64,000 nucleotides of DNA, from positions 1,388,722 to 1,452,721 of the forward strand of contig OY101121.1 of assembly GCA_956465555.1 (NCBI GenBank). The letters are read 5' to 3'. Of the stretch, positions 1-64,000 are shown piece after piece; positions within the stretch are counted from its first letter, which is position 1, and each line of letters begins with the position of its first letter. The position numbers and the translations under genes were made by a program. The stretch comes from Nitzschia sp. pyKryTriq1 (lineage: Eukaryota > Bacillariophyta > Bacillariophyceae > Bacillariales > Bacillariaceae). The notes below the pieces were generated by a model. The model searched no databases and was not told the origin of the DNA. It saw nothing but the letters and a program-made list of their open reading frames with translations.

Positions 1-510
1 GTTTTCTGGCGTCTTCGCATACTCGTTCGGTACCGGAATGGATCATCGTGGTGATGACTTCTAAGAGGAACACATACCGGTACAGTTCACAGTCGTACAA
101 GTATCTTGGCGGGCTGGGCATGTTGGTGATGATGATTTGGCGAATGAAAGATCAGCATTGGAGGCGCAACCGCCCGACTGACGGACTTACACGTGCGAAA
201 CAGCAAACCAGCGGCAAACAGCAGACCAAACGGAGCGCGATATGTCAGAGAGGGAGACCTCGTGGTATTTGGAGCACATGCGCCGATATTAGTACACCTT
301 CTGCGCGCCCGCCCGCGCGTGCCGCTCTCAACCCTCAAACAAAATCATCGCTCATCTGGAATAGTCGGCAAAATGTCCAGAATTAGTCCTCTTCAGCGGT
401 CCCCTGGACGTTTGCGACGTTGATGGACGTTACTGGACGTTATCTGGACGTTTGAGACGTCTGGACGTCTTGCACATCTAATGACGGACGTCTTGGACGT
501 TCGTTGTACG
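1..510. other. Window edge, no supported gene
   Basis: I see no convincing coding region here. Short open frames exist on both strands but match nothing I recognise and overlap each other. From about 400 onward the sequence already holds degenerate copies of the GGACGT-type word that becomes the regular 10-bp array at 511. Confidence 0.5.
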
Positions 511-700
511 TTTTTGGACGTTATTGGACGTTATTGGACGTTATTGGACGTTATTGGACGTTGTTGGACGATGTTGGACGATGTTGGACGATGTTGGACG
601 ATGTTGGACGTTGTTGGACGAAGTTGGACGAAGTTGGACGATGTTGGACGATGTTGGACGATGTTGGACGAAGTTGGACGATGTTGGACGATGTTGGACG
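511..700 (+). repeat. 10-bp tandem satellite, first array (19 units)
   Basis: Nineteen consecutive 10-bp units with consensus NNNTTGGACG (variants start TTA, TTG, ATG or AAG) run without a length change. Because 10 is not a multiple of 3 and the unit has no stop, several frames on both strands stay open and give a 10-residue Trp/Leu/Asp repeat peptide. I regard that as an artefact. Degenerate GGACGT copies flank it on the left. A second array of the same unit in the same orientation lies at 2801-3000. Confidence 0.95.
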
Positions 701-792
701 TATTCTTTTTCGCTGCTTTGTTTTAGTAGTACTCGTACCAGCAACAAGAGTAGTCTACCTACAGTATATTCTCTCTCTCTAGCGTTATGGTA

Positions 793-1346
793 TTACTCTC
801 CAGTGGTCATCGACCGTGAATTCAAGGCATTGTTGCTGTTGCTGCTACTGTAGGTATTTGTGTTCGTCGGATGCCACCCACCGCCACCGCCACCACCACC
901 ATAAGGAGGAGGAGGAGCGCCCATCCAAGCCGTCGAGGCGGCGGGGGGTTCCTCGTACGGCATCTGGTAGGAAGGTTGTGTTGGCGCTGGTGCTGGAGCC
1001 GCGGGTGGGGTTTTCTCGGTCGAGTTGTGTCGTTTGTTGTTTTGAGAATCTAAAGAAGAGGAACGTTTCTGGAAAAAAGAATGAGGGGCCGGTGACTTCC
1101 GAACGGGACGCTTGTTGCTCCTTCTGTTGGAAGTACTATTATTTGGGATGACCAAACCAATATGATCATCGTTGCCAATATTCATCATTTGATCCAGAGG
1201 GTTGCTGCTGCCAATATTCGATGATGATCCAGCACCAGTCGATGATACATAACTTGGAGTGGACGAGGGTGTAGTGGTGCCCCCATGACAAATAATGCCG
1301 CAACATTCGAACGAGCCACTGTTCTCACATTCTTTCTCTGCTCCTT
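793..1346 (-). CDS. Possible Gly/Pro/Ser-rich terminal exon, unresolved gene
   Basis: An open minus-strand frame runs from about 1346 to a stop at 793. It begins near a Cys-rich patch (ECCGIICHGG), continues through Ser/Thr/Asn-rich sequence, a basic stretch and Pro-Ala repeats, and ends with a run of eight Gly and a Ser/Asn tail. There is no ATG at its 5' side, so if real it is a 3' exon of a larger minus-strand gene. It overlaps the region where the eS30 first exon should lie on the opposite strand. Low-complexity composition makes a chance frame possible. I recognise no family. Confidence 0.3.
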
Positions 1347-1398
1347 GCGTTCATCTTTCAGGCTTTTTGTTGTTGTAATTGTAGAAACTATACACAAG

Positions 1399-1600
1399 GG
1401 GAAAAGTTCACGGATCGTTGGCACGTGCCGGTAAAGTCAAGGGACAAACCCCCAAGGTAGAAAAGGGAGAAGAAAAGAAGAAAAAGCCACGAGTCCGCGC
1501 CAAGAAGCGACTTCAATACAACCGTCGTTGTGTCAATGTCGTACCGGGTATGGGAGGAAAGCGAGTGGGTCCCAACTCGAATGCTGACAAGATGAAATAA
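1399..1600 (+). CDS. RPS30: 40S ribosomal protein eS30, 3' exon
   Basis: The frame reads [20 protein letters not shown], then a Lys/Arg block, then [12 protein letters not shown] and a short tail before TAA. This is the full conserved body of eS30, a small basic protein of the small ribosomal subunit (about 60 residues). An in-frame TAG lies just upstream at about 1381-1383 and there is no ATG in between, so the initiator must come from an upstream exon. Splicing at ACAAG/G (1398/1399) would supply the last base of an ATG codon and give the usual MGKVHGS start. I could not place that first exon. No ubiquitin-like domain is visible, unlike the animal FAU precursor. Confidence 0.88.
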
Positions 1601-2290
1601 ACATATTTCTTTATATCCTGCACCACCACACCGAGTGTACATTCCTTCTACTCGTCCCTACTTCGCGTGCCTGCAGCTGAGCTGAGTGAAATTTGTTGTG
1701 TGTAGGCCGTCCAACGGTGGAAACATGCTGGATCGTGCCATTTTCACTTTTCGAAGTCTCGTGTCGACTCTGCTGTCTTGGTATCGTTCTGTTCATGTAG
1801 TCTGCTTCCACTGTTGTCACACAAGTGCGGTAGTTGCATATTTTGATTTGCCGATAGTGCTCGTTTGGTCAAGTGGAACTTGCTATGCCTGGCACTACTC
1901 TACGTATCGTTCTTTTTCCATAGAAAGAGTTCACCCGCTCTCGCTAGGCTCTCATGTTCCCGCAGCTCTCAAGCTGAGAAACCAATCCTTTACTAGTAGT
2001 AGAAAAGTTCTTGGCTTACATATTTCGTCTCTTGCTGGGGGTTCCTGCTATCTCAGGCGTTGTAATTCTACATGTTCACTGGTACCGTGGATACACTCAT
2101 TCTATGATTTAATTTGTACTCTAGTTCGTTATAGGTTGATTTTTTACGACGGTGAAATAGTCTGGCATTTGGGACAAAACACCAAGGAATACGAGACGGG
2201 TGCTTGCAGTCGCCCACCACATCCGCGGTAAGTGACGATATGGGCTTGTCCCGCCTGAATAGCAATTTTTGTTTCCGAGGTCCCCGTTCC
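1601..2290. other. Intergenic, no supported gene
   Basis: A 181-codon plus-strand frame at 1686-2231 is Cys/Ser/His-rich with no recognisable motif, and I treat it as chance. Nothing else is supported. Confidence 0.4.
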
Positions 2291-2347
2291 AACAGTTCGC
2301 ACGGCGGCGTCCGTCCGAAACAGTTCGCACGGCGGCGTCCGTCCGAA
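2291..2347. repeat. 28-bp direct repeat, two copies
   Basis: A 28-bp GC-rich unit beginning near CAGTTCGCACGG is present twice back to back with essentially no divergence. It lies inside a minus-strand open frame (2068-2517), where it duplicates a short peptide out of phase (28 is not divisible by 3). Confidence 0.85.
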
Positions 2348-2645
2348 GCGATACTGTTCATGGAATTATCTCGTTGAGTTCGAGGGCGAGTCGTTTCCGT
2401 CTTTGTCTGTGACGACGCGGAAGAAGCAACAGCATCCTTGTCATGCAGGAATCCGGGCCGTGCCCAGTCTTCCATGGCCTTTTGCTGACTGTACAAGTAA
2501 TTGGCAGGCTCGTCCATACTGACTGCACCGGGTTTGCCTTAACTGCTGGAGGTTTTCGCCTCTTGTTCTGAAGCTTTGAGTGCCATTTCAAGTTCTCGTT
2601 GTTCTCCAAGATACGCAACTGTTCATCTTGATTCCTTGCTCGAGC
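2347..2645 (-). other. Minus-strand coding debris with a UIM-like motif
   Basis: Two adjacent minus-strand frames look like protein rather than noise. At about 2541-2599 the frame reads RELEMALKASEQEAKTSSS and stops. LEMALKASEQE fits the ubiquitin-interacting motif (hydrophobic-x-x-Ala-x3-Ser-x2-Glu). At 2347-2517 another frame starts MDEPANYLYSQQKAMEDW. They are not joined by an obvious intron, and the upstream part runs into the second satellite array. This may be exons of a poorly resolved gene (possibly continuing to 793) or a fragment cut by the array. The function is unknown. Confidence 0.25.
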
Positions 2646-2800
2646 TAGGTGCTGGTAATGATAACGACGACGACATTGGTCCCGCCGTGATACCCGACGC
2701 TACGAAGTCCGTCGCACGCTGTGGTTAAAGTTTTGTTGCATCCATTCTGCTGTGGTGCCGCATGTTGTTGGACGTGGTTTACGTGGTTTACGTGGTTTAC

Positions 2801-3000
2801 GTGGTTGGACGTGGTTGGACGTGGTTGGACGTGGTTGGACGTTGTTGGACGATGTTGGACGATGTTGGACGATGTTGGACGTTGTTGGACGATGTTGGAC
2901 GATGTTGGACGATGTTGGACGATGTTGGACGATGTTGGACGAAGTTGGACGATGTTGGACGATGTTGGACGATGTTGGACGTTGTCGGACGTTGTTGGAC
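2801..3000 (+). repeat. 10-bp tandem satellite, second array (20 units)
   Basis: Twenty 10-bp units with consensus GNNGTTGGAC are the same unit as at 511-700 in the same orientation. The array is preceded by three 9-bp GTGGTTTAC units and followed by degenerate GGACGT words to about 3120. A flank word, CTGGACGTTTGCGACGT, occurs beside both arrays (about 404 and 3006), so the two loci share more than the unit. The open frames through it are by-products of the period. Confidence 0.95.
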
Positions 3001-3321
3001 GTACTCTGGACGTTTGCGACGTCTTGGACACGTCTTGGAAGTGTCTGATAGACGTCTTGAACGTTAGTGAACGTTTGGGAACGTTCGTGGACTTTTCGGA
3101 CGTTTCGGACGTTCTTTGTCCGATCGGCGACGTTTTGCCGAGTATCCCTGCTGCGGAGCAAGCAGCAAAAACAGAAGCAGCAACCCACCATGGCTGATCG
3201 CTGTTTTCTCCATGGGTTGATACGCGGTACTTGTACAGATACTAATACTGGTGCGCGTTACTTCGGTAATTGGTAAGGGGACAGTTGCACTTTTCGAAGT
3301 TCAATAGAAACCTCATCCATC

Positions 3322-3848
3322 ATGAGTTTAAGACCAGATCCTCATTTCATTCCCAAACAAGACGCTGGTCCCGCGGCTGGTTGGGCCAAGGTACGTAGGC
3401 AAGATCATAATATTATTCTGTTGTGACATCATCGGCGCTTGCGTTGACTCATCTAGTCCCTGCTGTATATTCTTGTTACTGTACAACTCGCAAAAATCGA
3501 CAGACTCCTCTTAGCCTAACAAAGGGAGCTCGTGGTCCAAAAGGGTGGCAACTATTCCTCGGTGCCTCTGTGGCCATTTTCTGGGGCTATTCTCGAATTG
3601 GCTACGGGAACCGCAAGCGTAGCGAGCAGCGGCTCTACGAACGCCAAGAGCGCTATGCGTTGGCACCCTTGCTACAAAATGAGGCCGACCGAGAATATCT
3701 CATGCGAGAAACAAAGCTAAAGGAGCAAGAACGAAAAATTATGGCAGAAGTTCCAGGATGGGATGCTAGCAAGTCGCCTTACTACAATCCTTTCAGGTGG
3801 ACACCAGCTCATGTGATGGACTCGAGCAAGAGCAACCAAAAGAAGTAA
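3322..3848 (+). CDS. NDUFA13: NADH dehydrogenase subunit NDUFA13 (GRIM-19)
   Basis: Accessory membrane-arm subunit of mitochondrial respiratory complex I. Exon 1 is 3322-3390 (23 codons, ATG after CATC), the intron is 3391-3524 (GTACGT...AAAG), and exon 2 is 3525-3848, giving 130 residues. Family marks: a Gly/Pro-rich start, GARGPKGWQLF leading into a single membrane helix (about residues 30-48), the Arg-rich RERR-like stretch, the ALAPLLQNEADREYL block, EVPGWD and the RWTPAHVM C-terminal block. The length fits the family (about 130-145). Both junctions are phase 0, and no alternative acceptor nearby keeps the frame. No cleavable presequence is seen, as is usual for this subunit. Confidence 0.9.
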
Positions 3849-4563
3849 GCTCCTGATAAAGTTATCGGTAGCTTCCAGTATGCAATATTATATGATATAA
3901 TATGAACTTTAGTTTTTTCTGGATCATCTTATTAATATGAATTGCTGGTGACCTACTACAAGCTAAAATCGACTCCTCCAGGTGATGAGCTGCGGGGGCG
4001 ATTTATTCCATGAGCTGTGGGTCAATAATTCGCCGACTGTCTGGCGATGATGTTCGTGAATCGATACGGAGTGGAACGCTTCTCAGTTCTTTCTGATCTC
4101 TAGAATGGCGTAAGTTCGCTATTTCTTCACCACCTTTCTCTGCGCTGAGAGCGATCATGAACTAGAAGAACTTGAAAGGATAGATTTTTCTAGTAGTAAC
4201 TCTACTCGCCTACTAGAAAAATTGGTCTTCCACCACTTACAATACCATACCTTTGGCTGGGTAATTTTCGCTGCTAAATCATATTACTACTCTAGTAGAG
4301 AGTCTGCAAGCCTCCCAAGCGAGAGAGTCTATAGTATTACCGGGACCGGAGGCTCTCTACCTACTAGCTAGTAGTCTACTTGAAGGAAGGGTCGAAAAGG
4401 TCGAAGGGGTCGACGAAGCAAGTGTATCTGTCATCGCGCGATCTTTTTCGCCCTTGAAGTTGGTACAGTATCAAGCAACACAATATCATTGTTTCTCATT
4501 TCTCTTGTCCTTACAAACGAAGAAAGCTCGTCGCAACTGGTGGTCGAACCGATTGTCAATAAG
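3849..4563. other. Intergenic region, low complexity
   Basis: No gene is seen. The stretch 4180-4380 is rich in CTAGTAG/CTACTAG words that can pair with one another. The 5' region of the next gene is open from 4489 but only through a TTG codon. Confidence 0.5.
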
Positions 4564-5583
4564 ATGAAACTCATAGTACTTCCGAAAAAAGTTCTAGGGT
4601 CATGTTTGCCTGTACTCTGCCTATTTCTCGCTCGGCCAAGCTCGTGCTATTCTGTTACGAGTCCGACGGTCGTCAAAGGATCGGCAGCAAAACCCTACGA
4701 GAAGAAGAAAGTGGCCGTATTCGGAGCGGGGGGGTACCTCGGTGCCTGCATGTTTGGTTTTCTTCAACGAGCTGGTAGTTTGTATGGGACAGGTATCGCG
4801 GGTATTGGAGCCCCTCGCTCCATTACTGCCACCGCGGTTGGGTCGTCAAATTTGAATGGCGTGCTTGGGAAAAACTTTATCCTCGCACAGGCCGACGAAT
4901 CATTTGTCAAGCTTACTGACATGAGCTCTCTAGATTCCATTCGATCCAGAGTCAGTGGTTTTGATGCAGTAATATTAGCAACTCGGTACACTCTTGAGAC
5001 CCGCCCTGTGACGGGTGGTTCTTACGACAGGACACCCAATGACAAAACACTCGAGTTTTACATGGACAGGCCACGATCATCCACAGTCACAGGCATGGAT
5101 GACCCTGAATACTGTCTCGAAATGTTTAAAAGATCGCTCGAGGCATGTCGCGAGGGAGGCGTCAAGCGCATTGTAGTAATCGAGACGGATTCGCAATTCG
5201 ACGCGGCGACTCCCAAAGGAATTGAATACATTGACCTGCTCCAAAAATCCGGTGTTCCCTACCTATATGTGCAACCAATCGGTACTCTCGAAAATTTTCG
5301 CGACTACACGTACGCAAAGGGTGTCCAGGGAACTCTAGAAGTCGAGGCAGTTGCTCCCAGCAGACTGGGTTCTGTCGTTCCCGGAGCAAATCCTCTATAC
5401 CGCGAAGATCTAGCTGCTTTCTGTGTGCAATCAATTTTGTCCCTCGATTGGAGCAAGAATCAGATTGTTCGAGTTAAATGTACTGGTACTGTAGCGCCCT
5501 TCGAACCAACCAAGAAAGTTGATCGGGAGTGGTGCGTGAAGTCTGAAATTCTTGGTTCCTTGCTGTCAACATTAGCGCAGTAG
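4564..5583 (+). CDS. NAD(P)-binding Rossmann-fold protein with signal peptide
   Basis: 339 residues, single exon. I chose the ATG at 4564; the open frame extends to 4489 but without another ATG. The start MKLIVLPKK and the hydrophobic stretch to about residue 28 form a likely ER signal peptide ending near SCYS. Next comes KVAVFGAGGYLGA (about residue 46), the GxxGxxG dinucleotide-binding loop of atypical short-chain dehydrogenases, then alternating beta/alpha segments with DAVILATRY and KRIVVIETD. The later half lacks a clear YxxxK pair, so it may be an NmrA-like or otherwise non-classical SDR. There is no obvious plastid Phe after the signal. Substrate unknown. Confidence 0.7.
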   Translation: MKLIVLPKKVLGSCLPVLCLFLARPSSCYSVTSPTVVKGSAAKPYEKKKVAVFGAGGYLGACMFGFLQRAGSLYGTGIAGIGAPRSITATAVGSSNLNGVLGKNFILAQADESFVKLTDMSSLDSIRSRVSGFDAVILATRYTLETRPVTGGSYDRTPNDKTLEFYMDRPRSSTVTGMDDPEYCLEMFKRSLEACREGGVKRIVVIETDSQFDAATPKGIEYIDLLQKSGVPYLYVQPIGTLENFRDYTYAKGVQGTLEVEAVAPSRLGSVVPGANPLYREDLAAFCVQSILSLDWSKNQIVRVKCTGTVAPFEPTKKVDREWCVKSEILGSLLSTLAQ

Positions 5584-8112
5584 TAGAGACCCAACAATAG
5601 AATACGATGCATGAGTTATCTTGCGAAGATTCCTGGCGACCAGCAGTCGGCAAAGCGGCCCTCAAGTGGGGGCGGGATGGGTTGCGCGTCGAACATGGCT
5701 GGCTCGGCGCTGGATTTTTAAAAGAAAGAAAGGTATGCAGGATTGCTCGTCTGTCGTACTAGTCTACTCGTCGGAGAACAATCGAAGATCATAGGCGTTG
5801 CCCGGGGTTCTTTTGTGCTACTCTACGCGATGACAAAATGTCACTGCTGAAAGTTGCATCCCATGAGCCTGTGCTAAAGCACTTTACGGGTGTCAAGGTC
5901 TTCGAAGAGAAAAACAAATCATCAATTCGACGTTTTAACCCAACAAGATCTTCTTTCCGTGGGTTTTTGCTGGACCTGTCTGTCGAGACATCCCATTCAA
6001 ATGCGTGACAAGCTTTTTCTCACTTCTCTATTTCATCATCTCTTTTTTAACCACCAAGGACAACGTTTCAGTAACAACGTGACCTCTAGAGCTAGCTACT
6101 ACTAGTAAGGCTCAGAGCTCAAATAGAGAGGACTGGACCAATTTACATCTGACTTCGCATTTCCGTTCTCATCCATACATCTTGATGGTAGGTGGGGGAG
6201 TAGAGACTAGCCTTGTGTTTTTGTTGGACGATGATGAGACCCCACAGGGGACCCCAACGTGAGCTATGGATGATATCAACCTAGACAGTTGTGACTTCTC
6301 GGATTCTGCGATGCCTCGTGATATTGACCAGTGTTGGTGCGGTGGCGAAATCACAATCATTCCCATTGACGTAAGACATCGATACCAGCTTCACCCTCAA
6401 GACTTTATTTCTCGGCTATATCAGGAGTATGATGAACCCATCGGTTCATGCAGTGTTCGCAACCAAGCACTTTGAACTTGTTTGGCTGTCTACTCCGAAC
6501 GACTATGAGTTCAGCGAGTCCGCTAGAAGGGAGCGATATGCACTTGGGAGCCTTTTCATTTTGGCATAGAAGGCGAGTCAGTCATGGGCTTAGTCGGACA
6601 ACTGGCTTTCAGAAGAATCTCAAAATCGTATGTGTGCAGTTGGTTCGGAGTGACGTGCATCGCATCCAAGAACAGCGGGACTATTACTATTGCGACAAAG
6701 ACCAGCAAAACTAATACTAGAGTACTGTACTGTACTGTACTGTATTGTACTTGACAAAGGAGGATATGATAGCAAACGCACCGCCGACGACGAGACGAAC
6801 AAAAACGATGAACGAGGATACGATAGCAACAAACGACCACATCGTTCACGGAAGACAGTGAAACATCATACTCCGGTAGCAATCAAATACTACTATTAGA
6901 AGAATAGAGCTATGTTTCTATCATTGTTCCATCGCTGCGTCAAACACTTCTGACACCCCCGCTAGTATAGAAAGTGGCACACCGCCAAACCAACTTACCC
7001 GCGTGATGATCAAGTCCATCGTCAAGCGCCTCTTCCATCGCAAGTGTTTGTCAGTAGATTTTTTAATTGTGGCTGCACGGAACCGCACCATTTCTGATGC
7101 GGGTCCATGGGGGGACGTAAAGTAGCATGTCATACGAGCTGTTCGGACGGGGCTGTGGGCAACCCAAAACTGTCCGGCTCTCAACGCGCTTTCTCCGGAA
7201 CCCCAAACCGGCTCCTCCCACATCAAACGACCTGACAAAGTCGCTCGACGCTTACGGGAATCTTTCAACTTTACCACAATTTCTACTATACACAGCACGG
7301 AAGGGAGGCTCACACTCAGAGACGCGATCAACACGCGGGTGGGCTGGTCCAGCGGCGCGGCAACCTCAATTCCAACAGGGGTGACGAAATCGACCGAAGT
7401 CAAAATAATGACCGCAAAATGAGCGGAAAAGTGAGAATGATGCGGGGACTTTCTGTCGAGTTTGGATCGATCCAAGATCAACTGTAACGGCATTTTGTCT
7501 ACTGCGGTGCGTAGGATTGAACGAAGGTGGTGATCGTTTCTCGTCGAAATTGCAAACGACCGCGGCAACGGTGTTCGGGCGGCCAAATGTACGGGCGGAC
7601 GTAAAAAGTGGACGGTGTCGCCGGTCGTTTTTCTTCAAATTCGGACATCTTGCACATGGTTCAATGCAACGGCGAGAGGGTGGAGTATGTAGCACTTTTA
7701 CTGCTACTGCATCATGTGTGCCAAGGAAGAAACCGATGCTTTTGAGATGCTTTTGAGTTCGAAACGGATCACAGTTGAGCGATTTTGAAAAATCGGTCGA
7801 TTCACATTCTGTTTTGTATATCGGCGCTTGTGCTCCTCGCGCGCATTGAAATATTACTTTACTGTACCTGGTACTGGTACTGTACAAGTACCGGTATGCG
7901 TACAGGATGATGTTGTATTCACCACAGTCGAATAAGTCAACCGCCGTCATGCATGCATGTATCGAAAAAATGTGCCGGTATTACTGTATGGCCGCTAGCT
8001 GGCCGTACCAGGTACCGGTACGCAGCACTGAGCACCATCACGCACCACGCACCGCAGACATCAGACATCGTCAAACAGCGACCAGCCACCGCAGCCACCC
8101 GAAGATGCCACC
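5584..8112. other. Long intergenic stretch, one doubtful short ORF
   Basis: No gene is recognised across 2.5 kb. A plus-strand frame starting at ATG 6266 (MDDINLDSCDFSDSAMPRDI, then a Cys-Trp-Cys patch) looks protein-like for about 35 codons and is followed by GTAAGA at about 6371, so it might be a first exon, but no downstream partner is convincing. Two overlapping minus-strand frames (6921-7586 and 7366-7950) lack family marks, and the first opens with TTG. A (GTACT)n run lies at about 6721-6745. TACCGGTA-type palindromic words cluster at 7861-7905 and 7996-8025, just before the PUS7 start. Confidence 0.45.
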
Positions 8113-10647
8113 ATGATGATATTTGCATTCACCCCTCTGACGTCTCCAGTTTCCACCATTCGTATCGCAAGAAACCACAATTTCAACTTGAAACGCCTGA
8201 ATGTGAGAAGGACAAGCGGGGAAATGAACTCCCCCACCACGACGAGTACTAAGGACGAAGCTGTAGCTACTGGACGCGCAAAGAAGGAGGATGGATCCGA
8301 AGAGATGATTGTTCCAAAGATCTTACAGAAGCACTACTCGACCATTGGGATCGAAGATGTGTTCCTCGAGGGTCCCCCTCACCCCTTGCCGTCGAGATAT
8401 CTAAAAGATGACGCAACGTTGACGAAGGAACCATTCCTGTCCTTTGAAATTGTGGGAACGATCAAGGCGAGTCCAGAAGATTTTTGCGTCAGAGAAATCT
8501 TTCAACGAAATAATAGTAGTCGACGAATCCCTGGCCTGTCGGACGAGGATCATGAGAAACTGCGGGTTGCACAAATTTTGGAGCGAGATCAACTACCCGA
8601 ACAAAAATTTAAGACGAAAGTTCCGCAGACTGTAGGGCCTCGCGAAGACGCGACAAAATCTTCTGAGAATGCAGAACCAGTACTGGAGGACAACAAGAAG
8701 ATTGATCTACCCTTGCCCGCCGATGTCATCCGATCCTATATCGACAAGCTTGTACTCAAAGAAGGAAATTCTGAAATGGCAGTGGATCAAATTGTCAAGT
8801 CGTTGGACGCCCTGCATGCATCTGCATCCAGGCGGATCCAACTATTAGTGACGAAGAACGAATCATCCAACGAATTAGTGACGCATCCAGTATGGATACC
8901 TCCATTCAAAGTGATAGAGGAGTGCGGTAGGGATTCTTCGACCACGCTTCGCCAAGCAAGAGGTGATTTCCATCGAGCTCTCAAGGCAGAGTACCCGCTA
9001 CTATCCTCCACAAGCGCGACGAAAGATGGAGAAGATCACTGGATTACCGTCAAGGTTGATGACAGCTATGAGGAGCTCATTCCGTTTCTTCTAGATCCTG
9101 AAAATGACATTCGAGCACTATTAGCGTTTCAAAAAAAAGGATTCCAAGATACGCGTACTGAGATTGACGGAAACAGCCGTGGTAATCGACGAGGCACTGG
9201 TTCAGATGATCGCCCCAAGGTGCTAATCAAGCTCAGACCATCAGTTACCAAGGACGAACGGAAAGAAATCCACCGCATATTGTCGCTTGGTTGCAAGTCT
9301 TTTTCTACCAATACAATGTCTGACTTTGCCTTAGAGGACGGGGCAACCACCACAGCCATCAATATAAGTTGGTTTGCTGGTAATAGCGGCCGAAAGAGAA
9401 AACGTCAAAACGATTCAAACGGCGACAAGTCATCCCATGCTAATGAATTCCCCAACGTCCTAGCTGTTTTCAAAAAGCGACAAAAGGAGCATCTAACGGC
9501 CATTCAAAAGCTTACTCAAGTTTTAAAATGCCGCCAGTCCGATATCGGAATTGCTGGGTTGAAGGATTTGCAAGCCATTACATTTCAATTTTGTACCTTT
9601 CGTAACATGAAAGTCAAGCGAATCCAAAATGCGAACCTACAACTACAGAAGTATGGAATGGAGCTTGGAAACTGTTACTCTGTCAATTGGGCTCTCAATC
9701 ATGGTGACTTGGATGGAAATGAATTCGCACTGGTGATTCGAGATTTGAGGCGCATACGTGTGGAATGGGGAGAAGGGGACCTCACTCCTTTTGAGTCCCT
9801 GGTGAAGTGCGAGGAAGGTCATATTCTAGAAATGGTGGAGAGACTTCGGCGGAGCGGTTTTATAAATTTCTATGGGGAACAACGGGTGGGGTTAGCGGGG
9901 ACTACCGACGACGTCGGGGTGCGGGCCTTTGACATTGGACGAGCCATGCTCCAGCAAAACTTCTCACAGGCCGTGGATTTGTTGATGACAGGTCGAACTG
10001 GAGACGATTCACGAGAAAGTGCTGCAGCCAAAAGAGTGAGAAATACTTGGAAAGACTCAGGAGGAGATCCAGCTGAAACCTTGAAAGCTTTCCAAGGAGC
10101 AGACAATATCATGTCCAGAGAATATATCGTGCTCAAAGGTCTGAATCGATATGGGAAGGATCGGCCCCTGGAAGCGCTACGATGTCTATCTCATAGTATG
10201 AGAGCATTCTGGATCAATGCATATCAAAGCTTCATTTGGAATCAGGTGGCTTCAGCACGAATCCAGAAGTATGGAAAAATTGCAGTGAAAGGTGATTTAT
10301 ACCAAGACGACGAAAGCAATGAGGTCAAGGTGGTAGAATCGGACGACAATTCGGTACCACTCTCTCAAGTGGTACTTCCCTTGCCCGGTCATAACATTCG
10401 ATACCCGGAGAATGATGCTGGGGATCTCTACAAAGAACTTTTGGAACGCGATTCTGTCCAATTTGAAAAGGCGGCCCCGGTCGAGTCGAGAGCTAAGGGA
10501 ACCTATCGAGCACTGGTGGTTCAGCCATTAGATGTGAAATCCGAAATAATTTCACCGGATGCCGTCAAATTGTCCTTTCAGCTCCCCAAGGGGTGCTACG
10601 CTACAATGTGTCTACGAGAATTTATGCTGACAACAGGAACACGATAG
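8113..10647 (+). CDS. PUS7: tRNA/mRNA pseudouridine synthase PUS7 (TruD family)
   Basis: 844 residues, no intron. It converts uridine to pseudouridine in tRNA and other RNAs. The start at 8113 sits in CCACCATGATG. After a variable N-terminal region, the block DFCVREIF (about residue 125) opens the TruD fold. A long insert follows, then the catalytic block GIAGLKDLQAITFQ with the catalytic Asp near residue 485, GDLDGNEFALVIRDL, and the family block INFYGEQRVG. Near the end, ALRCLSHSMRAFWINAYQSF and WNQVASARI match the C-terminal TruD helix region. The length is somewhat above human PUS7 (661), owing to acidic/basic inserts. The first 30 residues are basic and could target an organelle, which I cannot confirm. 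Confidence 0.9.
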   Translation: MMIFAFTPLTSPVSTIRIARNHNFNLKRLNVRRTSGEMNSPTTTSTKDEAVATGRAKKEDGSEEMIVPKILQKHYSTIGIEDVFLEGPPHPLPSRYLKDDATLTKEPFLSFEIVGTIKASPEDFCVREIFQRNNSSRRIPGLSDEDHEKLRVAQILERDQLPEQKFKTKVPQTVGPREDATKSSENAEPVLEDNKKIDLPLPADVIRSYIDKLVLKEGNSEMAVDQIVKSLDALHASASRRIQLLVTKNESSNELVTHPVWIPPFKVIEECGRDSSTTLRQARGDFHRALKAEYPLLSSTSATKDGEDHWITVKVDDSYEELIPFLLDPENDIRALLAFQKKGFQDTRTEIDGNSRGNRRGTGSDDRPKVLIKLRPSVTKDERKEIHRILSLGCKSFSTNTMSDFALEDGATTTAINISWFAGNSGRKRKRQNDSNGDKSSHANEFPNVLAVFKKRQKEHLTAIQKLTQVLKCRQSDIGIAGLKDLQAITFQFCTFRNMKVKRIQNANLQLQKYGMELGNCYSVNWALNHGDLDGNEFALVIRDLRRIRVEWGEGDLTPFESLVKCEEGHILEMVERLRRSGFINFYGEQRVGLAGTTDDVGVRAFDIGRAMLQQNFSQAVDLLMTGRTGDDSRESAAAKRVRNTWKDSGGDPAETLKAFQGADNIMSREYIVLKGLNRYGKDRPLEALRCLSHSMRAFWINAYQSFIWNQVASARIQKYGKIAVKGDLYQDDESNEVKVVESDDNSVPLSQVVLPLPGHNIRYPENDAGDLYKELLERDSVQFEKAAPVESRAKGTYRALVVQPLDVKSEIISPDAVKLSFQLPKGCYATMCLREFMLTTGTR

Positions 10648-10901
10648 CTAGTAGGAAGCAATGAAATGGAATATTCAGAAAGTGAGCGGTATTGCTGGTG
10701 ACGAGATTATTCTCAATCTTTTAAAAACTCAATCTCAACGCTTATCATGCGGTTCTTCTGCCAAAGCGGCCGAGGAGCGAGTCTAGAGTAGAAGCAATGC
10801 TCGGCCCATATCCGCCATGCTGGGTTCAAACAATGGCATCCACGGTGAGTGGTACAGCTCGACATATAAAGATCACCTGAGACACACCAGACACATAAAA
10901 C

Positions 10902-12038
10902 TTACGTTTCGTCCACAGAACGAAGGGAAACGCCCAAGTATTTTTCCAGTCGATCGATGGCTTCCACTTCCTTTTGACCGATGGGGATGGCACCTCCCTG
11001 AAACTCGGAGTCGAAATGGATACTATCAGGATCCCCCAGTTGAGTATCACGACAGACGTTCTTCAAGACTTGCGCAGTATCCTGGGACGAGACTCGTGCT
11101 TCGGTGGTGACTAGAAATCGTTTCCCAATAGCTTCCTCTCGTGTTCCTGCAGTTACATGAGCTTGCGCCACATCTCGGATGTCCACACACAATCGGCTTT
11201 GCACGGGCGATTTTCCCCGCACCCATTGATCCACCAGAGTAATTGAAAAAGATTTGCTAGTTCTATCGGATGGTGGACCAAAGACAAAGGACGGACAAAT
11301 ACTTGTCATTGGGACGCCCAAGGACTCGGAAAGTTCCCAAGCTCGTCGTTCTGATTCAGCCTTGCTCCATTGATAACAGCTTCCCCAATTGTCACCATTA
11401 AGTTTGGATATTGTATTCCAGTCCTCGTGTGTATAGTACTTCCCATTCAACGGATCTTGACCTGTTCCCCGAACGGCAGCCATGCTGGACGTCAAGACCA
11501 ACCGACAATTGCCAGCCTTGGCCATACAACGAATCAAATCCTCGGTCCCCTGAACATTGTCTCGGGCCGTTTGAATCGGATCATCGGTGGGTCCAAAGAC
11601 AGATGCAATATGGTAGACGTTGACACAGTCACATGGTATCTTCGTATTTTGAGCTGCTTGGAGTGCTTGTTCGATTGTCTTGCCTCCATCGTTCATATCG
11701 TAGGGTAGAACATATATGCTGTTGTCGTCCTGGTTGTTTTCGTGCGTTGAACAGGAGGACTGCCAGTAGGCAGTTTCCGAGGCCACACGCCCAGCACGAA
11801 CCAAACAGAAGATATCACTGCTCGATTTACTTGGATCCTGCAAGAGGGTCCGTATCACTTCTCGGCCCACGTAGCCATTGGCCCCTGTCACAATCGAAAT
11901 TTGATGATGATGATGCTGACGATTATTGTTCTTTGTTGTTTCGGGGCTAGCCAAGGCTTCCGAAAAGTGCTCCTGTGAGCCCACGGACCACCATGCACCT
12001 GCCAGCAGCAGGGAACTAATTCTGGAAATCAAATACAT
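10902..12038 (-). CDS. Extended SDR, dihydroflavonol-reductase-like
   Basis: 378 residues, read as one exon. MYLISRISSLLLAGAWWSVG is a likely signal peptide or anchor. TGANGYVGREVIRTLL (about residue 50) is the nucleotide-binding motif of extended short-chain dehydrogenases. YHIASVFGP, RLVLTSSMAAV and the active-site pair in YQWSKAESE (Tyr and Lys four apart) follow, then PSFVFGPP. This order is typical of dihydroflavonol-4-reductase and cinnamoyl-CoA-reductase-like enzymes, which reduce carbonyl groups with NADPH. The substrate cannot be told. The stop lies within a perfect splice donor word (GTAAGT overlapping TAA), so a short extra exon further left cannot be excluded. Confidence 0.8.
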   Translation of the reverse strand: MYLISRISSLLLAGAWWSVGSQEHFSEALASPETTKNNNRQHHHHQISIVTGANGYVGREVIRTLLQDPSKSSSDIFCLVRAGRVASETAYWQSSCSTHENNQDDNSIYVLPYDMNDGGKTIEQALQAAQNTKIPCDCVNVYHIASVFGPTDDPIQTARDNVQGTEDLIRCMAKAGNCRLVLTSSMAAVRGTGQDPLNGKYYTHEDWNTISKLNGDNWGSCYQWSKAESERRAWELSESLGVPMTSICPSFVFGPPSDRTSKSFSITLVDQWVRGKSPVQSRLCVDIRDVAQAHVTAGTREEAIGKRFLVTTEARVSSQDTAQVLKNVCRDTQLGDPDSIHFDSEFQGGAIPIGQKEVEAIDRLEKYLGVSLRSVDET

Positions 12039-12425
12039 CTATGAATTATTGATCAAATGGATAAATTGAAGATAGCCAAACAAGTGTTGCAACAACATTA
12101 TTTTTGTATTTTGCATGAACAATCTTTTTCGCGGTCGCGGTCATCTCGTTATTATTGCGTGCGATGTTCATCAAGTTGACTCCCTCGTCCTCCTCCACCA
12201 CGTGATGTTTCTTGCTGTGGATGCGACACGTGGAAGGATAGTTTGGTCAAAGATGCCGATCGCGCCATGATTCATGCGCCCTTTCACTCTTTCTGTCTGT
12301 CTGTCTGTACATAGCCTCCAACAAAACAATACCGGTACCGGTACCGGTACACTGTAATCCAATGTGAATAAAATAATGACACTCCACAGCTCACCGAAGA
12401 AAAAGGAGAAAGATCAGAGGAAAAG
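12039..12425. other. Divergent promoter region with TACCGGTA run
   Basis: Lies between two divergently transcribed genes. It contains (CTGT)n at about 12291-12308 and the tandem palindrome described separately at 12330-12350. No gene is seen. Confidence 0.5.
12330..12350. repeat. Tandem ACCGGT palindrome
   Basis: Three consecutive ACCGGT words overlap to form a self-complementary run in the promoter-proximal region of the PDI-like gene. It is the cleanest example of a TACCGGTA word that recurs in many intergenic regions of this window and that I did not see in the coding exons I read. Confidence 0.85.
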
Positions 12426-13220
12426 ATGGACGATGATCATATTCATAGTGCAGGCTCTCTAGCAGCTTACAAAGCTTCACTACTATCAACAATGGCTCGA
12501 CTCTTTGCTGCATGTACTTGGTTGGTGATTGTCAGCGTGGTTTTGCATCTACCAGCTTGTCAAGGGACGCAAGAACTGGACGATGAAAGCATCAAAACGC
12601 TGTTGGCAACAGATCGTGGAGGAATGATCAAATTTTATCAACCTTGGTGTGGACAGTAAGTGTTATTTTTGGAGTGTGTTGACGGACGGGACGGTGATCA
12701 CCTCACCTTTTCTTTTCCTTGCAGTTCCACTCGAATGAAACCAGACTGGGATTTCTTAGCCGATCATTTCAAAGATGAATCTTCTGTTTTTGTCGCTGAT
12801 GTCAACTGTCAGATCGAAGAATCCTTATGCACTGAATATCATCCAGGAGGAACCTACCCAACCATTTTAGTCTTCCATCGTCCTCCTAAAAGCACGAGTA
12901 GTGGAGAGCGAGCACGTCCACCTGCCGAATTGTATCAAGGAGGACGGGGATTTGAAGATTTGAGGAAATTTGTAGACGAAACACTAGTATTGCCGTGTAG
13001 TGTTCATAACCCCGAGGAGACTTGCAGCGACAAAGCACGAACGCACATTGCCAAGTGGAAGGTCAAAGCCCGACAAGATCAACAAAAGGAACTAACGCGT
13101 CTGAAAGCTATGACCCAGCGTGATACCATGACTTATGAGCTATCAAAATGGATTGCCGATCGCATCAAAATATTGGAACAGCTAATGACTATGGAAGAAC
13201 GACGAGGAGACGAATTATAG
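12426..13220 (+). CDS. PDI-like ER thioredoxin-fold protein with CGHS site
   Basis: Exon 1 is 12426-12655, the intron is 12656-12724 (GTAAGT...TTGCAG), and exon 2 is 12725-13220, giving 241 residues. A signal peptide is visible from the second Met (MARLFAACTWLVIVSVVLHL). The thioredoxin block MIKFYQPWCGHS is formed across the intron. The usual second redox Cys (CGHC) is Ser here, so the site is CxxS like ERp44-type chaperones, able to form mixed disulfides but not to oxidise normally. VADVNCQ, the cis-Pro region GGTYPTILVF and YQGGRGFEDLRKFV match PDI domains. A charged helix follows. The end RRGDEL resembles a KDEL-type retrieval signal. A single domain, so shorter than classical PDI. Confidence 0.82.
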
Positions 13221-13240
13221 CTAGCGCGCACCGTCCACGA

Positions 13241-13470
13241 TGTTGCCGATCGTCTATGATACTTCAAAACCAGCACCCGATTGGATGGCATACAACAACC
13301 TTTCTTTCATCACCTTGTCGCTGCTGTATGTTGGGAACTTGAGAACATTGAAACATGTTGCCGATCGTCTATGATAATTCAAAACCAGCACCCGATTGGA
13401 TGGCATACAACAATCTTTCTTTCATCACTTTCTCGCTGCTGTATGTTGGGAGCTTGAGAACATTGAAACA
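13241..13470. repeat. 115-bp tandem duplication of the HECT gene 3' end
   Basis: The unit 13356-13470, holding the last codons, stop and 13 bases beyond the stop of the minus-strand HECT gene, is repeated directly as 13241-13355. I count five mismatches. The right end of the real unit coincides with the catalytic Cys codon (13468-13470). The extra copy lies downstream of the stop in the HECT direction and between the two convergent genes. Confidence 0.9.
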
Positions 13471-16400
13471 TGTACTCGCAGACGGAAGTTTGTCTCCGTC
13501 CCGTGAGATCCCGACACGCTGAATGGTAAAGGGAGGATTCAATGAGGCAAAGCCCAACGGTGGTGGTCTTTCACAACTGGTGACAAATCGCAGGAGGTCA
13601 GCCTGTTGTTTACTGTCCATGGACGCCACGGCATTCCAGAAGCGGTTGACAGTTCGATCGATTCCTGTGAAGCCACCCGCGTAGCGACAATTCGATCGCA
13701 TGTCTTCCACGTCAATCTTTCCGTCAGAAGAACCGCTGATCAACACTTGCAGCTCGGGTTCGTTAAAAATTTCCAGCCATTTCTTGTCAATGACTTCGCG
13801 GAGTCCCCGTGTAAATGCCTCGGCCTGCTCTTTGATGCGATCGACCACGTAATATTTGGCGACCAACTGAATGTAGCGCTGCTTGTTAATATTGGTCACT
13901 TCAATATTGGTTCCATTGGGTTGCAACGGGATTTCTCGATTGCCACCAAAATCGTCAACGGCGACGGTAAAGGTCAGACACAAATCCTCCGCATCACCGT
14001 CATAGGTTTTGAGGAACATGATATTGTTGTAAAGCTGTGAATCCATCGTGCTGAGATCAGATAACATGTTCAGGTATTTGTAGTCCCCACGCAGATGCGA
14101 CAAGAAGAAATGAGCAAACTGTGGCCCCACTGTGATTCCCTCGTAAAGCGCCTTTCCAAGGATGCGACCCAAGAATTCAAAAAGTGTAATGTGGTCCGAC
14201 CCATGCGCAGCACCCGAGGTCGGATTGGGGTACATGCAATTTTCTTTATTGGCGGAAAGAGAGAAATGAGTAAAGCTATCCGTAGGCAGCCGAACTTTTA
14301 TCACAGCATAAATTGTATGTCGTACCTTCTGTCAAACGAAATAGCGCGTAGTTGGGATCAAAGGCAATCGCACAAAGATCGGTCCAAAATTCCTTAAACA
14401 AACCTCCCGCATCGATACCACTTTCTCGTGTACCCGCTTCATTGAAGTATTGGACCGATAATCTTTGTCTCATGTTTCGCCCCAAATGGTTCATGGTCGA
14501 GAGGCCATCTTCAAGAATACGACCTCGGGTAATACGAATGGGAATTCCTGGCTTGAGCGGATTTGTGTGGAATGGATTTTGACTATTTTCTCCTTGAATC
14601 GCGACTCGGTCGGTCGTGACGATACGCTCAAACAACTTGAGTCGACGTTTGAAAGAGACCAAGAAGGGGCACACTCGAAGGACTGGCGCGGATAGCAATC
14701 TTACATAGTCGTCTTTATTCTTGCAACGTCGAATTTCAGTTTCCATCAGATCGTCGATCAACCACAATTTCGGAATCGCCAACGGACGACGGCTCGAACG
14801 ATCGTACAAGTCCCTCATTGTACGGGCTGAAGCCGAGATAAGGGCAAGTCCAAAGTAATTTGTTTCGTACTTGGTGGATTGAGCTGAAGCTTCATCTTCG
14901 GACGACAAAGAGGAATCATCCAGACAACAAGCACGATAGAGAAGCTGCTTCAAGGTCTGTATACACCGACGCATTTGATGCAATGGCAAGGGCTTGCCCA
15001 TTTCGTGAATTTCCGTGTCGTCCGTGACAATGAGGATGTGCGACAAGGCCGAGACAAAGAGAAAGAGCAATGCAGCCCCATCACTGTTGGCTTGATATTG
15101 GTTGCCTTTTGAAGTTCCATAGCAGGGGTGGATTGAGAAGGATCTTATGGGAGCTCGGCCTTTACCTGGGTCAATAATACAGTACACGTCCACCACAACT
15201 TGCGGATCTGATTGGATTAAGCCCCACGAAGCTTTGATAATATTGGAGGAAAAAACGAGATTGTTAAGAAGAGCCTGGGTACATGGATCGGGTTTTGTGG
15301 TGGCGATTTCCTGCTTGGATCCCTTGGTGGTATCTTTCCGCAACAATGGACCACTGCTTCGGATACAGCTTTCACCGCCGCCACCTCCCCACCGGGCCAA
15401 AACAATCCCATATACGCGGCACAAGACTTTGAGTAGTGCCGACGTGTATGCGACGCGAATATTCTTTCCGGGTGAGGAGGCTGTTGACGATACATTGCCG
15501 TTAGGTGTGCCTTCTCCTTGGGCCAGCTGCCGCGAGACAGAACTAGCGTCAATAAGTTTTCCATTGCCTTTGTTGAGATCAGTTTCGCCACTGGCATTGG
15601 TAGTCAACAGTTTGGAGACACCTCCTTTGATTCGCCGAGCCCATCCCGCGGAATTCCAAAACCCCTTACTACGATCCACCCGTGCTTCCTTGGCTGCCAA
15701 TGACGCCGCATTGGCACCCGCTTGTTGCAAGGCCGTCTCCTGCTTTAGGTCTTTTTCAGTCTTTTGTTTGAGAATAGATTCAGTGCGGAGTGCGGTATCA
15801 TCAATCGCACAGTCGAAAAGTTTCCGCACGAAACCATCCACCAACAAGTACTTGCATTGTTCCATGACAATGGACGACAGAACCACGGGGGAATGATGAC
15901 CCTTGCCGTCCGAAATCCATTCGACCACCGATTCCCGAGACGTAAATGTAGCCAACGGCACCGCATCCACCAAGGTCCCAACAAATTGATAAAAAGTTGT
16001 GGCTGCGGCGAAATCCAATTTACTGGGCTGTGTGCCATTGAGTGCCGGTGACATTCGTCCAATTTGAAGTATATTGGCCAACAGAGTCTGAGTCGGCGTC
16101 GCTGGACATTTCGTCAGTGTTGTATCGTTACAAAGGGTCAGCCCGATTTCACCAGCATTAAGATGTTCGGCATGACACTGAAGATATGTTTCCAACAAGA
16201 CGATCAATAATGATTTCTTTGTATAATCCGAACCCACAGGACTTAGCAATACCTGAATCGAAGCATCCAATATTTTCCACGTCAAGAGAGGAACGGTTAA
16301 AATCTCCGAGACGAACCGCAATTGAAGCGCTGTCCCAGTCGTACTACCACTGGGCTGCTGCCGGATCCCTTGGAGGACGGTACGAAATATCTGGTCTGCT

Positions 16401-17482
16401 TGGTTCTTGTCTTTGGTGGGAATGGATGATTCTCGCACTCGTTCGGCGGCCTTGGGGATGGGATCGGGCCCGCCCGTAGCATACATTAGATGGAACCGAA
16501 GGACGGCGATCCAGTCCAAGGAAGATCCAAACAAGGCAACTGGACTTGTTTGAAAGCTCTTGCTATGAGTCGGTGTGGGGATTTGATTGCTGGGTGGAGA
16601 GGGGGACCAGAGTCGAGATAGTCCAAAGGCCACAATAGAAGCTTGCACCACTTGGTTCGATGATGATTCACCGGAAGTCCCCGCAATGGCCCGTAGAAAC
16701 TCCAAGCAGCTGACAACTACCGCCTCGTCCACATTCGAAGAAGTAGCAGTCACCAACGCCAGACGAATCAGAGCTTCAATGCGCCACTGTCCCAACTTGC
16801 TTTGAAGCCACACCAAAAAGGGATTGCCATTCTCATCAGTGCAGTATATTCCTGGTAGGAGGATCAGCTGGATCAGTTGCTTTACTTTTTGAGAATCCTC
16901 CATTTTGTTGCGTAGTTTGACGGTTCGCTTCCTTTGGGAGGAATACGGCAGTGACCGAGTGAGAAAGAGCATTGACAGGCACAGTGCCGTAGCTGTCGCC
17001 GGTGGAGGCACATACGGTCGGTTTCCTGCTTGTTGCTTCAAGAGGGTTGTCAACGTATTCAAATCCTTCAATCGCTGACCCAGTAGGACAGATTGCTGCT
17101 CAAGCAACACCACATTGGATCTATGTGCTCTGTAAAAGGACTGGATCGTCAAGGCTGCCTTGTGCTGATGCTGTGCCGCTTGTCGTTGTTGGCGCTGCTG
17201 CAAGGCGTTTGCGACCGCGGCGTTCTTGGTACCGTCGGACGAGGCTGGGATTTCTAGTAGTGTCGGAGCCGCTGTCACTGCCGCAGAGGAGGTTTCAGGA
17301 GCGGTACTCGTGGCAGACGCCGATCCATTTGTCGCCGCTGCGTTAGCCGCTGCCTTTTGCTGTTGCGCCCGTTCTTGCGCCTGTTTCTTTTGCTCTTCTT
17401 GTTGCTTGAGTTTTCGACGTCGGGCTTTCGCTTCTTCTTGCCGCCGCTTGGTGGCGTTTCCTCCAAGTTCTTCTGCGAACAT
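13369..17482 (-). CDS. HECT E3 ubiquitin ligase, UBE3B/UBE3C-like
   Basis: Transfers ubiquitin from E2 to substrates through a thioester. Exon 1 is 17482-14326, the intron is 14325-14244 (GTACG...AAAG, 82 bp), and exon 2 is 14243-13369, giving 1343 residues. The junction gives LTEENCMYPNPTS, matching the family. Layout: a Lys/Gln-rich helical start (about 10-60), an IQ-type motif in ALTIQSFYRAHR (about 115), a long helical middle, then the HECT domain from about 970 (QRLSVQYFNEAG, DAGGLFKEFWTDL, FEFLGRILGKALYEG, PQFAHFFLSHL) and the catalytic Cys in STCFNVLKLP near residue 1311, about 32 from the end as usual. An N-terminal IQ motif plus HECT is the UBE3B/UBE3C/Hul5 arrangement. Start chosen at MFAEELGG. 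Confidence 0.92.
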
Positions 17483-17874
17483 GATTCTTCAAGGCTTTCC
17501 TTTTTGTATGGGTTGGTAGGGGTGGGGTGGGGTGTACTCACTCGTATTCACCCAGTAAACTTGGCGGAATTCTGAAGTGTCATCCTGGTCATCAGTCATC
17601 ATCATTCATCATGGTCGTCGTTGGAAATCTTCGTTTTCGCGCTTCGTCGTGTTTGGATTGATAGTCAGCCCCAAAATCAACTCCCGCCCCATGCCCCCCT
17701 TTGCCTCTCCCTTTAGTAGTGTGGTCCAGGTAATCATCTCTCTTAAGCTATCGGCTGACTTACAGACGTGAGCGTCCGTCCGTCGTTCTGTTTGGGGGAC
17801 GAGCCCACAGCCTGCGTTATCTCTAACGTGATATGAAAATTATAAGATTATTTTACGAGTGTTTTCGTCTATCC
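17483..17874. other. Intergenic, no supported gene
   Basis: The upstream region of the HECT gene. No convincing frame or repeat is seen. Confidence 0.5.
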
Positions 17875-18759
17875 TCAAAACCTTGATAGAAGGAAGAGAG
17901 CTCCTCCGATGTTCGCCGAACCTCGCTGGGTATCGCCGAGGTTCTTCGCCTGTCTCTGATATTCGGAAACATTCGGCGGGCGCCGAGCTGTCAACTTGGA
18001 AGTGAAGTCGCGGTCTGGCGACGTGACCGTCATGTGAACCTTGGAATATTCCGCTTTCCCATTTTGGTGGTGGGCATCCACGCCGGCGAGATCGTTGGTT
18101 GTCTCGCCCCGCGCGCGTAGAGCTTCGAGCAACAGTTTCGCGTGCTGGTTCATCTTGGAGATGTCGTACCCAACTTGTGCGAGGTACGCGTGCAAATCGA
18201 TTAATTGATCGCGTATGGTCGAGGTAGTCGCATTCGTGTCGATGTGACTCTCGCGCACGATAATTTTGAGGAACAGGATTCCCACTTCGATTCCATCGAT
18301 AGTGTACTCCTCGGAGTACAGTGTGACCTTATCACGTCCGATCTTGGAGAGGCTGTCGTGAAGTGCGGTGAACAGCATCATCGAGTCTTGGGCCACTCTA
18401 GTTGGAGTGTCCGCGTAGATACGTGCATTCGCTTGCAAGTGTTCTAGCGAGATACTGCCGTAGTGGTCCAAGTAGTCCTTGGCTGGACCTGCGACGTCGT
18501 CCGGATCATCCAAGATGGACATGACGGAGGTGTCCCATCCCATGAGTTTGGATCGCTTCTTGGTTAGCTCGAGGAAGTCGCGGAGTCCTTCGGGGACACA
18601 GTCGAAGAGCTCTTCCGAGAGTTTCTTGGATCCGCTTTGCCAGATCGCAGCACCTTGCTTGGTGTTGTAGTCGATGACGTCATCTGTCGCCTTGGCTGGC
18701 GTCAGAGCGAAGTGAGTTGCTGCAGCGGCAGCAGGAGGGTTGTTGTTGGCATCGGCCAT
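17875..18759 (-). mobile_element. Ty1/copia (CoDi-like) LTR retrotransposon fossil, gag part
   Basis: A single gag-like region of a copia-type LTR element, of the kind common in diatom genomes. It shows a retrotransposon gag signature: a Pro/Ala-rich start, then a helical region with RDQLIDLHAYLAQVGYDI and LLLEALRARGETTNDL, the gag block seen in copia elements. No protease, integrase or reverse transcriptase part lies nearby, and no clear LTR pair was recognised on either side, so this is a partial, broken copy. Its gag frame is still largely open, which suggests modest age, but no LTR divergence is available to date it. Confidence 0.7.
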
Positions 18760-19353
18760 GGTCGATGTTTGTTTTACTTTAGCGCAGAGGAAGCGTGTTA
18801 AAATCCGTGAGTTCTAGGCAGTGGCTAGCGGCTCAGGGATTCGGGCTAAAGGACTAATTTGACTGTGGGTTAACGAAGTGCGCTAACATAAATTAATGAG
18901 CTCTTGCTCTAACTGATGAAATGAACTTTTGTTCATTTCTACTTTTCTTGAATCGTTGACATGTATTTCGATAGAAGTCTGTGGGCTTCTTATAGTTTCT
19001 TGGAGGATCATAGACTGTCTCAGAGAGTCTTAGAATGAATCTCTGGGTCGTGATCGAAACGTGCGTCGTGCGTGATCGTGCGTAATTGCGAACGCTGGTC
19101 GCGTCCGTCCGTCGTTCCGAGGACGTTCGATGTAGTTATTCGAACAACCAGGTACTGGTAGCCAGGTGCCAGATTGACAACAACAACAACAACAAGAGAC
19201 AAGAGCTTTGGTGAGGTCTCATTGCAATAGCGTTTCTCTTTTGATTCAGCTCCCATCTCATTGCCTTCCCATCGTAGCTTCATCCAACGACGTGACACCA
19301 CCCACCATTCAATCTCTCTCTCTGCTGCGTTGATCACAGTACTCGTCTAAAAA
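18760..19353. other. Intergenic, gag fossil flank and RAE1 promoter
   Basis: No gene is seen. The left part may belong to the copia element. The right part (about 19140-19350) is the upstream region of RAE1 and contains a short (CAA)n run and a CT-rich stretch before the ATG. Confidence 0.45.
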
Positions 19354-20565
19354 ATGTCGGCTTTTGGATCCTCCCCGACCGCCCGCACCACATCGATTGC
19401 CCCCAATGATTGCATCGTCCCGTCTCCGGGAAATGATGGAGTCTCCAGTCTGAGGTGGTCTCCGGTGGCCAATTTCTTGATCAGTTCCAACTGGGACTCC
19501 GGCGTCAGATGTTGGGAAGTCCAAGAACAGGGGGGTCAAGTCCGCGCCAACCCCAAGGCGCAGGTCAATCATGACGCGAACTTCTCCGTCTTGGACTGCT
19601 GCTTTTCCAACGATGGGAGTACAGTCTTCTCGGCAGGAACGGATAAGGCGGTACGAATGTGGCGGCTGGGTGAGACTCCGCCGAACAATCTGGCCCAGCA
19701 GATCGGGGCCCATGATGCGCCTGTCAAGGCGGTACGCCAGTTGCCATCCAATCTAGTGGTCAGCGGAGGATGGGATCGCAAAGTAAGTACAGTACAGTAC
19801 AGTACAGTACAGTACCCATACTTGTTCCTGGTAGAGTTGAATGGTAGCACATCGGCGGCATGATTTACTTGCAATGCTACGTGTACGAGTATCTTATATT
19901 GTACAATTCTCACAACGTTGCTCTTGGAACTTTTAAAATAGTTGAAATTCTGGGACACCCGAAGTCCCAACCCGGCCGGCGTCTTGGAAATGCCAGAACG
20001 CGTCTATGATCTGGACGTTCGAGGGAATCTCATGGTAGTGGCGACAGCAGGTCGACACATTATCACGTACAATGTCGGTGGTCCTCAACCGCAAGAATTT
20101 TCTCGCAAGGAATCTCCTCTCAAATTTCAGACTCGAAGTGTCGCTGTCTTTCCCGATCAGACGGGCTTTGCCGTCGGAGGTATTGAAGGACGCGTCGGAA
20201 TCCAATACGTCCAAAAGGTACCCAACAAGGACCATTTTGCCTTCAAATGTCACAGACAAGACAACAATGCATATGCTGTAAATTGTTTGGCCTTTCAAAA
20301 TCAATACGGGACCTTTGCGACCGTGGGGAGTGATGGGGTGGTGAGCTTTTGGGACAAGGATAATAAACAACGACTAAAGGGATTCTCCCCCGTTCAGCGG
20401 CCGATCCCCTGTGCGGCCTTTAATGCGCAAGGAAATCTCTTTGCATACGCCTCTAGTTACGATTGGAGTATGGGCAGCCAACATCATCAACCGGGAACGC
20501 CGAATGAAATCTTTGTGCATTACACTGTGGACGATGAAATTCGACCCAAAGCCAAAAAGCGCTAG
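19354..20565 (+). CDS. RAE1: mRNA export factor RAE1/GLE2, WD40 protein
   Basis: Nuclear pore-associated beta-propeller that works in mRNA export with NUP98. Exon 1 is 19354-19782, the intron is 19783-19941 (GTAAGT...AATAG), and exon 2 is 19942-20565, giving 350 residues, the normal RAE1 length. The junction restores SGGWDRKLKFWDTRSP. Characteristic blocks: VSSLRWSPVANFLISSNWDS near the start, AHDAPVKAVRQLP, LDVRGNLMVVATAGRHIITY, QEFSRKESPLKFQTRSVAVF, GFAVGGIEGRVGIQYVQ, FKCHR, GTFATVGSDGVVSFWDKD, FAYASSYDW and the C-terminal EIRPKAKKR. The divergent spacer sequences between blades are what RAE1 shows relative to other WD40 proteins. NUP160 lies 8 kb away, with no sign of coregulation. Confidence 0.95.
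19783..19816 (+). repeat. (GTACA)n microsatellite inside RAE1 intron
   Basis: The 5' end of the RAE1 intron is GTAAGTACAGTACAGTACAG and so on: a 5-bp repeat begins directly inside the donor, so several GTACAG words lie downstream of the true GTAAGT donor. Confidence 0.85.
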
Positions 20566-20940
20566 ATAATAAAGATATCATCTTTGTATTCAGTTGGACG
20601 GGTGCCAGAAATGGAAACATGAATCTTTGTGTACCGTTTTGAGGTGAGAATGTTTCGAAGACAAGCTTCAGTCTAAACAAATAGTTTAGAGCACTGCTGT
20701 TGGATCCCACTAAGTACTCCATAGTCTAAAGACGGATAGCTTTGCGGTTCTTGTTCCAAGTCTCCAGAAATTGTTGTGTCATTCAAAAGCACGATAATCA
20801 AACAATAAAAGTGTGGTGTCAACTGCTTTGGGATTCTTGTTCTATCAAAAATTACTTTCTATGTTGGAGAAATTATGTTCGGGGGTCAAGGGATCGGGTG
20901 TCGATGACCATATTGCTCTGTTAGCACCCCTCAGTATAGT
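20566..20940. other. Intergenic between convergent genes
   Basis: 3' regions of RAE1 and the LRR gene. AATAAA-like words are present (20567-20572 region and about 20803) and could serve polyadenylation. No gene is seen. Confidence 0.4.
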
Positions 20941-22062
20941 CTATTCATACCACACTTTGCGTCGTTTCCGAGGGCTCGATGCGATATCGCTGCTGTGAGC
21001 ATTGAGATTCATGTAGGAGTCAATCTTTCGCTGAATATCCAGCTGATCTAGAGAACTGGACTGGCGAGACATGAAGAATATTTTTATGCTTTCCAGTCTG
21101 CTGCTTTCTTCAGCAAGCTGGACCAACGCTTGGATGCCAACCTCTTTGATGTTGCAATTGCCTTGCACTTCAAAATGTTGGACGAAGGATTGTAGCAGAG
21201 CGTCTGCTAGATCTATCGCTCCATCATCTCCGATTTCATTGAAAGGCAATGCCAAAGAGGTGAGTGTGGAATTGGTGAGCAGCATTTCGGCAAAGAGTTT
21301 GGCTGCCGCATCCGAAAGGCTGCACCCGTTCAAACACAGTCGAGTCAGTCGATCATTGACGGACAAGGCATCAGCAAGTGCCTTTGCGGCCTCGTGTGAT
21401 ATAGCAACATTCCGCAGCGTGAACATCTTGAGAGAAGGATTGTGCTTGAGGCCCTCAGCGATGGCACAAAGCTGGCCATTGTCCAGGGGGATATTTTCAA
21501 TTGCTAGTTCAGCCAATTTGGTATTTTGAAGCATGCGAAAGACGTCGTCGGATACCGCCCCCTCCATCCAGTGAACTTGGTCTAACTTGAAGACAGTCAA
21601 ACATTCTTGACACGCTGCAAAAAGTGGATCTAGATTTCCATCGCCTCCAAAACTCACTCGCTTCAGATCAATGGCGTTCAAGGGGGACCGTTTTAAGGCA
21701 CTGGCGAACAGTCGAACATCGTGTTCGGACGCTACCAGTTTGGATTCCCACACATCCAACTCTTGTAGTCGGGCGCTCTTTTCGACTACCACTGCCAACG
21801 ATTGTAAAGTGACCGTGGTTCGAGCAATGGACATAACTTGAAGGCTCGGTAGCCTAGCAATCGCCGAAAACAGCAATTTAACTTGTTTGGAGGACCATTT
21901 TGGATTTACACAGTCATGAAAGCGGACAGTGTGTACAACAGTATTGATTAAGATCGACGTGACGAGATCCAGAAAGTTGTCCGTGCGCACAAAGTCGCTC
22001 TCATAAAATACAAGCTCTGTGTAGGTTTTGTCATTTCTTCGCAATCGATCCAGGAGGACCAT
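20941..22062 (-). CDS. Leucine-rich repeat protein, RNI-like
   Basis: 373 residues, single exon, start MVLLDRLRRND. From about residue 70 to 320 it shows ribonuclease-inhibitor-type LRRs of 27-29 residues, for example LAELAIENIPLDNGQLCAIAEG, FTLRNVAISHEAAKALADAL, LCLNGCSLSDAAAKLFAEML and LALPFNEIGDDGAIDLADAL. Such repeats form a curved solenoid for protein binding. The C-terminal tail has SSPRKRRKVW, a likely nuclear localisation signal. No F-box or kinase domain is visible. The partner and process are unknown; this LRR class is expanded in diatoms. Confidence 0.8.
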   Translation of the reverse strand: MVLLDRLRRNDKTYTELVFYESDFVRTDNFLDLVTSILINTVVHTVRFHDCVNPKWSSKQVKLLFSAIARLPSLQVMSIARTTVTLQSLAVVVEKSARLQELDVWESKLVASEHDVRLFASALKRSPLNAIDLKRVSFGGDGNLDPLFAACQECLTVFKLDQVHWMEGAVSDDVFRMLQNTKLAELAIENIPLDNGQLCAIAEGLKHNPSLKMFTLRNVAISHEAAKALADALSVNDRLTRLCLNGCSLSDAAAKLFAEMLLTNSTLTSLALPFNEIGDDGAIDLADALLQSFVQHFEVQGNCNIKEVGIQALVQLAEESSRLESIKIFFMSRQSSSLDQLDIQRKIDSYMNLNAHSSDIASSPRKRRKVWYE

Positions 22063-22626
22063 GTTGAATGGGAAGAACTAACACAACATACAACACAAAT
22101 AATTATACGAGACTATTCCAGCAGAGTGGCGCTGTTGAGGGCGAGATGATGGTGCTTGTTAGAAGTTTGTAAACCGAAGGAAGTCCAACTGCCGCCATTG
22201 GATCAATGACAGAGATTGGTGGGAGTATCTGCAATCCAAATCTGGTGCAACACGTACCGGTATTTACTGTACACTGTACCGTGTGTACCGGTATGGATTT
22301 TAGCCAGTTACCTTTGAACAACACGCCCGATCGCTTGGAAGTTTGGCATTCATTTTTTCAGAGTCGGGGCGACGAACCATGACGCGCCGGATTTGAAAGC
22401 ACACCCGCCGAATAAAATATATCTGGATAGCACACCCGCCGAATGTTAACTTTGACAAAAGCTTAGAAAAAGATCTTTGAAACCCGCGGCCCGCGGTTGA
22501 TGATTATGATTCATTCTTCGATTGATGATTCTTCTTCCAGTCCTTCGCTGTTCTCGGTTGTTCGTTTGAAAAGTACCGTAGTGATCCTCATGGCAGGCAA
22601 TCGCACAAGCTCATTTTCTCCGAAAC
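22063..22626. other. Divergent intergenic region with TACCGGTA words
   Basis: Lies between the minus-strand LRR gene and the plus-strand acetyltransferase. TACCGGTA/GTAC palindromic words cluster at about 22250-22295, and a repeated CACACCCGCCGAAT word occurs at about 22400 and 22432. No gene is seen. Confidence 0.5.
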
Positions 22627-23960
22627 ATGACGTATCATGTTGTGCTAACTTTGTTGCTGTGGAGAACCTTATTTGCGTCAGGGCTTCTTCCACCGGAACA
22701 GCCAGTATTTCAATCCTCAAGCCGTATTTCAGCGACGTCAACAACATCCGACGCCATGGCATCGCTGACCAAAGGGTTCGTCGAAAATGCAATAGATGAT
22801 GCCTGTCATTATATTGGCGAAAAAGTGCAAACACTGAGAACCAATGGTGGGCTAACGGTCCGGCGCATCCGTGATCAAGATTGGCATATCGGTTCGGAGG
22901 AAATGGTCGGGAAAGATGTCGACGCATCTGACTACCTGAAAAGCAGAACTCCTTGGCACTTTGGTATTTCCGTTCGCAACGCCCACAACAACAGCATCAT
23001 TGGCAGGGTAACATTCTATGTTGCGTATTCTAGCTGGAGTGGTCGGATTATTTACATCGATCGGATGGACTGTAAAGGATTGAACGATGAAACGGAAGAA
23101 CTGCTCCTTCGGATTCTGGCCGATGTAGCGTTGGCATTGGATTGTGTCCGACTGACGTGGAGGGTAAGTTTCAGTTGCTGTGTCCTTCCCGGGCAAATGC
23201 ACTCTCTTCGTACTCAAATTCTTCTTCGCAGCACACCACAACACCGAAGTGGCATTCCGCAGGGACAAATCAGCCAGAGATGCACGGTGAGGTACTAACA
23301 CTTTCTATGGACAAGGACGCAATGGCAAAGTTTGTTTCGGATTCGCCGTTGAAGAATGTCGTTCCTCTGGAGGGAGGGTTTTCGAAAGATTTGGTAGATA
23401 CAGCATTCTCTACGTGTCTGGACAAAGTCAACAATATTCCAGACGCCACTTTTCTCCTTCGTCTCGCTCAAAAACAAGAAGACCTCGAGACAATTGAACG
23501 TCTGGTCCAAGGCCTAGCAGATTATGTCAAGGAGCCAGATGCGGTTGAAATGACTGCCCAAGACTACCTCAAGGATGGATTTGCGCTTGACAACCCGCTT
23601 TGGTACTGTCTTTTAGTTGACAAGGTGAACGAGGATGGATCAAGATACACTTGTGGCTACGCATTTGTTTTCGTGGGTTATGTTCTCGGGGAGGGTCGTT
23701 TCATTTACCTCGAAGACTTGTACTTGGAGGTGGACCATCGTGGGGATGGAGGTGGCAAAACGACTATGAAAGCTCTGGCTGGTCTATGCCAAGCCTTACA
23801 ATGTTCACGTCTCTATTGGCAAGCTCTTGACTGGAATACTTCTGGGTTGAGCTTCTACAACAAAATAGGAGCCAAAGTTCACGAAGGGGAGAAAACGAGC
23901 CGGTACGCTGGGGAAGCACTCAAGGCTTTTGCCGACCATGGTAGTAGAAGTAGCCAGTAA
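22627..23960 (+). CDS. Dual-domain SSAT-like polyamine acetyltransferase, copy 1
   Basis: Exon 1 is 22627-23163, the intron is 23164-23231 (GTAAGT...CGCAG), and exon 2 is 23232-23960, giving 421 residues. The N-terminal half is a degenerate GNAT domain (TFYVAYSSWSGRIIYIDRMD) without the RxxGxG acetyl-CoA loop. The C-terminal half (about 230-405) matches spermidine/spermine N1-acetyltransferase and thialysine acetyltransferase: LVQGLADYVKEPDAV, FVFVGYVLGEGRFIYLEDLY, acetyl-CoA loop RGDGGG, and LDWNTSGLSFYNKIGAKV with the catalytic Tyr. Expected reaction: acetyl-CoA-dependent N-acetylation of polyamines or a lysine analogue. A hydrophobic start (VVLTLLLWRTLF) may be a signal. A paralog of identical length and intron position is at 38557-39935. 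Confidence 0.85.
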
Positions 23961-24003
23961 AAGCTTCATTCTTTATAGCGTTCATAATCTCAACCACTTG
24001 TGC

Positions 24004-24925
24004 CTACTCGTCTTTCTTGCCGTATTTTCCTTTGCGTGATCCGAACAGATTGTTAGCAAGCTTTTTGCTGATGTCTCCAAACTCGTACTTCTCCTTCCCA
24101 GTGAAACTAGAGAGGGCCTTCTTGGTGATATCTCCAAACTGGTATTCATTAGCAGCTTCTTCCCCAAGGAAATCCTTGACCCATGCTCTTCGACGATTCT
24201 CGATTTCTCTTGAAATGTCGCCGAATTCATAGTCTTTTCCGACAAATTCTTCCACTCGGGTTTGGACACGCTTGCTAACTTCGCTTGTGAGGTCGCCGAC
24301 CTCATATTCGTCCTTGCCACAAAATTCTGCCACAGCGCCCTTCACGCGAGAGTCGATTTCCCTACTCAAGTCACCAGCCTCATATGGTTTCCCCGTCAAT
24401 TCTTCTGTCATACTCTTTGACATCTCGTCCATTGCCAAGACAAAGTCCCCGAGCTCATACTCATCTTTTCCTCGAAGATTGGCGACTTCTTGTTTGACCC
24501 GAACATCAACTTCCTTTGAAATATCCCCAACTATGTCGGCGAGAAAAAAGAATCAAGTTGAGAAGTCGTCGCTACAAAATACCGCACTGTACATAAATGT
24601 TCTCGTGACTGGAGAACCTACCTTTGTACTCGTCCTTCCCAAGAAAATCACGAGACTTTTTCTTCAGATCCTCAATCACTGCTATTCTGACAAGTTCGGA
24701 TAATTCCATCCCTAGACCCTCCCATTCATCGTCGGCAACTAGATTTCCTACTCTTTCTTTCTTGGTCATCTCATCATTACCTTCCTCTGGCGCCGTCGAT
24801 CTACGACAGGTCGACGACGCAGTCAAGAGAGGACGGCTTTGAAACGCGGGAGCCACCTGGAAACCCTGGACAACAATGCCCAGCAACAGACATCCAGAGA
24901 GAGTCAAGTAAAGAGAATGCTTCAT
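24004..24925 (-). CDS. Plastid-targeted protein with EYEFGDIS-type repeats
   Basis: Exon 1 is 24925-24622, the intron is 24621-24531 (GTAGGT...CATAG), and exon 2 is 24530-24004, giving 276 residues. MKHSLYLTLSGCLLLGIVVQ is a signal peptide directly followed by FQVAPAF, the Phe-first motif of diatom plastid precursors. The mature part is at least six repeats of about 30-35 residues around GKDEYxxGDISKEV (GKDEYKVGDI, GKDEYELGDF, GKPYEAGDL, GKDEYEVGDL, GKDYEFGDI, GKEKYEFGDI), mostly charged helix. The intron falls within a repeat, and the spliced frame restores it exactly. I know no function; its nature suggests a structural or membrane-associated stromal protein, which is inference. It is convergent with copy 1 of the acetyltransferase, 43 bp apart. 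Confidence 0.8.
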
Positions 24926-25500
24926 CGTAGATTGAAGATCAGCGTATTGGGTACTTGCGTGTTTTGATTCGATTAGAAATACCGGTACATGTATGTCGAA
25001 GCTTTTGTGGCATCGCCGGGGGAAAGAGGGTGTCATGGTCAAAACGCATCAGTCATCAGTCTCTCTTCGCTCTCTTCGATCTTCGATCTTCGATCATGTC
25101 GTGTTCAGTTTTGCTTGCTCTTTTTACATTTTGGTTGCCTGTCCCTGACGTCATTCACACAAGCGTTCCATCCCGCATGTGTTTCCACGTGGCGCGTTGC
25201 CTCGGATCGCATCGAGTAAAAGGCGACTCATCGGACCCCTGTGCCTTCCTCGAAGTTCTTCTAGCACACAAAGAACGAAAATAATGCTACCGGTACCTGT
25301 ACATCATCATCTTTCATCATTCACCTCATTCATCGCAAAAGACAGAGTAGATCGATCTTGCTCGTATGTATGTATCTTGTGCTGTTCATCATCATAAGAT
25401 AGTACTCGTACTGCAAGAGAAGAGACAGGGCGTGATAGATCTACTGGCACTTTTCTCTGCCTGCTGTGACAAACAAAAATTCTTGAAAGCTACAGTCAGG
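24926..25500. other. Divergent promoter region
   Basis: Between the repeat protein and the MFS transporter. It has TACCGGTAC words near 24982 and 25291, and a CTTCGAT microrepeat at about 25075-25098. The MFS frame is open here from 25366, but I favour the ATG at 25501. Confidence 0.5.
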
Positions 25501-26844
25501 ATGGTCTCGACCGCGAACTACCATGAGCTCACGACATCCTCGGGCGATGGCAAGCCCAAATCGACCATCAACAACGTGGTCTTATGGGTCACCTACTTGA
25601 ACATTGTTCTTTATGCATTGTCGTATCAGCTTCAAACCCCTGTCGAGCCATTTTTGATCAAAAAGCTCTCTGAAGAGGCTGGGGATCCCGATGGTGTTAT
25701 TGAAACCTACGGCAATCTTCAATCGTTCTTCCAGGCAATCCAGACTATCGGAAGCCCCTTGGTGGGCATTATTTTGGACAGGATCGGTCTTCGGTACACG
25801 TCGGCTCTTGTATTCTTGGCATCGGCCATGTGCTACGCCATTCTTGCCGTGGCCTATGACTTACAGACTTTGTTCCTCAGCAAAATCCCCACCGTCTTCC
25901 AAGCAGCCTTTCTAGTCGCCCAAGCGACCGCTGCCGCCAGCACAGGGAACGATGCATCGGCACGGGCGGCCGCGCTGGGGCGAATGACAACGGCCTATAC
26001 TGTGGGCGCCACCCTGGGGCCCACCATTGGTGGATATCTGGCCGATCGAGGAGACTTTTACATCGGAGCAAAGTTTGCAGTTGTTGGGTCATTGATTTCC
26101 GTGGTGTTGTCGTTGATGTTTTTGCCCGACGGAACCGACAATAAATTAAAGCAATCGTCCACCGAAAGCACCGATAAGGGAGGGAAGAGGATCGAGAAGA
26201 AGCGATCTTTTGTGGACGAGCTCCGTCGTTCGGGAGCAATGGCTTTGCGCTCGTCCTTGTGGCCGTTGTTGGCGGTGAAAGTGCTGGGTGGGGTAGTAGC
26301 AAGTATGCATTCTACGACCATGCCGCTGATGTTAACACAAAAATTAGAACTTGAGCCCTCCCAGCTTGGAATGAGTATGTCGGGAAGTATGATGGCGGTT
26401 GCAGCTTTTGGGGCAGTGGCTATGGCACCACTGACGAAAGCTCTTGGCCCACCTCGAATGACATATTTGGGCTTGCTTGGACGTGCGGCTTTAGGCCTGA
26501 CCATGGCTGCCATCGTCTCCGTTGCCATTGGCCATGGCGACGCATATTTGATGCAGATTGTCTCGGTCTCCATTATGTATGCCCTTGCATCACACACGCT
26601 GGCTACCGGGTTGACAACTCAAACTACGGGAGCCGTAGAGAGTGACGAAAGAGGATCGTTGCTGGGCCTTGAGCACAGTCTGTTCAGTCTGGCCCGGATT
26701 GTGGGCCCAAAACTCGCAACGTCCCTGCTCTCGTTTGGAAACGACATGTGGCCGGTCGAAATAGCTTGTGGTGTGTCCGATGTCCTACTAGTTCTAGCTC
26801 TACTAGCAACTGCTTCACAAATAGCGAAACCGAAATCTCCATAA
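25501..26844 (+). CDS. Major facilitator transporter, SLC22A18/TetA-like
   Basis: 447 residues, single exon. An in-frame ATG at 25366 would add 45 residues; I prefer 25501 because the extension is not membrane-like and lacks sense as a target peptide. About 11-12 hydrophobic segments are visible. The first (VVLWVTYLNIVLYALSYQL) is followed by the loop-2 signature GIILDRIGLRYTS (MFS GxxxDRxGxR), then TVGATLGPTIGGYLADRG (motif C, antiporter-type, before the central loop). The central cytoplasmic loop (about residues 208-240) is Lys/Ser-rich. This arrangement fits the drug:H+ antiporter-1 or SLC22A18 class. The substrate is unknown; polyamine transport is possible but not shown. Confidence 0.8.
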   Translation: MVSTANYHELTTSSGDGKPKSTINNVVLWVTYLNIVLYALSYQLQTPVEPFLIKKLSEEAGDPDGVIETYGNLQSFFQAIQTIGSPLVGIILDRIGLRYTSALVFLASAMCYAILAVAYDLQTLFLSKIPTVFQAAFLVAQATAAASTGNDASARAAALGRMTTAYTVGATLGPTIGGYLADRGDFYIGAKFAVVGSLISVVLSLMFLPDGTDNKLKQSSTESTDKGGKRIEKKRSFVDELRRSGAMALRSSLWPLLAVKVLGGVVASMHSTTMPLMLTQKLELEPSQLGMSMSGSMMAVAAFGAVAMAPLTKALGPPRMTYLGLLGRAALGLTMAAIVSVAIGHGDAYLMQIVSVSIMYALASHTLATGLTTQTTGAVESDERGSLLGLEHSLFSLARIVGPKLATSLLSFGNDMWPVEIACGVSDVLLVLALLATASQIAKPKSP

Positions 26845-26926
26845 CGTAAAAACAATAATTTGGCTCTCAAATTCTACGTTCCGCAACCACAACATGTACA
26901 AGTTCATCTAAGAAAGTCCTAACCTA

Positions 26927-28521
26927 TTAATAAGAAGATCTTCGTCCACCCTTTTTGCCCTTGCGACCACCGCCTTTGCCCTTGGACGCTCGCATTAGAG
27001 CATCCATGGCCATACGATCCACGACAGGCTTGACGTCCACGTAGTACCCAACACCTTCCTTTCCCATTCGAAAGACGTAGCCCTTCTTCGAGCCATTGAA
27101 CTTTTTCGCAGCGATAAATCCCTTCTTTGTCTCTACTTCCTCTGCCTCCTTTTCCGACTTTTTGCTCGCTGTCGGTGTTTTTGAAGCTTTCGATTTTGCG
27201 GCAGATTCATTCTGCTTTTTCAAAGACATTTGCTTGAGCTCCTCGATCTTGTCGTCCTTGGCCTTCTTTGCAGCTTTCTCGGCGCTTTTTTCTTTGTTGG
27301 AAGCAGAGTCTTCCGACATTGCCCGTCTCTTCTTTTCCTTAGGCGTGACGTCTTTCGATGATTTTTCCTTCTCCTCTTGCTTTTGTTTCTTTAGTGCTCG
27401 CAACAACGGACTCGTCATTTCTCTCTTCTTCTCATCCTTTGGCCTATCCTTCTTGGACTCCTTGGCAGCTGGCGCTTTCTCTTTTTCCGGCTCCTCGATC
27501 TTTTGAACAATTCCCGCCTTGGCAGCAATCTCACGTAATACTTCTGGCGTCTTGCTATAAATGGGCAACGCGACACTTTCAGGTGTCTTGATGGCAATAT
27601 TTTGAACATTGGCCCATTTGTGGGGCATTTTGGGAACCGCACCGGAAGCAATCTCCACAATATTCTCTGTCAGCTGTTGGGGTGTCATGGAAGTGTTTCC
27701 GGCACTATTGAACAAAATGAACGGTGAGTGGATCGTTTCGTGAATTTCGAGGTCGCAATACAAAAAGACGTGTGCATCAAGACTACTTACCGAATCATAA
27801 TACAGGTTCCCTTCGAAATCGACATGTAGGTAGCGCTCAACGCCTTTTGAATGGCAAAAGGCAAGGCCTCTTGACGTGTCAAGGAAATTGGAATGGGCAG
27901 CTTCTTGGCCTTATAAAAATCAGTACCCAAAGCCTTCGACAACATGGGTAGAATGCGATCATCTGCCATGAAAATATTGTATTTGTTCAAGAGGGCCCGT
28001 CGTTGTTCATACCGAGCATGCTTGGTGCGAAGCGACTGCAAGCCCAGGACTTTCTTCACGCAACCCATGTGCTCGGGGAATCTTTCAATCATTTCTTGGC
28101 ACCAGGGTTTCGATTCTTCTTTGACAATAAGACAAACTTCGGGCTCTTCAAGGGTACCATTGGCCTCGTCGTCGGCTGCGGTCTTGAGTTGAAAGAGCGG
28201 ATGCGGAATTACAATTCTCGTTGGCTTGCGAGAGGGAGTTTCGGGAGTGCGCAAGAGGGTGAATTGCACCTGAATTGGCTGATCATTTCCCAAGAGAGTC
28301 AGTTTATCAGAGTTTTGTGTCTCATGGTACTTGATCAAGGCCTCGGCTGCCTTTTGGACTAGCGCGGCATCCAATCCTGTTTTGAGGCGTTCTTCTTTTG
28401 TAAGTTGCCGGTGCTTCTTGCGCGTCGTCGCTGCCACCTTGTCGGCCTTGGTGGTCTTGAAAGACTTGAGAGGTTTGGCCGCTTTAGGCTTCTTTGTGGG
28501 GGTTGCTGCTTTCGCTGCCAT
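26927..28521 (-). CDS. Ribosomal L1-domain nucleolar protein (UTP30/RSL1D1-like)
   Basis: Exon 1 is 28521-27791, the intron is 27790-27705 (GTAAGT...AATAG), and exon 2 is 27704-26927, giving 502 residues. The junction gives GTCIMIRAGNTSM, completing the L1 fold. A Lys/Ala-rich start is followed by KAAEALIKYHETQ, LTLLGNDQPIQVQFTLLRTP, RIVIPHPLF, YNIFMADDRILPMLSKALG and, after the junction, LTENIVEIASG. These are typical of the UTP30/CIC1/RSL1D1 family, which binds pre-rRNA during ribosome assembly. The second half (from about residue 310) is Lys/Glu-rich coiled coil and the tail is Gly/Lys/Arg-rich (KGGGRKGKKGGRR), consistent with nucleolar RNA binding. Confidence 0.85.
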
Positions 28522-28975
28522 GGTGCAAGTACGTGTGGAGTACTCTTCTACTACTAGAGTGGGAAGAAGTTGTGAGCTTGTTGTTGTTCACAACTACGAG
28601 TACAACGAAAGAAAAAAATTCTTCGGCATTTTACTTTTCGCGCCTCATATCCGATCCTTGGTTGGTGCCAAGGGCAAGCTCAAAACCCATTACCGGGAAG
28701 AGGCCAGACTTTATGGTCGATCTAGTCATTGTCATGGTCCTTCCTTCGGACGGTCGGGGACTGAAAACTGTCATCTGCCGCACCGTGGGTTTTACGTAGA
28801 AAACGTACCAGCAAAAGTGAAAACAACGGGGATCCTCGCTTTTGCGCCAGCAGCCAAAATGAGCCGACAATCGACAATGATCAACACCTATCTGATGGCA
28901 CTGCTTTTCACAGCCGATGCCCTTCTCTGGCTAAACACAACTTTCATTCAGTAGCCACTCCCCCCCTCACAGACC
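28522..28975. other. Divergent promoter of L1-domain gene and NUP160
   Basis: No independent gene is supported. A 31-codon open frame starting at an ATG at about 28860 (MSRQSTMINTYL...) ends 21 bases before the NUP160 start. It could be an upstream ORF in the NUP160 leader or a chance frame. Confidence 0.4.
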
Positions 28976-31900
28976 ATGGCGGAAATACCGCTGGTCTACC
29001 CGAACCATGTCTACCAGCCTCGGAGATATGTGGTCGACGGACTCACAGGAAGTGTGACCCGCGAAGCCGCCGTGTCGCCCGTCTCGAGAGGAGAGTCCTC
29101 CTTCTCGGTTGGCGACGACCATGGTTCATCTCCTATCTTTGAAGAAGCGTTACCCGGATCTGCCAGTGTATCTGAACTCGATTTGCGCGGAAAGAGCTTC
29201 CTCTTGACGACGTCAGCCAAGATGGAAGATCCAGAGATCCTCAGCGTGAGTCTCTCGTCCACTACAACCACTGCGTATTTGCGATCTCCTTCCATGCTGG
29301 AACTGGATTACCGCCAGCTCGAAATGCAGCCGCTCGTGTCGGTGGTCGCCTTCGCACAAGGATCTTCTTGGATTCGGTTGACGCTGGTGGACTGTGAAGG
29401 AACGTTCCTGTCGATACTTCTCACGGACCAGCTTGTGCCAGTGTCGTCGGGGGATCAACCATCTGTCATTCAAGTCTTGAAGACTACGGACTATATCAAA
29501 GAACTAGCGATTTTGCAAGAAGTGACGGGGTCCGAACTCCAGTCCACCATGGTCGCCTTTGCTAACCCTACGACTGCAATCATGGCGCTTAGTCCCTTCC
29601 TTATTACGGTGGACCTAGAAAACGCCCGCAGCTACGTTTGGAGCGAGACTCAGTGCCTGGAGGATATGAAAGCCAGATCCAGCAGTTTAGGGAGTCTCCT
29701 CACTAATGTCAGTGACCTCATTCTGGGGAAATTGAATGAAGGCGTCATGGACATGTCCCCAACTGCTGCCCTATGTCTCTCGACTACACCTAATCCCTTG
29801 CTGGATGATTCGTACTGCATCACCTTGCACTCGGATTCCAGTATTCGCAAGTGGAAGCTCGACATGTCCGCTTCTCCAATCCCTCTAGAAGTTGTGTCTT
29901 TGGACGCTTCAAAGCTACCCCTACCCTCGACGTGGAGCGATGCCCGAAATTCGGTTTCATTGTGTGCCAGGATGTATGACCAAACTTATGCTGTTGGCGT
30001 TCACATCCGAACACAAGGATATTTTGACGCTGAAGACATGGAAGACGACAGTCAGGCGGACGATGAGAACCAGAGCAGTGCCACTTCGGACTGTCACTTG
30101 TGGGTTTTTCATGGGAATCCCCGAGAAGTGGAGGGGTCACGACATGCGTGCATGTCCTTGTCGGTTCCGAAACAAGCTCTTTCTCTCGTTGGGATGAGCT
30201 TTTCTCCGACGGCATCCAGATGTTCTTTCTCGGTAATTTTTGAGTGCTCAAATCTTGATCTGAACAATTCCGGTACTATTCATGTGACCTATCCTCCCAG
30301 TATTATGAGCATTGTCAGCCCAGAGCCAAAAGTTATGGGGCATGGCAGTCTTGACAAGGTGGCAAACCATGAACGTTCTCGAATCCGGTCGATGCTACTG
30401 GGACCTAGTCTACTTGGTAGCATGGAGGACTCGACTGTCGAGGAGATATTGCACGAAATGGATTCTTGGTATTTGAAGTATCTGTTCCGACCCATGTTCC
30501 CGAGGGGTACTGGCACGGTTTTACCACCCACTGCGGGGTGCATTCGTCGGGCTATGGCAAAACTCGTTCCTGGCTCTTCGAAAGGCAAGAAAATCGGAAT
30601 GAGTATCGAACTCGAACTCATCCGTACCATGTACGAATTACGACAACGTGATCTGCGGAAATTGTCTGTGGCCAGGACGCCGTCGCGCAAAAGCAACCGG
30701 CCGTCCCCAAGAGCTCAAGAATCTCCAGTCGTCATTGCTGACGCTACGACTCCGTACTCGCTGTACGATTCTTTTGTCCAAGATGCCGGAAATGATGAAG
30801 AAGAAATGGAAATCGACGAGAACGCCGAAGATAATTGGGAAAAGTTGGAACAGGAACGATCCGCTGAGGTCGAGGCTCACGAGAAGCGATGGCGACGACT
30901 TTTGCTTCAAGTCTGGGAAGAAGAGCAGGTCAATCGAATGCCCCTCCTTGTGAAATGGCTATCTTCTCAACCACTACAAGTAATTGTTCGGTCCGGTCTT
31001 ACTACTGTAATGGAAGACAGCCCCCCTACACACGAAGCCATCTCTTCTTCTTGGGGAACGACGCTCGATGGATTTGCACTCAAGCTTTTGAATCTGATTG
31101 AACAGGACAAAGAGTGTTGTTCGAGATTGTACGCTGTTGAGCAGCGGGTATCAACTATCATAGCCAAAGCCCAGCTCGCTTTGGAACCATTAGGGAAAGA
31201 TTTTGCTGACGACCTGACCGCCCTTGCGCGATGGGCGTGGTCAAAAGGGGACGAAAGTGATGGCATCTCGGATGAAGAGCACGAGCGCCTTGAGGACACT
31301 ATGAGCGGACTCAGCTCGTCGGAGCTAGTCAATTGGATCCAGGCAACGCCCACCAACTCGATGGGTTCATTGCCGGGACTAGAAATTATCGCGACTGGAG
31401 GCGCCCACAGTGCCAGTGGTACTACCTGGAGCCAGCGGCAAGTTGCGAATTATCAGCTTCGACATTCCGCTTGCACATTGGCGTTGCGATGCATCGATTC
31501 CGTCCGTCGCCTTCAGCTAGGTCGTTCCCTTTTGTTGCTTGATATGGTGGAAGGCAGTCATGCTAGAGATGCGGCACTTCGGGCGTACCTCCATTCCATC
31601 GCAGTCTTGTGGACTTCGTCGCAAAGAGTTGCTATGCCTTTGACTACATTCCAATCCCGCAAGCCTGTCCGATTGGGCGAAAGTAGTCCTGAAACGGCGT
31701 CGCCACCAAACAAGAGGCTAAGTTTTGGTGACGATGCAACGAGTGTCCTCGCACCCCTGACGTCCACAATGACAACCCCAATTGATGTCGTGACCATTGA
31801 AATTTCACAAACGATGGATAGCACTTCCAGGGTCCCCAAGTCTCCGGTTGGCGTTGCCATCTTTTTGACCCAGGCGTACTTCCGCCTTGCCTTTTCGGCC

Positions 31901-34360
31901 CGTGGGGATATACCTATCGGAAAGCCTTCACTTCTTCCCGAGCTTGGAGCTCTGCCGCGCCCGAAAGACGACAGTATTGCCACAGACTATCCTCGGCTTG
32001 CGCTGCGACTTTTGGCACCATATGTCGCATATTCTTTACCCGAAGATTCCGCCGACGTCGTGTTGTCACGAAAGGAGTCTTTGGCAGAGTGTCTGTTGAT
32101 TGAATCTCATGCTTCAGCTACACGAGGGCCACCACAAGCTCAAATGCGACAGATTGCGTGTGAATTACTGGTTCCCAAGAGCCCAAGTAACGACAACGCT
32201 GTAGTCCAGAATAACATCCGCACTGCTTCTGCTGCCTTGGATTCCCTGAAGAGGAACTCGCCCATTGCCCCAGTCTCGAAGGAGATTCTTGCAAGCACTT
32301 TGCAGCAAATGGTCCCTGACGGAACGTCAATCGAAGTTTATCGGTTGTGTGAACTCGAGACTGTCAAAAATATGTTCAGTCCTCTGGCTGTTGGGCTTGG
32401 CCATGATTTGGACCATAGCACACGGTCGTCGATTAGCCTTGTGGCTGAAACCCTGCTTCATTTATCTCGCGTCATGTATCGACTTACAATCCTAGAGCGT
32501 CACGTGCACGTTCGCGGGGAAAACGACGAGGGTGAGAGCCCAGATGTTCTCCTCAGCTTCATCTCAACCGCCATCAGTGATATGGGCAAGACGTTCCCAG
32601 ACGAAGTCTGTCAAGTCATGCCAGAATATGGCAAAATCTGGGGGAGACTCTTTCACCATTCTGTTCTGGCGGGGCAATGGAAGACTGCATACAGTGCTTG
32701 CGTTCGAAATCCGAAGTCAGAACATCGCGAGACAAACTTCAAAAGATTGGTTCGCGCCATGGTGGATCAGGGGGCGCTAAGTGAGCTTCTCGTCTTGTGC
32801 ACAGAACTTGGTCAACGCATTTCGAGCTCCTCCACCCTCTCCCCAACAGAAGCACGCGAGACCGTCGACCTCTACGAAATCGCCTCAGAAATTTTGGCTG
32901 AAGCTGTTTCGCGAGATATGTATTCTGTCCGTGCAACGTCCCCAGAACCATCAAGCCTCTCAGACTATCAAGGTTCGCTCTATGCCTTGCACGCATCACA
33001 AAAACATTGGCGCCGGGCCGCACAATCGATGGATCTTCGTTTCGTCAACGCGCAAAAGGCGCTGGGCACCCGAGTGAAAGGATTTGACTTCAATCTGCAA
33101 TCGGCTGAGTTGAGAGATGGACTAATCGTGGAAGACCTCGTCTTGGCTTCGGTGGGGTCACTGAATGCAATCGAGCTAGTAAAGGATGATGCCCACAAGT
33201 TCCTCGTATCGGGAGAATACGGCCCATACAACAGAATCGCAGTGGGAGATTTGGAGGGAGATATGTCGACCTCTGCCGCCACTTCAAAACGAACGCGGGG
33301 TCCGTTCGGAATAGCAAGCGAAGAAAAGTCTACTGACGACGAGGACCGCCTATCGAATTTCATGACCAGAGTTGAGCTCGGGGGGAGAGCCATCCGGAGC
33401 ATTGCGCTTCGAACACTGTTTTTCGATCGATCGACAGACCCGACGTTTGCGAAATCCGCATTATTGCGCCACATTGACTCTTCCAAGCTGGACATTGACA
33501 GTTTGTTCCAGTATGGTTACATGCAGCATGGTTTGCTTCTCGCCAAGGCCTGGGCAAAGAATAGGGAAGCGGAGACTGGTAGCAGCAAGCCCGAAGGCAG
33601 CGACCTTTTTTCCGACTGTCTGAGCCACATGTTTGAGATCTATTTGATCCCCAAGGCACTGGGTAGTTGTAGTCAGGCGGTGCGGCCTACACTTGATCAG
33701 ATTCACTTTGCTCTGGACGGTGTTGGCCCGTCAGCCGCTGCTGCGTCTTATGTGGCACCTCCAAGAAATGGCCGGCTTGCGGACGTGCAGACGGCAGCTC
33801 TGCAGATGGCAGCAATGTCGTTGGTCCGAAAGCTCACTCTTGCATATACAACTGCAGAAACCCCTGTGGCTTTGGAAGTTGCTTCGCTGTACTTGGAAAG
33901 CGGTAACACGGTGTTACCTGCTTGGCTCGAAGGTTTTCTGATGGGCACCGGCGCCCCTTCCTCCAGCGGCCTGTTCGCCCCCCGACCCAGACCCGGTCCC
34001 TACACATATTTCGGCGATCCTGCAGGCTTAATAGCCTTGTACACCAAGAATGGTTTGCTTGCCGAAGCCTGTTCGATCGTAACATCAACTCTATTGGGCG
34101 TGGATGGAGAAGGGAAAACCCGAGAAGCAAGAGCAGCCTCTCGGTTGCCTGAAAAGGGTGATATCGACTTCCTACCGTACCAATCCATTGATATGCTTTG
34201 GAATTTGATCGATATTCTGCTGTCCAAACGAGTCCTTGGAGACAGCGAGGAAGCGAGGGTCAAAGGGGCACGAGATCAGATGGAAACGGCACTAAAGAAG
34301 AATTTTGCGCTTGAGAAAATCAGCGAAACTGGAATGAGAAGCGCCAGAGCACTCCAGTAG
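28976..34360 (+). CDS. NUP160: Nucleoporin NUP160/NUP120-like scaffold protein
   Basis: 1794 residues in one exon, large for the family (human 1436). It is a Y-complex scaffold subunit of the nuclear pore. The N-terminal two-fifths reads as a divergent beta-propeller (PTAALCLSTTPNPLLDDSYCITLHSDSSIRKWKLD, in two blocks, then CHLWVFHGNP). The rest is alpha-helical solenoid, with the family block AYSACVRNPKSEHRETNFKR LVRAMVDQGALSELL around residue 1240 and ALHASQKHWRRAAQSMDLRF near 1345, which match the NUP160 C-terminal region. An acidic/basic linker (about 580-640) is an expansion. The start AGACCATGGCG has a good context. Identification rests on the two C-terminal blocks plus the layout. Confidence 0.8.
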   Translation: MAEIPLVYPNHVYQPRRYVVDGLTGSVTREAAVSPVSRGESSFSVGDDHGSSPIFEEALPGSASVSELDLRGKSFLLTTSAKMEDPEILSVSLSSTTTTAYLRSPSMLELDYRQLEMQPLVSVVAFAQGSSWIRLTLVDCEGTFLSILLTDQLVPVSSGDQPSVIQVLKTTDYIKELAILQEVTGSELQSTMVAFANPTTAIMALSPFLITVDLENARSYVWSETQCLEDMKARSSSLGSLLTNVSDLILGKLNEGVMDMSPTAALCLSTTPNPLLDDSYCITLHSDSSIRKWKLDMSASPIPLEVVSLDASKLPLPSTWSDARNSVSLCARMYDQTYAVGVHIRTQGYFDAEDMEDDSQADDENQSSATSDCHLWVFHGNPREVEGSRHACMSLSVPKQALSLVGMSFSPTASRCSFSVIFECSNLDLNNSGTIHVTYPPSIMSIVSPEPKVMGHGSLDKVANHERSRIRSMLLGPSLLGSMEDSTVEEILHEMDSWYLKYLFRPMFPRGTGTVLPPTAGCIRRAMAKLVPGSSKGKKIGMSIELELIRTMYELRQRDLRKLSVARTPSRKSNRPSPRAQESPVVIADATTPYSLYDSFVQDAGNDEEEMEIDENAEDNWEKLEQERSAEVEAHEKRWRRLLLQVWEEEQVNRMPLLVKWLSSQPLQVIVRSGLTTVMEDSPPTHEAISSSWGTTLDGFALKLLNLIEQDKECCSRLYAVEQRVSTIIAKAQLALEPLGKDFADDLTALARWAWSKGDESDGISDEEHERLEDTMSGLSSSELVNWIQATPTNSMGSLPGLEIIATGGAHSASGTTWSQRQVANYQLRHSACTLALRCIDSVRRLQLGRSLLLLDMVEGSHARDAALRAYLHSIAVLWTSSQRVAMPLTTFQSRKPVRLGESSPETASPPNKRLSFGDDATSVLAPLTSTMTTPIDVVTIEISQTMDSTSRVPKSPVGVAIFLTQAYFRLAFSARGDIPIGKPSLLPELGALPRPKDDSIATDYPRLALRLLAPYVAYSLPEDSADVVLSRKESLAECLLIESHASATRGPPQAQMRQIACELLVPKSPSNDNAVVQNNIRTASAALDSLKRNSPIAPVSKEILASTLQQMVPDGTSIEVYRLCELETVKNMFSPLAVGLGHDLDHSTRSSISLVAETLLHLSRVMYRLTILERHVHVRGENDEGESPDVLLSFISTAISDMGKTFPDEVCQVMPEYGKIWGRLFHHSVLAGQWKTAYSACVRNPKSEHRETNFKRLVRAMVDQGALSELLVLCTELGQRISSSSTLSPTEARETVDLYEIASEILAEAVSRDMYSVRATSPEPSSLSDYQGSLYALHASQKHWRRAAQSMDLRFVNAQKALGTRVKGFDFNLQSAELRDGLIVEDLVLASVGSLNAIELVKDDAHKFLVSGEYGPYNRIAVGDLEGDMSTSAATSKRTRGPFGIASEEKSTDDEDRLSNFMTRVELGGRAIRSIALRTLFFDRSTDPTFAKSALLRHIDSSKLDIDSLFQYGYMQHGLLLAKAWAKNREAETGSSKPEGSDLFSDCLSHMFEIYLIPKALGSCSQAVRPTLDQIHFALDGVGPSAAAASYVAPPRNGRLADVQTAALQMAAMSLVRKLTLAYTTAETPVALEVASLYLESGNTVLPAWLEGFLMGTGAPSSSGLFAPRPRPGPYTYFGDPAGLIALYTKNGLLAEACSIVTSTLLGVDGEGKTREARAASRLPEKGDIDFLPYQSIDMLWNLIDILLSKRVLGDSEEARVKGARDQMETALKKNFALEKISETGMRSARALQ

Positions 34361-34455
34361 GCTAACCTCCCCCGACTTCTATCTAGAAAATCCTTTTCAC
34401 AAAATCACTTAAGCTCTGCTACAAAGGGCAACATACTCACGCTAATAGGCAATAT

Positions 34456-35955
34456 CTAAAAATGGTTCTCGAGGAACTCGTTCATCATCAACGCAGTCGT
34501 CGTGTCTCTCTCGATAGTCTCATCTTCGGCCTTCTTCTTGGAATCTTCACGTTCAATATCTAATTGGTTCTCGAGGAACTCGTTCATCATCAAAGCAGTC
34601 TTCATGTCTCTTTCGATAGTCCGAGTTTCGGCCTTCTTCCAAGAATCTTCAAGTTCTTGTAATCTGAGCTTCATCGTCGTGACCTCTGAGTCTCGTTCTT
34701 TCAACTGCTCTCGAATTTCCACGTTTTCCTTGTTCACTATGTCGAGTTCATGGGATAACACTTGATTTCTTAGACGCTGTTTCCTTAAATCAGCAGAAAG
34801 CTTCGAGATTGGAACTTGCTCCTCATTTTCTTCCTGCTCTCCTTCCTTTTCATCCTCTCCTTCGTCGAGATCTTCGTCGAGCTCGTTGTCTCCTTCCAGT
34901 TCCTCCCCTGGGCCCAGCATGCCGCACCACAGAGAATTGATCATGGAGAACAAATCGTTTTCAATCGTTTCAGCAGCACATGTGATCCCCTTCACGGATT
35001 TCTTCTTTCCTTTGGGCATTTTGTTTCGCGCTTGCATTGCTTTGGCTTGGATATGTGCAGGGTAATCCTTTGCGGCTGCCACCATAAGTGGCGCCATGAC
35101 CCATGCCTTGTACATATCATTATTTTCCATCATGGACAAGAGTTCCTTACGTGTTTTCTCTTCCTCTTCCTCTTCATCTTCTTCGATGTCGGGAACCCGT
35201 GGATTCCAGACTTTGTTGTAGCTCCTGTTGTGGTTGCTGTTTTTGTGGCTTGGGGATTGATTGCCCATTTGTCGGTTACTGTTGTTGGACTCGACGCTTT
35301 GGAAAGAAAAGGCCTGAAGTGATGTCTTGTGTTGAACCTGAGGGGCACCGCTATTTGCAGGTGAAGAAAATACGACCAGGCGTCGGTATACTTCATCATT
35401 AGGCGAGTCCTCCGTTTCGGCAGCGGGCACTTCATGGTTCTCAATCGCCCCAGTCGAAGCTGAATGAGAGGTGGGGATATTTTGACGTAGCGTATTACTT
35501 CTCTGTTTCTCATCTTCCTCTACCAAAGAGTTGTTGTATTGTTTGGTTGTTTGGCCAACCACCAGCGCATTGTATCTGCTGCTTGGGGACAAAGGCTCTG
35601 TTGTTGGACCAAGACCAGCAGGATGGTTGTACTTGTTCTCTCTTCTGCGACCGAATTCATTCTCCTGCATATGATCAAACTGATAGTTTTCCTCATCGCT
35701 GTATACACTATCTTCGAATTCCTCTCTATTATAATCATTCCTATCATAATCATAGTTGGCTTGCTGTGGGTGAACGGGCGGGTACTCTTCGCCGCTGCTT
35801 ATTCCTTCCAAACTATCAGAGCTTGGTCGAGTCGAAAACGTGTCATTTATGTAGTCGTCATATTCTTGTGGATAGAGAAACGTTGCGTTTGCTTTTGGTG
35901 AGAAGGTATCTTCCGCTTGAGCGGGGCACGTTGGGACGATGATTGAAATCTTCAT
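34456..35955 (-). CDS. Acidic coiled-coil protein, function unknown
   Basis: 499 residues, single exon, not recognised. The first 250 residues are disordered: Tyr/Asp/Glu/Asn-rich (DDYINDTF, DYDRNDYNREEFEDSV) then Ser/Asn-rich. An acidic run (EEDEEEEEEKTRKELL) precedes a compact middle part (MYKAWVMAPLMVAAAKDYPA, NDLFSMINSLWCGMLG) that is the only segment likely to fold. A second acidic stretch leads into a heptad coiled coil to the end. The last 60 residues hold two copies of a unit around ERD-x-x-TALMMNEFLEN, a recent internal duplication. It ends 95 bp from the convergent NUP160 stop. Confidence 0.65.
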   Translation of the reverse strand: MKISIIVPTCPAQAEDTFSPKANATFLYPQEYDDYINDTFSTRPSSDSLEGISSGEEYPPVHPQQANYDYDRNDYNREEFEDSVYSDEENYQFDHMQENEFGRRRENKYNHPAGLGPTTEPLSPSSRYNALVVGQTTKQYNNSLVEEDEKQRSNTLRQNIPTSHSASTGAIENHEVPAAETEDSPNDEVYRRLVVFSSPANSGAPQVQHKTSLQAFSFQSVESNNSNRQMGNQSPSHKNSNHNRSYNKVWNPRVPDIEEDEEEEEEKTRKELLSMMENNDMYKAWVMAPLMVAAAKDYPAHIQAKAMQARNKMPKGKKKSVKGITCAAETIENDLFSMINSLWCGMLGPGEELEGDNELDEDLDEGEDEKEGEQEENEEQVPISKLSADLRKQRLRNQVLSHELDIVNKENVEIREQLKERDSEVTTMKLRLQELEDSWKKAETRTIERDMKTALMMNEFLENQLDIEREDSKKKAEDETIERDTTTALMMNEFLENHF

Positions 35956-37297
35956 TTTGCTAATGCTGCTGTGGTCTTTCGTGGATAGGATAGATGATGT
36001 TGAATGATGATGGGATAATGACGATCAATTCTTCAAGGACTTGGAATGTGTTCTTGTCGGAAAGCGTTCCTTTTTCTCCGTCAACGTGGAAGCAGCGGTG
36101 GGAGATACCGTACCTTCTAACTAACGAACAAGAGAATCTTCCTTCGGTCGACAACTCGATCGCTCTTGCGATAGTCAAAGGGCGTGACGGGTTGTTAGTT
36201 ATGGAGATTGTTTAGAAAAGAGTGATCGCTAAACAATCCGGTAGCGCTCACAAATCGAGGATGCCCTCCTCGTTTTATCATAGCTCCCGTATTCGTACTG
36301 TACTGTACCGGTACATGAAATTCACGTAAAAACTAGCGATGCAGGTGCGCGATGTCAGACTGGCAGGCGCGTGTATTGCATGTAGCGTGACCGATACTGA
36401 CAGTCAGTCCGGCCACACGTTCGCCACGTTGTCTGTTCGTCTCGTTGCCGTCGTCCGCTGTTCGAGAGACACTACTTCGTGGACTCCAAACGGACAGATA
36501 AATCTTTCGGACATTATTTTTTGAGGCGAAGCCCTACCTACGGGTACACGTACCGGTACCAGTACACTGTACCAGGAACATCCAAGGGTGCACGCACTAA
36601 CGTGGAACTAGCCTTACGGGCACGCTTGGACAATGCTCTTTCGTGCGCTAGCCACGCTCCGTCGCAAAGCCCGCTTGGCCTGGGCCAAAAATCTTGGCCT
36701 CGGGGCCAAGACTAGGCCAAGAATCTTGGCCCAAGGCCTACCGCCTTTCTGTACCCCTAATGTACCGGTACTGTATGTACGTACTCGTTGAAAGATTGGA
36801 TTTAAAAAAGGGGGGGGAGCACAGAAAAGGGGGCTCTAGGCCAAGAACCGTGGGCCACGGTGCGAAGCAGACACCCGGCCTTGGCCCTCGCCCACGACCC
36901 CTCTTTTTCGATCCTCTCCTGAAGAAAGTCTCCCCACTTGGGATTGCTAGGTTGCGCCATTGAATGGGTTTGAAAGTTCTTTTAAAGCTAATTAAACTAG
37001 AATTCCGATGTTGCGATATCGGTCGTCGACTCGATGATCTTATGAGATCCATCGGTCGTCTCTCTTCGGTATCGGCTCAAATCTTGTGTTCGTTCGACTT
37101 CTTGTCTGTCCTTCGTTCGTTGGGGGTCTCCACGATGCCTGCATGGATCGGCATCATCGCAGTAAAATCGCCAGCGACGAAAGCGGAAAGCGAGAAAGGA
37201 GAAAGAAGCAAGCATGCATTTTGCATTTCATCGTTGACGACGACCGACAATGGTAACCCATTAAAGGCCGCTTGTGTTCTGATTCATTCATCCAACC
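35956..37297. other. Intergenic, palindrome-rich
   Basis: No gene is supported over 1.3 kb. TACCGGTA/GTAC words lie at 36296-36315, 36544-36573 and 36760-36783. A dense TTGGCC/GGCCAA region is listed separately. A 58-codon frame at about 37135-37311 overlaps the CorA start and is probably leader sequence. Confidence 0.5.
36660..36905. repeat. Cluster of TTGGCC/GGCCAA inverted words
   Basis: In about 250 bp, TTGGCC and its complement GGCCAA occur about ten times in both orientations (for example CTTGGCCTGGGCCAA, GGCCAAGACTAGGCCAAG, CTTGGCCCAAGGCC). The strand can fold into several nested hairpins. No coding explanation is seen. A G-run (GGGGGGG at about 36812) sits between the two halves. Confidence 0.75.
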
Positions 37298-38452
37298 ATG
37301 TCGATCCTTAACACTACTGTTGACAGTTCAGAATATGACGAGGAAAATCCTGCTCCCAGCACCGAAAATAGTCCATTGTTAGGCGCCATTACCCACAAAC
37401 GGAAAACGAGCCTGCAGTCAGGTCTCCATGCCATCAGTGCTCTCCCCGGTATGCAAATTCGAGCGCACCAAATCATCCGCAAAGATGGGACCTTTACCAG
37501 TTGTACGTCGGGAGCAGCCGTTGCAGGCGCTAAGACTGGAAAGAAGCACTATTGGGTGGACATTGACGCAGGCCCCGACGACTCCGAGGAGCTTCGAGAC
37601 TGGTTGCAACGACTGAATCTACCCAATTTTGTCATTGATGTGCTAGCAGAATCCTCAGAGACGTGGGCATCTCAAGTGATTCCGCTCCACCGCGCTTGCT
37701 TGGCAGTGATTCGAATATTACCCCACGACACTTCCAGCGACCACATGACGCACGTGGCGGCTCTCGCGTTAAAGAACATTTTGATCACTTTCACTTCTTG
37801 CCCTCGGAACGATACTGGTGGTCTATTTGCCGAGGCAATGGCGCAAATGAATGAGGCGGAACGTTTACCCAGCGCGTCATCGAGTGGGGCACTGATGGGA
37901 TGGCTACGCTTTCATCTCGATCGAACATCGCGGTCGACTCGCGACTTGCGATATGCAGTTCTGGCGATGGACGCAGCGATGGATCGCGATATCCTGTCCG
38001 TGAAGATCGACGAAATTGTTGGTGCAAAAGATCAGTTGCTACGCTTACTTTCGGTTGCCGAAGAGCAATGTGAGTGCCTCCAGGCCTTGTCGGCAGCTTC
38101 GACAGGCTCCGAAGGATATGATTTATCAGATATGACTGGGTCGCTGGGCAGCCTCGTCGCTACAGCTGCTGCCACTGAGCGGTCGACGTTGCGACTAGAA
38201 AAGCACATTGCTGATTTGCGACAACGGGCCGAAGACCATGAGCACAGGAACATGAATAGGAGGCTTGGATTTCTCACTGTACTGTCCGCAATCTTCCTAC
38301 CTTTGACACTTCTCACTGGGATCTGGGGAATGAACTTTGAGCAAATGCCCGAGCTGCAGGAACCGCATGCATATCCGATGGCACTCGTTTTCATGTTTTC
38401 CCTCGCGACTTTGATGATTTGTTATTTTCGAAGAAGCGGTTTTTTTGACTAG
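37298..38452 (+). CDS. CorA-type magnesium/zinc transporter
   Basis: 384 residues, single exon, start AACCATGTCG. The N-terminal cytoplasmic domain (KKHYWVDIDAGPDDSEELRDWLQRLNL) matches the CorA funnel start. A long helix with ERSTLRLEKHIADLRQRAED leads to two C-terminal membrane segments (FLTVLSAIFLPLTLLTGIWG and YPMALVFMFSLATLMICYF). The pore signature GMN is intact in GIWGMNFEQMPEL, followed by the usual acidic loop. CorA pentamers pass Mg2+ or other divalent ions. The membrane is not determinable; no plastid or mitochondrial signal is obvious. Confidence 0.92.
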   Translation: MSILNTTVDSSEYDEENPAPSTENSPLLGAITHKRKTSLQSGLHAISALPGMQIRAHQIIRKDGTFTSCTSGAAVAGAKTGKKHYWVDIDAGPDDSEELRDWLQRLNLPNFVIDVLAESSETWASQVIPLHRACLAVIRILPHDTSSDHMTHVAALALKNILITFTSCPRNDTGGLFAEAMAQMNEAERLPSASSSGALMGWLRFHLDRTSRSTRDLRYAVLAMDAAMDRDILSVKIDEIVGAKDQLLRLLSVAEEQCECLQALSAASTGSEGYDLSDMTGSLGSLVATAAATERSTLRLEKHIADLRQRAEDHEHRNMNRRLGFLTVLSAIFLPLTLLTGIWGMNFEQMPELQEPHAYPMALVFMFSLATLMICYFRRSGFFD

Positions 38453-38556
38453 CACATCCAAGCGATGTGCGTCCGTACGTACCCTCTCTACTAGGTTATT
38501 TCGTCAGAAGGGCTTGTTTCTATCAGCTGCTGCTACTAGCTAGCTATCTTGTTGCT

Positions 38557-39935
38557 TTATTGTGGACCTTCAAGTGTCGCGTTGGCAAAGGACCGGAGTG
38601 TCTCATCAGTAAATCGAACCGTCGAAACGCTTTTCTGAACTTTGGCACCTATTTTCTCATAGAGGTTCAACGCTGGCGTATTCCAATCCAGGGCGACCCA
38701 ATAAAAGTTTTGACATCCCAGAGCCAAGCAGATCCTCGCCAGTGATTTCATCGCTAAACTACCACCACCCCGCTTTCGATAGGCGTCTTCCAAATAGAGA
38801 TCCTCCAAGTACAAAAAGCGCCCTTTGCCCAACTCATAGCCAAAATAAATAAATGCCATCCCACAGCTATAAGGCTCTGTCCCCTCAGGCACATCGGCGT
38901 CCTCGAGCAGTAAGCAGTAGAAGAGGGGCTCGTTCGAGCCTCCATCGCAGCGATAATTTTCGGGAGTCACATTGACAGCATCGGGCTCCTTTTCGTATAC
39001 GGCCAAGCCCTGGACTAGTCTCGCGATAGTATCCACATCATCTCCTGTCGAAAGCCGGAATCGAAAATGGTTGTTGGAGCTTGCAGCATTTACCACCGCC
39101 AAGCATTCCTTTACAGAATCATGGACTATAGGACGTGATAGCATTTTGCATTCCACGGGTTTGATGGCGTCGTCCTCAGAAGTCCCAGTATACTTTATCA
39201 TGGCAGACTGTTCCATCTGCAGAGTGAGCCATCCGTGCAATATCTCTGGCGGAAGCGGATCGTTTTCATACCAACTGGGGCAATCGATTCGCTGGTGGAC
39301 AAACAGGCGAGAGAGGTAAATAAATTCTTCGTCAGTTCGTCAAACTAGATACGCGTCCCGAACAGAAACACTTCACTACACCGCACTGACTGTTCTGTAC
39401 TTACTCTCCAATTCAACCTAGCACAATCTAGTTTGACAGCGATTTTTGCTAGTGGTCGAAGCATAGTCTTTTCCATGTCCTCGTGGTCGTGGTTTGGAAA
39501 ATCAAGTCGGTCAATGAACAAACACCGGCCATCCCACGTCGAATAGGCCATGTACATTGTCATTACCCCACACAATAGCCCATGGGCTCCAGCATGGAGA
39601 GAGTACACTCCAATACCAAAGAAGTAGGGAATCGGAGCCGGTATAGCACCACCTGGGGCCAAGGGAGCCCCTTGCGATGACCCCGAAGCAAATTCGAGCA
39701 AGGATTTGCACTCCTTTGGCGTCGTGGCGCGTTGCAGGCGAAAACCTTTTTCTTTCAAGCGGTTTCGCCACTGCTCATCGCTGCTTTCGCTGCTGTTCAG
39801 CACCTCGTCGATACAATCATTAATGGAAGAGACGGTAAGAGATTCCATGGATGGATTTCGCAAGTCTTGTGGAGAACTTGACGATGGTGATGAAATTGTA
39901 CCGCAACAGTTGTGGGTTGTGAGTTGTGACAACAT
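38557..39935 (-). CDS. Dual-domain SSAT-like polyamine acetyltransferase, copy 2
   Basis: Exon 1 is 39935-39405, the intron is 39404-39292 (GTAAGT...CACCAG), and exon 2 is 39291-38557, giving 421 residues, the same as copy 1 at 22627-23960. Intron phase and position are the same, and the linker after the junction (DCPSWYENDPLPPEILHGWL) aligns with that of copy 1. N-terminal degenerate GNAT: TMYMAYSTWDGRCLFIDRLD. C-terminal SSAT-like domain: LVQGLAVYEKEPDAVNVTP, IYFGYELGKGRFLYLEDLY, acetyl-CoA loop RKRGGG, LDWNTPALNLYEKIGAKV with the catalytic Tyr. No signal-like start, unlike copy 1, so the two may differ in location. It lies 2 kb from AdoMetDC fusion copy A, on the same strand. Confidence 0.85.
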
Positions 39936-40172
39936 CTCTCAGCAGGTTCACGGTTCAGCAATATGCAAGAAACAAATCCAACGCTACCGGAATGTGAACC
40001 GTTCACGGACAGACGATAGAATCTGAAAAAATCGTTTTTGAGGCAACAAAATTTGCCGCCGACATGCGACGCGTGGCGAAACGCGAAACGAAGAAAACCG
40101 CCAGTGTCAAAACTCAACATGCCGTCTATGATACTACTTCATTGGTATCGGAACAGAAGATGATAGCAAAGT

Positions 40173-40543
40173 AGTTTGAGAAGGCCCTGTATGCAGCACA
40201 TGGTTTTTGCTCAAGAATAAGCCCATCGTCTGACACAAACTTCTTCCCGGTAGAACTCTCCAGCTCAGTGATTGGTGCGTTTGCCTTTGGAGCTTCCATT
40301 TATGAGATTGGATTCCCGGGAGAGCCTCGCGATGACAGGCTCACCAATGTCAACGCGCAAATCAACTGGACATTCCCATTCTTTCTCTTTTGGAGAGTGC
40401 ATGAGCGAGCCGTGGATGAAAAGCGTGACGGCGGGCACATATTTGAAAATACCTGGGAGAATCAAGAAGAACTAAAGGCTTACGCGGTAGGACTGGGATT
40501 GGATCACGACAGTCTAGCCAATATGAAAGGTTCTCCTCTACTA
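40173..40543 (+). CDS. Unresolved small gene, central exon
   Basis: An open frame without an internal ATG at its 5' end, starting after a possible TAG acceptor (FEKALYAAHGF, then SSVIGAFAFGASIYEIGFPG, FPFFLFWRVHERAVDEKRDG, LGLDHDSLANMK). Codon content looks like protein, with one hydrophobic stretch. Near 40530 a GTTCTC donor-like word could splice to an AG near 40572 and continue to a stop at 40740. I do not recognise the family and cannot place the first exon. It lies between acetyltransferase copy 2 and AdoMetDC fusion copy A, on the opposite strand to both. Confidence 0.35.
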
Positions 40544-40820
40544 TGAACATTTTCAATTCGACGTTGCCGCGCCAGAAACAGATCCAACGATATGCACAAG
40601 AAGTCACGGATGCGTGGATTGCATATTTGATGCGTGGCGACTGCCTGAAACCACGAAATTTTTGCTTACGCCTCGGGATTCCTCTGGTGAGAAATGAGAT
40701 GACAGAAAACAACAAAAGAGAATGCGAGCTCGATGCATAAACTGACTCTAGAAATATTGAATTTAAAGCATAGATTGTTTTGAAATTAAAGTAGCTGCTA
40801 ATTCCCATCAGGCCCCGAAC

Positions 40821-43194
40821 CTAGCTGTTGCCTGCCGCTTCTTGCTGTCTTTTGGCCTGCACGAAATCCTCAAAAGATAGATCGAGACCTTCAAGATCAA
40901 AGCAGCTTCGTTTGTTGACGTTAGAACTATACATGATTGAATGCTGAACCGCACCGTCGAAAACGTTCATGGGTAACGAGCCATCTGGAGCCCGGACAAT
41001 TCGCCTTTGGATTGCAATGTTCGTGGAGATATCGTGCCGGAACCATGTCGCATTCGTATCCAAGGATTTGAAAGCAATCACGAATCGCCATGGATCCTCA
41101 AACCCAAGATGTCCCTGATCAGATAATAGAAAGTAAAGTAGACGCAATATTCACGTTAGATGTGGAAGGATAGTGACAGAAAGAAAGACTCGTCCGATGA
41201 ATGTGACGTACCTCCTCGTAGTCCCGGACGCTAGCAAAACCAGCTGCGACAAGCCCTTCAAGAAAGTTTTTGGCCGAGTCCATTTCTTTAGCCGGTGAAT
41301 CGGTTGCAGGAGCAAATCCCATACTTGTAACAAGGACACCGTCATCTGCCATGGATCCCTGCAAATCTTTCAAGACTTCCACTGACGTGTCGAAATTCCC
41401 AATGTATTCTCTGTGAAGGACGAGTAAACATGAAGTCACCGGTGAGCATTGGATGGAGGTCTACACTATACAAACCAATAACATGGAATGGATCTTACGC
41501 TTCATCAAAAACAATCACATCGAATGAGACGTCAGTTTTATCGTCTTGCTCTGCGAACCATTGTGCAACATCGCCGTAGTAAGTGGTAACTCGCGGGTCG
41601 TCCAGACAATTAGTGTAGTCGCTCCCGAGAAAGCTGCAGTCATGGTACTGGGGAAAATAAGTCATGGAAAAATTTAACAAGGCCTCTTCGTACTCCAGTA
41701 GAACCACACGTTTTACGGTTTTATGTTTCAGGAGCTCTCTCAAAATGGCTCCGTCTCCGAATCCAACAACAGCAATATTCTCAGGATTTTTGTGGGCAAA
41801 CATGGCGGGGTGGACAAACATTTCATAAAAGACGGCCTCCGATGACCGACGACTTTGCAAGACTCCGTTCGTAAAGACAATTCGATCTGGTTCAAAGACG
41901 GCTGGATGCTGTGCTTCATAGGATGATTCGTCTGTCAGCATACGCTTGTAGGATGCCAGCGTCTGATAAGGTGAACGAAGCACGTCATAAATGTCAAATC
42001 GATCTGGCCCAATGTACGCCGTAGCAATCTGCACAAAGAAACAGGACGAGAACTGTGTAAGTCGACACACTATCACTATTGGACACTTCGAATTATGAAT
42101 GTTGTCTCAAAACTCGCCTCTTTCTTGTAATCGGTCATGGCACCAATCGGAAATGTGAATAAATCTGTCAATTCCGCTTTTTTCTCCTCATTCTGTTCTC
42201 CCTTGGCATTCTGTTCTCCAAATCCCCGCACTTTGTAGGCCCAAATGGATTCGGGCATGTCCATCAAGTGGGTCGCACCTGGACGTGGCACGCTGAAGAG
42301 TTCTTCCACCTTGGAAACAATAGGAAGCAGCGAGTTGGGTCCACAGGTAAAGAGATCCATCGTGATGACGCCCTCGACGGGCCAGGTGTGGAAGGATACG
42401 TGACTTTCCAGAAGGACACCGACGCAACTGACTCCAGCAGGATGCAATCCATGACAGTGATAACTCAGTAAGGTCAAACCACATTCCCCGACGACATCCA
42501 GCATGGCATTTGCAAGTCGTTCTTCGGATGCCAGAAAGGATGCATCCACATTTCGAATATCCATGAGTAAATGCTGCCCAACAGGCAAGTGCTCTTCTTC
42601 GTCCTCTTCTCCTTCTTCGCCGTCGCCGGCGACCAATGCAGCACCTTTGCTGCTACTACTACTACCACCACCACGGCAGCTGGAACACTCGCTCGATGAG
42701 GAGTCGTCATCGGCTTGACATGCTTGTTCGGCATCCGCATCACCATCATGCGCAGACCCTTGTTCCGTGACGACCCATCGAGAGTTGATCGCAGCCGACC
42801 GTGCCGTGTCAAAGTTTTTCGATGTATACAAAGTTGGAGGTGGTTGTTTGCCATTCTTCAGGACCGGATTCGGGAGCTTCATGATATAATTCTTATTGTT
42901 GCTCTGCTGTAGCTCCCGATCCTCGAGTTCTCGTTGTTGCATCGTTACCGCCATGAGATATTCGAGGTGCGGATTAATAAATAACAACATTCGCGCCGTC
43001 CTTCCAACCGCAAAAGCGACCAGTGTGCATGCCAAGAGACTCAACAACAGGAACCTTTTGGAGACTCGAACCAACAGACCGGGATCCACTGATGCTGTCG
43101 CTGCCGGTCTCTCGGTGTGTCTGCTGCCATTAGTATGATTGGAGCAATGACCGTTTGGAATTTTCTCTCTGCTGCCCAAAGTCGTCTCTATCAT
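40821..43194 (-). CDS. AdoMet decarboxylase-aminopropyltransferase fusion, copy A
   Basis: Exons 43194-42118, 42028-41499, 41410-41212 and 41114-40821 give 699 residues. Residues 45-72 form a likely membrane anchor. Residues about 105-355 are bacterial-type AdoMet decarboxylase: GQHLLMDIRNV, then LLESHVSFHTWPVEG with the pyruvoyl-forming Ser264, His269 and Cys284 in FTCG, at the Ser63/His68/Cys83 spacing of the bacterial enzyme. An Asp/Ser/Gly-rich insert lies before it. The aminopropyltransferase follows (VFEPDRIVFTNGVLQS, RELLKHKTVKRVV). Unlike copies B and D, the AdoMet loop is GFGDG and the D-x-x-D pair is D-E-A-E. The C-terminus ends without a SET tail. Intron 1 appears to use a GC donor (GAG/GCGAGT). 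Family role: polyamine chain building; proposed for diatom long-chain polyamines. Confidence 0.88.
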
Positions 43195-44066
43195 TTTATT
43201 ATTTCTTCTCTTCTCTAGCGAGCTAGAGTAGATTATAATTTTAAAACAAACTTGAAAGGAAAGAAAAAACAAGCGAGTTTTGGGGTTGTGATAATTAGAT
43301 TAGCAAACACACAAACACCACAAGTTCTGTTGATGGATAATGGATACCTGGGCGTGTACAACGTAGACCTCTCCAGACTATTCATCATTCCCGTATGTAT
43401 CACACCGGTACCGGTACGGTACGACGTATTCTCGTTGTTTCGTGCGGGTCGGAGTAGTTGACGACACGAGAACCAACACGTGCCCTGGTGTTCCAACGGA
43501 CACACTATCGGTACACATCGTCATAAAAAATCACCTCTCGTCGTGCTCGCGGGCGCCGGCCGATGGATGGGCATTGGCCCGCTGGCGGCGGAAAGCGCGC
43601 GCTCTTGGTTCTGTTTGGGTTCCTTGTCTCTGGGTCGTGTGGGTCGACCGGCTGTTGCTCATTCATTCATCTTGCCGCTACGTCTACGCTACACGGTACC
43701 AGTACAGTCAGTACAAGAACCCGGTACCTGGTACTTGTACGGTACGCTGTCGCTGTGAAACTGTACTTGTACCTTGCTTGTACCGTACCAGCAGGTAGGT
43801 ACGTACCGGTACTGTACCGGTGACGGGTATGAGTACTGTACCGCGCGCGTTGGGACGGATTTTTCGGGTTTCCACCATCATCACGTCCACCATGGTCAAT
43901 GGTCAATGGTCACGCCTTTGTTGTTTGTTGCCTCTTCATGCATGAATGCATGTCAACAACAACGGTTACCTCCATTTTTCTTGTCTTTCTCCCTCTTGCT
44001 CCCCATCACCTAACATCATCTCTGGTAAATAAATACATACATAAATAGAGGATTGAGGGAGAGACC
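43195..44066. other. Divergent intergenic region with dense GTAC palindromes
   Basis: Between AdoMetDC fusion copy A and EXO70. Words such as GTACCGGTAC, GGTACC and TGTACTGTACC fill 43403-43425 and especially 43691-43845, one of the densest stretches in the window. Short open frames here are produced by the repeats. No gene is seen. Confidence 0.6.
43691..43845. repeat. TACCGGTA/GTAC palindromic word cluster
   Basis: About fifteen GTAC words in 155 bp, many extended to GGTACC, TACCGGTA or GTACTG, in the putative shared promoter of copy A and EXO70. The words are self-complementary, so orientation is not defined. Confidence 0.8.
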
Positions 44067-46607
44067 ATGGGGGCCACCACGGAGTCCAGGCGTCGGATCG
44101 ACGCCCTCGACAAGGCCCTGAAAAAGATGAAGACGTCGACCGCGGAAGCCTGCATGTGCTGCGATCAGTTGACCAAGAGAGCTCGTCAGTTGGACTCTCT
44201 TACGAGTCCGGCTTCGGATGCTTCGAGCTTGTTGTCCAAGGCCAGTAACAATTTGGGTTCCACTCTTGTGCTCATGAATGAAGCGCGAGAGAAATTTGAT
44301 ACCATTCGAGACTGTGAGCCGGCCATTGAGCGGTTGAAACGAGGCGTCGTTCAGATGCAGAATGAAAAGTCGGGCAAGGCAAATAAAGCCCGTCGAAATC
44401 CCTTTGAAGATGGGGAAAAAGATAGCACGGTGGTCTTGTCGGAGCAAGACGTCTATGCTGCGGCAGACTCCATGGAGATCATTCGGGATGCGTACGACTT
44501 TTTCATTGAGCGCAAGCACTGGCGGTCGACAGCTGCCGCTCTGGCGTCCTTGGAGCGCGTCCATCAAATGGGGGTCTCGTCCATGTGTACTCTAGGATCC
44601 TTCCATTTGCTAGATGCAGGACAGGCGGTTAGAATTAAGCGTGTGGTCAAACAAGAGGGGGAAGCCCATATTACGCCAGCCACGGAAACTGCGATACAGG
44701 TAAGCCGAATAATGCTGCTGCTCGAGCATTGGAAGTATACGTACTTTGATGTACGTGTTCTTATTTCTTTTTTTGACTTTCCTTTATGATTACTACGAGT
44801 AGACTCGAGAGCGATTGTCGGCAGCATTGCAGAATCGAGACTTGCTACGTAGCATTGGTGAATATGAAGAGTATCAACCGGTCGAACCTCGTTTGGTCAG
44901 AGAATTGCGTGGTATCTTTGAGGCCTTGGGTGGCAATGGATATCAACTAGGACCAGCGCCCAAGAACGAGCCTCCTGGTTTGGCCCATCACTTTGGCATT
45001 CCAGCCAACCGAGTTGTTCGTACGGAAAAGGTTGGATCCGGTGGCTATACGAACCTAGTGCAACGACCCCTAAAGACGGGGTTCCCGCATGTCGATGCCT
45101 ATGGAGAAGCCCGCAAACAAACTGCATTTGGTAGTATCGACAATTACTACAAGCGCGTCAAACAAGAACGAAAGCGGTTCGCGGAGAATTTTTCTACTGC
45201 CATTATGGATGCTGCGGACATGGCGGCACGAGATGCGGTTCGATGCTTGGAACATGCCATGGTGGTTGTGGCTGGCGAAAAGAATGTCTACCGAACTATC
45301 GTGTCACCTTCTTTGACCAAGATTGCGGATGAAGATGCTGTCAATGACGAAATCTCTCCGTATTATAGAAAGGCGTGTGCAGCTTCCTACTCGTATGTGG
45401 TGTCGTGCGTCGTCGATAAGGTATGTACACGTCGGTCGTTTCGAATGTGGAATATTTGAATGCTTTTATATCTGCTTTTGTTTCTCAACTACCAAACTTA
45501 TTACACTCTTGCAAGACTATGGATATCATTGAAACTGTCTTTTTGAAAGAAGGTTGCATCGGACATGCTTCTGGAGGCAAGGGCGATGCTCCGCCTCCCC
45601 TGACAGTGCGCCAAACTGCCTCGGCAGCGGCGGCTGGTTTGAGAATGCTTGACGGCGTCCGTATGTTGGGTCCTTCTCTTGCCAAACTTTGTGATATGCC
45701 CATCGGAGACGGAACTGAAGAGGAACCCAGTCTCGCTGCAATCTTGTGCATTGCCATCCACCGAACGACTGTCAAAAACGCAGCGCGTACTTTGGAGAAC
45801 CTTGCCAAAGCAATTCAAGAAGATCCAGTGAAGGGATCAGCTCAACGTGTCAAGGATGCTCGTGTGGCACCACTGACTTGCGATGTTGTCCGTGCCGTTC
45901 GTGCTGTGGCTACCTTTGATAGTGCGTACAAGTCGGTCTCGAAACGTCGGCAACTTCCCTGGGATCCCAATATGGGTGAAGAGGCGGGAGAGCTGGACGC
46001 GTTTGTTCGCTTTTTGGTCATGCGATTAGTGAATTCTCTTAAGGGCAAGGCACTCAATTACACCAAACACTCGGGTGATCTTGGGCAGGCGCGAAGTAGC
46101 ATGTTTATGATGAATAATACCTTTTATCTCCGCGACGAACTCGGCCCGAAAGCGGGAGCCGAGGATCCTTCGGAGTATCGGATTGAGAGTTCTTGGTTTG
46201 TGGACAAGGTCAACAAACTGTTCGAATCCGAAAAGAACAAGTACCTTGGGCATTGGGAGGTTCTCAACACACACTTGACCAGTGTCGAACACGACGAGCT
46301 CGAATACCAGAAGAACGATACTGTCTTGTCGCTTGACAGTGGTCGATTGATTAAGAGCCGATTTTCCGGGTTCAACGAAGATTTTGAAAAAATATTTGAA
46401 GACCACAAGGATCTCTGCGTTGTGGATCCTCGCCTACGAGATTTACTCCAGAAGGAAGTTGCCGGCGTGTTCCTTCCCCTGTATCGTATTTTCTACGACA
46501 AATACAGCAAAATTCGGTTCTCCAAAAAGCATCAGAACGAGTACACCAAATACGTTCCATACAGGATCGAGGAGATGTTGGATCATCTGTATGTCGATGC
46601 CGAGTAA
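44067..46607 (+). CDS. EXO70: Exocyst complex subunit EXO70
   Basis: Tethers secretory vesicles to the plasma membrane. Exons 44067-44699, 44803-45420 and 45516-46607, all phase 0, give 780 residues. Introns are 44700-44802 and 45421-45515. The N-terminal region is helical (KALKKMKTSTAEACMCC, LVLMNEAREKFDTIRDCEPA). Family blocks: FGSIDNYYKRVKQERKRFAEN, MFMMNNTFYLRDEL (the EXO70 NNxxYL block), SGRLIKSRFSGFNEDFEKIF, LRDLLQKEVAGVFLPLYRIF and the terminal KHQNEYTKYVPYRIEEMLDH LY (in two pieces), the lipid-binding C-domain. The length is a little above the usual 620-700. Start ACCATGGGGGCC. Confidence 0.93.
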
Positions 46608-46699
46608 ATAGTGATTTGATGATTCTACGGAAGAGCTAGTATATCATTTAGATCATTTCCGATAGATATTATTTCTTCAAGCAGGGGGTTTAATATCAT

Positions 46700-49011
46700 C
46701 TATTTGTTTAGCTTTGTGATAACATACTTATGCAAAACCTTGAAACTCTTTTGTTCCTTCCAGTCGGGCACCATGTTCTGGATATGATCCAAAATACCGT
46801 TGCCTCTCCACTGCGTCGAGATGCTGACATTGCATTCTTCCACGAGAAACTTGACTGCCTCAAGCTTTCCATTTTCTGCCGCTGCTAGAATAGGAGGGCG
46901 ATGGTCCCAGAAAACTTCATCCGTGGCTTCCGGAGATGCGCCGTGTTGAACCAAGTACTGTGCCACTTCCACTTGATCCGTGTAGCAAGACCATCCGACT
47001 GGTGATCCGACTAGAAGCAAAAGGCTGGTCCGGGGATCCGTGGCAAGCCATTCGACGATCTCGTGATGGCCTTTGCGAGCAGCCCATTCCAGAGGCGTGA
47101 AGCCTACCCACTTCATTTTCAAATCCGAGACCGATCCATTCACTTGACGGAGCGCGTCATTGATGATACTTTTGGCCATTGCTAGATCGGAAAGCGGGCC
47201 GCACGCCAAGCAGAGTCGCGAAACGGGGTCAAAATCGGACAAATCGTGCTTGAATGAACGAAATGCTAACGGTTCCGCCTCGCTGCACATTTGTTGTAAT
47301 ATTTCCGGGATAGCGCTTGGTGCATTCAAACCCCCCATCGAGTTCATTGATATCTTAAAAATGGTGTCACTCTTGAAGGCTCTGAAGCTGATGGCATTAA
47401 AGGCGGGATGTCTCGGTGACCACAAAATGCGAAGGTAACCTATTCCACAAGCTTCTGCAAACATATTGATGCCCTGTTGTTGCTGTTGCAAATTCTTCTC
47501 GCGGCGTCGCGCGCTAACTTTTGCGCTGCTTCCAATCATTGGCCGACTTGCCTCTGCTTCTGGCACGTAGGCAGCCTGAAGTTCCTTACATACTTTCTTA
47601 TGGTTCGGCCAGGCTGCACGCTGGCATTCGGGTCCACAATAGGATGCCCCTTTGCAACGAGAACAATCTTTTAGATCTTTGGGCTTGTGTTTCTTCCCAC
47701 AATTATCGCATGTTCGAGATTCTCCCCAGTTTATCAATTGGTTGATAGCAAGTTGTAAGTCTAGTGGATCGCTCGAACTCATAGCTTTAGTCAACTTGGC
47801 AACCTCATAGTCGAGTTCACTGCCAATGTAATTGTCCATAACCTCAATCACACTAGGCGCTGCGTTCTTCTCGAGGTGCATAAGCCCCCATCTTACAGTA
47901 AGGAGGATGGCTACCTTGGCGTTTCGCTCAGCTACCGTTCGATGGATCTTGTCGTTGATTAGATTCCATTGGTTAGTGCCGGGATTCGGCAATAAACGGA
48001 CCGCCTCGCTGGCCGAAGGAACGGTCTCCTTAAATTCCATAATTGTCTTGAGATAGCAACTGTACACATTCGACCACTCTTTCACCAAGGTCGCAGGTGC
48101 TTGTAGGTTGCTAAGTTCCTTGACCAATAGCTTAGAATGCAACACGCTGGACCAAAACATCTGAGGGTCCACATCCGCCAAGACCCCGGCGACAAACGCT
48201 CTTCTAGTTCGTTGAGGGCATGCACATTGCGGGCGTATCGGATTGTTTCCTGCGCTCCATAGTCCAAAAAGAATTCATGAGTGTTTCTTTTTGGCATGAC
48301 ATATCTGACTTCCATCGAATCCAAATAACTCTCGCAAGGGCATGGATAGATGTGAAACGTGGACCCTAGGACAGCCTGCAATCGGCCGCTAGGTGGACGA
48401 TCTTCGCGGCCAATACGAAAAGGTCGGAATTTGATCAGCACTGTGGCATTTCCTTGTTTTTGCTGTTTGATGAGGTGCTTGCCAACCTCTTCTAGCAATG
48501 TTTGTTGCGATGCTTTGAGGCAATTATTTTCAATATCAAGTCGTCCTTCGTAGGCATATTTGTTTAGTGCACGAGCGATGTTTAGGTCAGTGATTCGAAT
48601 CACGCAGTCTCCTCGAAACTGTTTGGTAGGATTCTCTCTGAAATAATCCTTCAAGGCAATCAGACTTCCACTTGATCGTTGTACCTTGTCGGGAGATGCT
48701 GGAATCATCCGTGCCGACATCCGTGCCCCTTGGATTTCATCCACCGTTGTGGCCATGAATTCCGTTGACCTCAAGTCTCGACGCCCTACACTTGTGGCGA
48801 GTTTCGTCTGTTCGAACACAACTCTCAGATTTTGGGGCTTGATGGATATTCTAGAAGGAACACCATCAATGCTGACAGCCAGGCGACCATCGGATTGAGG
48901 CGGGGCCGTTCCATCGTAGGACGCTGCCAAACCGTTCAAAGTTTGACCTTTGGCACTGGCCAAGCCATGAATACGACAAAGCACGTTTTTGGATTCGGAA
49001 TCGGATGGCAT
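46700..49011 (-). CDS. MYND zinc-finger and ankyrin protein, apparent frame break
   Basis: Two overlapping minus-strand frames appear to be one gene. The 5' part (49011-about 48190, ATG at MPSDSESK) has a domain with GLASAKGQTLNGLAASYDG and SIDGVPSRISIKPQNLRVV, and ends near NVHALNELEERL. The 3' part (about 48185-46700) has no usable ATG at its start, then a helical stretch, a MYND finger (CDNCGKKH, CSRCKGASYCGPECQRAAW, HKKVC) and ankyrin-like repeats (GFTPLEWAARKGHHEIVEWL, VEVAQYLVQHGASPEATDE). MYND fingers bind proline-containing peptides. No intron with good signals bridges the overlap (48082-48181), so a one-base frame difference, a sequencing error or two overlapping genes are all possible. 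Function unknown. Confidence 0.7.
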
Positions 49012-49583
49012 GGCGCGTCGATTGAAATATGTTATGTTATGTGGTGGGTGGGTGGGTATGTCACCGGCGGTTGGTGATCCAAATAGACTTATCAGCCTCG
49101 TTTTCTTAACACAACAGCAACATCAATGAGAGTCAGTCAAAAGGAAAAAGGAAGATGCCAAGAAATGCCAATATCTTTTTGTGAGAAAGTTCTCGTTCGT
49201 GTTTCGGCCTGCGACCTGTGCGGGATGAGAGAGCCTTGGCTCTCATTTTGAACTCCTCCCTCTCAACATGCGCAGGGAGGCGCGAGGAGGACGCGACGGA
49301 TCGAACTCTTCGACCAGACTTTCAACGGATGGACGCCAGACGCCATGATTGTTTTTGTGAGAATGAGAGGCTGACCATGATGCCTGATGTACCGGTAGAT
49401 CCCTGATGCCTGATATGTGCTGATGAGAAGCTCTCATCTCATTCACAAACATTGTCGACATCTCGCTACTGCTACGGATCAGCGACCTACCTCACATTCC
49501 GACATCTACCCATCGACTAGACTATAGCTAACATAGAAGCTAGCGATCAAGTTCCAAGAGTCCTCGGTTTCAGCGTTCGAACC
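49012..49583. other. Divergent promoter region
   Basis: Between the MYND gene and SYF1. Contains a (GTGGGTG)-type run at 49039-49056 and imperfect inverted repeats around GAGAGCC/GGCTCTC (49230-49245). No gene is seen. Confidence 0.5.
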
Positions 49584-52394
49584 ATGTCAGAAAATCTCAA
49601 AAGTCACGCGCAGTCTTTATTATCGGTGGTGTCCAACACTCCATCGCTATTGCATCAAGAAGACGCCGTCTCGAGAGCACCTTACAATGTGACCGCATGG
49701 ATCCAATACTTGGATTCAATCGATGAAGTAATTTCCGAGGAGAAATCCAAGGGAAGCAAGGTTCCTGATGCTCTGGTGAGGGTTCGCGAGTTCGTAGGGC
49801 GTCGAGCGATACAGCACCTGCCCAAGTCGTACAAACTGTGGAAGATTCACTGGGAGTTTTGCCTAGCACACGAAGCACAACTAGAATCATCATCATCATT
49901 GGTGTCACTCTGGGAACGAGCCTTGGTAACACTCCACACATTTCCAAGAGTCTGGATGGAATATCTAGAATATGCTCACGAAAAATCCTCCATGGATCCG
50001 ACGCAGCTGCGTCACTTGGCCAATCGTGCCTTGGAAGCCATCCCCGTCACACAACACGACAAAATCTGGCCCGTTCTACTCAAATATTATCAATCCACAG
50101 AGACTACCTGGATTCCGAAGGAGACAAAATTGAGTTTGTTGCGAAGGTACATTCAATTCAACCCTGCCGCTACCAAAGAAGTGGCTGACTTTTTAGCCAA
50201 CGAGTTGAACCATTGGGGGGAAGCGGCTCTATTGTATGTAAAACTCTTAAATGAGCCCGAAGTCGTTCAAAGTAACGAGTTGTGGATGGCCTTGGCCAAC
50301 ATTTGCACCCGTCATCCCGTCGAGCAGGTAGGAATTGACTGGGAGGCCTTGGTGAGAGGTGTACTCAAGACCAAAACGTACAAGGAAATGGAAGGGGTAT
50401 TGTGGAATCAATTGGCGGATGCCTGGATTCGAAGAGGAGAATTTCAGTTGGCACGAAGTGTGTACGAAGAAGCATTGGAGAGCGTTTCGAAAGTGCGAGA
50501 CTTTACTATTTTGCTAGATGCCTATCTTCAATTTGAAGAGGGTCTTTTGGAAGCAATCATGGCAACTACTGGAGACGAAGAGGACGAGGACGAGGATGAG
50601 ACGGCTCCTCCAGAGACGGACAAGGATGATTGGGATCTTTTACTTCCAAACAACGGCGAAGAAGATGCCTCCGCAGCAAAGAAGAGTAGCATGTCGGATC
50701 TGGAACTCGCATTGGCTCGTGCTGAGGACTTGACGGCACGGCGACCGATTCTTTTGAACCGTGTCTTGTTGAGACAGAATCCACATGATGTGGGAGAATG
50801 GATCAAACGAGCGCGCCTCTACAAAGAGAAGGATGAGTTGGCACAAGCCGAGGCAGCATTGGAGGAAGGCCTTCGAACCGTTCATGCTCGACGAGCGGTC
50901 GGTGGCTCGCCAAGTCAAATGGTGACTCAACTTATTGCACTCTATGAAAGTGATCCGGAAGATGGTGTGGCCAAAGTTCGGGACTTGATGGATCGCATAT
51001 GCAATCAGTGGGTGTACGAATTCAAGCATACGGATGATTTGGCAGAAAGTCACGCGGCTTGGGTGGAGTTTGAGCTGCGACAAGAGGCTTGGGACGAAGC
51101 ACTCGATATCATCCGAAGCAGCGTGATTGTACCACCTTCTACCCAGGAACGACCCGTTCCAAAAATGGTGCGAGGCTTGGCGAAATCGTTGAGACTATGG
51201 GATTTGCTGTTGGATTTGGAAGAATCACTAGGAACCGTCCAAACGACCAAAGATGCGTACAGCCGGGCCATTGAACAACGGGTGGCCACACCGTTACATA
51301 TCCTGAATTTTGCGACCTTCTTGACGGAACACAAGTACTTTGAAGAATCCTTTTCTGCCTATGAACGTGGCATTGAGTTGTTTGAATACCCAGGGGTCAA
51401 AGTCATTTGGAAGGCCTACCTTGATGCATTCCTGAAACGTTACGCTGGCACCAAGGTCGAGCGTGCACGGGATTTGTTTCATCGATGCATAGAAGCTTGT
51501 CCTCCGGAAGAATGCGCAGAGTTTTTCTTGATGAATGGTAAATTTGAAGAAGAACATGGGTTGACAAAACGGGCGTTGAGTGTGTATCGGGATATGTGTC
51601 ACAAAGTGCCAGCCGAAGAAAAGTATACGGCCTATCAACTCTTTATCACCAAAACGACCAAATATCTGGGTCAGACGGCAACTCGAGACATTTACCAGTC
51701 CGCTATTCAAGATTTGGGAGACGCCCCAGCATCGCAACTTTGCTTGGATTTCGCCAAGATGGAAACTTCACTGCAAGAAATCGACCGTGCCCGTGCGGTC
51801 CTTACCTATGGAGCCCAGACGGCAGATCCTCGACGAAACGAGGAGTATTGGAAGCAATGGAACGAGTTTGAAATCGCGCATGGTAACGAAGAAACCTTTC
51901 GTGAAATGCTTCGGATCAAGCGAAGTGTCGAAGCCTCGTTTTCGACTGTCAACTACAATGCTGCTGAAATGAGTCAAACCTCATCCAAGGGAGATACTCT
52001 GAGTAACGAGGAAGCTATGAGAATGATTGCGGAACGAGAAGGTGTCGAACTGGAACCGCACACGATTGCGACTGCAGCAACTGTCAGTGGCTTTGTGAGG
52101 CCAAAACGAAGTGCCGGAGCGGCGCAACTCGACGATGTGGAGGAGCGAGTCGCCAAACTCCGAAAGGCGACGGCGGATGCTTCGGCAGAAGCTGCGGAAG
52201 ACGAGAACGAGCTACCTGACGCCGACGACGATGCAGATGAAATCGACATTGATGAATTGGACGACGAGGACGACGATGAGAAGGAGGAAAGGGGACACGG
52301 CGAAACCATGAAGGACGTGAGCACCAAAGCTGTTCCGTCCGCCGTCTTTGGTGGACTAGCAAAGCTTGCAGAAGAGGACAAACACAAGCAATAA
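49584..52394 (+). CDS. SYF1: Pre-mRNA-splicing factor SYF1/XAB2
   Basis: 936 residues, single exon, start ACCATGTCAG. It is a HAT-repeat scaffold of the Prp19-associated complex in the spliceosome (XAB2 in animals, also linked to transcription-coupled repair). N-terminal block SRAPYNVTAWIQYLDSIDE matches the first HAT repeat of SYF1. Further repeats: LWKIHWEFCLA, PRVWMEYLEYAHE, WNQLADAWIRRGEFQLARSV, FATFLTEHKYFEESFSAYER, VIWKAYLDAFLKRYAGTKVE and RNEEYWKQWNEFEIAHGNEE, with the known FVRPK motif (SGFVRPKRS) after them. An acidic insert at about 330-360 and an acidic tail (about 870-925) account for the length above human XAB2 (855). Confidence 0.93.
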   Translation: MSENLKSHAQSLLSVVSNTPSLLHQEDAVSRAPYNVTAWIQYLDSIDEVISEEKSKGSKVPDALVRVREFVGRRAIQHLPKSYKLWKIHWEFCLAHEAQLESSSSLVSLWERALVTLHTFPRVWMEYLEYAHEKSSMDPTQLRHLANRALEAIPVTQHDKIWPVLLKYYQSTETTWIPKETKLSLLRRYIQFNPAATKEVADFLANELNHWGEAALLYVKLLNEPEVVQSNELWMALANICTRHPVEQVGIDWEALVRGVLKTKTYKEMEGVLWNQLADAWIRRGEFQLARSVYEEALESVSKVRDFTILLDAYLQFEEGLLEAIMATTGDEEDEDEDETAPPETDKDDWDLLLPNNGEEDASAAKKSSMSDLELALARAEDLTARRPILLNRVLLRQNPHDVGEWIKRARLYKEKDELAQAEAALEEGLRTVHARRAVGGSPSQMVTQLIALYESDPEDGVAKVRDLMDRICNQWVYEFKHTDDLAESHAAWVEFELRQEAWDEALDIIRSSVIVPPSTQERPVPKMVRGLAKSLRLWDLLLDLEESLGTVQTTKDAYSRAIEQRVATPLHILNFATFLTEHKYFEESFSAYERGIELFEYPGVKVIWKAYLDAFLKRYAGTKVERARDLFHRCIEACPPEECAEFFLMNGKFEEEHGLTKRALSVYRDMCHKVPAEEKYTAYQLFITKTTKYLGQTATRDIYQSAIQDLGDAPASQLCLDFAKMETSLQEIDRARAVLTYGAQTADPRRNEEYWKQWNEFEIAHGNEETFREMLRIKRSVEASFSTVNYNAAEMSQTSSKGDTLSNEEAMRMIAEREGVELEPHTIATAATVSGFVRPKRSAGAAQLDDVEERVAKLRKATADASAEAAEDENELPDADDDADEIDIDELDDEDDDEKEERGHGETMKDVSTKAVPSAVFGGLAKLAEEDKHKQ

Positions 52395-53528
52395 ATCGAC
52401 TACGGTAGTCTAATGCGACGATTGTCGACAAGAGTTTACAGAGACAACGAGCGCGACAAGTTGGGTACTACTAGTAATCGACATCTCAACCAAAGATCAC
52501 GAGACTATTGCGACGACGAGGGAATCGAATACCACTAGTACTTGACGAACGACGATACGATATCGAAACGAAACATCATGCGAGCACGTTGCAATAGACG
52601 CATACGTCTCACATATAGTTCCGCCATATTCAAACATCAACGCATGTGCCAAGCACGTTTCGCGCTGCTACGTAAGATCCTTCGACCGACCCGACGCATG
52701 ATGATCTTTCTCTCGCTCGTCTACTCGAGCAACGGTACGGGCTATCCCTTCTACTAGTAGCGCTTTACTTGTACTACCAGCAGTAGCTGCTACTCCTACT
52801 CTCTCTCTAGAGTAGAGAGAGTACTACTCTCTCTCTACTCGCGTAGTAACAGCTAGCAGAGAGAGTTCATAGTTCATTCGCTCCAGTAATATAGCTCGCT
52901 TACTGGTAGAGTAGAGAAGTCGTAGTGGTCCAAGATAGAAAATATCTTGCATTCCCGCGACAAGACTCACTCACTCACTCTCAGTCTGGCGTCTGGCAAA
53001 GCTGGGCGCGCGTGCCGCCACCGCCGCGACGAGCGCGAACGAAGGAAGAAAGGAAAGCAAGGATCGATCCGTTATTTACCTGAACTCGCTACAGGTATGT
53101 ACTGACCAGGTACGGATCCTACGTAGAAATCCTGTACAACATCATTGGATGACCTCGCATTCACTGCTCTGCGCTCTGCGAAAAGCATGTCCCTCATCAT
53201 CACTGACTTGTCGTTTGACCATGATGGGAATGTAAACAGCACCGAGAAGCCCAGAAACATTTGTCTACCCGGAACGACTCATTTCTATCACCCTCTGGCC
53301 GTTTGGGTTACCGTTCATGCGGATGCTTCTGTGAGTATTTGGTGGCACGCAAGTACCCGTAGTCTAGTAGACGACGAATCGAATCGAAGAATCATCATCA
53401 ACTTCTCGGAAGCAGCGCAAGGAAATATATCAATACATACGTACTTTTTTGTTGATTATTTTTTGATCACTCTCTCCGATCCACCTTGCCATTATTTCCC
53501 TCCACACACAAAGGTTGCCGCGTAAAGA
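52395..53528. other. Intergenic, low-complexity
   Basis: CTCTCTACT/AGTAGAGAG words recur between 52780 and 52920 and can pair with each other. A 126-codon frame at 53145-53525 has no family marks and ends just before the next gene; I do not support it. No gene is seen. Confidence 0.45.
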
Positions 53529-55915
53529 ATGGACTTGTCGGTAGTAGCGGCGGTAGGCTCGTTTGCCATCTCCGAACGAGTCTTGAAACCCAAGGCAACC
53601 GCACTGTTTTTTTTGGGCTGTATCCTGGCGTATGATTTGACCACCAAGACACACGACATTACAAGTCTGAGAGTCTATAGAGGTAAGCAACAATCACATC
53701 ATTCCCAGTAGCATGGCACAATGCCACGCGTTGACTTGTACATATCAAATCGAATGGATTGATTGGTGGATGGATTCATTCATTGACTCATTCATTCATT
53801 CATTCTCATCATGTGGTGCCGTTTTGCTTTTCAAAAACAGGACCTGCTCTTTTGGCGTTTACCTTGATGATGTGTGCTTACTCATTACGGACATGGCGGC
53901 GGAACGGAATAGCCTGCGATGAACTCTTATTTTTACCGGGAACATTACATGGTCATGAACATGGTGTGGAAGGTCCTTTGATCGAAATGCCGGAACAGCA
54001 TCAGTCGGTGTCGCCCTCGGAACAAATTTTGTCCCAGCAATCGTCACCCAACAATAATAGTCACCGCCAATCGCAAGCGATCCAACGATCTGCTTCGAGC
54101 CCTATACGACAATCTCAACCAACAAAATCAGAGGCTGATTTAGCAGCTGGCGGTGGTGCCGGCCCTAGGAGACCATCGCCTCCAACCTTTCGACAGCGAA
54201 GAGCGCATTCTGAGGACGAGGCAGGTTTGCTGGCAATTGAAAATAGCTCATCAATGGAAGGGGAATCGTCGTCAATGCAGCAAGAGGCTACGGGTGACAG
54301 TGCTCTGAACGCAAGTGATCAACCAGGAAGCTGGGATATAGAGGTCGAAGAAGAAGAGGGAATAGGTCAGATACAAGGGCTCTTGCATCGAGCATCGACG
54401 AACGATACTTCGGGTGCAGTGGATGGCTCCGATTTGCAGCAGTCTTCTGGCTCTGGCATCATCCACCGATGGAGGGAAAATCATCCTCGCCTCTCTAGAC
54501 TTGGGACCTTTTTCTTTTTTCGATCCTCAGCTACGAGCGCGCAAGAAGATGCCGCTTACGCGCCATCCGGTCCTGCAGTATTTGGAGCCGGCTTGGACCT
54601 GAGCATGCCCGTCTTGTTCAACTTTCATCTTTTCATTGAAGCCTATAATCATATGCAGGGCCCAGACGGATCCGATGCTCCCGCCAAAATCCTTCCAATT
54701 ATCTTTTTGAGCGTTTTGATCGTCAGAACGGTGATCCCACCCAGTCGACGTATGCGTTTCTGGGGGACACTGAAATTTGCGTTTACTGCTCCCCTGCATC
54801 ATGTCCGTTTTCGGGACGAATTCATTGGCGAAGTTATGACTTCATGGGTACGACCGGGCCAAGACCTCTTCTTTGCCTTGTCCTACTACTCCACCGTCAT
54901 TTGGGGCACAGTATCCGGAAAGTACGGTCTGACCGATAGCGGTCTCATGCTGGAAGAGTCGTGGCTGCTGCACAATGTCATCATGCCATCATTTGCCATT
55001 TTACCACTCTGGTTGAAGTACCTCCAAACGCTTCGACAGGCCTACGACAGCAACAAGCGATGGCCACACCAAGCGAATTCTTTCAAATATCTCTCAGCTA
55101 CATTAGTGGTTATCTATGCCATTACACACCCAGAAAATCGAACTTCGCCTTGGTGGATAGCGTCATTTGCTTTTGCACTGCTATATCAAATATATTGGGA
55201 TGTTTTCGTCGACTGGGAGCTCTTTGAAATTCAACCGCAAATCCAACTGATAGACTCGGAAAGCGAATCTTGGTGCGCACGAGTGTCGAGCTTTCGGCCA
55301 AGTTCCCATACCCTATTGTCCTTGCAAATGTACATCGTACAGCCATTGCTCGACCAGTATCAGCGTGTTCGCGCAGCCATTCCCAGTTGGAGACAAATTC
55401 AACTACGACAAAAACGATTGTACAAGACGGAAGCTTTCTATTGGAAGATATTTGCTTTCAATGCAGTTTCACGATTTACGTGGATGTTCTGTTTTATTCC
55501 GGCCTACCATGTCTCGAGAAGTCGTACCGTTCTTACCTCAACGAGCGATGTAAATTCCTACTGGGGCGTCTTGCTGCCCGTAACAGAGATTGTGCGACGA
55601 ACACTGTGGGGCTTCCTTTTTGTGGAACGAGAAACGATCAAACTCATGGAAGCGGATGCAAAGTACGCACGCGTCGCAGAGGCGGAAGATGAACTCGATA
55701 GCGATGAAGACGGGGACGCGGATTCCAAATTGGGCGATAGAAGCTTCCGAAGTCAGCTGCTGCCCACGTGGCTGGATAATCAACAGCAAGTCGCACACAG
55801 CGCCGCGACGTCCCGAGCCAAGCAACGCGACCATTTCATGAGGCAGCTTTTTGTGGTGGAGCTGTACGGTTGGGCAGCCGCCTTTGTGCTTTTAGGGTGC
55901 TGGGCCGCAAGCTAG
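53529..55915 (+). CDS. EXS-domain membrane protein, XPR1/ERD1-like
   Basis: Exon 1 is 53529-53682, the intron is 53683-53840 (GTAAGC...AACAG), and exon 2 is 53841-55915, giving 742 residues. Two membrane segments at the start are followed by a Ser/Gln/Glu-rich disordered stretch (about 95-290). The EXS domain then runs to about 670: LSYYSTVIWGTVSG, HNVIMPSFAILPLWLKYLQTL RQAYD (in two pieces), FALLYQIYWDVFVDWELFE (the EXS WDxxxDW block), WKIFAFNAVSRFTWMF and LLPVTEIVRRTLWGFLFVERE (EXS RRxxWxxxRxE block). There is no SPX domain at the N-terminus, so it resembles yeast ERD1 rather than full XPR1/SYG1. Family members export or recycle phosphate and act at the Golgi or plasma membrane. Confidence 0.87.
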
Positions 55916-56049
55916 TATGTAAGATATCACGAAAGGTCAGAAGTGTGCAAACATGACATGACATTACTGGTACTATGGTACGGTATATATTATCTATGGT
56001 ACGGTATATATTATGTAGCGCTTCTCTTGTACAAGCTTGTGGTAGAAAG

Positions 56050-56981
56050 TTATTTGTACAAGTACGCCCTCTCGTACTCCGTGATGCTTCCGGTCCCACC
56101 GGCGCACTGTTGTTTTAGCCCTTCGACATCTTCTGACCAGCCTTTGATGTTGATACCGGTCATACCAAGATAATTGTCGAGCAGCTCTTCGCCTTTGGTG
56201 ATGTCACGAAGGGGGGATGCACTGGAATAGAAATGAGATTGTCTTGCAGCAGCAGGGTTGTAGACGACGCCTGCAAGATTATCCTCTAGAATTTCAGGTG
56301 GGATTTTCTTTGGATTTGCATTCTCTTCTGTGATGGTCAAATTGTGACCAACATTGTTGGATCCCGCACAACCATGGTTAATGAAAGTATGAAGTGTCGG
56401 ATCTACAAACACCTCCAGACGCCCCTATAAAATAGTTTTGGAAGGAGGAAAACATTGAGTGGTCTGAATCAATCAAGCGTACAAGTACTGTACTAGCGTT
56501 GAAATTTTCCCACTGCTCTCGTCATCTCTCACTTACCCGGCGGCTGAACGAGTGACCGTAGCCATGCGCATAGATCTCCAATGCCTCTGCCCACCAACCC
56601 TCGGTTTCCTCATCGCTGAAGAGATTCGCGTGATGCTGTTCCATTTTAATCATCAAATCGTAGGATTTTGACGGTATGTGAATGATGTGAATCAATTCTT
56701 CAAGTCCAATGTACGATAGACGAGGAATATTTTCCTTCGCGAAGACTCCACGTCCCGCATGCTCCCCCTGGCTGCTGGGGCGCACCTCTAAAACAGAAAG
56801 AGGAAGGCCCAACCTTTCGGGATCGAATCCACGTCCATTCGCACATTGTGCATTATTCGGATATGCACGACAAAAAGCATATTCGAAAGAACAAAGAGAA
56901 GTGGTACTCCGTCGCCCTTTTTATTGTCGTTGGGACTTTTCGACATCTGTCTACTTCCTTCTAAGGATGGTTTGCACATGA
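56050..56981 (-). pseudogene. SET-domain remnant of a polyamine-fusion paralog
   Basis: From the right, 56981-56885 encodes the same first 31 residues as fusion copy B (MCKPSLEGSRQMSKSP...). At 56884 the sequence jumps to the region just before a SET module (FCRAYPNNAQC, aligned with YCRGHPEVAAC of copy B). The join is out of frame and no ATG opens the SET frame. The SET part has two exons (about 56884-56537 and 56424-56050; intron GTAAGT...TATAG) with a complete core: GRGVFAKENIPRLSYIGLEE, FINHGCAGSNNVGHNL (NHxC) and GEELLDNYLG. The decarboxylase and aminopropyltransferase parts are missing. SET domains methylate lysines. Either a deletion remnant or a SET gene that starts elsewhere. Confidence 0.72.
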
Positions 56982-57857
56982 TCTCAATGGATGAGGTCTA
57001 AAAGCATAATAGTATTTTGTGAGCCACTCTCTCTGATGGTGCTGTTCTATCTTCCCCGTTGCTTACTTGCGTACTTGGTAATCATTTTTTGTCTGAAGGC
57101 GGGAACCTCGCATCTCGGAGAAAGAAAGATCCAAAAAGCAGCACGTGCCGGCCTCCACCTCGTTCTTATAGATTTCGCGCGCTGTGCCCTCCTGCTTACT
57201 GCTACCGGTATCCTACCGGTACCTTGTTGAGGTACCGGTACATAAAATTTCTTGTACAGCGTACCAGAAATCGCGCGTATCTCTCTGTAGTAGAGAGTGA
57301 TTAGATAGACCCCTCCTGCAGCATCCTATTTAAGGTTGAGAGCTCGTTTATCTCTGTCGCTACCGGTATATCGGTAGCACTGATGCATGGCTCGTTTTTA
57401 CTCTTCTCGAAAGAATTTTTTTAATTATGCCCCACATGAATGAAATAATATTCTTGCACGTGCCATTTATCTCACTTCTTGTCTTTCTTCTTCAGCACGT
57501 GCTGTGCAAGTGTGGCGCGTGTGTGGGTTGGAATGTGGTACTACATACTGCTACCAGTAAGTACAGTAATAGTACTACATCACTAATTTTTATGGCAAGG
57601 CAAAGCAATCAGTTGTATGAAATCGTTTTATTGTACTCGGCGCTGCCAGCTATGCATGGAAGGGCATACGTGCTTCCTGGCAGCAGCCCTATCTTTTGTT
57701 GAATGAATCATCCATCGCGCAAGTGAGCTCGATGAAGCATGCAAGCACAGATCTACTGAGGTTCTATCGTCTCTGTACGTACCGGTAGACTACAATACCA
57801 GTACCAGTACAGTAGATGTGCAGATTAGCGCTGATAATCCCCCGTACGTTTGAAAAA

Positions 57858-57882
57858 AGTCCACTGATTCAATCAGTGGACT
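57858..57882. repeat. 12-bp-arm perfect palindrome
   Basis: AGTCCACTGATT and its exact complement are separated by one base, about 235 bp beyond the stop of copy B in its 3' direction. It could form a hairpin in a transcript or a cruciform in DNA. Repeated in unit 2 at 61514-61538. Confidence 0.85.
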
Positions 57883-57969
57883 GTGCTCTCGACCGTCAAG
57901 GTAGTAACTAAATTAGACAGGGCACTTTCGCTGCTTTGCGATATACCGGTATACTACTACCACTACCAG

Positions 57970-57994
57970 TAGAGAGAGAGAGAGAGAGAGAGAG
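57970..57994 (+). repeat. (AG)n microsatellite
   Basis: About a dozen AG dinucleotides, also present at the equivalent place in unit 2 (about 61626-61650) with the same length as far as I can count, which supports a very recent duplication since such tracts change quickly. Confidence 0.8.
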
Positions 57995-58117
57995 ATGATT
58001 ATTGATCATACCGTAGGGTACTACTTGTACTACCGGTACCTGTAGACAAGGTCGATACAGGTACAGTACAGTACTGGTGAAGGGAGCAGTACTGGTACAC
58101 ATGATATTCTTGACAGG

Positions 58118-60635
58118 TTATGGAATGGCTCTGGCGTAGGACGAGTAGTGACGACTCTGCCTCTCCGCCGCAGGATTGTAGCCACCCGTTGTTTCCTCAA
58201 AAAAACTAAGAAAAGCTGGTACTGCCGAGGTTATAGCAGAGATAGCGGTCGCCATGTTATTACCCAAGAGCGAGGCACAGCGCTGGTCCATTTCCGTTAT
58301 CAAGTTGAACGACCTTGGCGGCATATAAATTATGGGAACTTTTTCTTGTAGTCCAACGCAAGACATCTGAGGGACGTCATCCTTGGCGAGTACTCCAAGG
58401 CTTGAGTTTTCTCGCGACTCAATCTCCAAAACTGAAGCAGGACGACACACCTTCTTTTCTGGATTGAGGCCATGTCCTTCCACACAAGCTGCCACCTCTG
58501 GATGTCCTCGGCAATAGACAACCTCACTACCCTTGTAAGGGTATTGGTAAGATTTCATCGTGGCGCTGTCAAAGAAACGCAAAGGTGACCTTCCATCCAG
58601 ACTGGGTAGTACTCGTATACGGATCTTAAGTGCAAAAGTTGCCTCATCGTCAAACCATTGTGCCTGTGACTCGAGAGACTTGAACGCAACTACGAACTGC
58701 CAAGGAAGAAAGAAACCCCCTCGTGCCTAGAAAGAGGAATGAACACTTGAAAGTGAGTGCTGAAAAGTCTTCTTCAATTAAAAGTCAGACAGGGTATGTC
58801 TTTCTCACCTCTTGGTAGTCTCGGATGCCTTCAAACCCCAAGTCTGTTAGGCTTCTCAAAAAATTTGCGCGGTTCTTATTGGAAGTAAGGTGCTCAGCTG
58901 GATCATGCAGCAACGGCGACTGACCAACTTGAGCGACAACTATCCCAGTGTCATTCAATGCGCGCGGAAGAGATCGCAGGAATGGACCACCGTCATAAAG
59001 CGCTTCAACAAAAGAAATCTGAATCTGAGGGTCCCTAAAAATAAAAGGCCAAAATCATCTCACTGCCTGTCAGAAAACATCAAAATAGTAACGGTATAGA
59101 TCAATCCTTCCACTCCAAAGCACTTACAGAGCATCCATGATGATGACATCAAATGATTCTTCAACACGGTCCTCCTCATTCCCACTAAATCGATCAATGA
59201 ACCACGCAAATGCATCTTCGCAATACAGTTCAACTCTTGGATCCTCAAAGCAACTGTCAGCGCTGCCCTCAAGCATGCTACAGTCGCTCCAATCAGGTAG
59301 ATACTCTCTCGACAGTTTTACCATCTGCTCGTCAATTTCGATCATGACAACCTTCTCGACTGTTTTATGTTTGAGTACTTCTCTCAATGTTGCACCTTCG
59401 CCTCCCCCAATAATGGCAACGCGTTTTGGATTGGAATGGGCAAACATGGCTGGATGAACCAACGCCTCGTGGTAGGCTGCATCACCTGACCTTCTCGATT
59501 GCATCACTCCATCAAGAAAAACTATACGATCCGGCTGAAAAAGCTCTGGATGGTCCGCTTCGTAGGATCCGTCGTTTTTCAACGACTTCTCGTACCCGTC
59601 AACGCTTTGAGTCACAGGCAACAATACATCATAAATGTCAACACGCTGGAAATCAGTTTGCGCGGATACAACCTACCAAGGACAAGAACGGAACGTTAGT
59701 ATGTCACACAAAATATTCATGAAGATGTGACATGATTGACGATGTCTAACCGTTACCTTTTCTTTCATATCTATCATTTCACCGATCGGAAAGGCATAGA
59801 AATCAGTGGCCGCGGAATCACCGCTTGTGTCTTCGCCTGAAAATCCTCGGAGCTTGTGAGCCCAGATCGCATGAGGTTTCTGATCGGAGCCCTCATTTGC
59901 AATACCAAAGAGCCTCTTAGCCACAGGGACAACAGGCAACAGCGACTCATCTCCACATGTGTACAAGTCCAGGGTAATAACTCCCTCGACAGGCCAGGTG
60001 TGGAATGAAACGTGACTTTCCAGTAAGACTCCAGCGCAGCTGACTCCGCTCGGTTTGAGACCGTGACAATGATACGACAGCAAAGTCAAACCGCATTCTG
60101 CGACCAGATCCAACATTGCGTGGGCCAGACGCACTTGAGAGTTGAGGAAGTCCCCCTTGACATGTTCGATGTCCATGAGCAAGTGTTGACCTTGTGGAAG
60201 GTGCTCGGATTCATCGTGAAGTAGAGAATTATTGACTTCTTGCAAATTTGGACGAACTTCGTGGCACTCATTATATGGGAGATCAACGCATTGCCTTCTC
60301 CCTTCCTCCGTAACAACCCAACGAGAATTGGCCACCGACCTTGCTGTGTCAAAATGTTTCGAAGCATACACCGTGGGTGGCAAAAATTTTCCTAAAGGGA
60401 GGACAGGGTTAGGAAGTTTCAAGTTAAGAGGACTTTCCAAGCCTTCAGCGTTGACGCTTGCTCTTTTTACACTGCGCACGAGATAGACTTTTGCAGACAG
60501 CCCAGTTGTGAAAGCTATAGTGGCACTAGTAACCAGGGTCCAAAGAACAAAGAGAAGTGGTACTCCGTCGCCCTTTTTATTGTCGTTGGGACTTTTCGAC
60601 ATCTGTCTACTTCCTTCTAAGGATGGTTTGCACAT
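58118..60635 (-). CDS. AdoMet decarboxylase-aminopropyltransferase-SET tail fusion, copy B
   Basis: Exons 60635-59757, 59672-59128, 59034-58809 and 58726-58118 give 752 residues; phases match copy A. Anchor helix about 25-45 (VPLLFVLWTLVTSATIAF). AdoMet decarboxylase: GQHLLMDIEHV, LLESHVSFHTWPVEG with pyruvoyl Ser207, His212, Cys227 at the bacterial Ser63/His68/Cys83 spacing. Aminopropyltransferase: LFQPDRIVFLDGVMQSRRSG, AdoMet loop GGGEG in IIGGGEGATLREVLKHKTVE, catalytic DALDP formed across intron 2. GGGEG is typical of thermospermine synthases (ACL5), suggesting that product class. The last 130 residues align with the start of a SET domain (SVLEIESRENSSLGVLA) but skip the NHxC core and stop at SYARAIP. 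The start lies in the other duplication unit. Confidence 0.9.
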
Positions 60636-61773
60636 GATCTCAATGGATGAGGTCTAAAAGCATAATAGTATTTTGTGAGCCACTCTCTCTGATGGTGCTG
60701 TTCTATCTTCCCCGTTGCTTACTTGCGTACTTGGTAATCATTTTTTGTCTGAAGGCGGGAACCTCGCATCTCGGAGAAAGAAAGATCCAAAAAGCAGCAC
60801 GTGCCGGCCTCCACCTCGTTCTTATAGATTTCGCGTGCTGTGCCCTCCTGCTTACTGCTACCGGTATCCTACCGGTACCTTGTTGAGGTACCGGTACATA
60901 AAATTTCTTGTACAGCGTACCAGAAATCGCGCGTATCTCTCTGTAGTAGAGAGTGATTAGATAGACCCCTCCTGCAGCATCCTATTTAAGGTTGAGAGCT
61001 CGTTTATCTCTGTCGCTACCGGTATATCGGTAGCACTGATGCATGGCTCGTTTTTACTCTTCTCGAAAGAATTTTTTTAATTATGCCCCACATGAATGAA
61101 ATAATATTCTTGCACGTGCCATTTATCTCACTTCTTGTCTTTCTTCTTCAGCACGTGCTGTGCAAGTGTGGCGCGTGTGTGGGTTGGAATGTGGTACTAC
61201 ATACTGCTACCAGTAAGTACAGTAATAGTACTACATCACTAATTTTTATGGCAAGGCAAAGCAATCAGTTGTATGAAATCGTTTTATTGTACTCGGCGCT
61301 GCCAGCTATGCATGGAAGGGCATACGTGCTTCCTGGCAGCAGCCCTATCTTTTGTTGAATGAATCATCCATCGCGCAAGTGAGCTCGATGAAGCATGCAA
61401 GCACAGATCTACTGAGGTTCTATCGTCTCTGTACGTACCGGTAGACTACAATACCAGTACCAGTACAGTAGATGTGCAGATTAGCGCTGATAATCCCCCG
61501 TACGTTTGAAAAAAGTCCACTGATTCAATCAGTGGACTGTGCTCTCGACCGTCAAGGTAGTAACTAAATTAGACAGGGCACTTTCGCTGCTTTGCGATAT
61601 ACCGGTATACTACTACCACTACCAGTAGAGAGAGAGAGAGAGAGAGAGAGATGATTATTGATCATACCGTAGGGTACTACTTGTACTACCGGTACCTGTA
61701 GACAAGGTCGATACAGGTACAGTACAGTACTGGTGAAGGGAGCAGTACTGGTACACATGATATTCTTGACAGG

Positions 61774-64000
61774 TTATGGAATGGCTCTGGCGTAGGACGA
61801 GTAGTGACGACTCTGCCTCTCCGCCGCAGGATTGTAGCCACCCGTTGTTTCCTCAAAAAAACTAAGAAAAGCTGGTACTGCCGAGGTTATAGCAGAGATA
61901 GCGGTCGCCATGTTATTACCCAAGAGCGAGGCACAGCGCTGGTCCATTTCCGTTATCAAGTTGAACGACCTTGGCGGCATATAAATTATGGGAACTTTTT
62001 CTTGTAGTCCAACGCAAGACATCTGAGGGACGTCATCCTTGGCGAGTACTCCAAGGCTTGAGTTTTCTCGCGACTCAATCTCCAAAACTGAAGCAGGACG
62101 ACACACCTTCTTTTCTGGATTGAGGCCATGTCCTTCCACACAAGCTGCCACCTCTGGATGTCCTCGGCAATAGACAACCTCACTACCCTTGTAAGGGTAT
62201 TGGTAAGATTTCATCGTGGCGCTGTCAAAGAAACGCAAAGGTGACCTTCCATCCAGACTGGGTAGTACTCGTATACGGATCTTAAGTGCAAAAGTTGCCT
62301 CATCGTCAAACCATTGTGCCTGTGACTCGAGAGACTTGAACGCAACTACGAACTGCCAAGGAAGAAAGAAACCCCCTCGTGCCTAGAAAGAGGAATGAAC
62401 ACTTGAAAGTGAGTGCTGAAAAGTCTTCTTCAATTAAAAGTCAGACAGGGTATGTCTTTCTCACCTCTTGGTAGTCTCGGATGCCTTCAAACCCCAAGTC
62501 TGTTAGGCTTCTCAAAAAATTTGCGCGGTTCTTATTGGAAGTAAGGTGCTCAGCTGGATCATGCAGCAACGGCGACTGACCAACTTGAGCGACAACTATC
62601 CCAGTGTCATTCAATGCGCGCGGAAGAGATCGCAGGAATGGACCACCGTCATAAAGCGCTTCAACAAAAGAAATCTGAATCTGAGGGTCCCTAAAAATAA
62701 AAGGCCAAAATCATCTCACTGCCTGTCAGAAAACATCAAAATAGTAACGGTATAGATCAATCCTTCCACTCCAAAGCACTTACAGAGCATCCATGATGAT
62801 GACATCAAATGATTCTTCAACACGGTCCTCCTCATTCCCACTAAATCGATCAATGAACCACGCAAATGCATCTTCGCAATACAGTTCAACTCTTGGATCC
62901 TCAAAGCAACTGTCAGCGCTGCCCTCAAGCATGCTACAGTCGCTCCAATCAGGTAGATACTCTCTCGACAGTTTTACCATCTGCTCGTCAATTTCGATCA
63001 TGACAACCTTCTCGACTGTTTTATGTTTGAGTACTTCTCTCAATGTTGCACCTTCGCCTCCCCCAATAATGGCAACGCGTTTTGGATTGGAATGGGCAAA
63101 CATGGCTGGATGAACCAACGCCTCGTGGTAGGCTGCATCACCTGACCTTCTCGATTGCATCACTCCATCAAGAAAAACTATACGATCCGGCTGAAAAAGC
63201 TCTGGATGGTCCGCTTCGTAGGATCCGTCGTTTTTCAACGACTTCTCGTACCCGTCAACGCTTTGAGTCACAGGCAACAATACATCATAAATGTCAACAC
63301 GCTGGAAATCAGTTTGCGCGGATACAACCTACCAAGGACAAGAACGGAACGTTAGTATGTCACACAAAATATTCATGAAGATGTGACATGATTGACGATG
63401 TCTAACCGTTACCTTTTCTTTCATATCTATCATTTCACCGATCGGAAAGGCATAGAAATCAGTGGCCGCGGAATCACCGCTTGTGTCTTCGCCTGAAAAT
63501 CCTCGGAGCTTGTGAGCCCAGATCGCATGAGGTTTCTGATCGGAGCCCTCATTTGCAATACCAAAGAGCCTCTTAGCCACAGGGACAACAGGCAACAGCG
63601 ACTCATCTCCACATGTGTACAAGTCCAGGGTAATAACTCCCTCGACAGGCCAGGTGTGGAATGAAACGTGACTTTCCAGTAAGACTCCAGCGCAGCTGAC
63701 TCCGCTCGGTTTGAGACCGTGACAATGATACGACAGCAAAGTCAAACCGCATTCTGCGACCAGATCCAACATTGCGTGGGCCAGACGCACTTGAGAGTTG
63801 AGGAAGTCCCCCTTGACATGTTCGATGTCCATGAGCAAGTGTTGACCTTGTGGAAGGTGCTCGGATTCATCGTGAAGTAGAGAATTATTGACTTCTTGCA
63901 AATTTGGACGAACTTCGTGGCACTCATTATATGGGAGATCAACGCATTGCCTTCTCCCTTCCTCCGTAACAACCCAACGAGAATTGGCCACCGACCTTGC
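61774..64000 (-). CDS. AdoMet decarboxylase-aminopropyltransferase-SET tail fusion, copy D (partial)
   Basis: Copy of B shifted by 3,656 bp: exons 63413->64000 (5' end beyond the window), 63328-62784, 62690-62465 and 62382-61774. The translated parts are identical to copy B, including the pyruvoyl Ser context ESHVSFHTWP, the GGGEG loop, DALDP and the truncated SET tail. The visible first exon begins inside VANSRWVVTEEG; the anchor helix and initiator lie past 64000. If the second unit is complete, the N-terminus would be encoded by sequence beyond about 64196 and may differ from that of copy B. Confidence 0.9.

Follow-up and report, generated by a model that had tools for sequence, protein, structure and literature searches.

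Which enzymes make the long-chain polyamines of diatom silica has yet to be proved. Fusions of AdoMet decarboxylase (AdoMetDC) with aminopropyltransferase (APT) are candidates, and the locus described here raises the question of whether such genes stand side by side as a working unit or as products of local duplication. The window is a 64,000-nucleotide stretch of Nitzschia sp. pyKryTriq1 DNA. Diatom fusions of AdoMetDC with aminopropyltransferase, sometimes with an additional SET domain, are said to have been described by Michael in 2011 (FEBS Lett 585:2627); the kind of gene is therefore already known. The available excerpts of PMC6356823, PMC12803844 and PMC12533330 report such fusions from diatoms and propose them for long-chain polyamines, in agreement with what the first-pass annotation of this DNA had said of them; the excerpt of PMC12803844 also names them as needing study and reports bacterial AdoMetDC–aminopropyltransferase fusions that have been tested biochemically. 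The window probably contains a locally expanded small family of diatom-type polyamine fusion genes, of which A and B are likely to work in synthesis; local duplication together with partial deletion would have produced the cluster. The picture is that of a family still changing, and not of a proven silica-building gene cluster. The fusion genes are:

40821–43194, minus strand: gene 1, AdoMetDC–aminopropyltransferase fusion of 699 aa, SET part absent (exons 43194–42118, 42028–41499, 41410–41212 and 41114–40821; spliced model, Pfam, PDB)
58118–60635, minus strand: gene A, AdoMetDC–aminopropyltransferase fusion of 752 aa with a C-terminal SET remnant (exons 60635–59757, 59672–59128, 59034–58809 and 58726–58118; spliced model, Pfam, PDB)
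61774–64000, minus strand: gene B, duplicate of gene A, with its 5′ end beyond the window edge

Spliced models and domain matches confirm the three minus-strand positions at which fusions had been annotated. In genes 1 and A, the decarboxylase is followed by the transferase in one continuous spliced frame each; both genes have three introns of 82–97 nt at matching positions. AdoMet_dc and Spermine_synth exceed the Pfam cut-offs in both genes, and both have PDB matches to the two enzymes. With both domains in one chain and the decarboxylase first, genes 1 and A can be assigned by sequence to the diatom AdoMetDC–APT fusions. They pair in both domain trees with support of 1.0 and 0.998 (quick FastTree trees of the two window sequences and prokaryotic relatives, without a eukaryotic outgroup), and they are paralogues of shared ancestry. 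A single strong hydrophobic peak is located close to the N-terminus in each (1.98 and 1.88) and is probably a membrane anchor. The second-highest stretch of gene A (1.63) falls within the SET remnant, which leaves a single anchor less than clear-cut for this gene.

As far as the available excerpts describe them, other diatom fusions have the same domains in the same order (a bacterial-type decarboxylase and a transferase), likewise with an N-terminal hydrophobic segment and, in some members, a SET-type methyltransferase. Three features set the window genes apart from that description: the array genes retain SET only in decayed form, an intact SET domain occurring solely in a detached piece; gene 1 pairs a degenerate transferase with a decarboxylase that is intact; and near-identical tandem copies are present. 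Bacterial fusions are also single chains with the decarboxylase preceding the transferase but they lack the introns, the putative N-terminal anchor and the SET part of the window genes; the window genes also lie on long branches in the trees.

The two window decarboxylases score 76.4 and 75.3 bits with Pfam AdoMet_dc (cut-off 25), and 77.3 and 79.9 with NCBIfam TIGR03330 (cut-off 75.65). Both genes retain, in register, the S, H and C that we take to be the self-cleavage and catalytic residues of bacterial-type (class 1b) AdoMet decarboxylase. The same positions are conserved in 41/42, 42/42 and 41/42 prokaryotic relatives, respectively, in a comparison set of 42 prokaryotic sequences from which two viral matches were excluded. 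Domain match and residues together assign both domains, at the sequence level, to the bacterial type (class 1b). Gene A matches 14 of 24 conserved decarboxylase positions and gene 1 matches 15; both have V where all 42 relatives carry E.

The transferase domains were scored at the 41 positions on which 90% or more of 79 prokaryotic relatives agree. These relatives came from a transferase-only query of prokaryote contigs (the best 80 of 582 confirmed candidates, 79 of which were aligned after one locus with a frame below 250 aa was dropped); the five loci that the same query found in viral contigs were also dropped. Among the best 80 of 582, a decarboxylase lies near the transferase in 42 loci and is fused to it in frame in two. 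Queries with the entire fusion, in some of which the search patterns landed in stretches of low conservation, yielded no relative among the prokaryote and viral contigs. The Spermine_synth score of gene A is 120.9 bits (Pfam), and 36 of the 41 positions are kept; two of the five deviating positions are invariant in 79/79 relatives. With a single exon as the query, the full-length NCBIfam transferase cut-offs were not reached. Domain match and binding and catalytic motifs identify the gene A domain as a predicted aminopropyltransferase. The transferase domain of gene 1 is still recognisable (65.1 bits, Pfam), has a long branch in the tree and keeps 23 of the 41 positions; YHE has become FYE, GGGEG has become GFGDG, an invariant D is replaced by E, and P is replaced by Y after the DxxD region. 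Judged by these conserved binding and catalytic motifs, it is degenerate. The first-pass annotation had credited every copy with a full set of marks; this holds for the decarboxylase of gene 1, which is intact by motif, and is ruled out for its transferase by the losses listed.

Catalysis, a long-chain product and a role in silica are what we infer for the window fusions from these features. In genes A and B, the decarboxylase domain would likely convert AdoMet to decarboxylated AdoMet, from which the fused transferase would likely add aminopropyl groups to a polyamine; repeated additions would plausibly lead towards silica long-chain polyamines. Gene 1 would most likely be a supplier of decarboxylated AdoMet, or else carry an altered transferase. 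A more elaborate scheme, which we hold to be very unlikely, is that gene 1 makes decarboxylated AdoMet while its fast-evolving transferase feeds partner enzymes or aminopropylates protein lysines (e.g., those of silaffins) instead of free polyamines, with the SET arm freed as a gene of its own under a copied gene A promoter.

Genes A and B lie in a direct tandem repeat, to the left of which a SET domain is found:

56050–56884, minus strand: intact SET domain (exons 56884–56537 and 56424–56050; Pfam SET)
56883–56979, minus strand: copied 5′ coding end of gene A (31 identical codons from the ATG at 56979)
56883–60538: tandem repeat unit one, direct, with a period of 3656 bp
58118–58525, minus strand: C-terminal SET remnant of gene A, decayed (gene B counterpart at 61774–62181)
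60539–64000: tandem repeat unit two, truncated at the window edge, with 3462 of its 3656 bp visible

The segments 56883–60344 and 60539–64000 are 99.94% identical, with two mismatches in 3462 bp and no gaps, and the 654 visible residues of gene B match exactly inside gene A. Three fusion loci exist, as annotated, but the near-identity of A and B means that they represent two distinct genes, which rules out three independent fusions. The A/B copy is either a very recent duplication or an assembly duplication.

The SET piece at 56050–56884 matches Pfam SET with 25.8 bits (cut-off 22.4) over profile positions 1–104 of 105; its second exon alone scores 14.0 bits, under the cut-off, and the PDB search gave no match for the domain. 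It probably represents the 3′ end of another fusion gene that has undergone rearrangement. The copied 5′ end of gene A joins it out of frame, and the unspliced frame from the ATG at 56979 reaches a stop after 63 codons. The gene A remnant is 38% identical to the intact domain over 90 residues, the alignment being limited to the first 90 residues; the later core motifs are lost. Neither gene A nor gene B has a Pfam SET match to indicate a complete domain. Genes A and B were rejected as live methyltransferases on account of this decay and the missing match. The earlier annotation mentioned neither the SET domain beside the array nor the remnants in A and B. Its ‘perhaps methylate’ is physically better grounded than its author knew, since SET sequence is present, although the one complete copy does not share a reading frame with the sequence upstream of it, and the SET parts of A and B have decayed. 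Diatom-specific SET methyltransferases (Nemoto 2020, as cited in the available excerpts of PMC11554505 and PMC11151724) have, like the window piece, a SET domain linked to silica or polyamines.

It is improbable, in our estimation, that the chimera is a working gene in which the copied promoter and 5′ end of gene A, by way of a short, newly arisen intron, express a SET methyltransferase in its own right. The reading frame of the SET domain stays open across both exons, the intron between them is normal, and the domain exceeds the Pfam cut-off; moreover, 27 possible GT-AG joins would bring the two parts into one frame, and some of these measure 83 or 86 nt, the size of real introns. However, none of the 27 has a GTAAGT-type donor, chance alone is expected to give many in-frame joins, and translation would end after those 63 codons if no splicing took place.

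Assembly errors may account for both the tandem copy and the SET chimera. The true sequence would then contain one gene A (or two alleles that the assembly placed in succession) and an ordinary full-length fusion whose last domain is the intact SET domain, a real possibility that we do not favour. The 99.94% identity across 3462 bp is consistent with such an artefact, as are the coding sequence cut by the repeat edge and the out-of-frame attachment of a SET domain that is itself intact. On the other hand, the junctions lack a run of N (the window contains no N bases), the reading frame runs unbroken across the unit junction within gene A, whose introns are normal, and eukaryotic genomes commonly carry recent tandem duplications. 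A search of open-licence literature found no paper combining diatoms, spermidine synthase, tandem duplication and silica. Near-identical tandem copies can inflate fusion counts in assemblies, which calls for caution.

Under the preferred reading of local duplication and partial deletion, the ancestral architecture would have comprised an N-terminal hydrophobic segment, a self-cleaving AdoMet decarboxylase, an aminopropyltransferase and a SET methyltransferase. Gene 1 would have split from the A lineage long ago, a rearrangement would have left an intact SET end beside the copied gene A 5′ end, and the A/B duplication (if not an assembly duplication) would be very recent. One family would thus be seen in three states side by side: a decarboxylase and transferase with a dead SET remnant, a decarboxylase with a degenerate transferase, and a detached intact SET domain. 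These states could serve as natural variants for assigning steps to domains.

Two acetyltransferase genes are also present:

22627–23960, plus strand: SSAT-like paralogue (likely exons 22627–23163 and 23232–23960; exon model, 8 in-frame acceptors)
38557–39935, minus strand: SSAT-family tandem-GNAT gene (likely exons 39935–39405 and 39291–38557; PDB, Pfam and exon model, the acceptor picked among 6 in-frame options)

The gene at 38557–39935 matches the diamine acetyltransferases SAT2 (6.3e-26, the nearest) and SAT1 (8.9e-23) in PDB, as well as thialysine and ornithine acetyltransferases, and Pfam Acetyltransf_1 with 45.2 bits. By sequence it is a predicted SSAT-family GNAT protein; its GNAT domain is shared with SAT2 and SAT1, from which it differs in an extra N-terminal GNAT-like half. 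An SSAT-family neighbour had been annotated 2 kb from the first fusion. The neighbour is there, but the two-exon model makes it longer and puts its end roughly 0.9 kb away from gene 1. Between the two GNAT genes, which lie about 14.6 kb apart, identity is 44.6% over 240 residues C-terminally and 39.6% over 91 residues N-terminally.

The first-pass annotation had taken the locus for a synthesis-plus-modification unit (build, acetylate, perhaps methylate). That synthesis, acetylation by the SSAT-like gene and methylation by SET are kept and used together for silica seems unlikely to us. The fusion, SSAT-like and SET genes are indeed neighbours. In the available excerpts, a diatom thialysine N-acetyltransferase gene is up after silicon return (PMC11151724) and one fusion is up with changed silicification (PMC12533330), both unmatched to the window genes. 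Against this, the clustering is mostly accounted for by local duplication (the A/B repeat, the paralogy of genes 1 and A, and the two GNAT paralogues), which explains the proximity of fusion to fusion and of GNAT to GNAT and leaves the unit unsupported. In addition, unrelated genes intervene, SET sequence is either degraded or in the wrong frame, and the GNAT gene matches thialysine and ornithine acetyltransferases besides SAT2.

An MFS gene at 25366–26844, considered as a polyamine transporter, matches NorA (9.7e-10) better than SLC18B1 (0.0096). EXO70, SYF1 and EXS genes are interspersed among the polyamine genes, as had been annotated. A MYND-ankyrin gene is interspersed there as well.

Local duplication best explains this neighbourhood, accounting for genes A and B, for genes 1 and A and for the two acetyltransferase genes. 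The AdoMetDC-aminopropyltransferase fusion genes and the features discussed with them are the following.

43194-40821, minus strand: gene 1 (fusion), spliced model, 699 aa
60635-58118, minus strand: gene A (fusion), spliced model, 752 aa
61774-64000, minus strand: gene B (fusion), truncated at the window edge
56884-56537 and 56424-56050: SET domain exons left of the tandem array of genes A and B, Pfam 25.8 bits
39935-39405 and 39291-38557: likely exons of the acetyltransferase gene beside gene 1 (two-exon model)
22627-23960: acetyltransferase paralogue, exon break as in the gene 1 neighbour, 44.6% identity in the C-terminal part

Spliced models and Pfam domains bear out three minus-strand fusion loci. 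AdoMet_dc scores 76.4 and 75.3 bits in the two complete genes, 1 and A (cut-off 25), and Spermine_synth, scored by exon, reaches 101.6 bits in gene A and 65.1 bits in gene 1 (cut-off 22.9). Three introns, 82-97 nt long, interrupt each of these genes at corresponding places. The border of intron 1 in gene 1 (42117-42029, minus strand) is GC-AG; the corresponding border in gene A is GT-AG. The first-pass annotation had counted three fusions, and three loci are indeed present, but only two of the fusions are distinct, gene B being a repeat copy of gene A. The direct repeat 56883-60344/60539-64000 has a period of 3656 bp, with two mismatches (one at the extreme edge of the alignment) and no gaps across 3462 bp, and the 654 visible residues of gene B are found exactly within gene A. 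The repeat boundary falls within coding sequence; therefore, each intact array gene crosses a unit junction. There is no N in the window. The duplication may be very recent, homogenised or an assembly duplication. No papers on tandem duplication of diatom fusion genes were found in the open-licence library searched.

The gene A decarboxylase domain gives a gap-free alignment of about 83 residues with 2iii and 1vr7, two solved chains of bacterial AdoMetDC, and its E-S-H, H and C are in register. Genes 1 and A, whose decarboxylase domains are 75% identical (74/99), both retain the S, the H and the C, which are conserved in 41, 42 and 41 of 42 prokaryotic relatives, respectively. Counting against an intact decarboxylase, both genes have V where all 42 relatives have E, and of 24 conserved positions gene A matches 14 and gene 1 matches 15.

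In a PDB search, the gene A transferase (aminopropyltransferase domain) matched best 7xif (2.1e-33) and 1uir (3.3e-33), which we take to be prokaryotic aminopropyltransferases, followed by spermidine synthase 2b2c (7.9e-27; presumably from a nematode), thermospermine synthase 6bq2 (8.4e-23) and spermidine synthase 2o05 (8e-18; presumably human). This order shows a clear prokaryotic tilt, though no clean split. Complete marks had been claimed for every fusion, and here gene 1 fails: gene A retains 36, and gene 1 only 23, of the 41 positions that at least 90% of 79 prokaryotic relatives share. Two of the five gene A departures are at positions invariant in 79/79 relatives. In gene 1, YHE has become FYE and GGGEG has become GFGDG; E replaces D at another invariant position and, by hand alignment, EY replaces DP past the catalytic region. 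The two transferases are 44% identical (116/264); terminal branches for genes 1 and A are 2.0 and 0.49 in the transferase tree and 0.07 and 0.51 in the decarboxylase tree. Gene 1 has changed fast in its transferase, with no such change in its decarboxylase.

In both domain trees, built from window genes and prokaryotic relatives, gene 1 groups with gene A (support 1.0 and 0.998). This pairing would agree with a single bacterial-type acquisition followed by duplication, as published for diatoms. Among 80 prokaryotic transferase loci fetched from at least 582 confirmed candidates, a decarboxylase is present in the fetched stretch of 42, some stretches ending at contig ends, and two are in-frame decarboxylase-transferase fusions. 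These two (L041 and L067) come from an Anaerolineae MAG and a MAG labelled Chryseobacterium gleum.

The SET domain left of the array covers nearly the entire Pfam profile (25.8 bits; cut-off 22.4); its second exon (56424-56050) alone falls below the cut-off, and no PDB chain matched the domain. The gene A C-terminus, identical in gene B, is 38% identical to this domain across 90 residues and has no Pfam SET match, and the later SET core motifs (which we take to be NHxxxxN and the GEEL-Y stretch) are missing from it; the gene 1 C-terminal end has no SET-like sequence. Since an intact SET domain is found left of the array, a remnant in genes A and B and none in gene 1, the ancestral gene was likely decarboxylase-transferase-SET, its SET arm here decayed or separated. 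The intact domain is joined out of frame to the copied first 31 codons and upstream region of gene A; of 27 hypothetical GT-AG joins that could bring the two parts back into frame, none has a GTAAGT-type donor.

A set of papers (PMC6356823, PMC12803844, PMC3820600, PMC10968388, PMC12533330, PMC12029483) describes several such fusions per diatom (three in P. tricornutum), some including a histone-methyltransferase-type domain, and states the proposed role in long-chain polyamines that the first-pass annotation mentioned. Nitzschia inconspicua is reported to have 32 fusion proteins containing this transferase domain (PMC12803844), one Entomoneis vertebralis fusion is up under aluminium, alongside changed silicification (PMC12533330), and diatom-specific SET proteins (Nemoto 2020) are cited (PMC11554505). 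The fusion family here is ordinary as a kind and informative in detail.

An SSAT-family gene had been placed 2 kb from the first fusion; the SAT2/SAT1-like neighbour stands, but the two-exon model puts it about 0.9 kb away. Its C-terminal GNAT domain is nearest to SAT2 (6.3e-26) and SAT1 (8.9e-23) in a PDB search, with NATA1-type and thialysine acetyltransferases matching next. A diatom thialysine N-acetyltransferase gene is reported to be up after silicon return (PMC11151724). The fusion-acetyltransferase adjacency is one case without a control. A co-regulated silica polyamine unit is possible as a hypothesis.

Near the second acetyltransferase gene lies an MFS transporter (25366-26844, plus strand; Pfam MFS_1, 122.5 bits), with PDB matches to NorA (9.7e-10) and, marginally, the polyamine transporter SLC18B1 (0.0096). 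Within 405-3113, tandem repeats of short period (steps of about 10 bp) form two blocks, at about 405-706 and 2764-3113, which are mutually 75-92% identical. Two-copy tandem repeats occur at 34450-34656 (about 103 bp, 85.7%) and at 13240-13473 (about 115 bp, 95.8%), the latter at the 3' end of a frame that we take, from reading the sequence alone, to be a HECT-like ligase. A gene with a MYND zinc finger and ankyrin repeats (46703-48181, minus strand) sits between the fusions; ankyrin proteins figure in papers on diatom silica.
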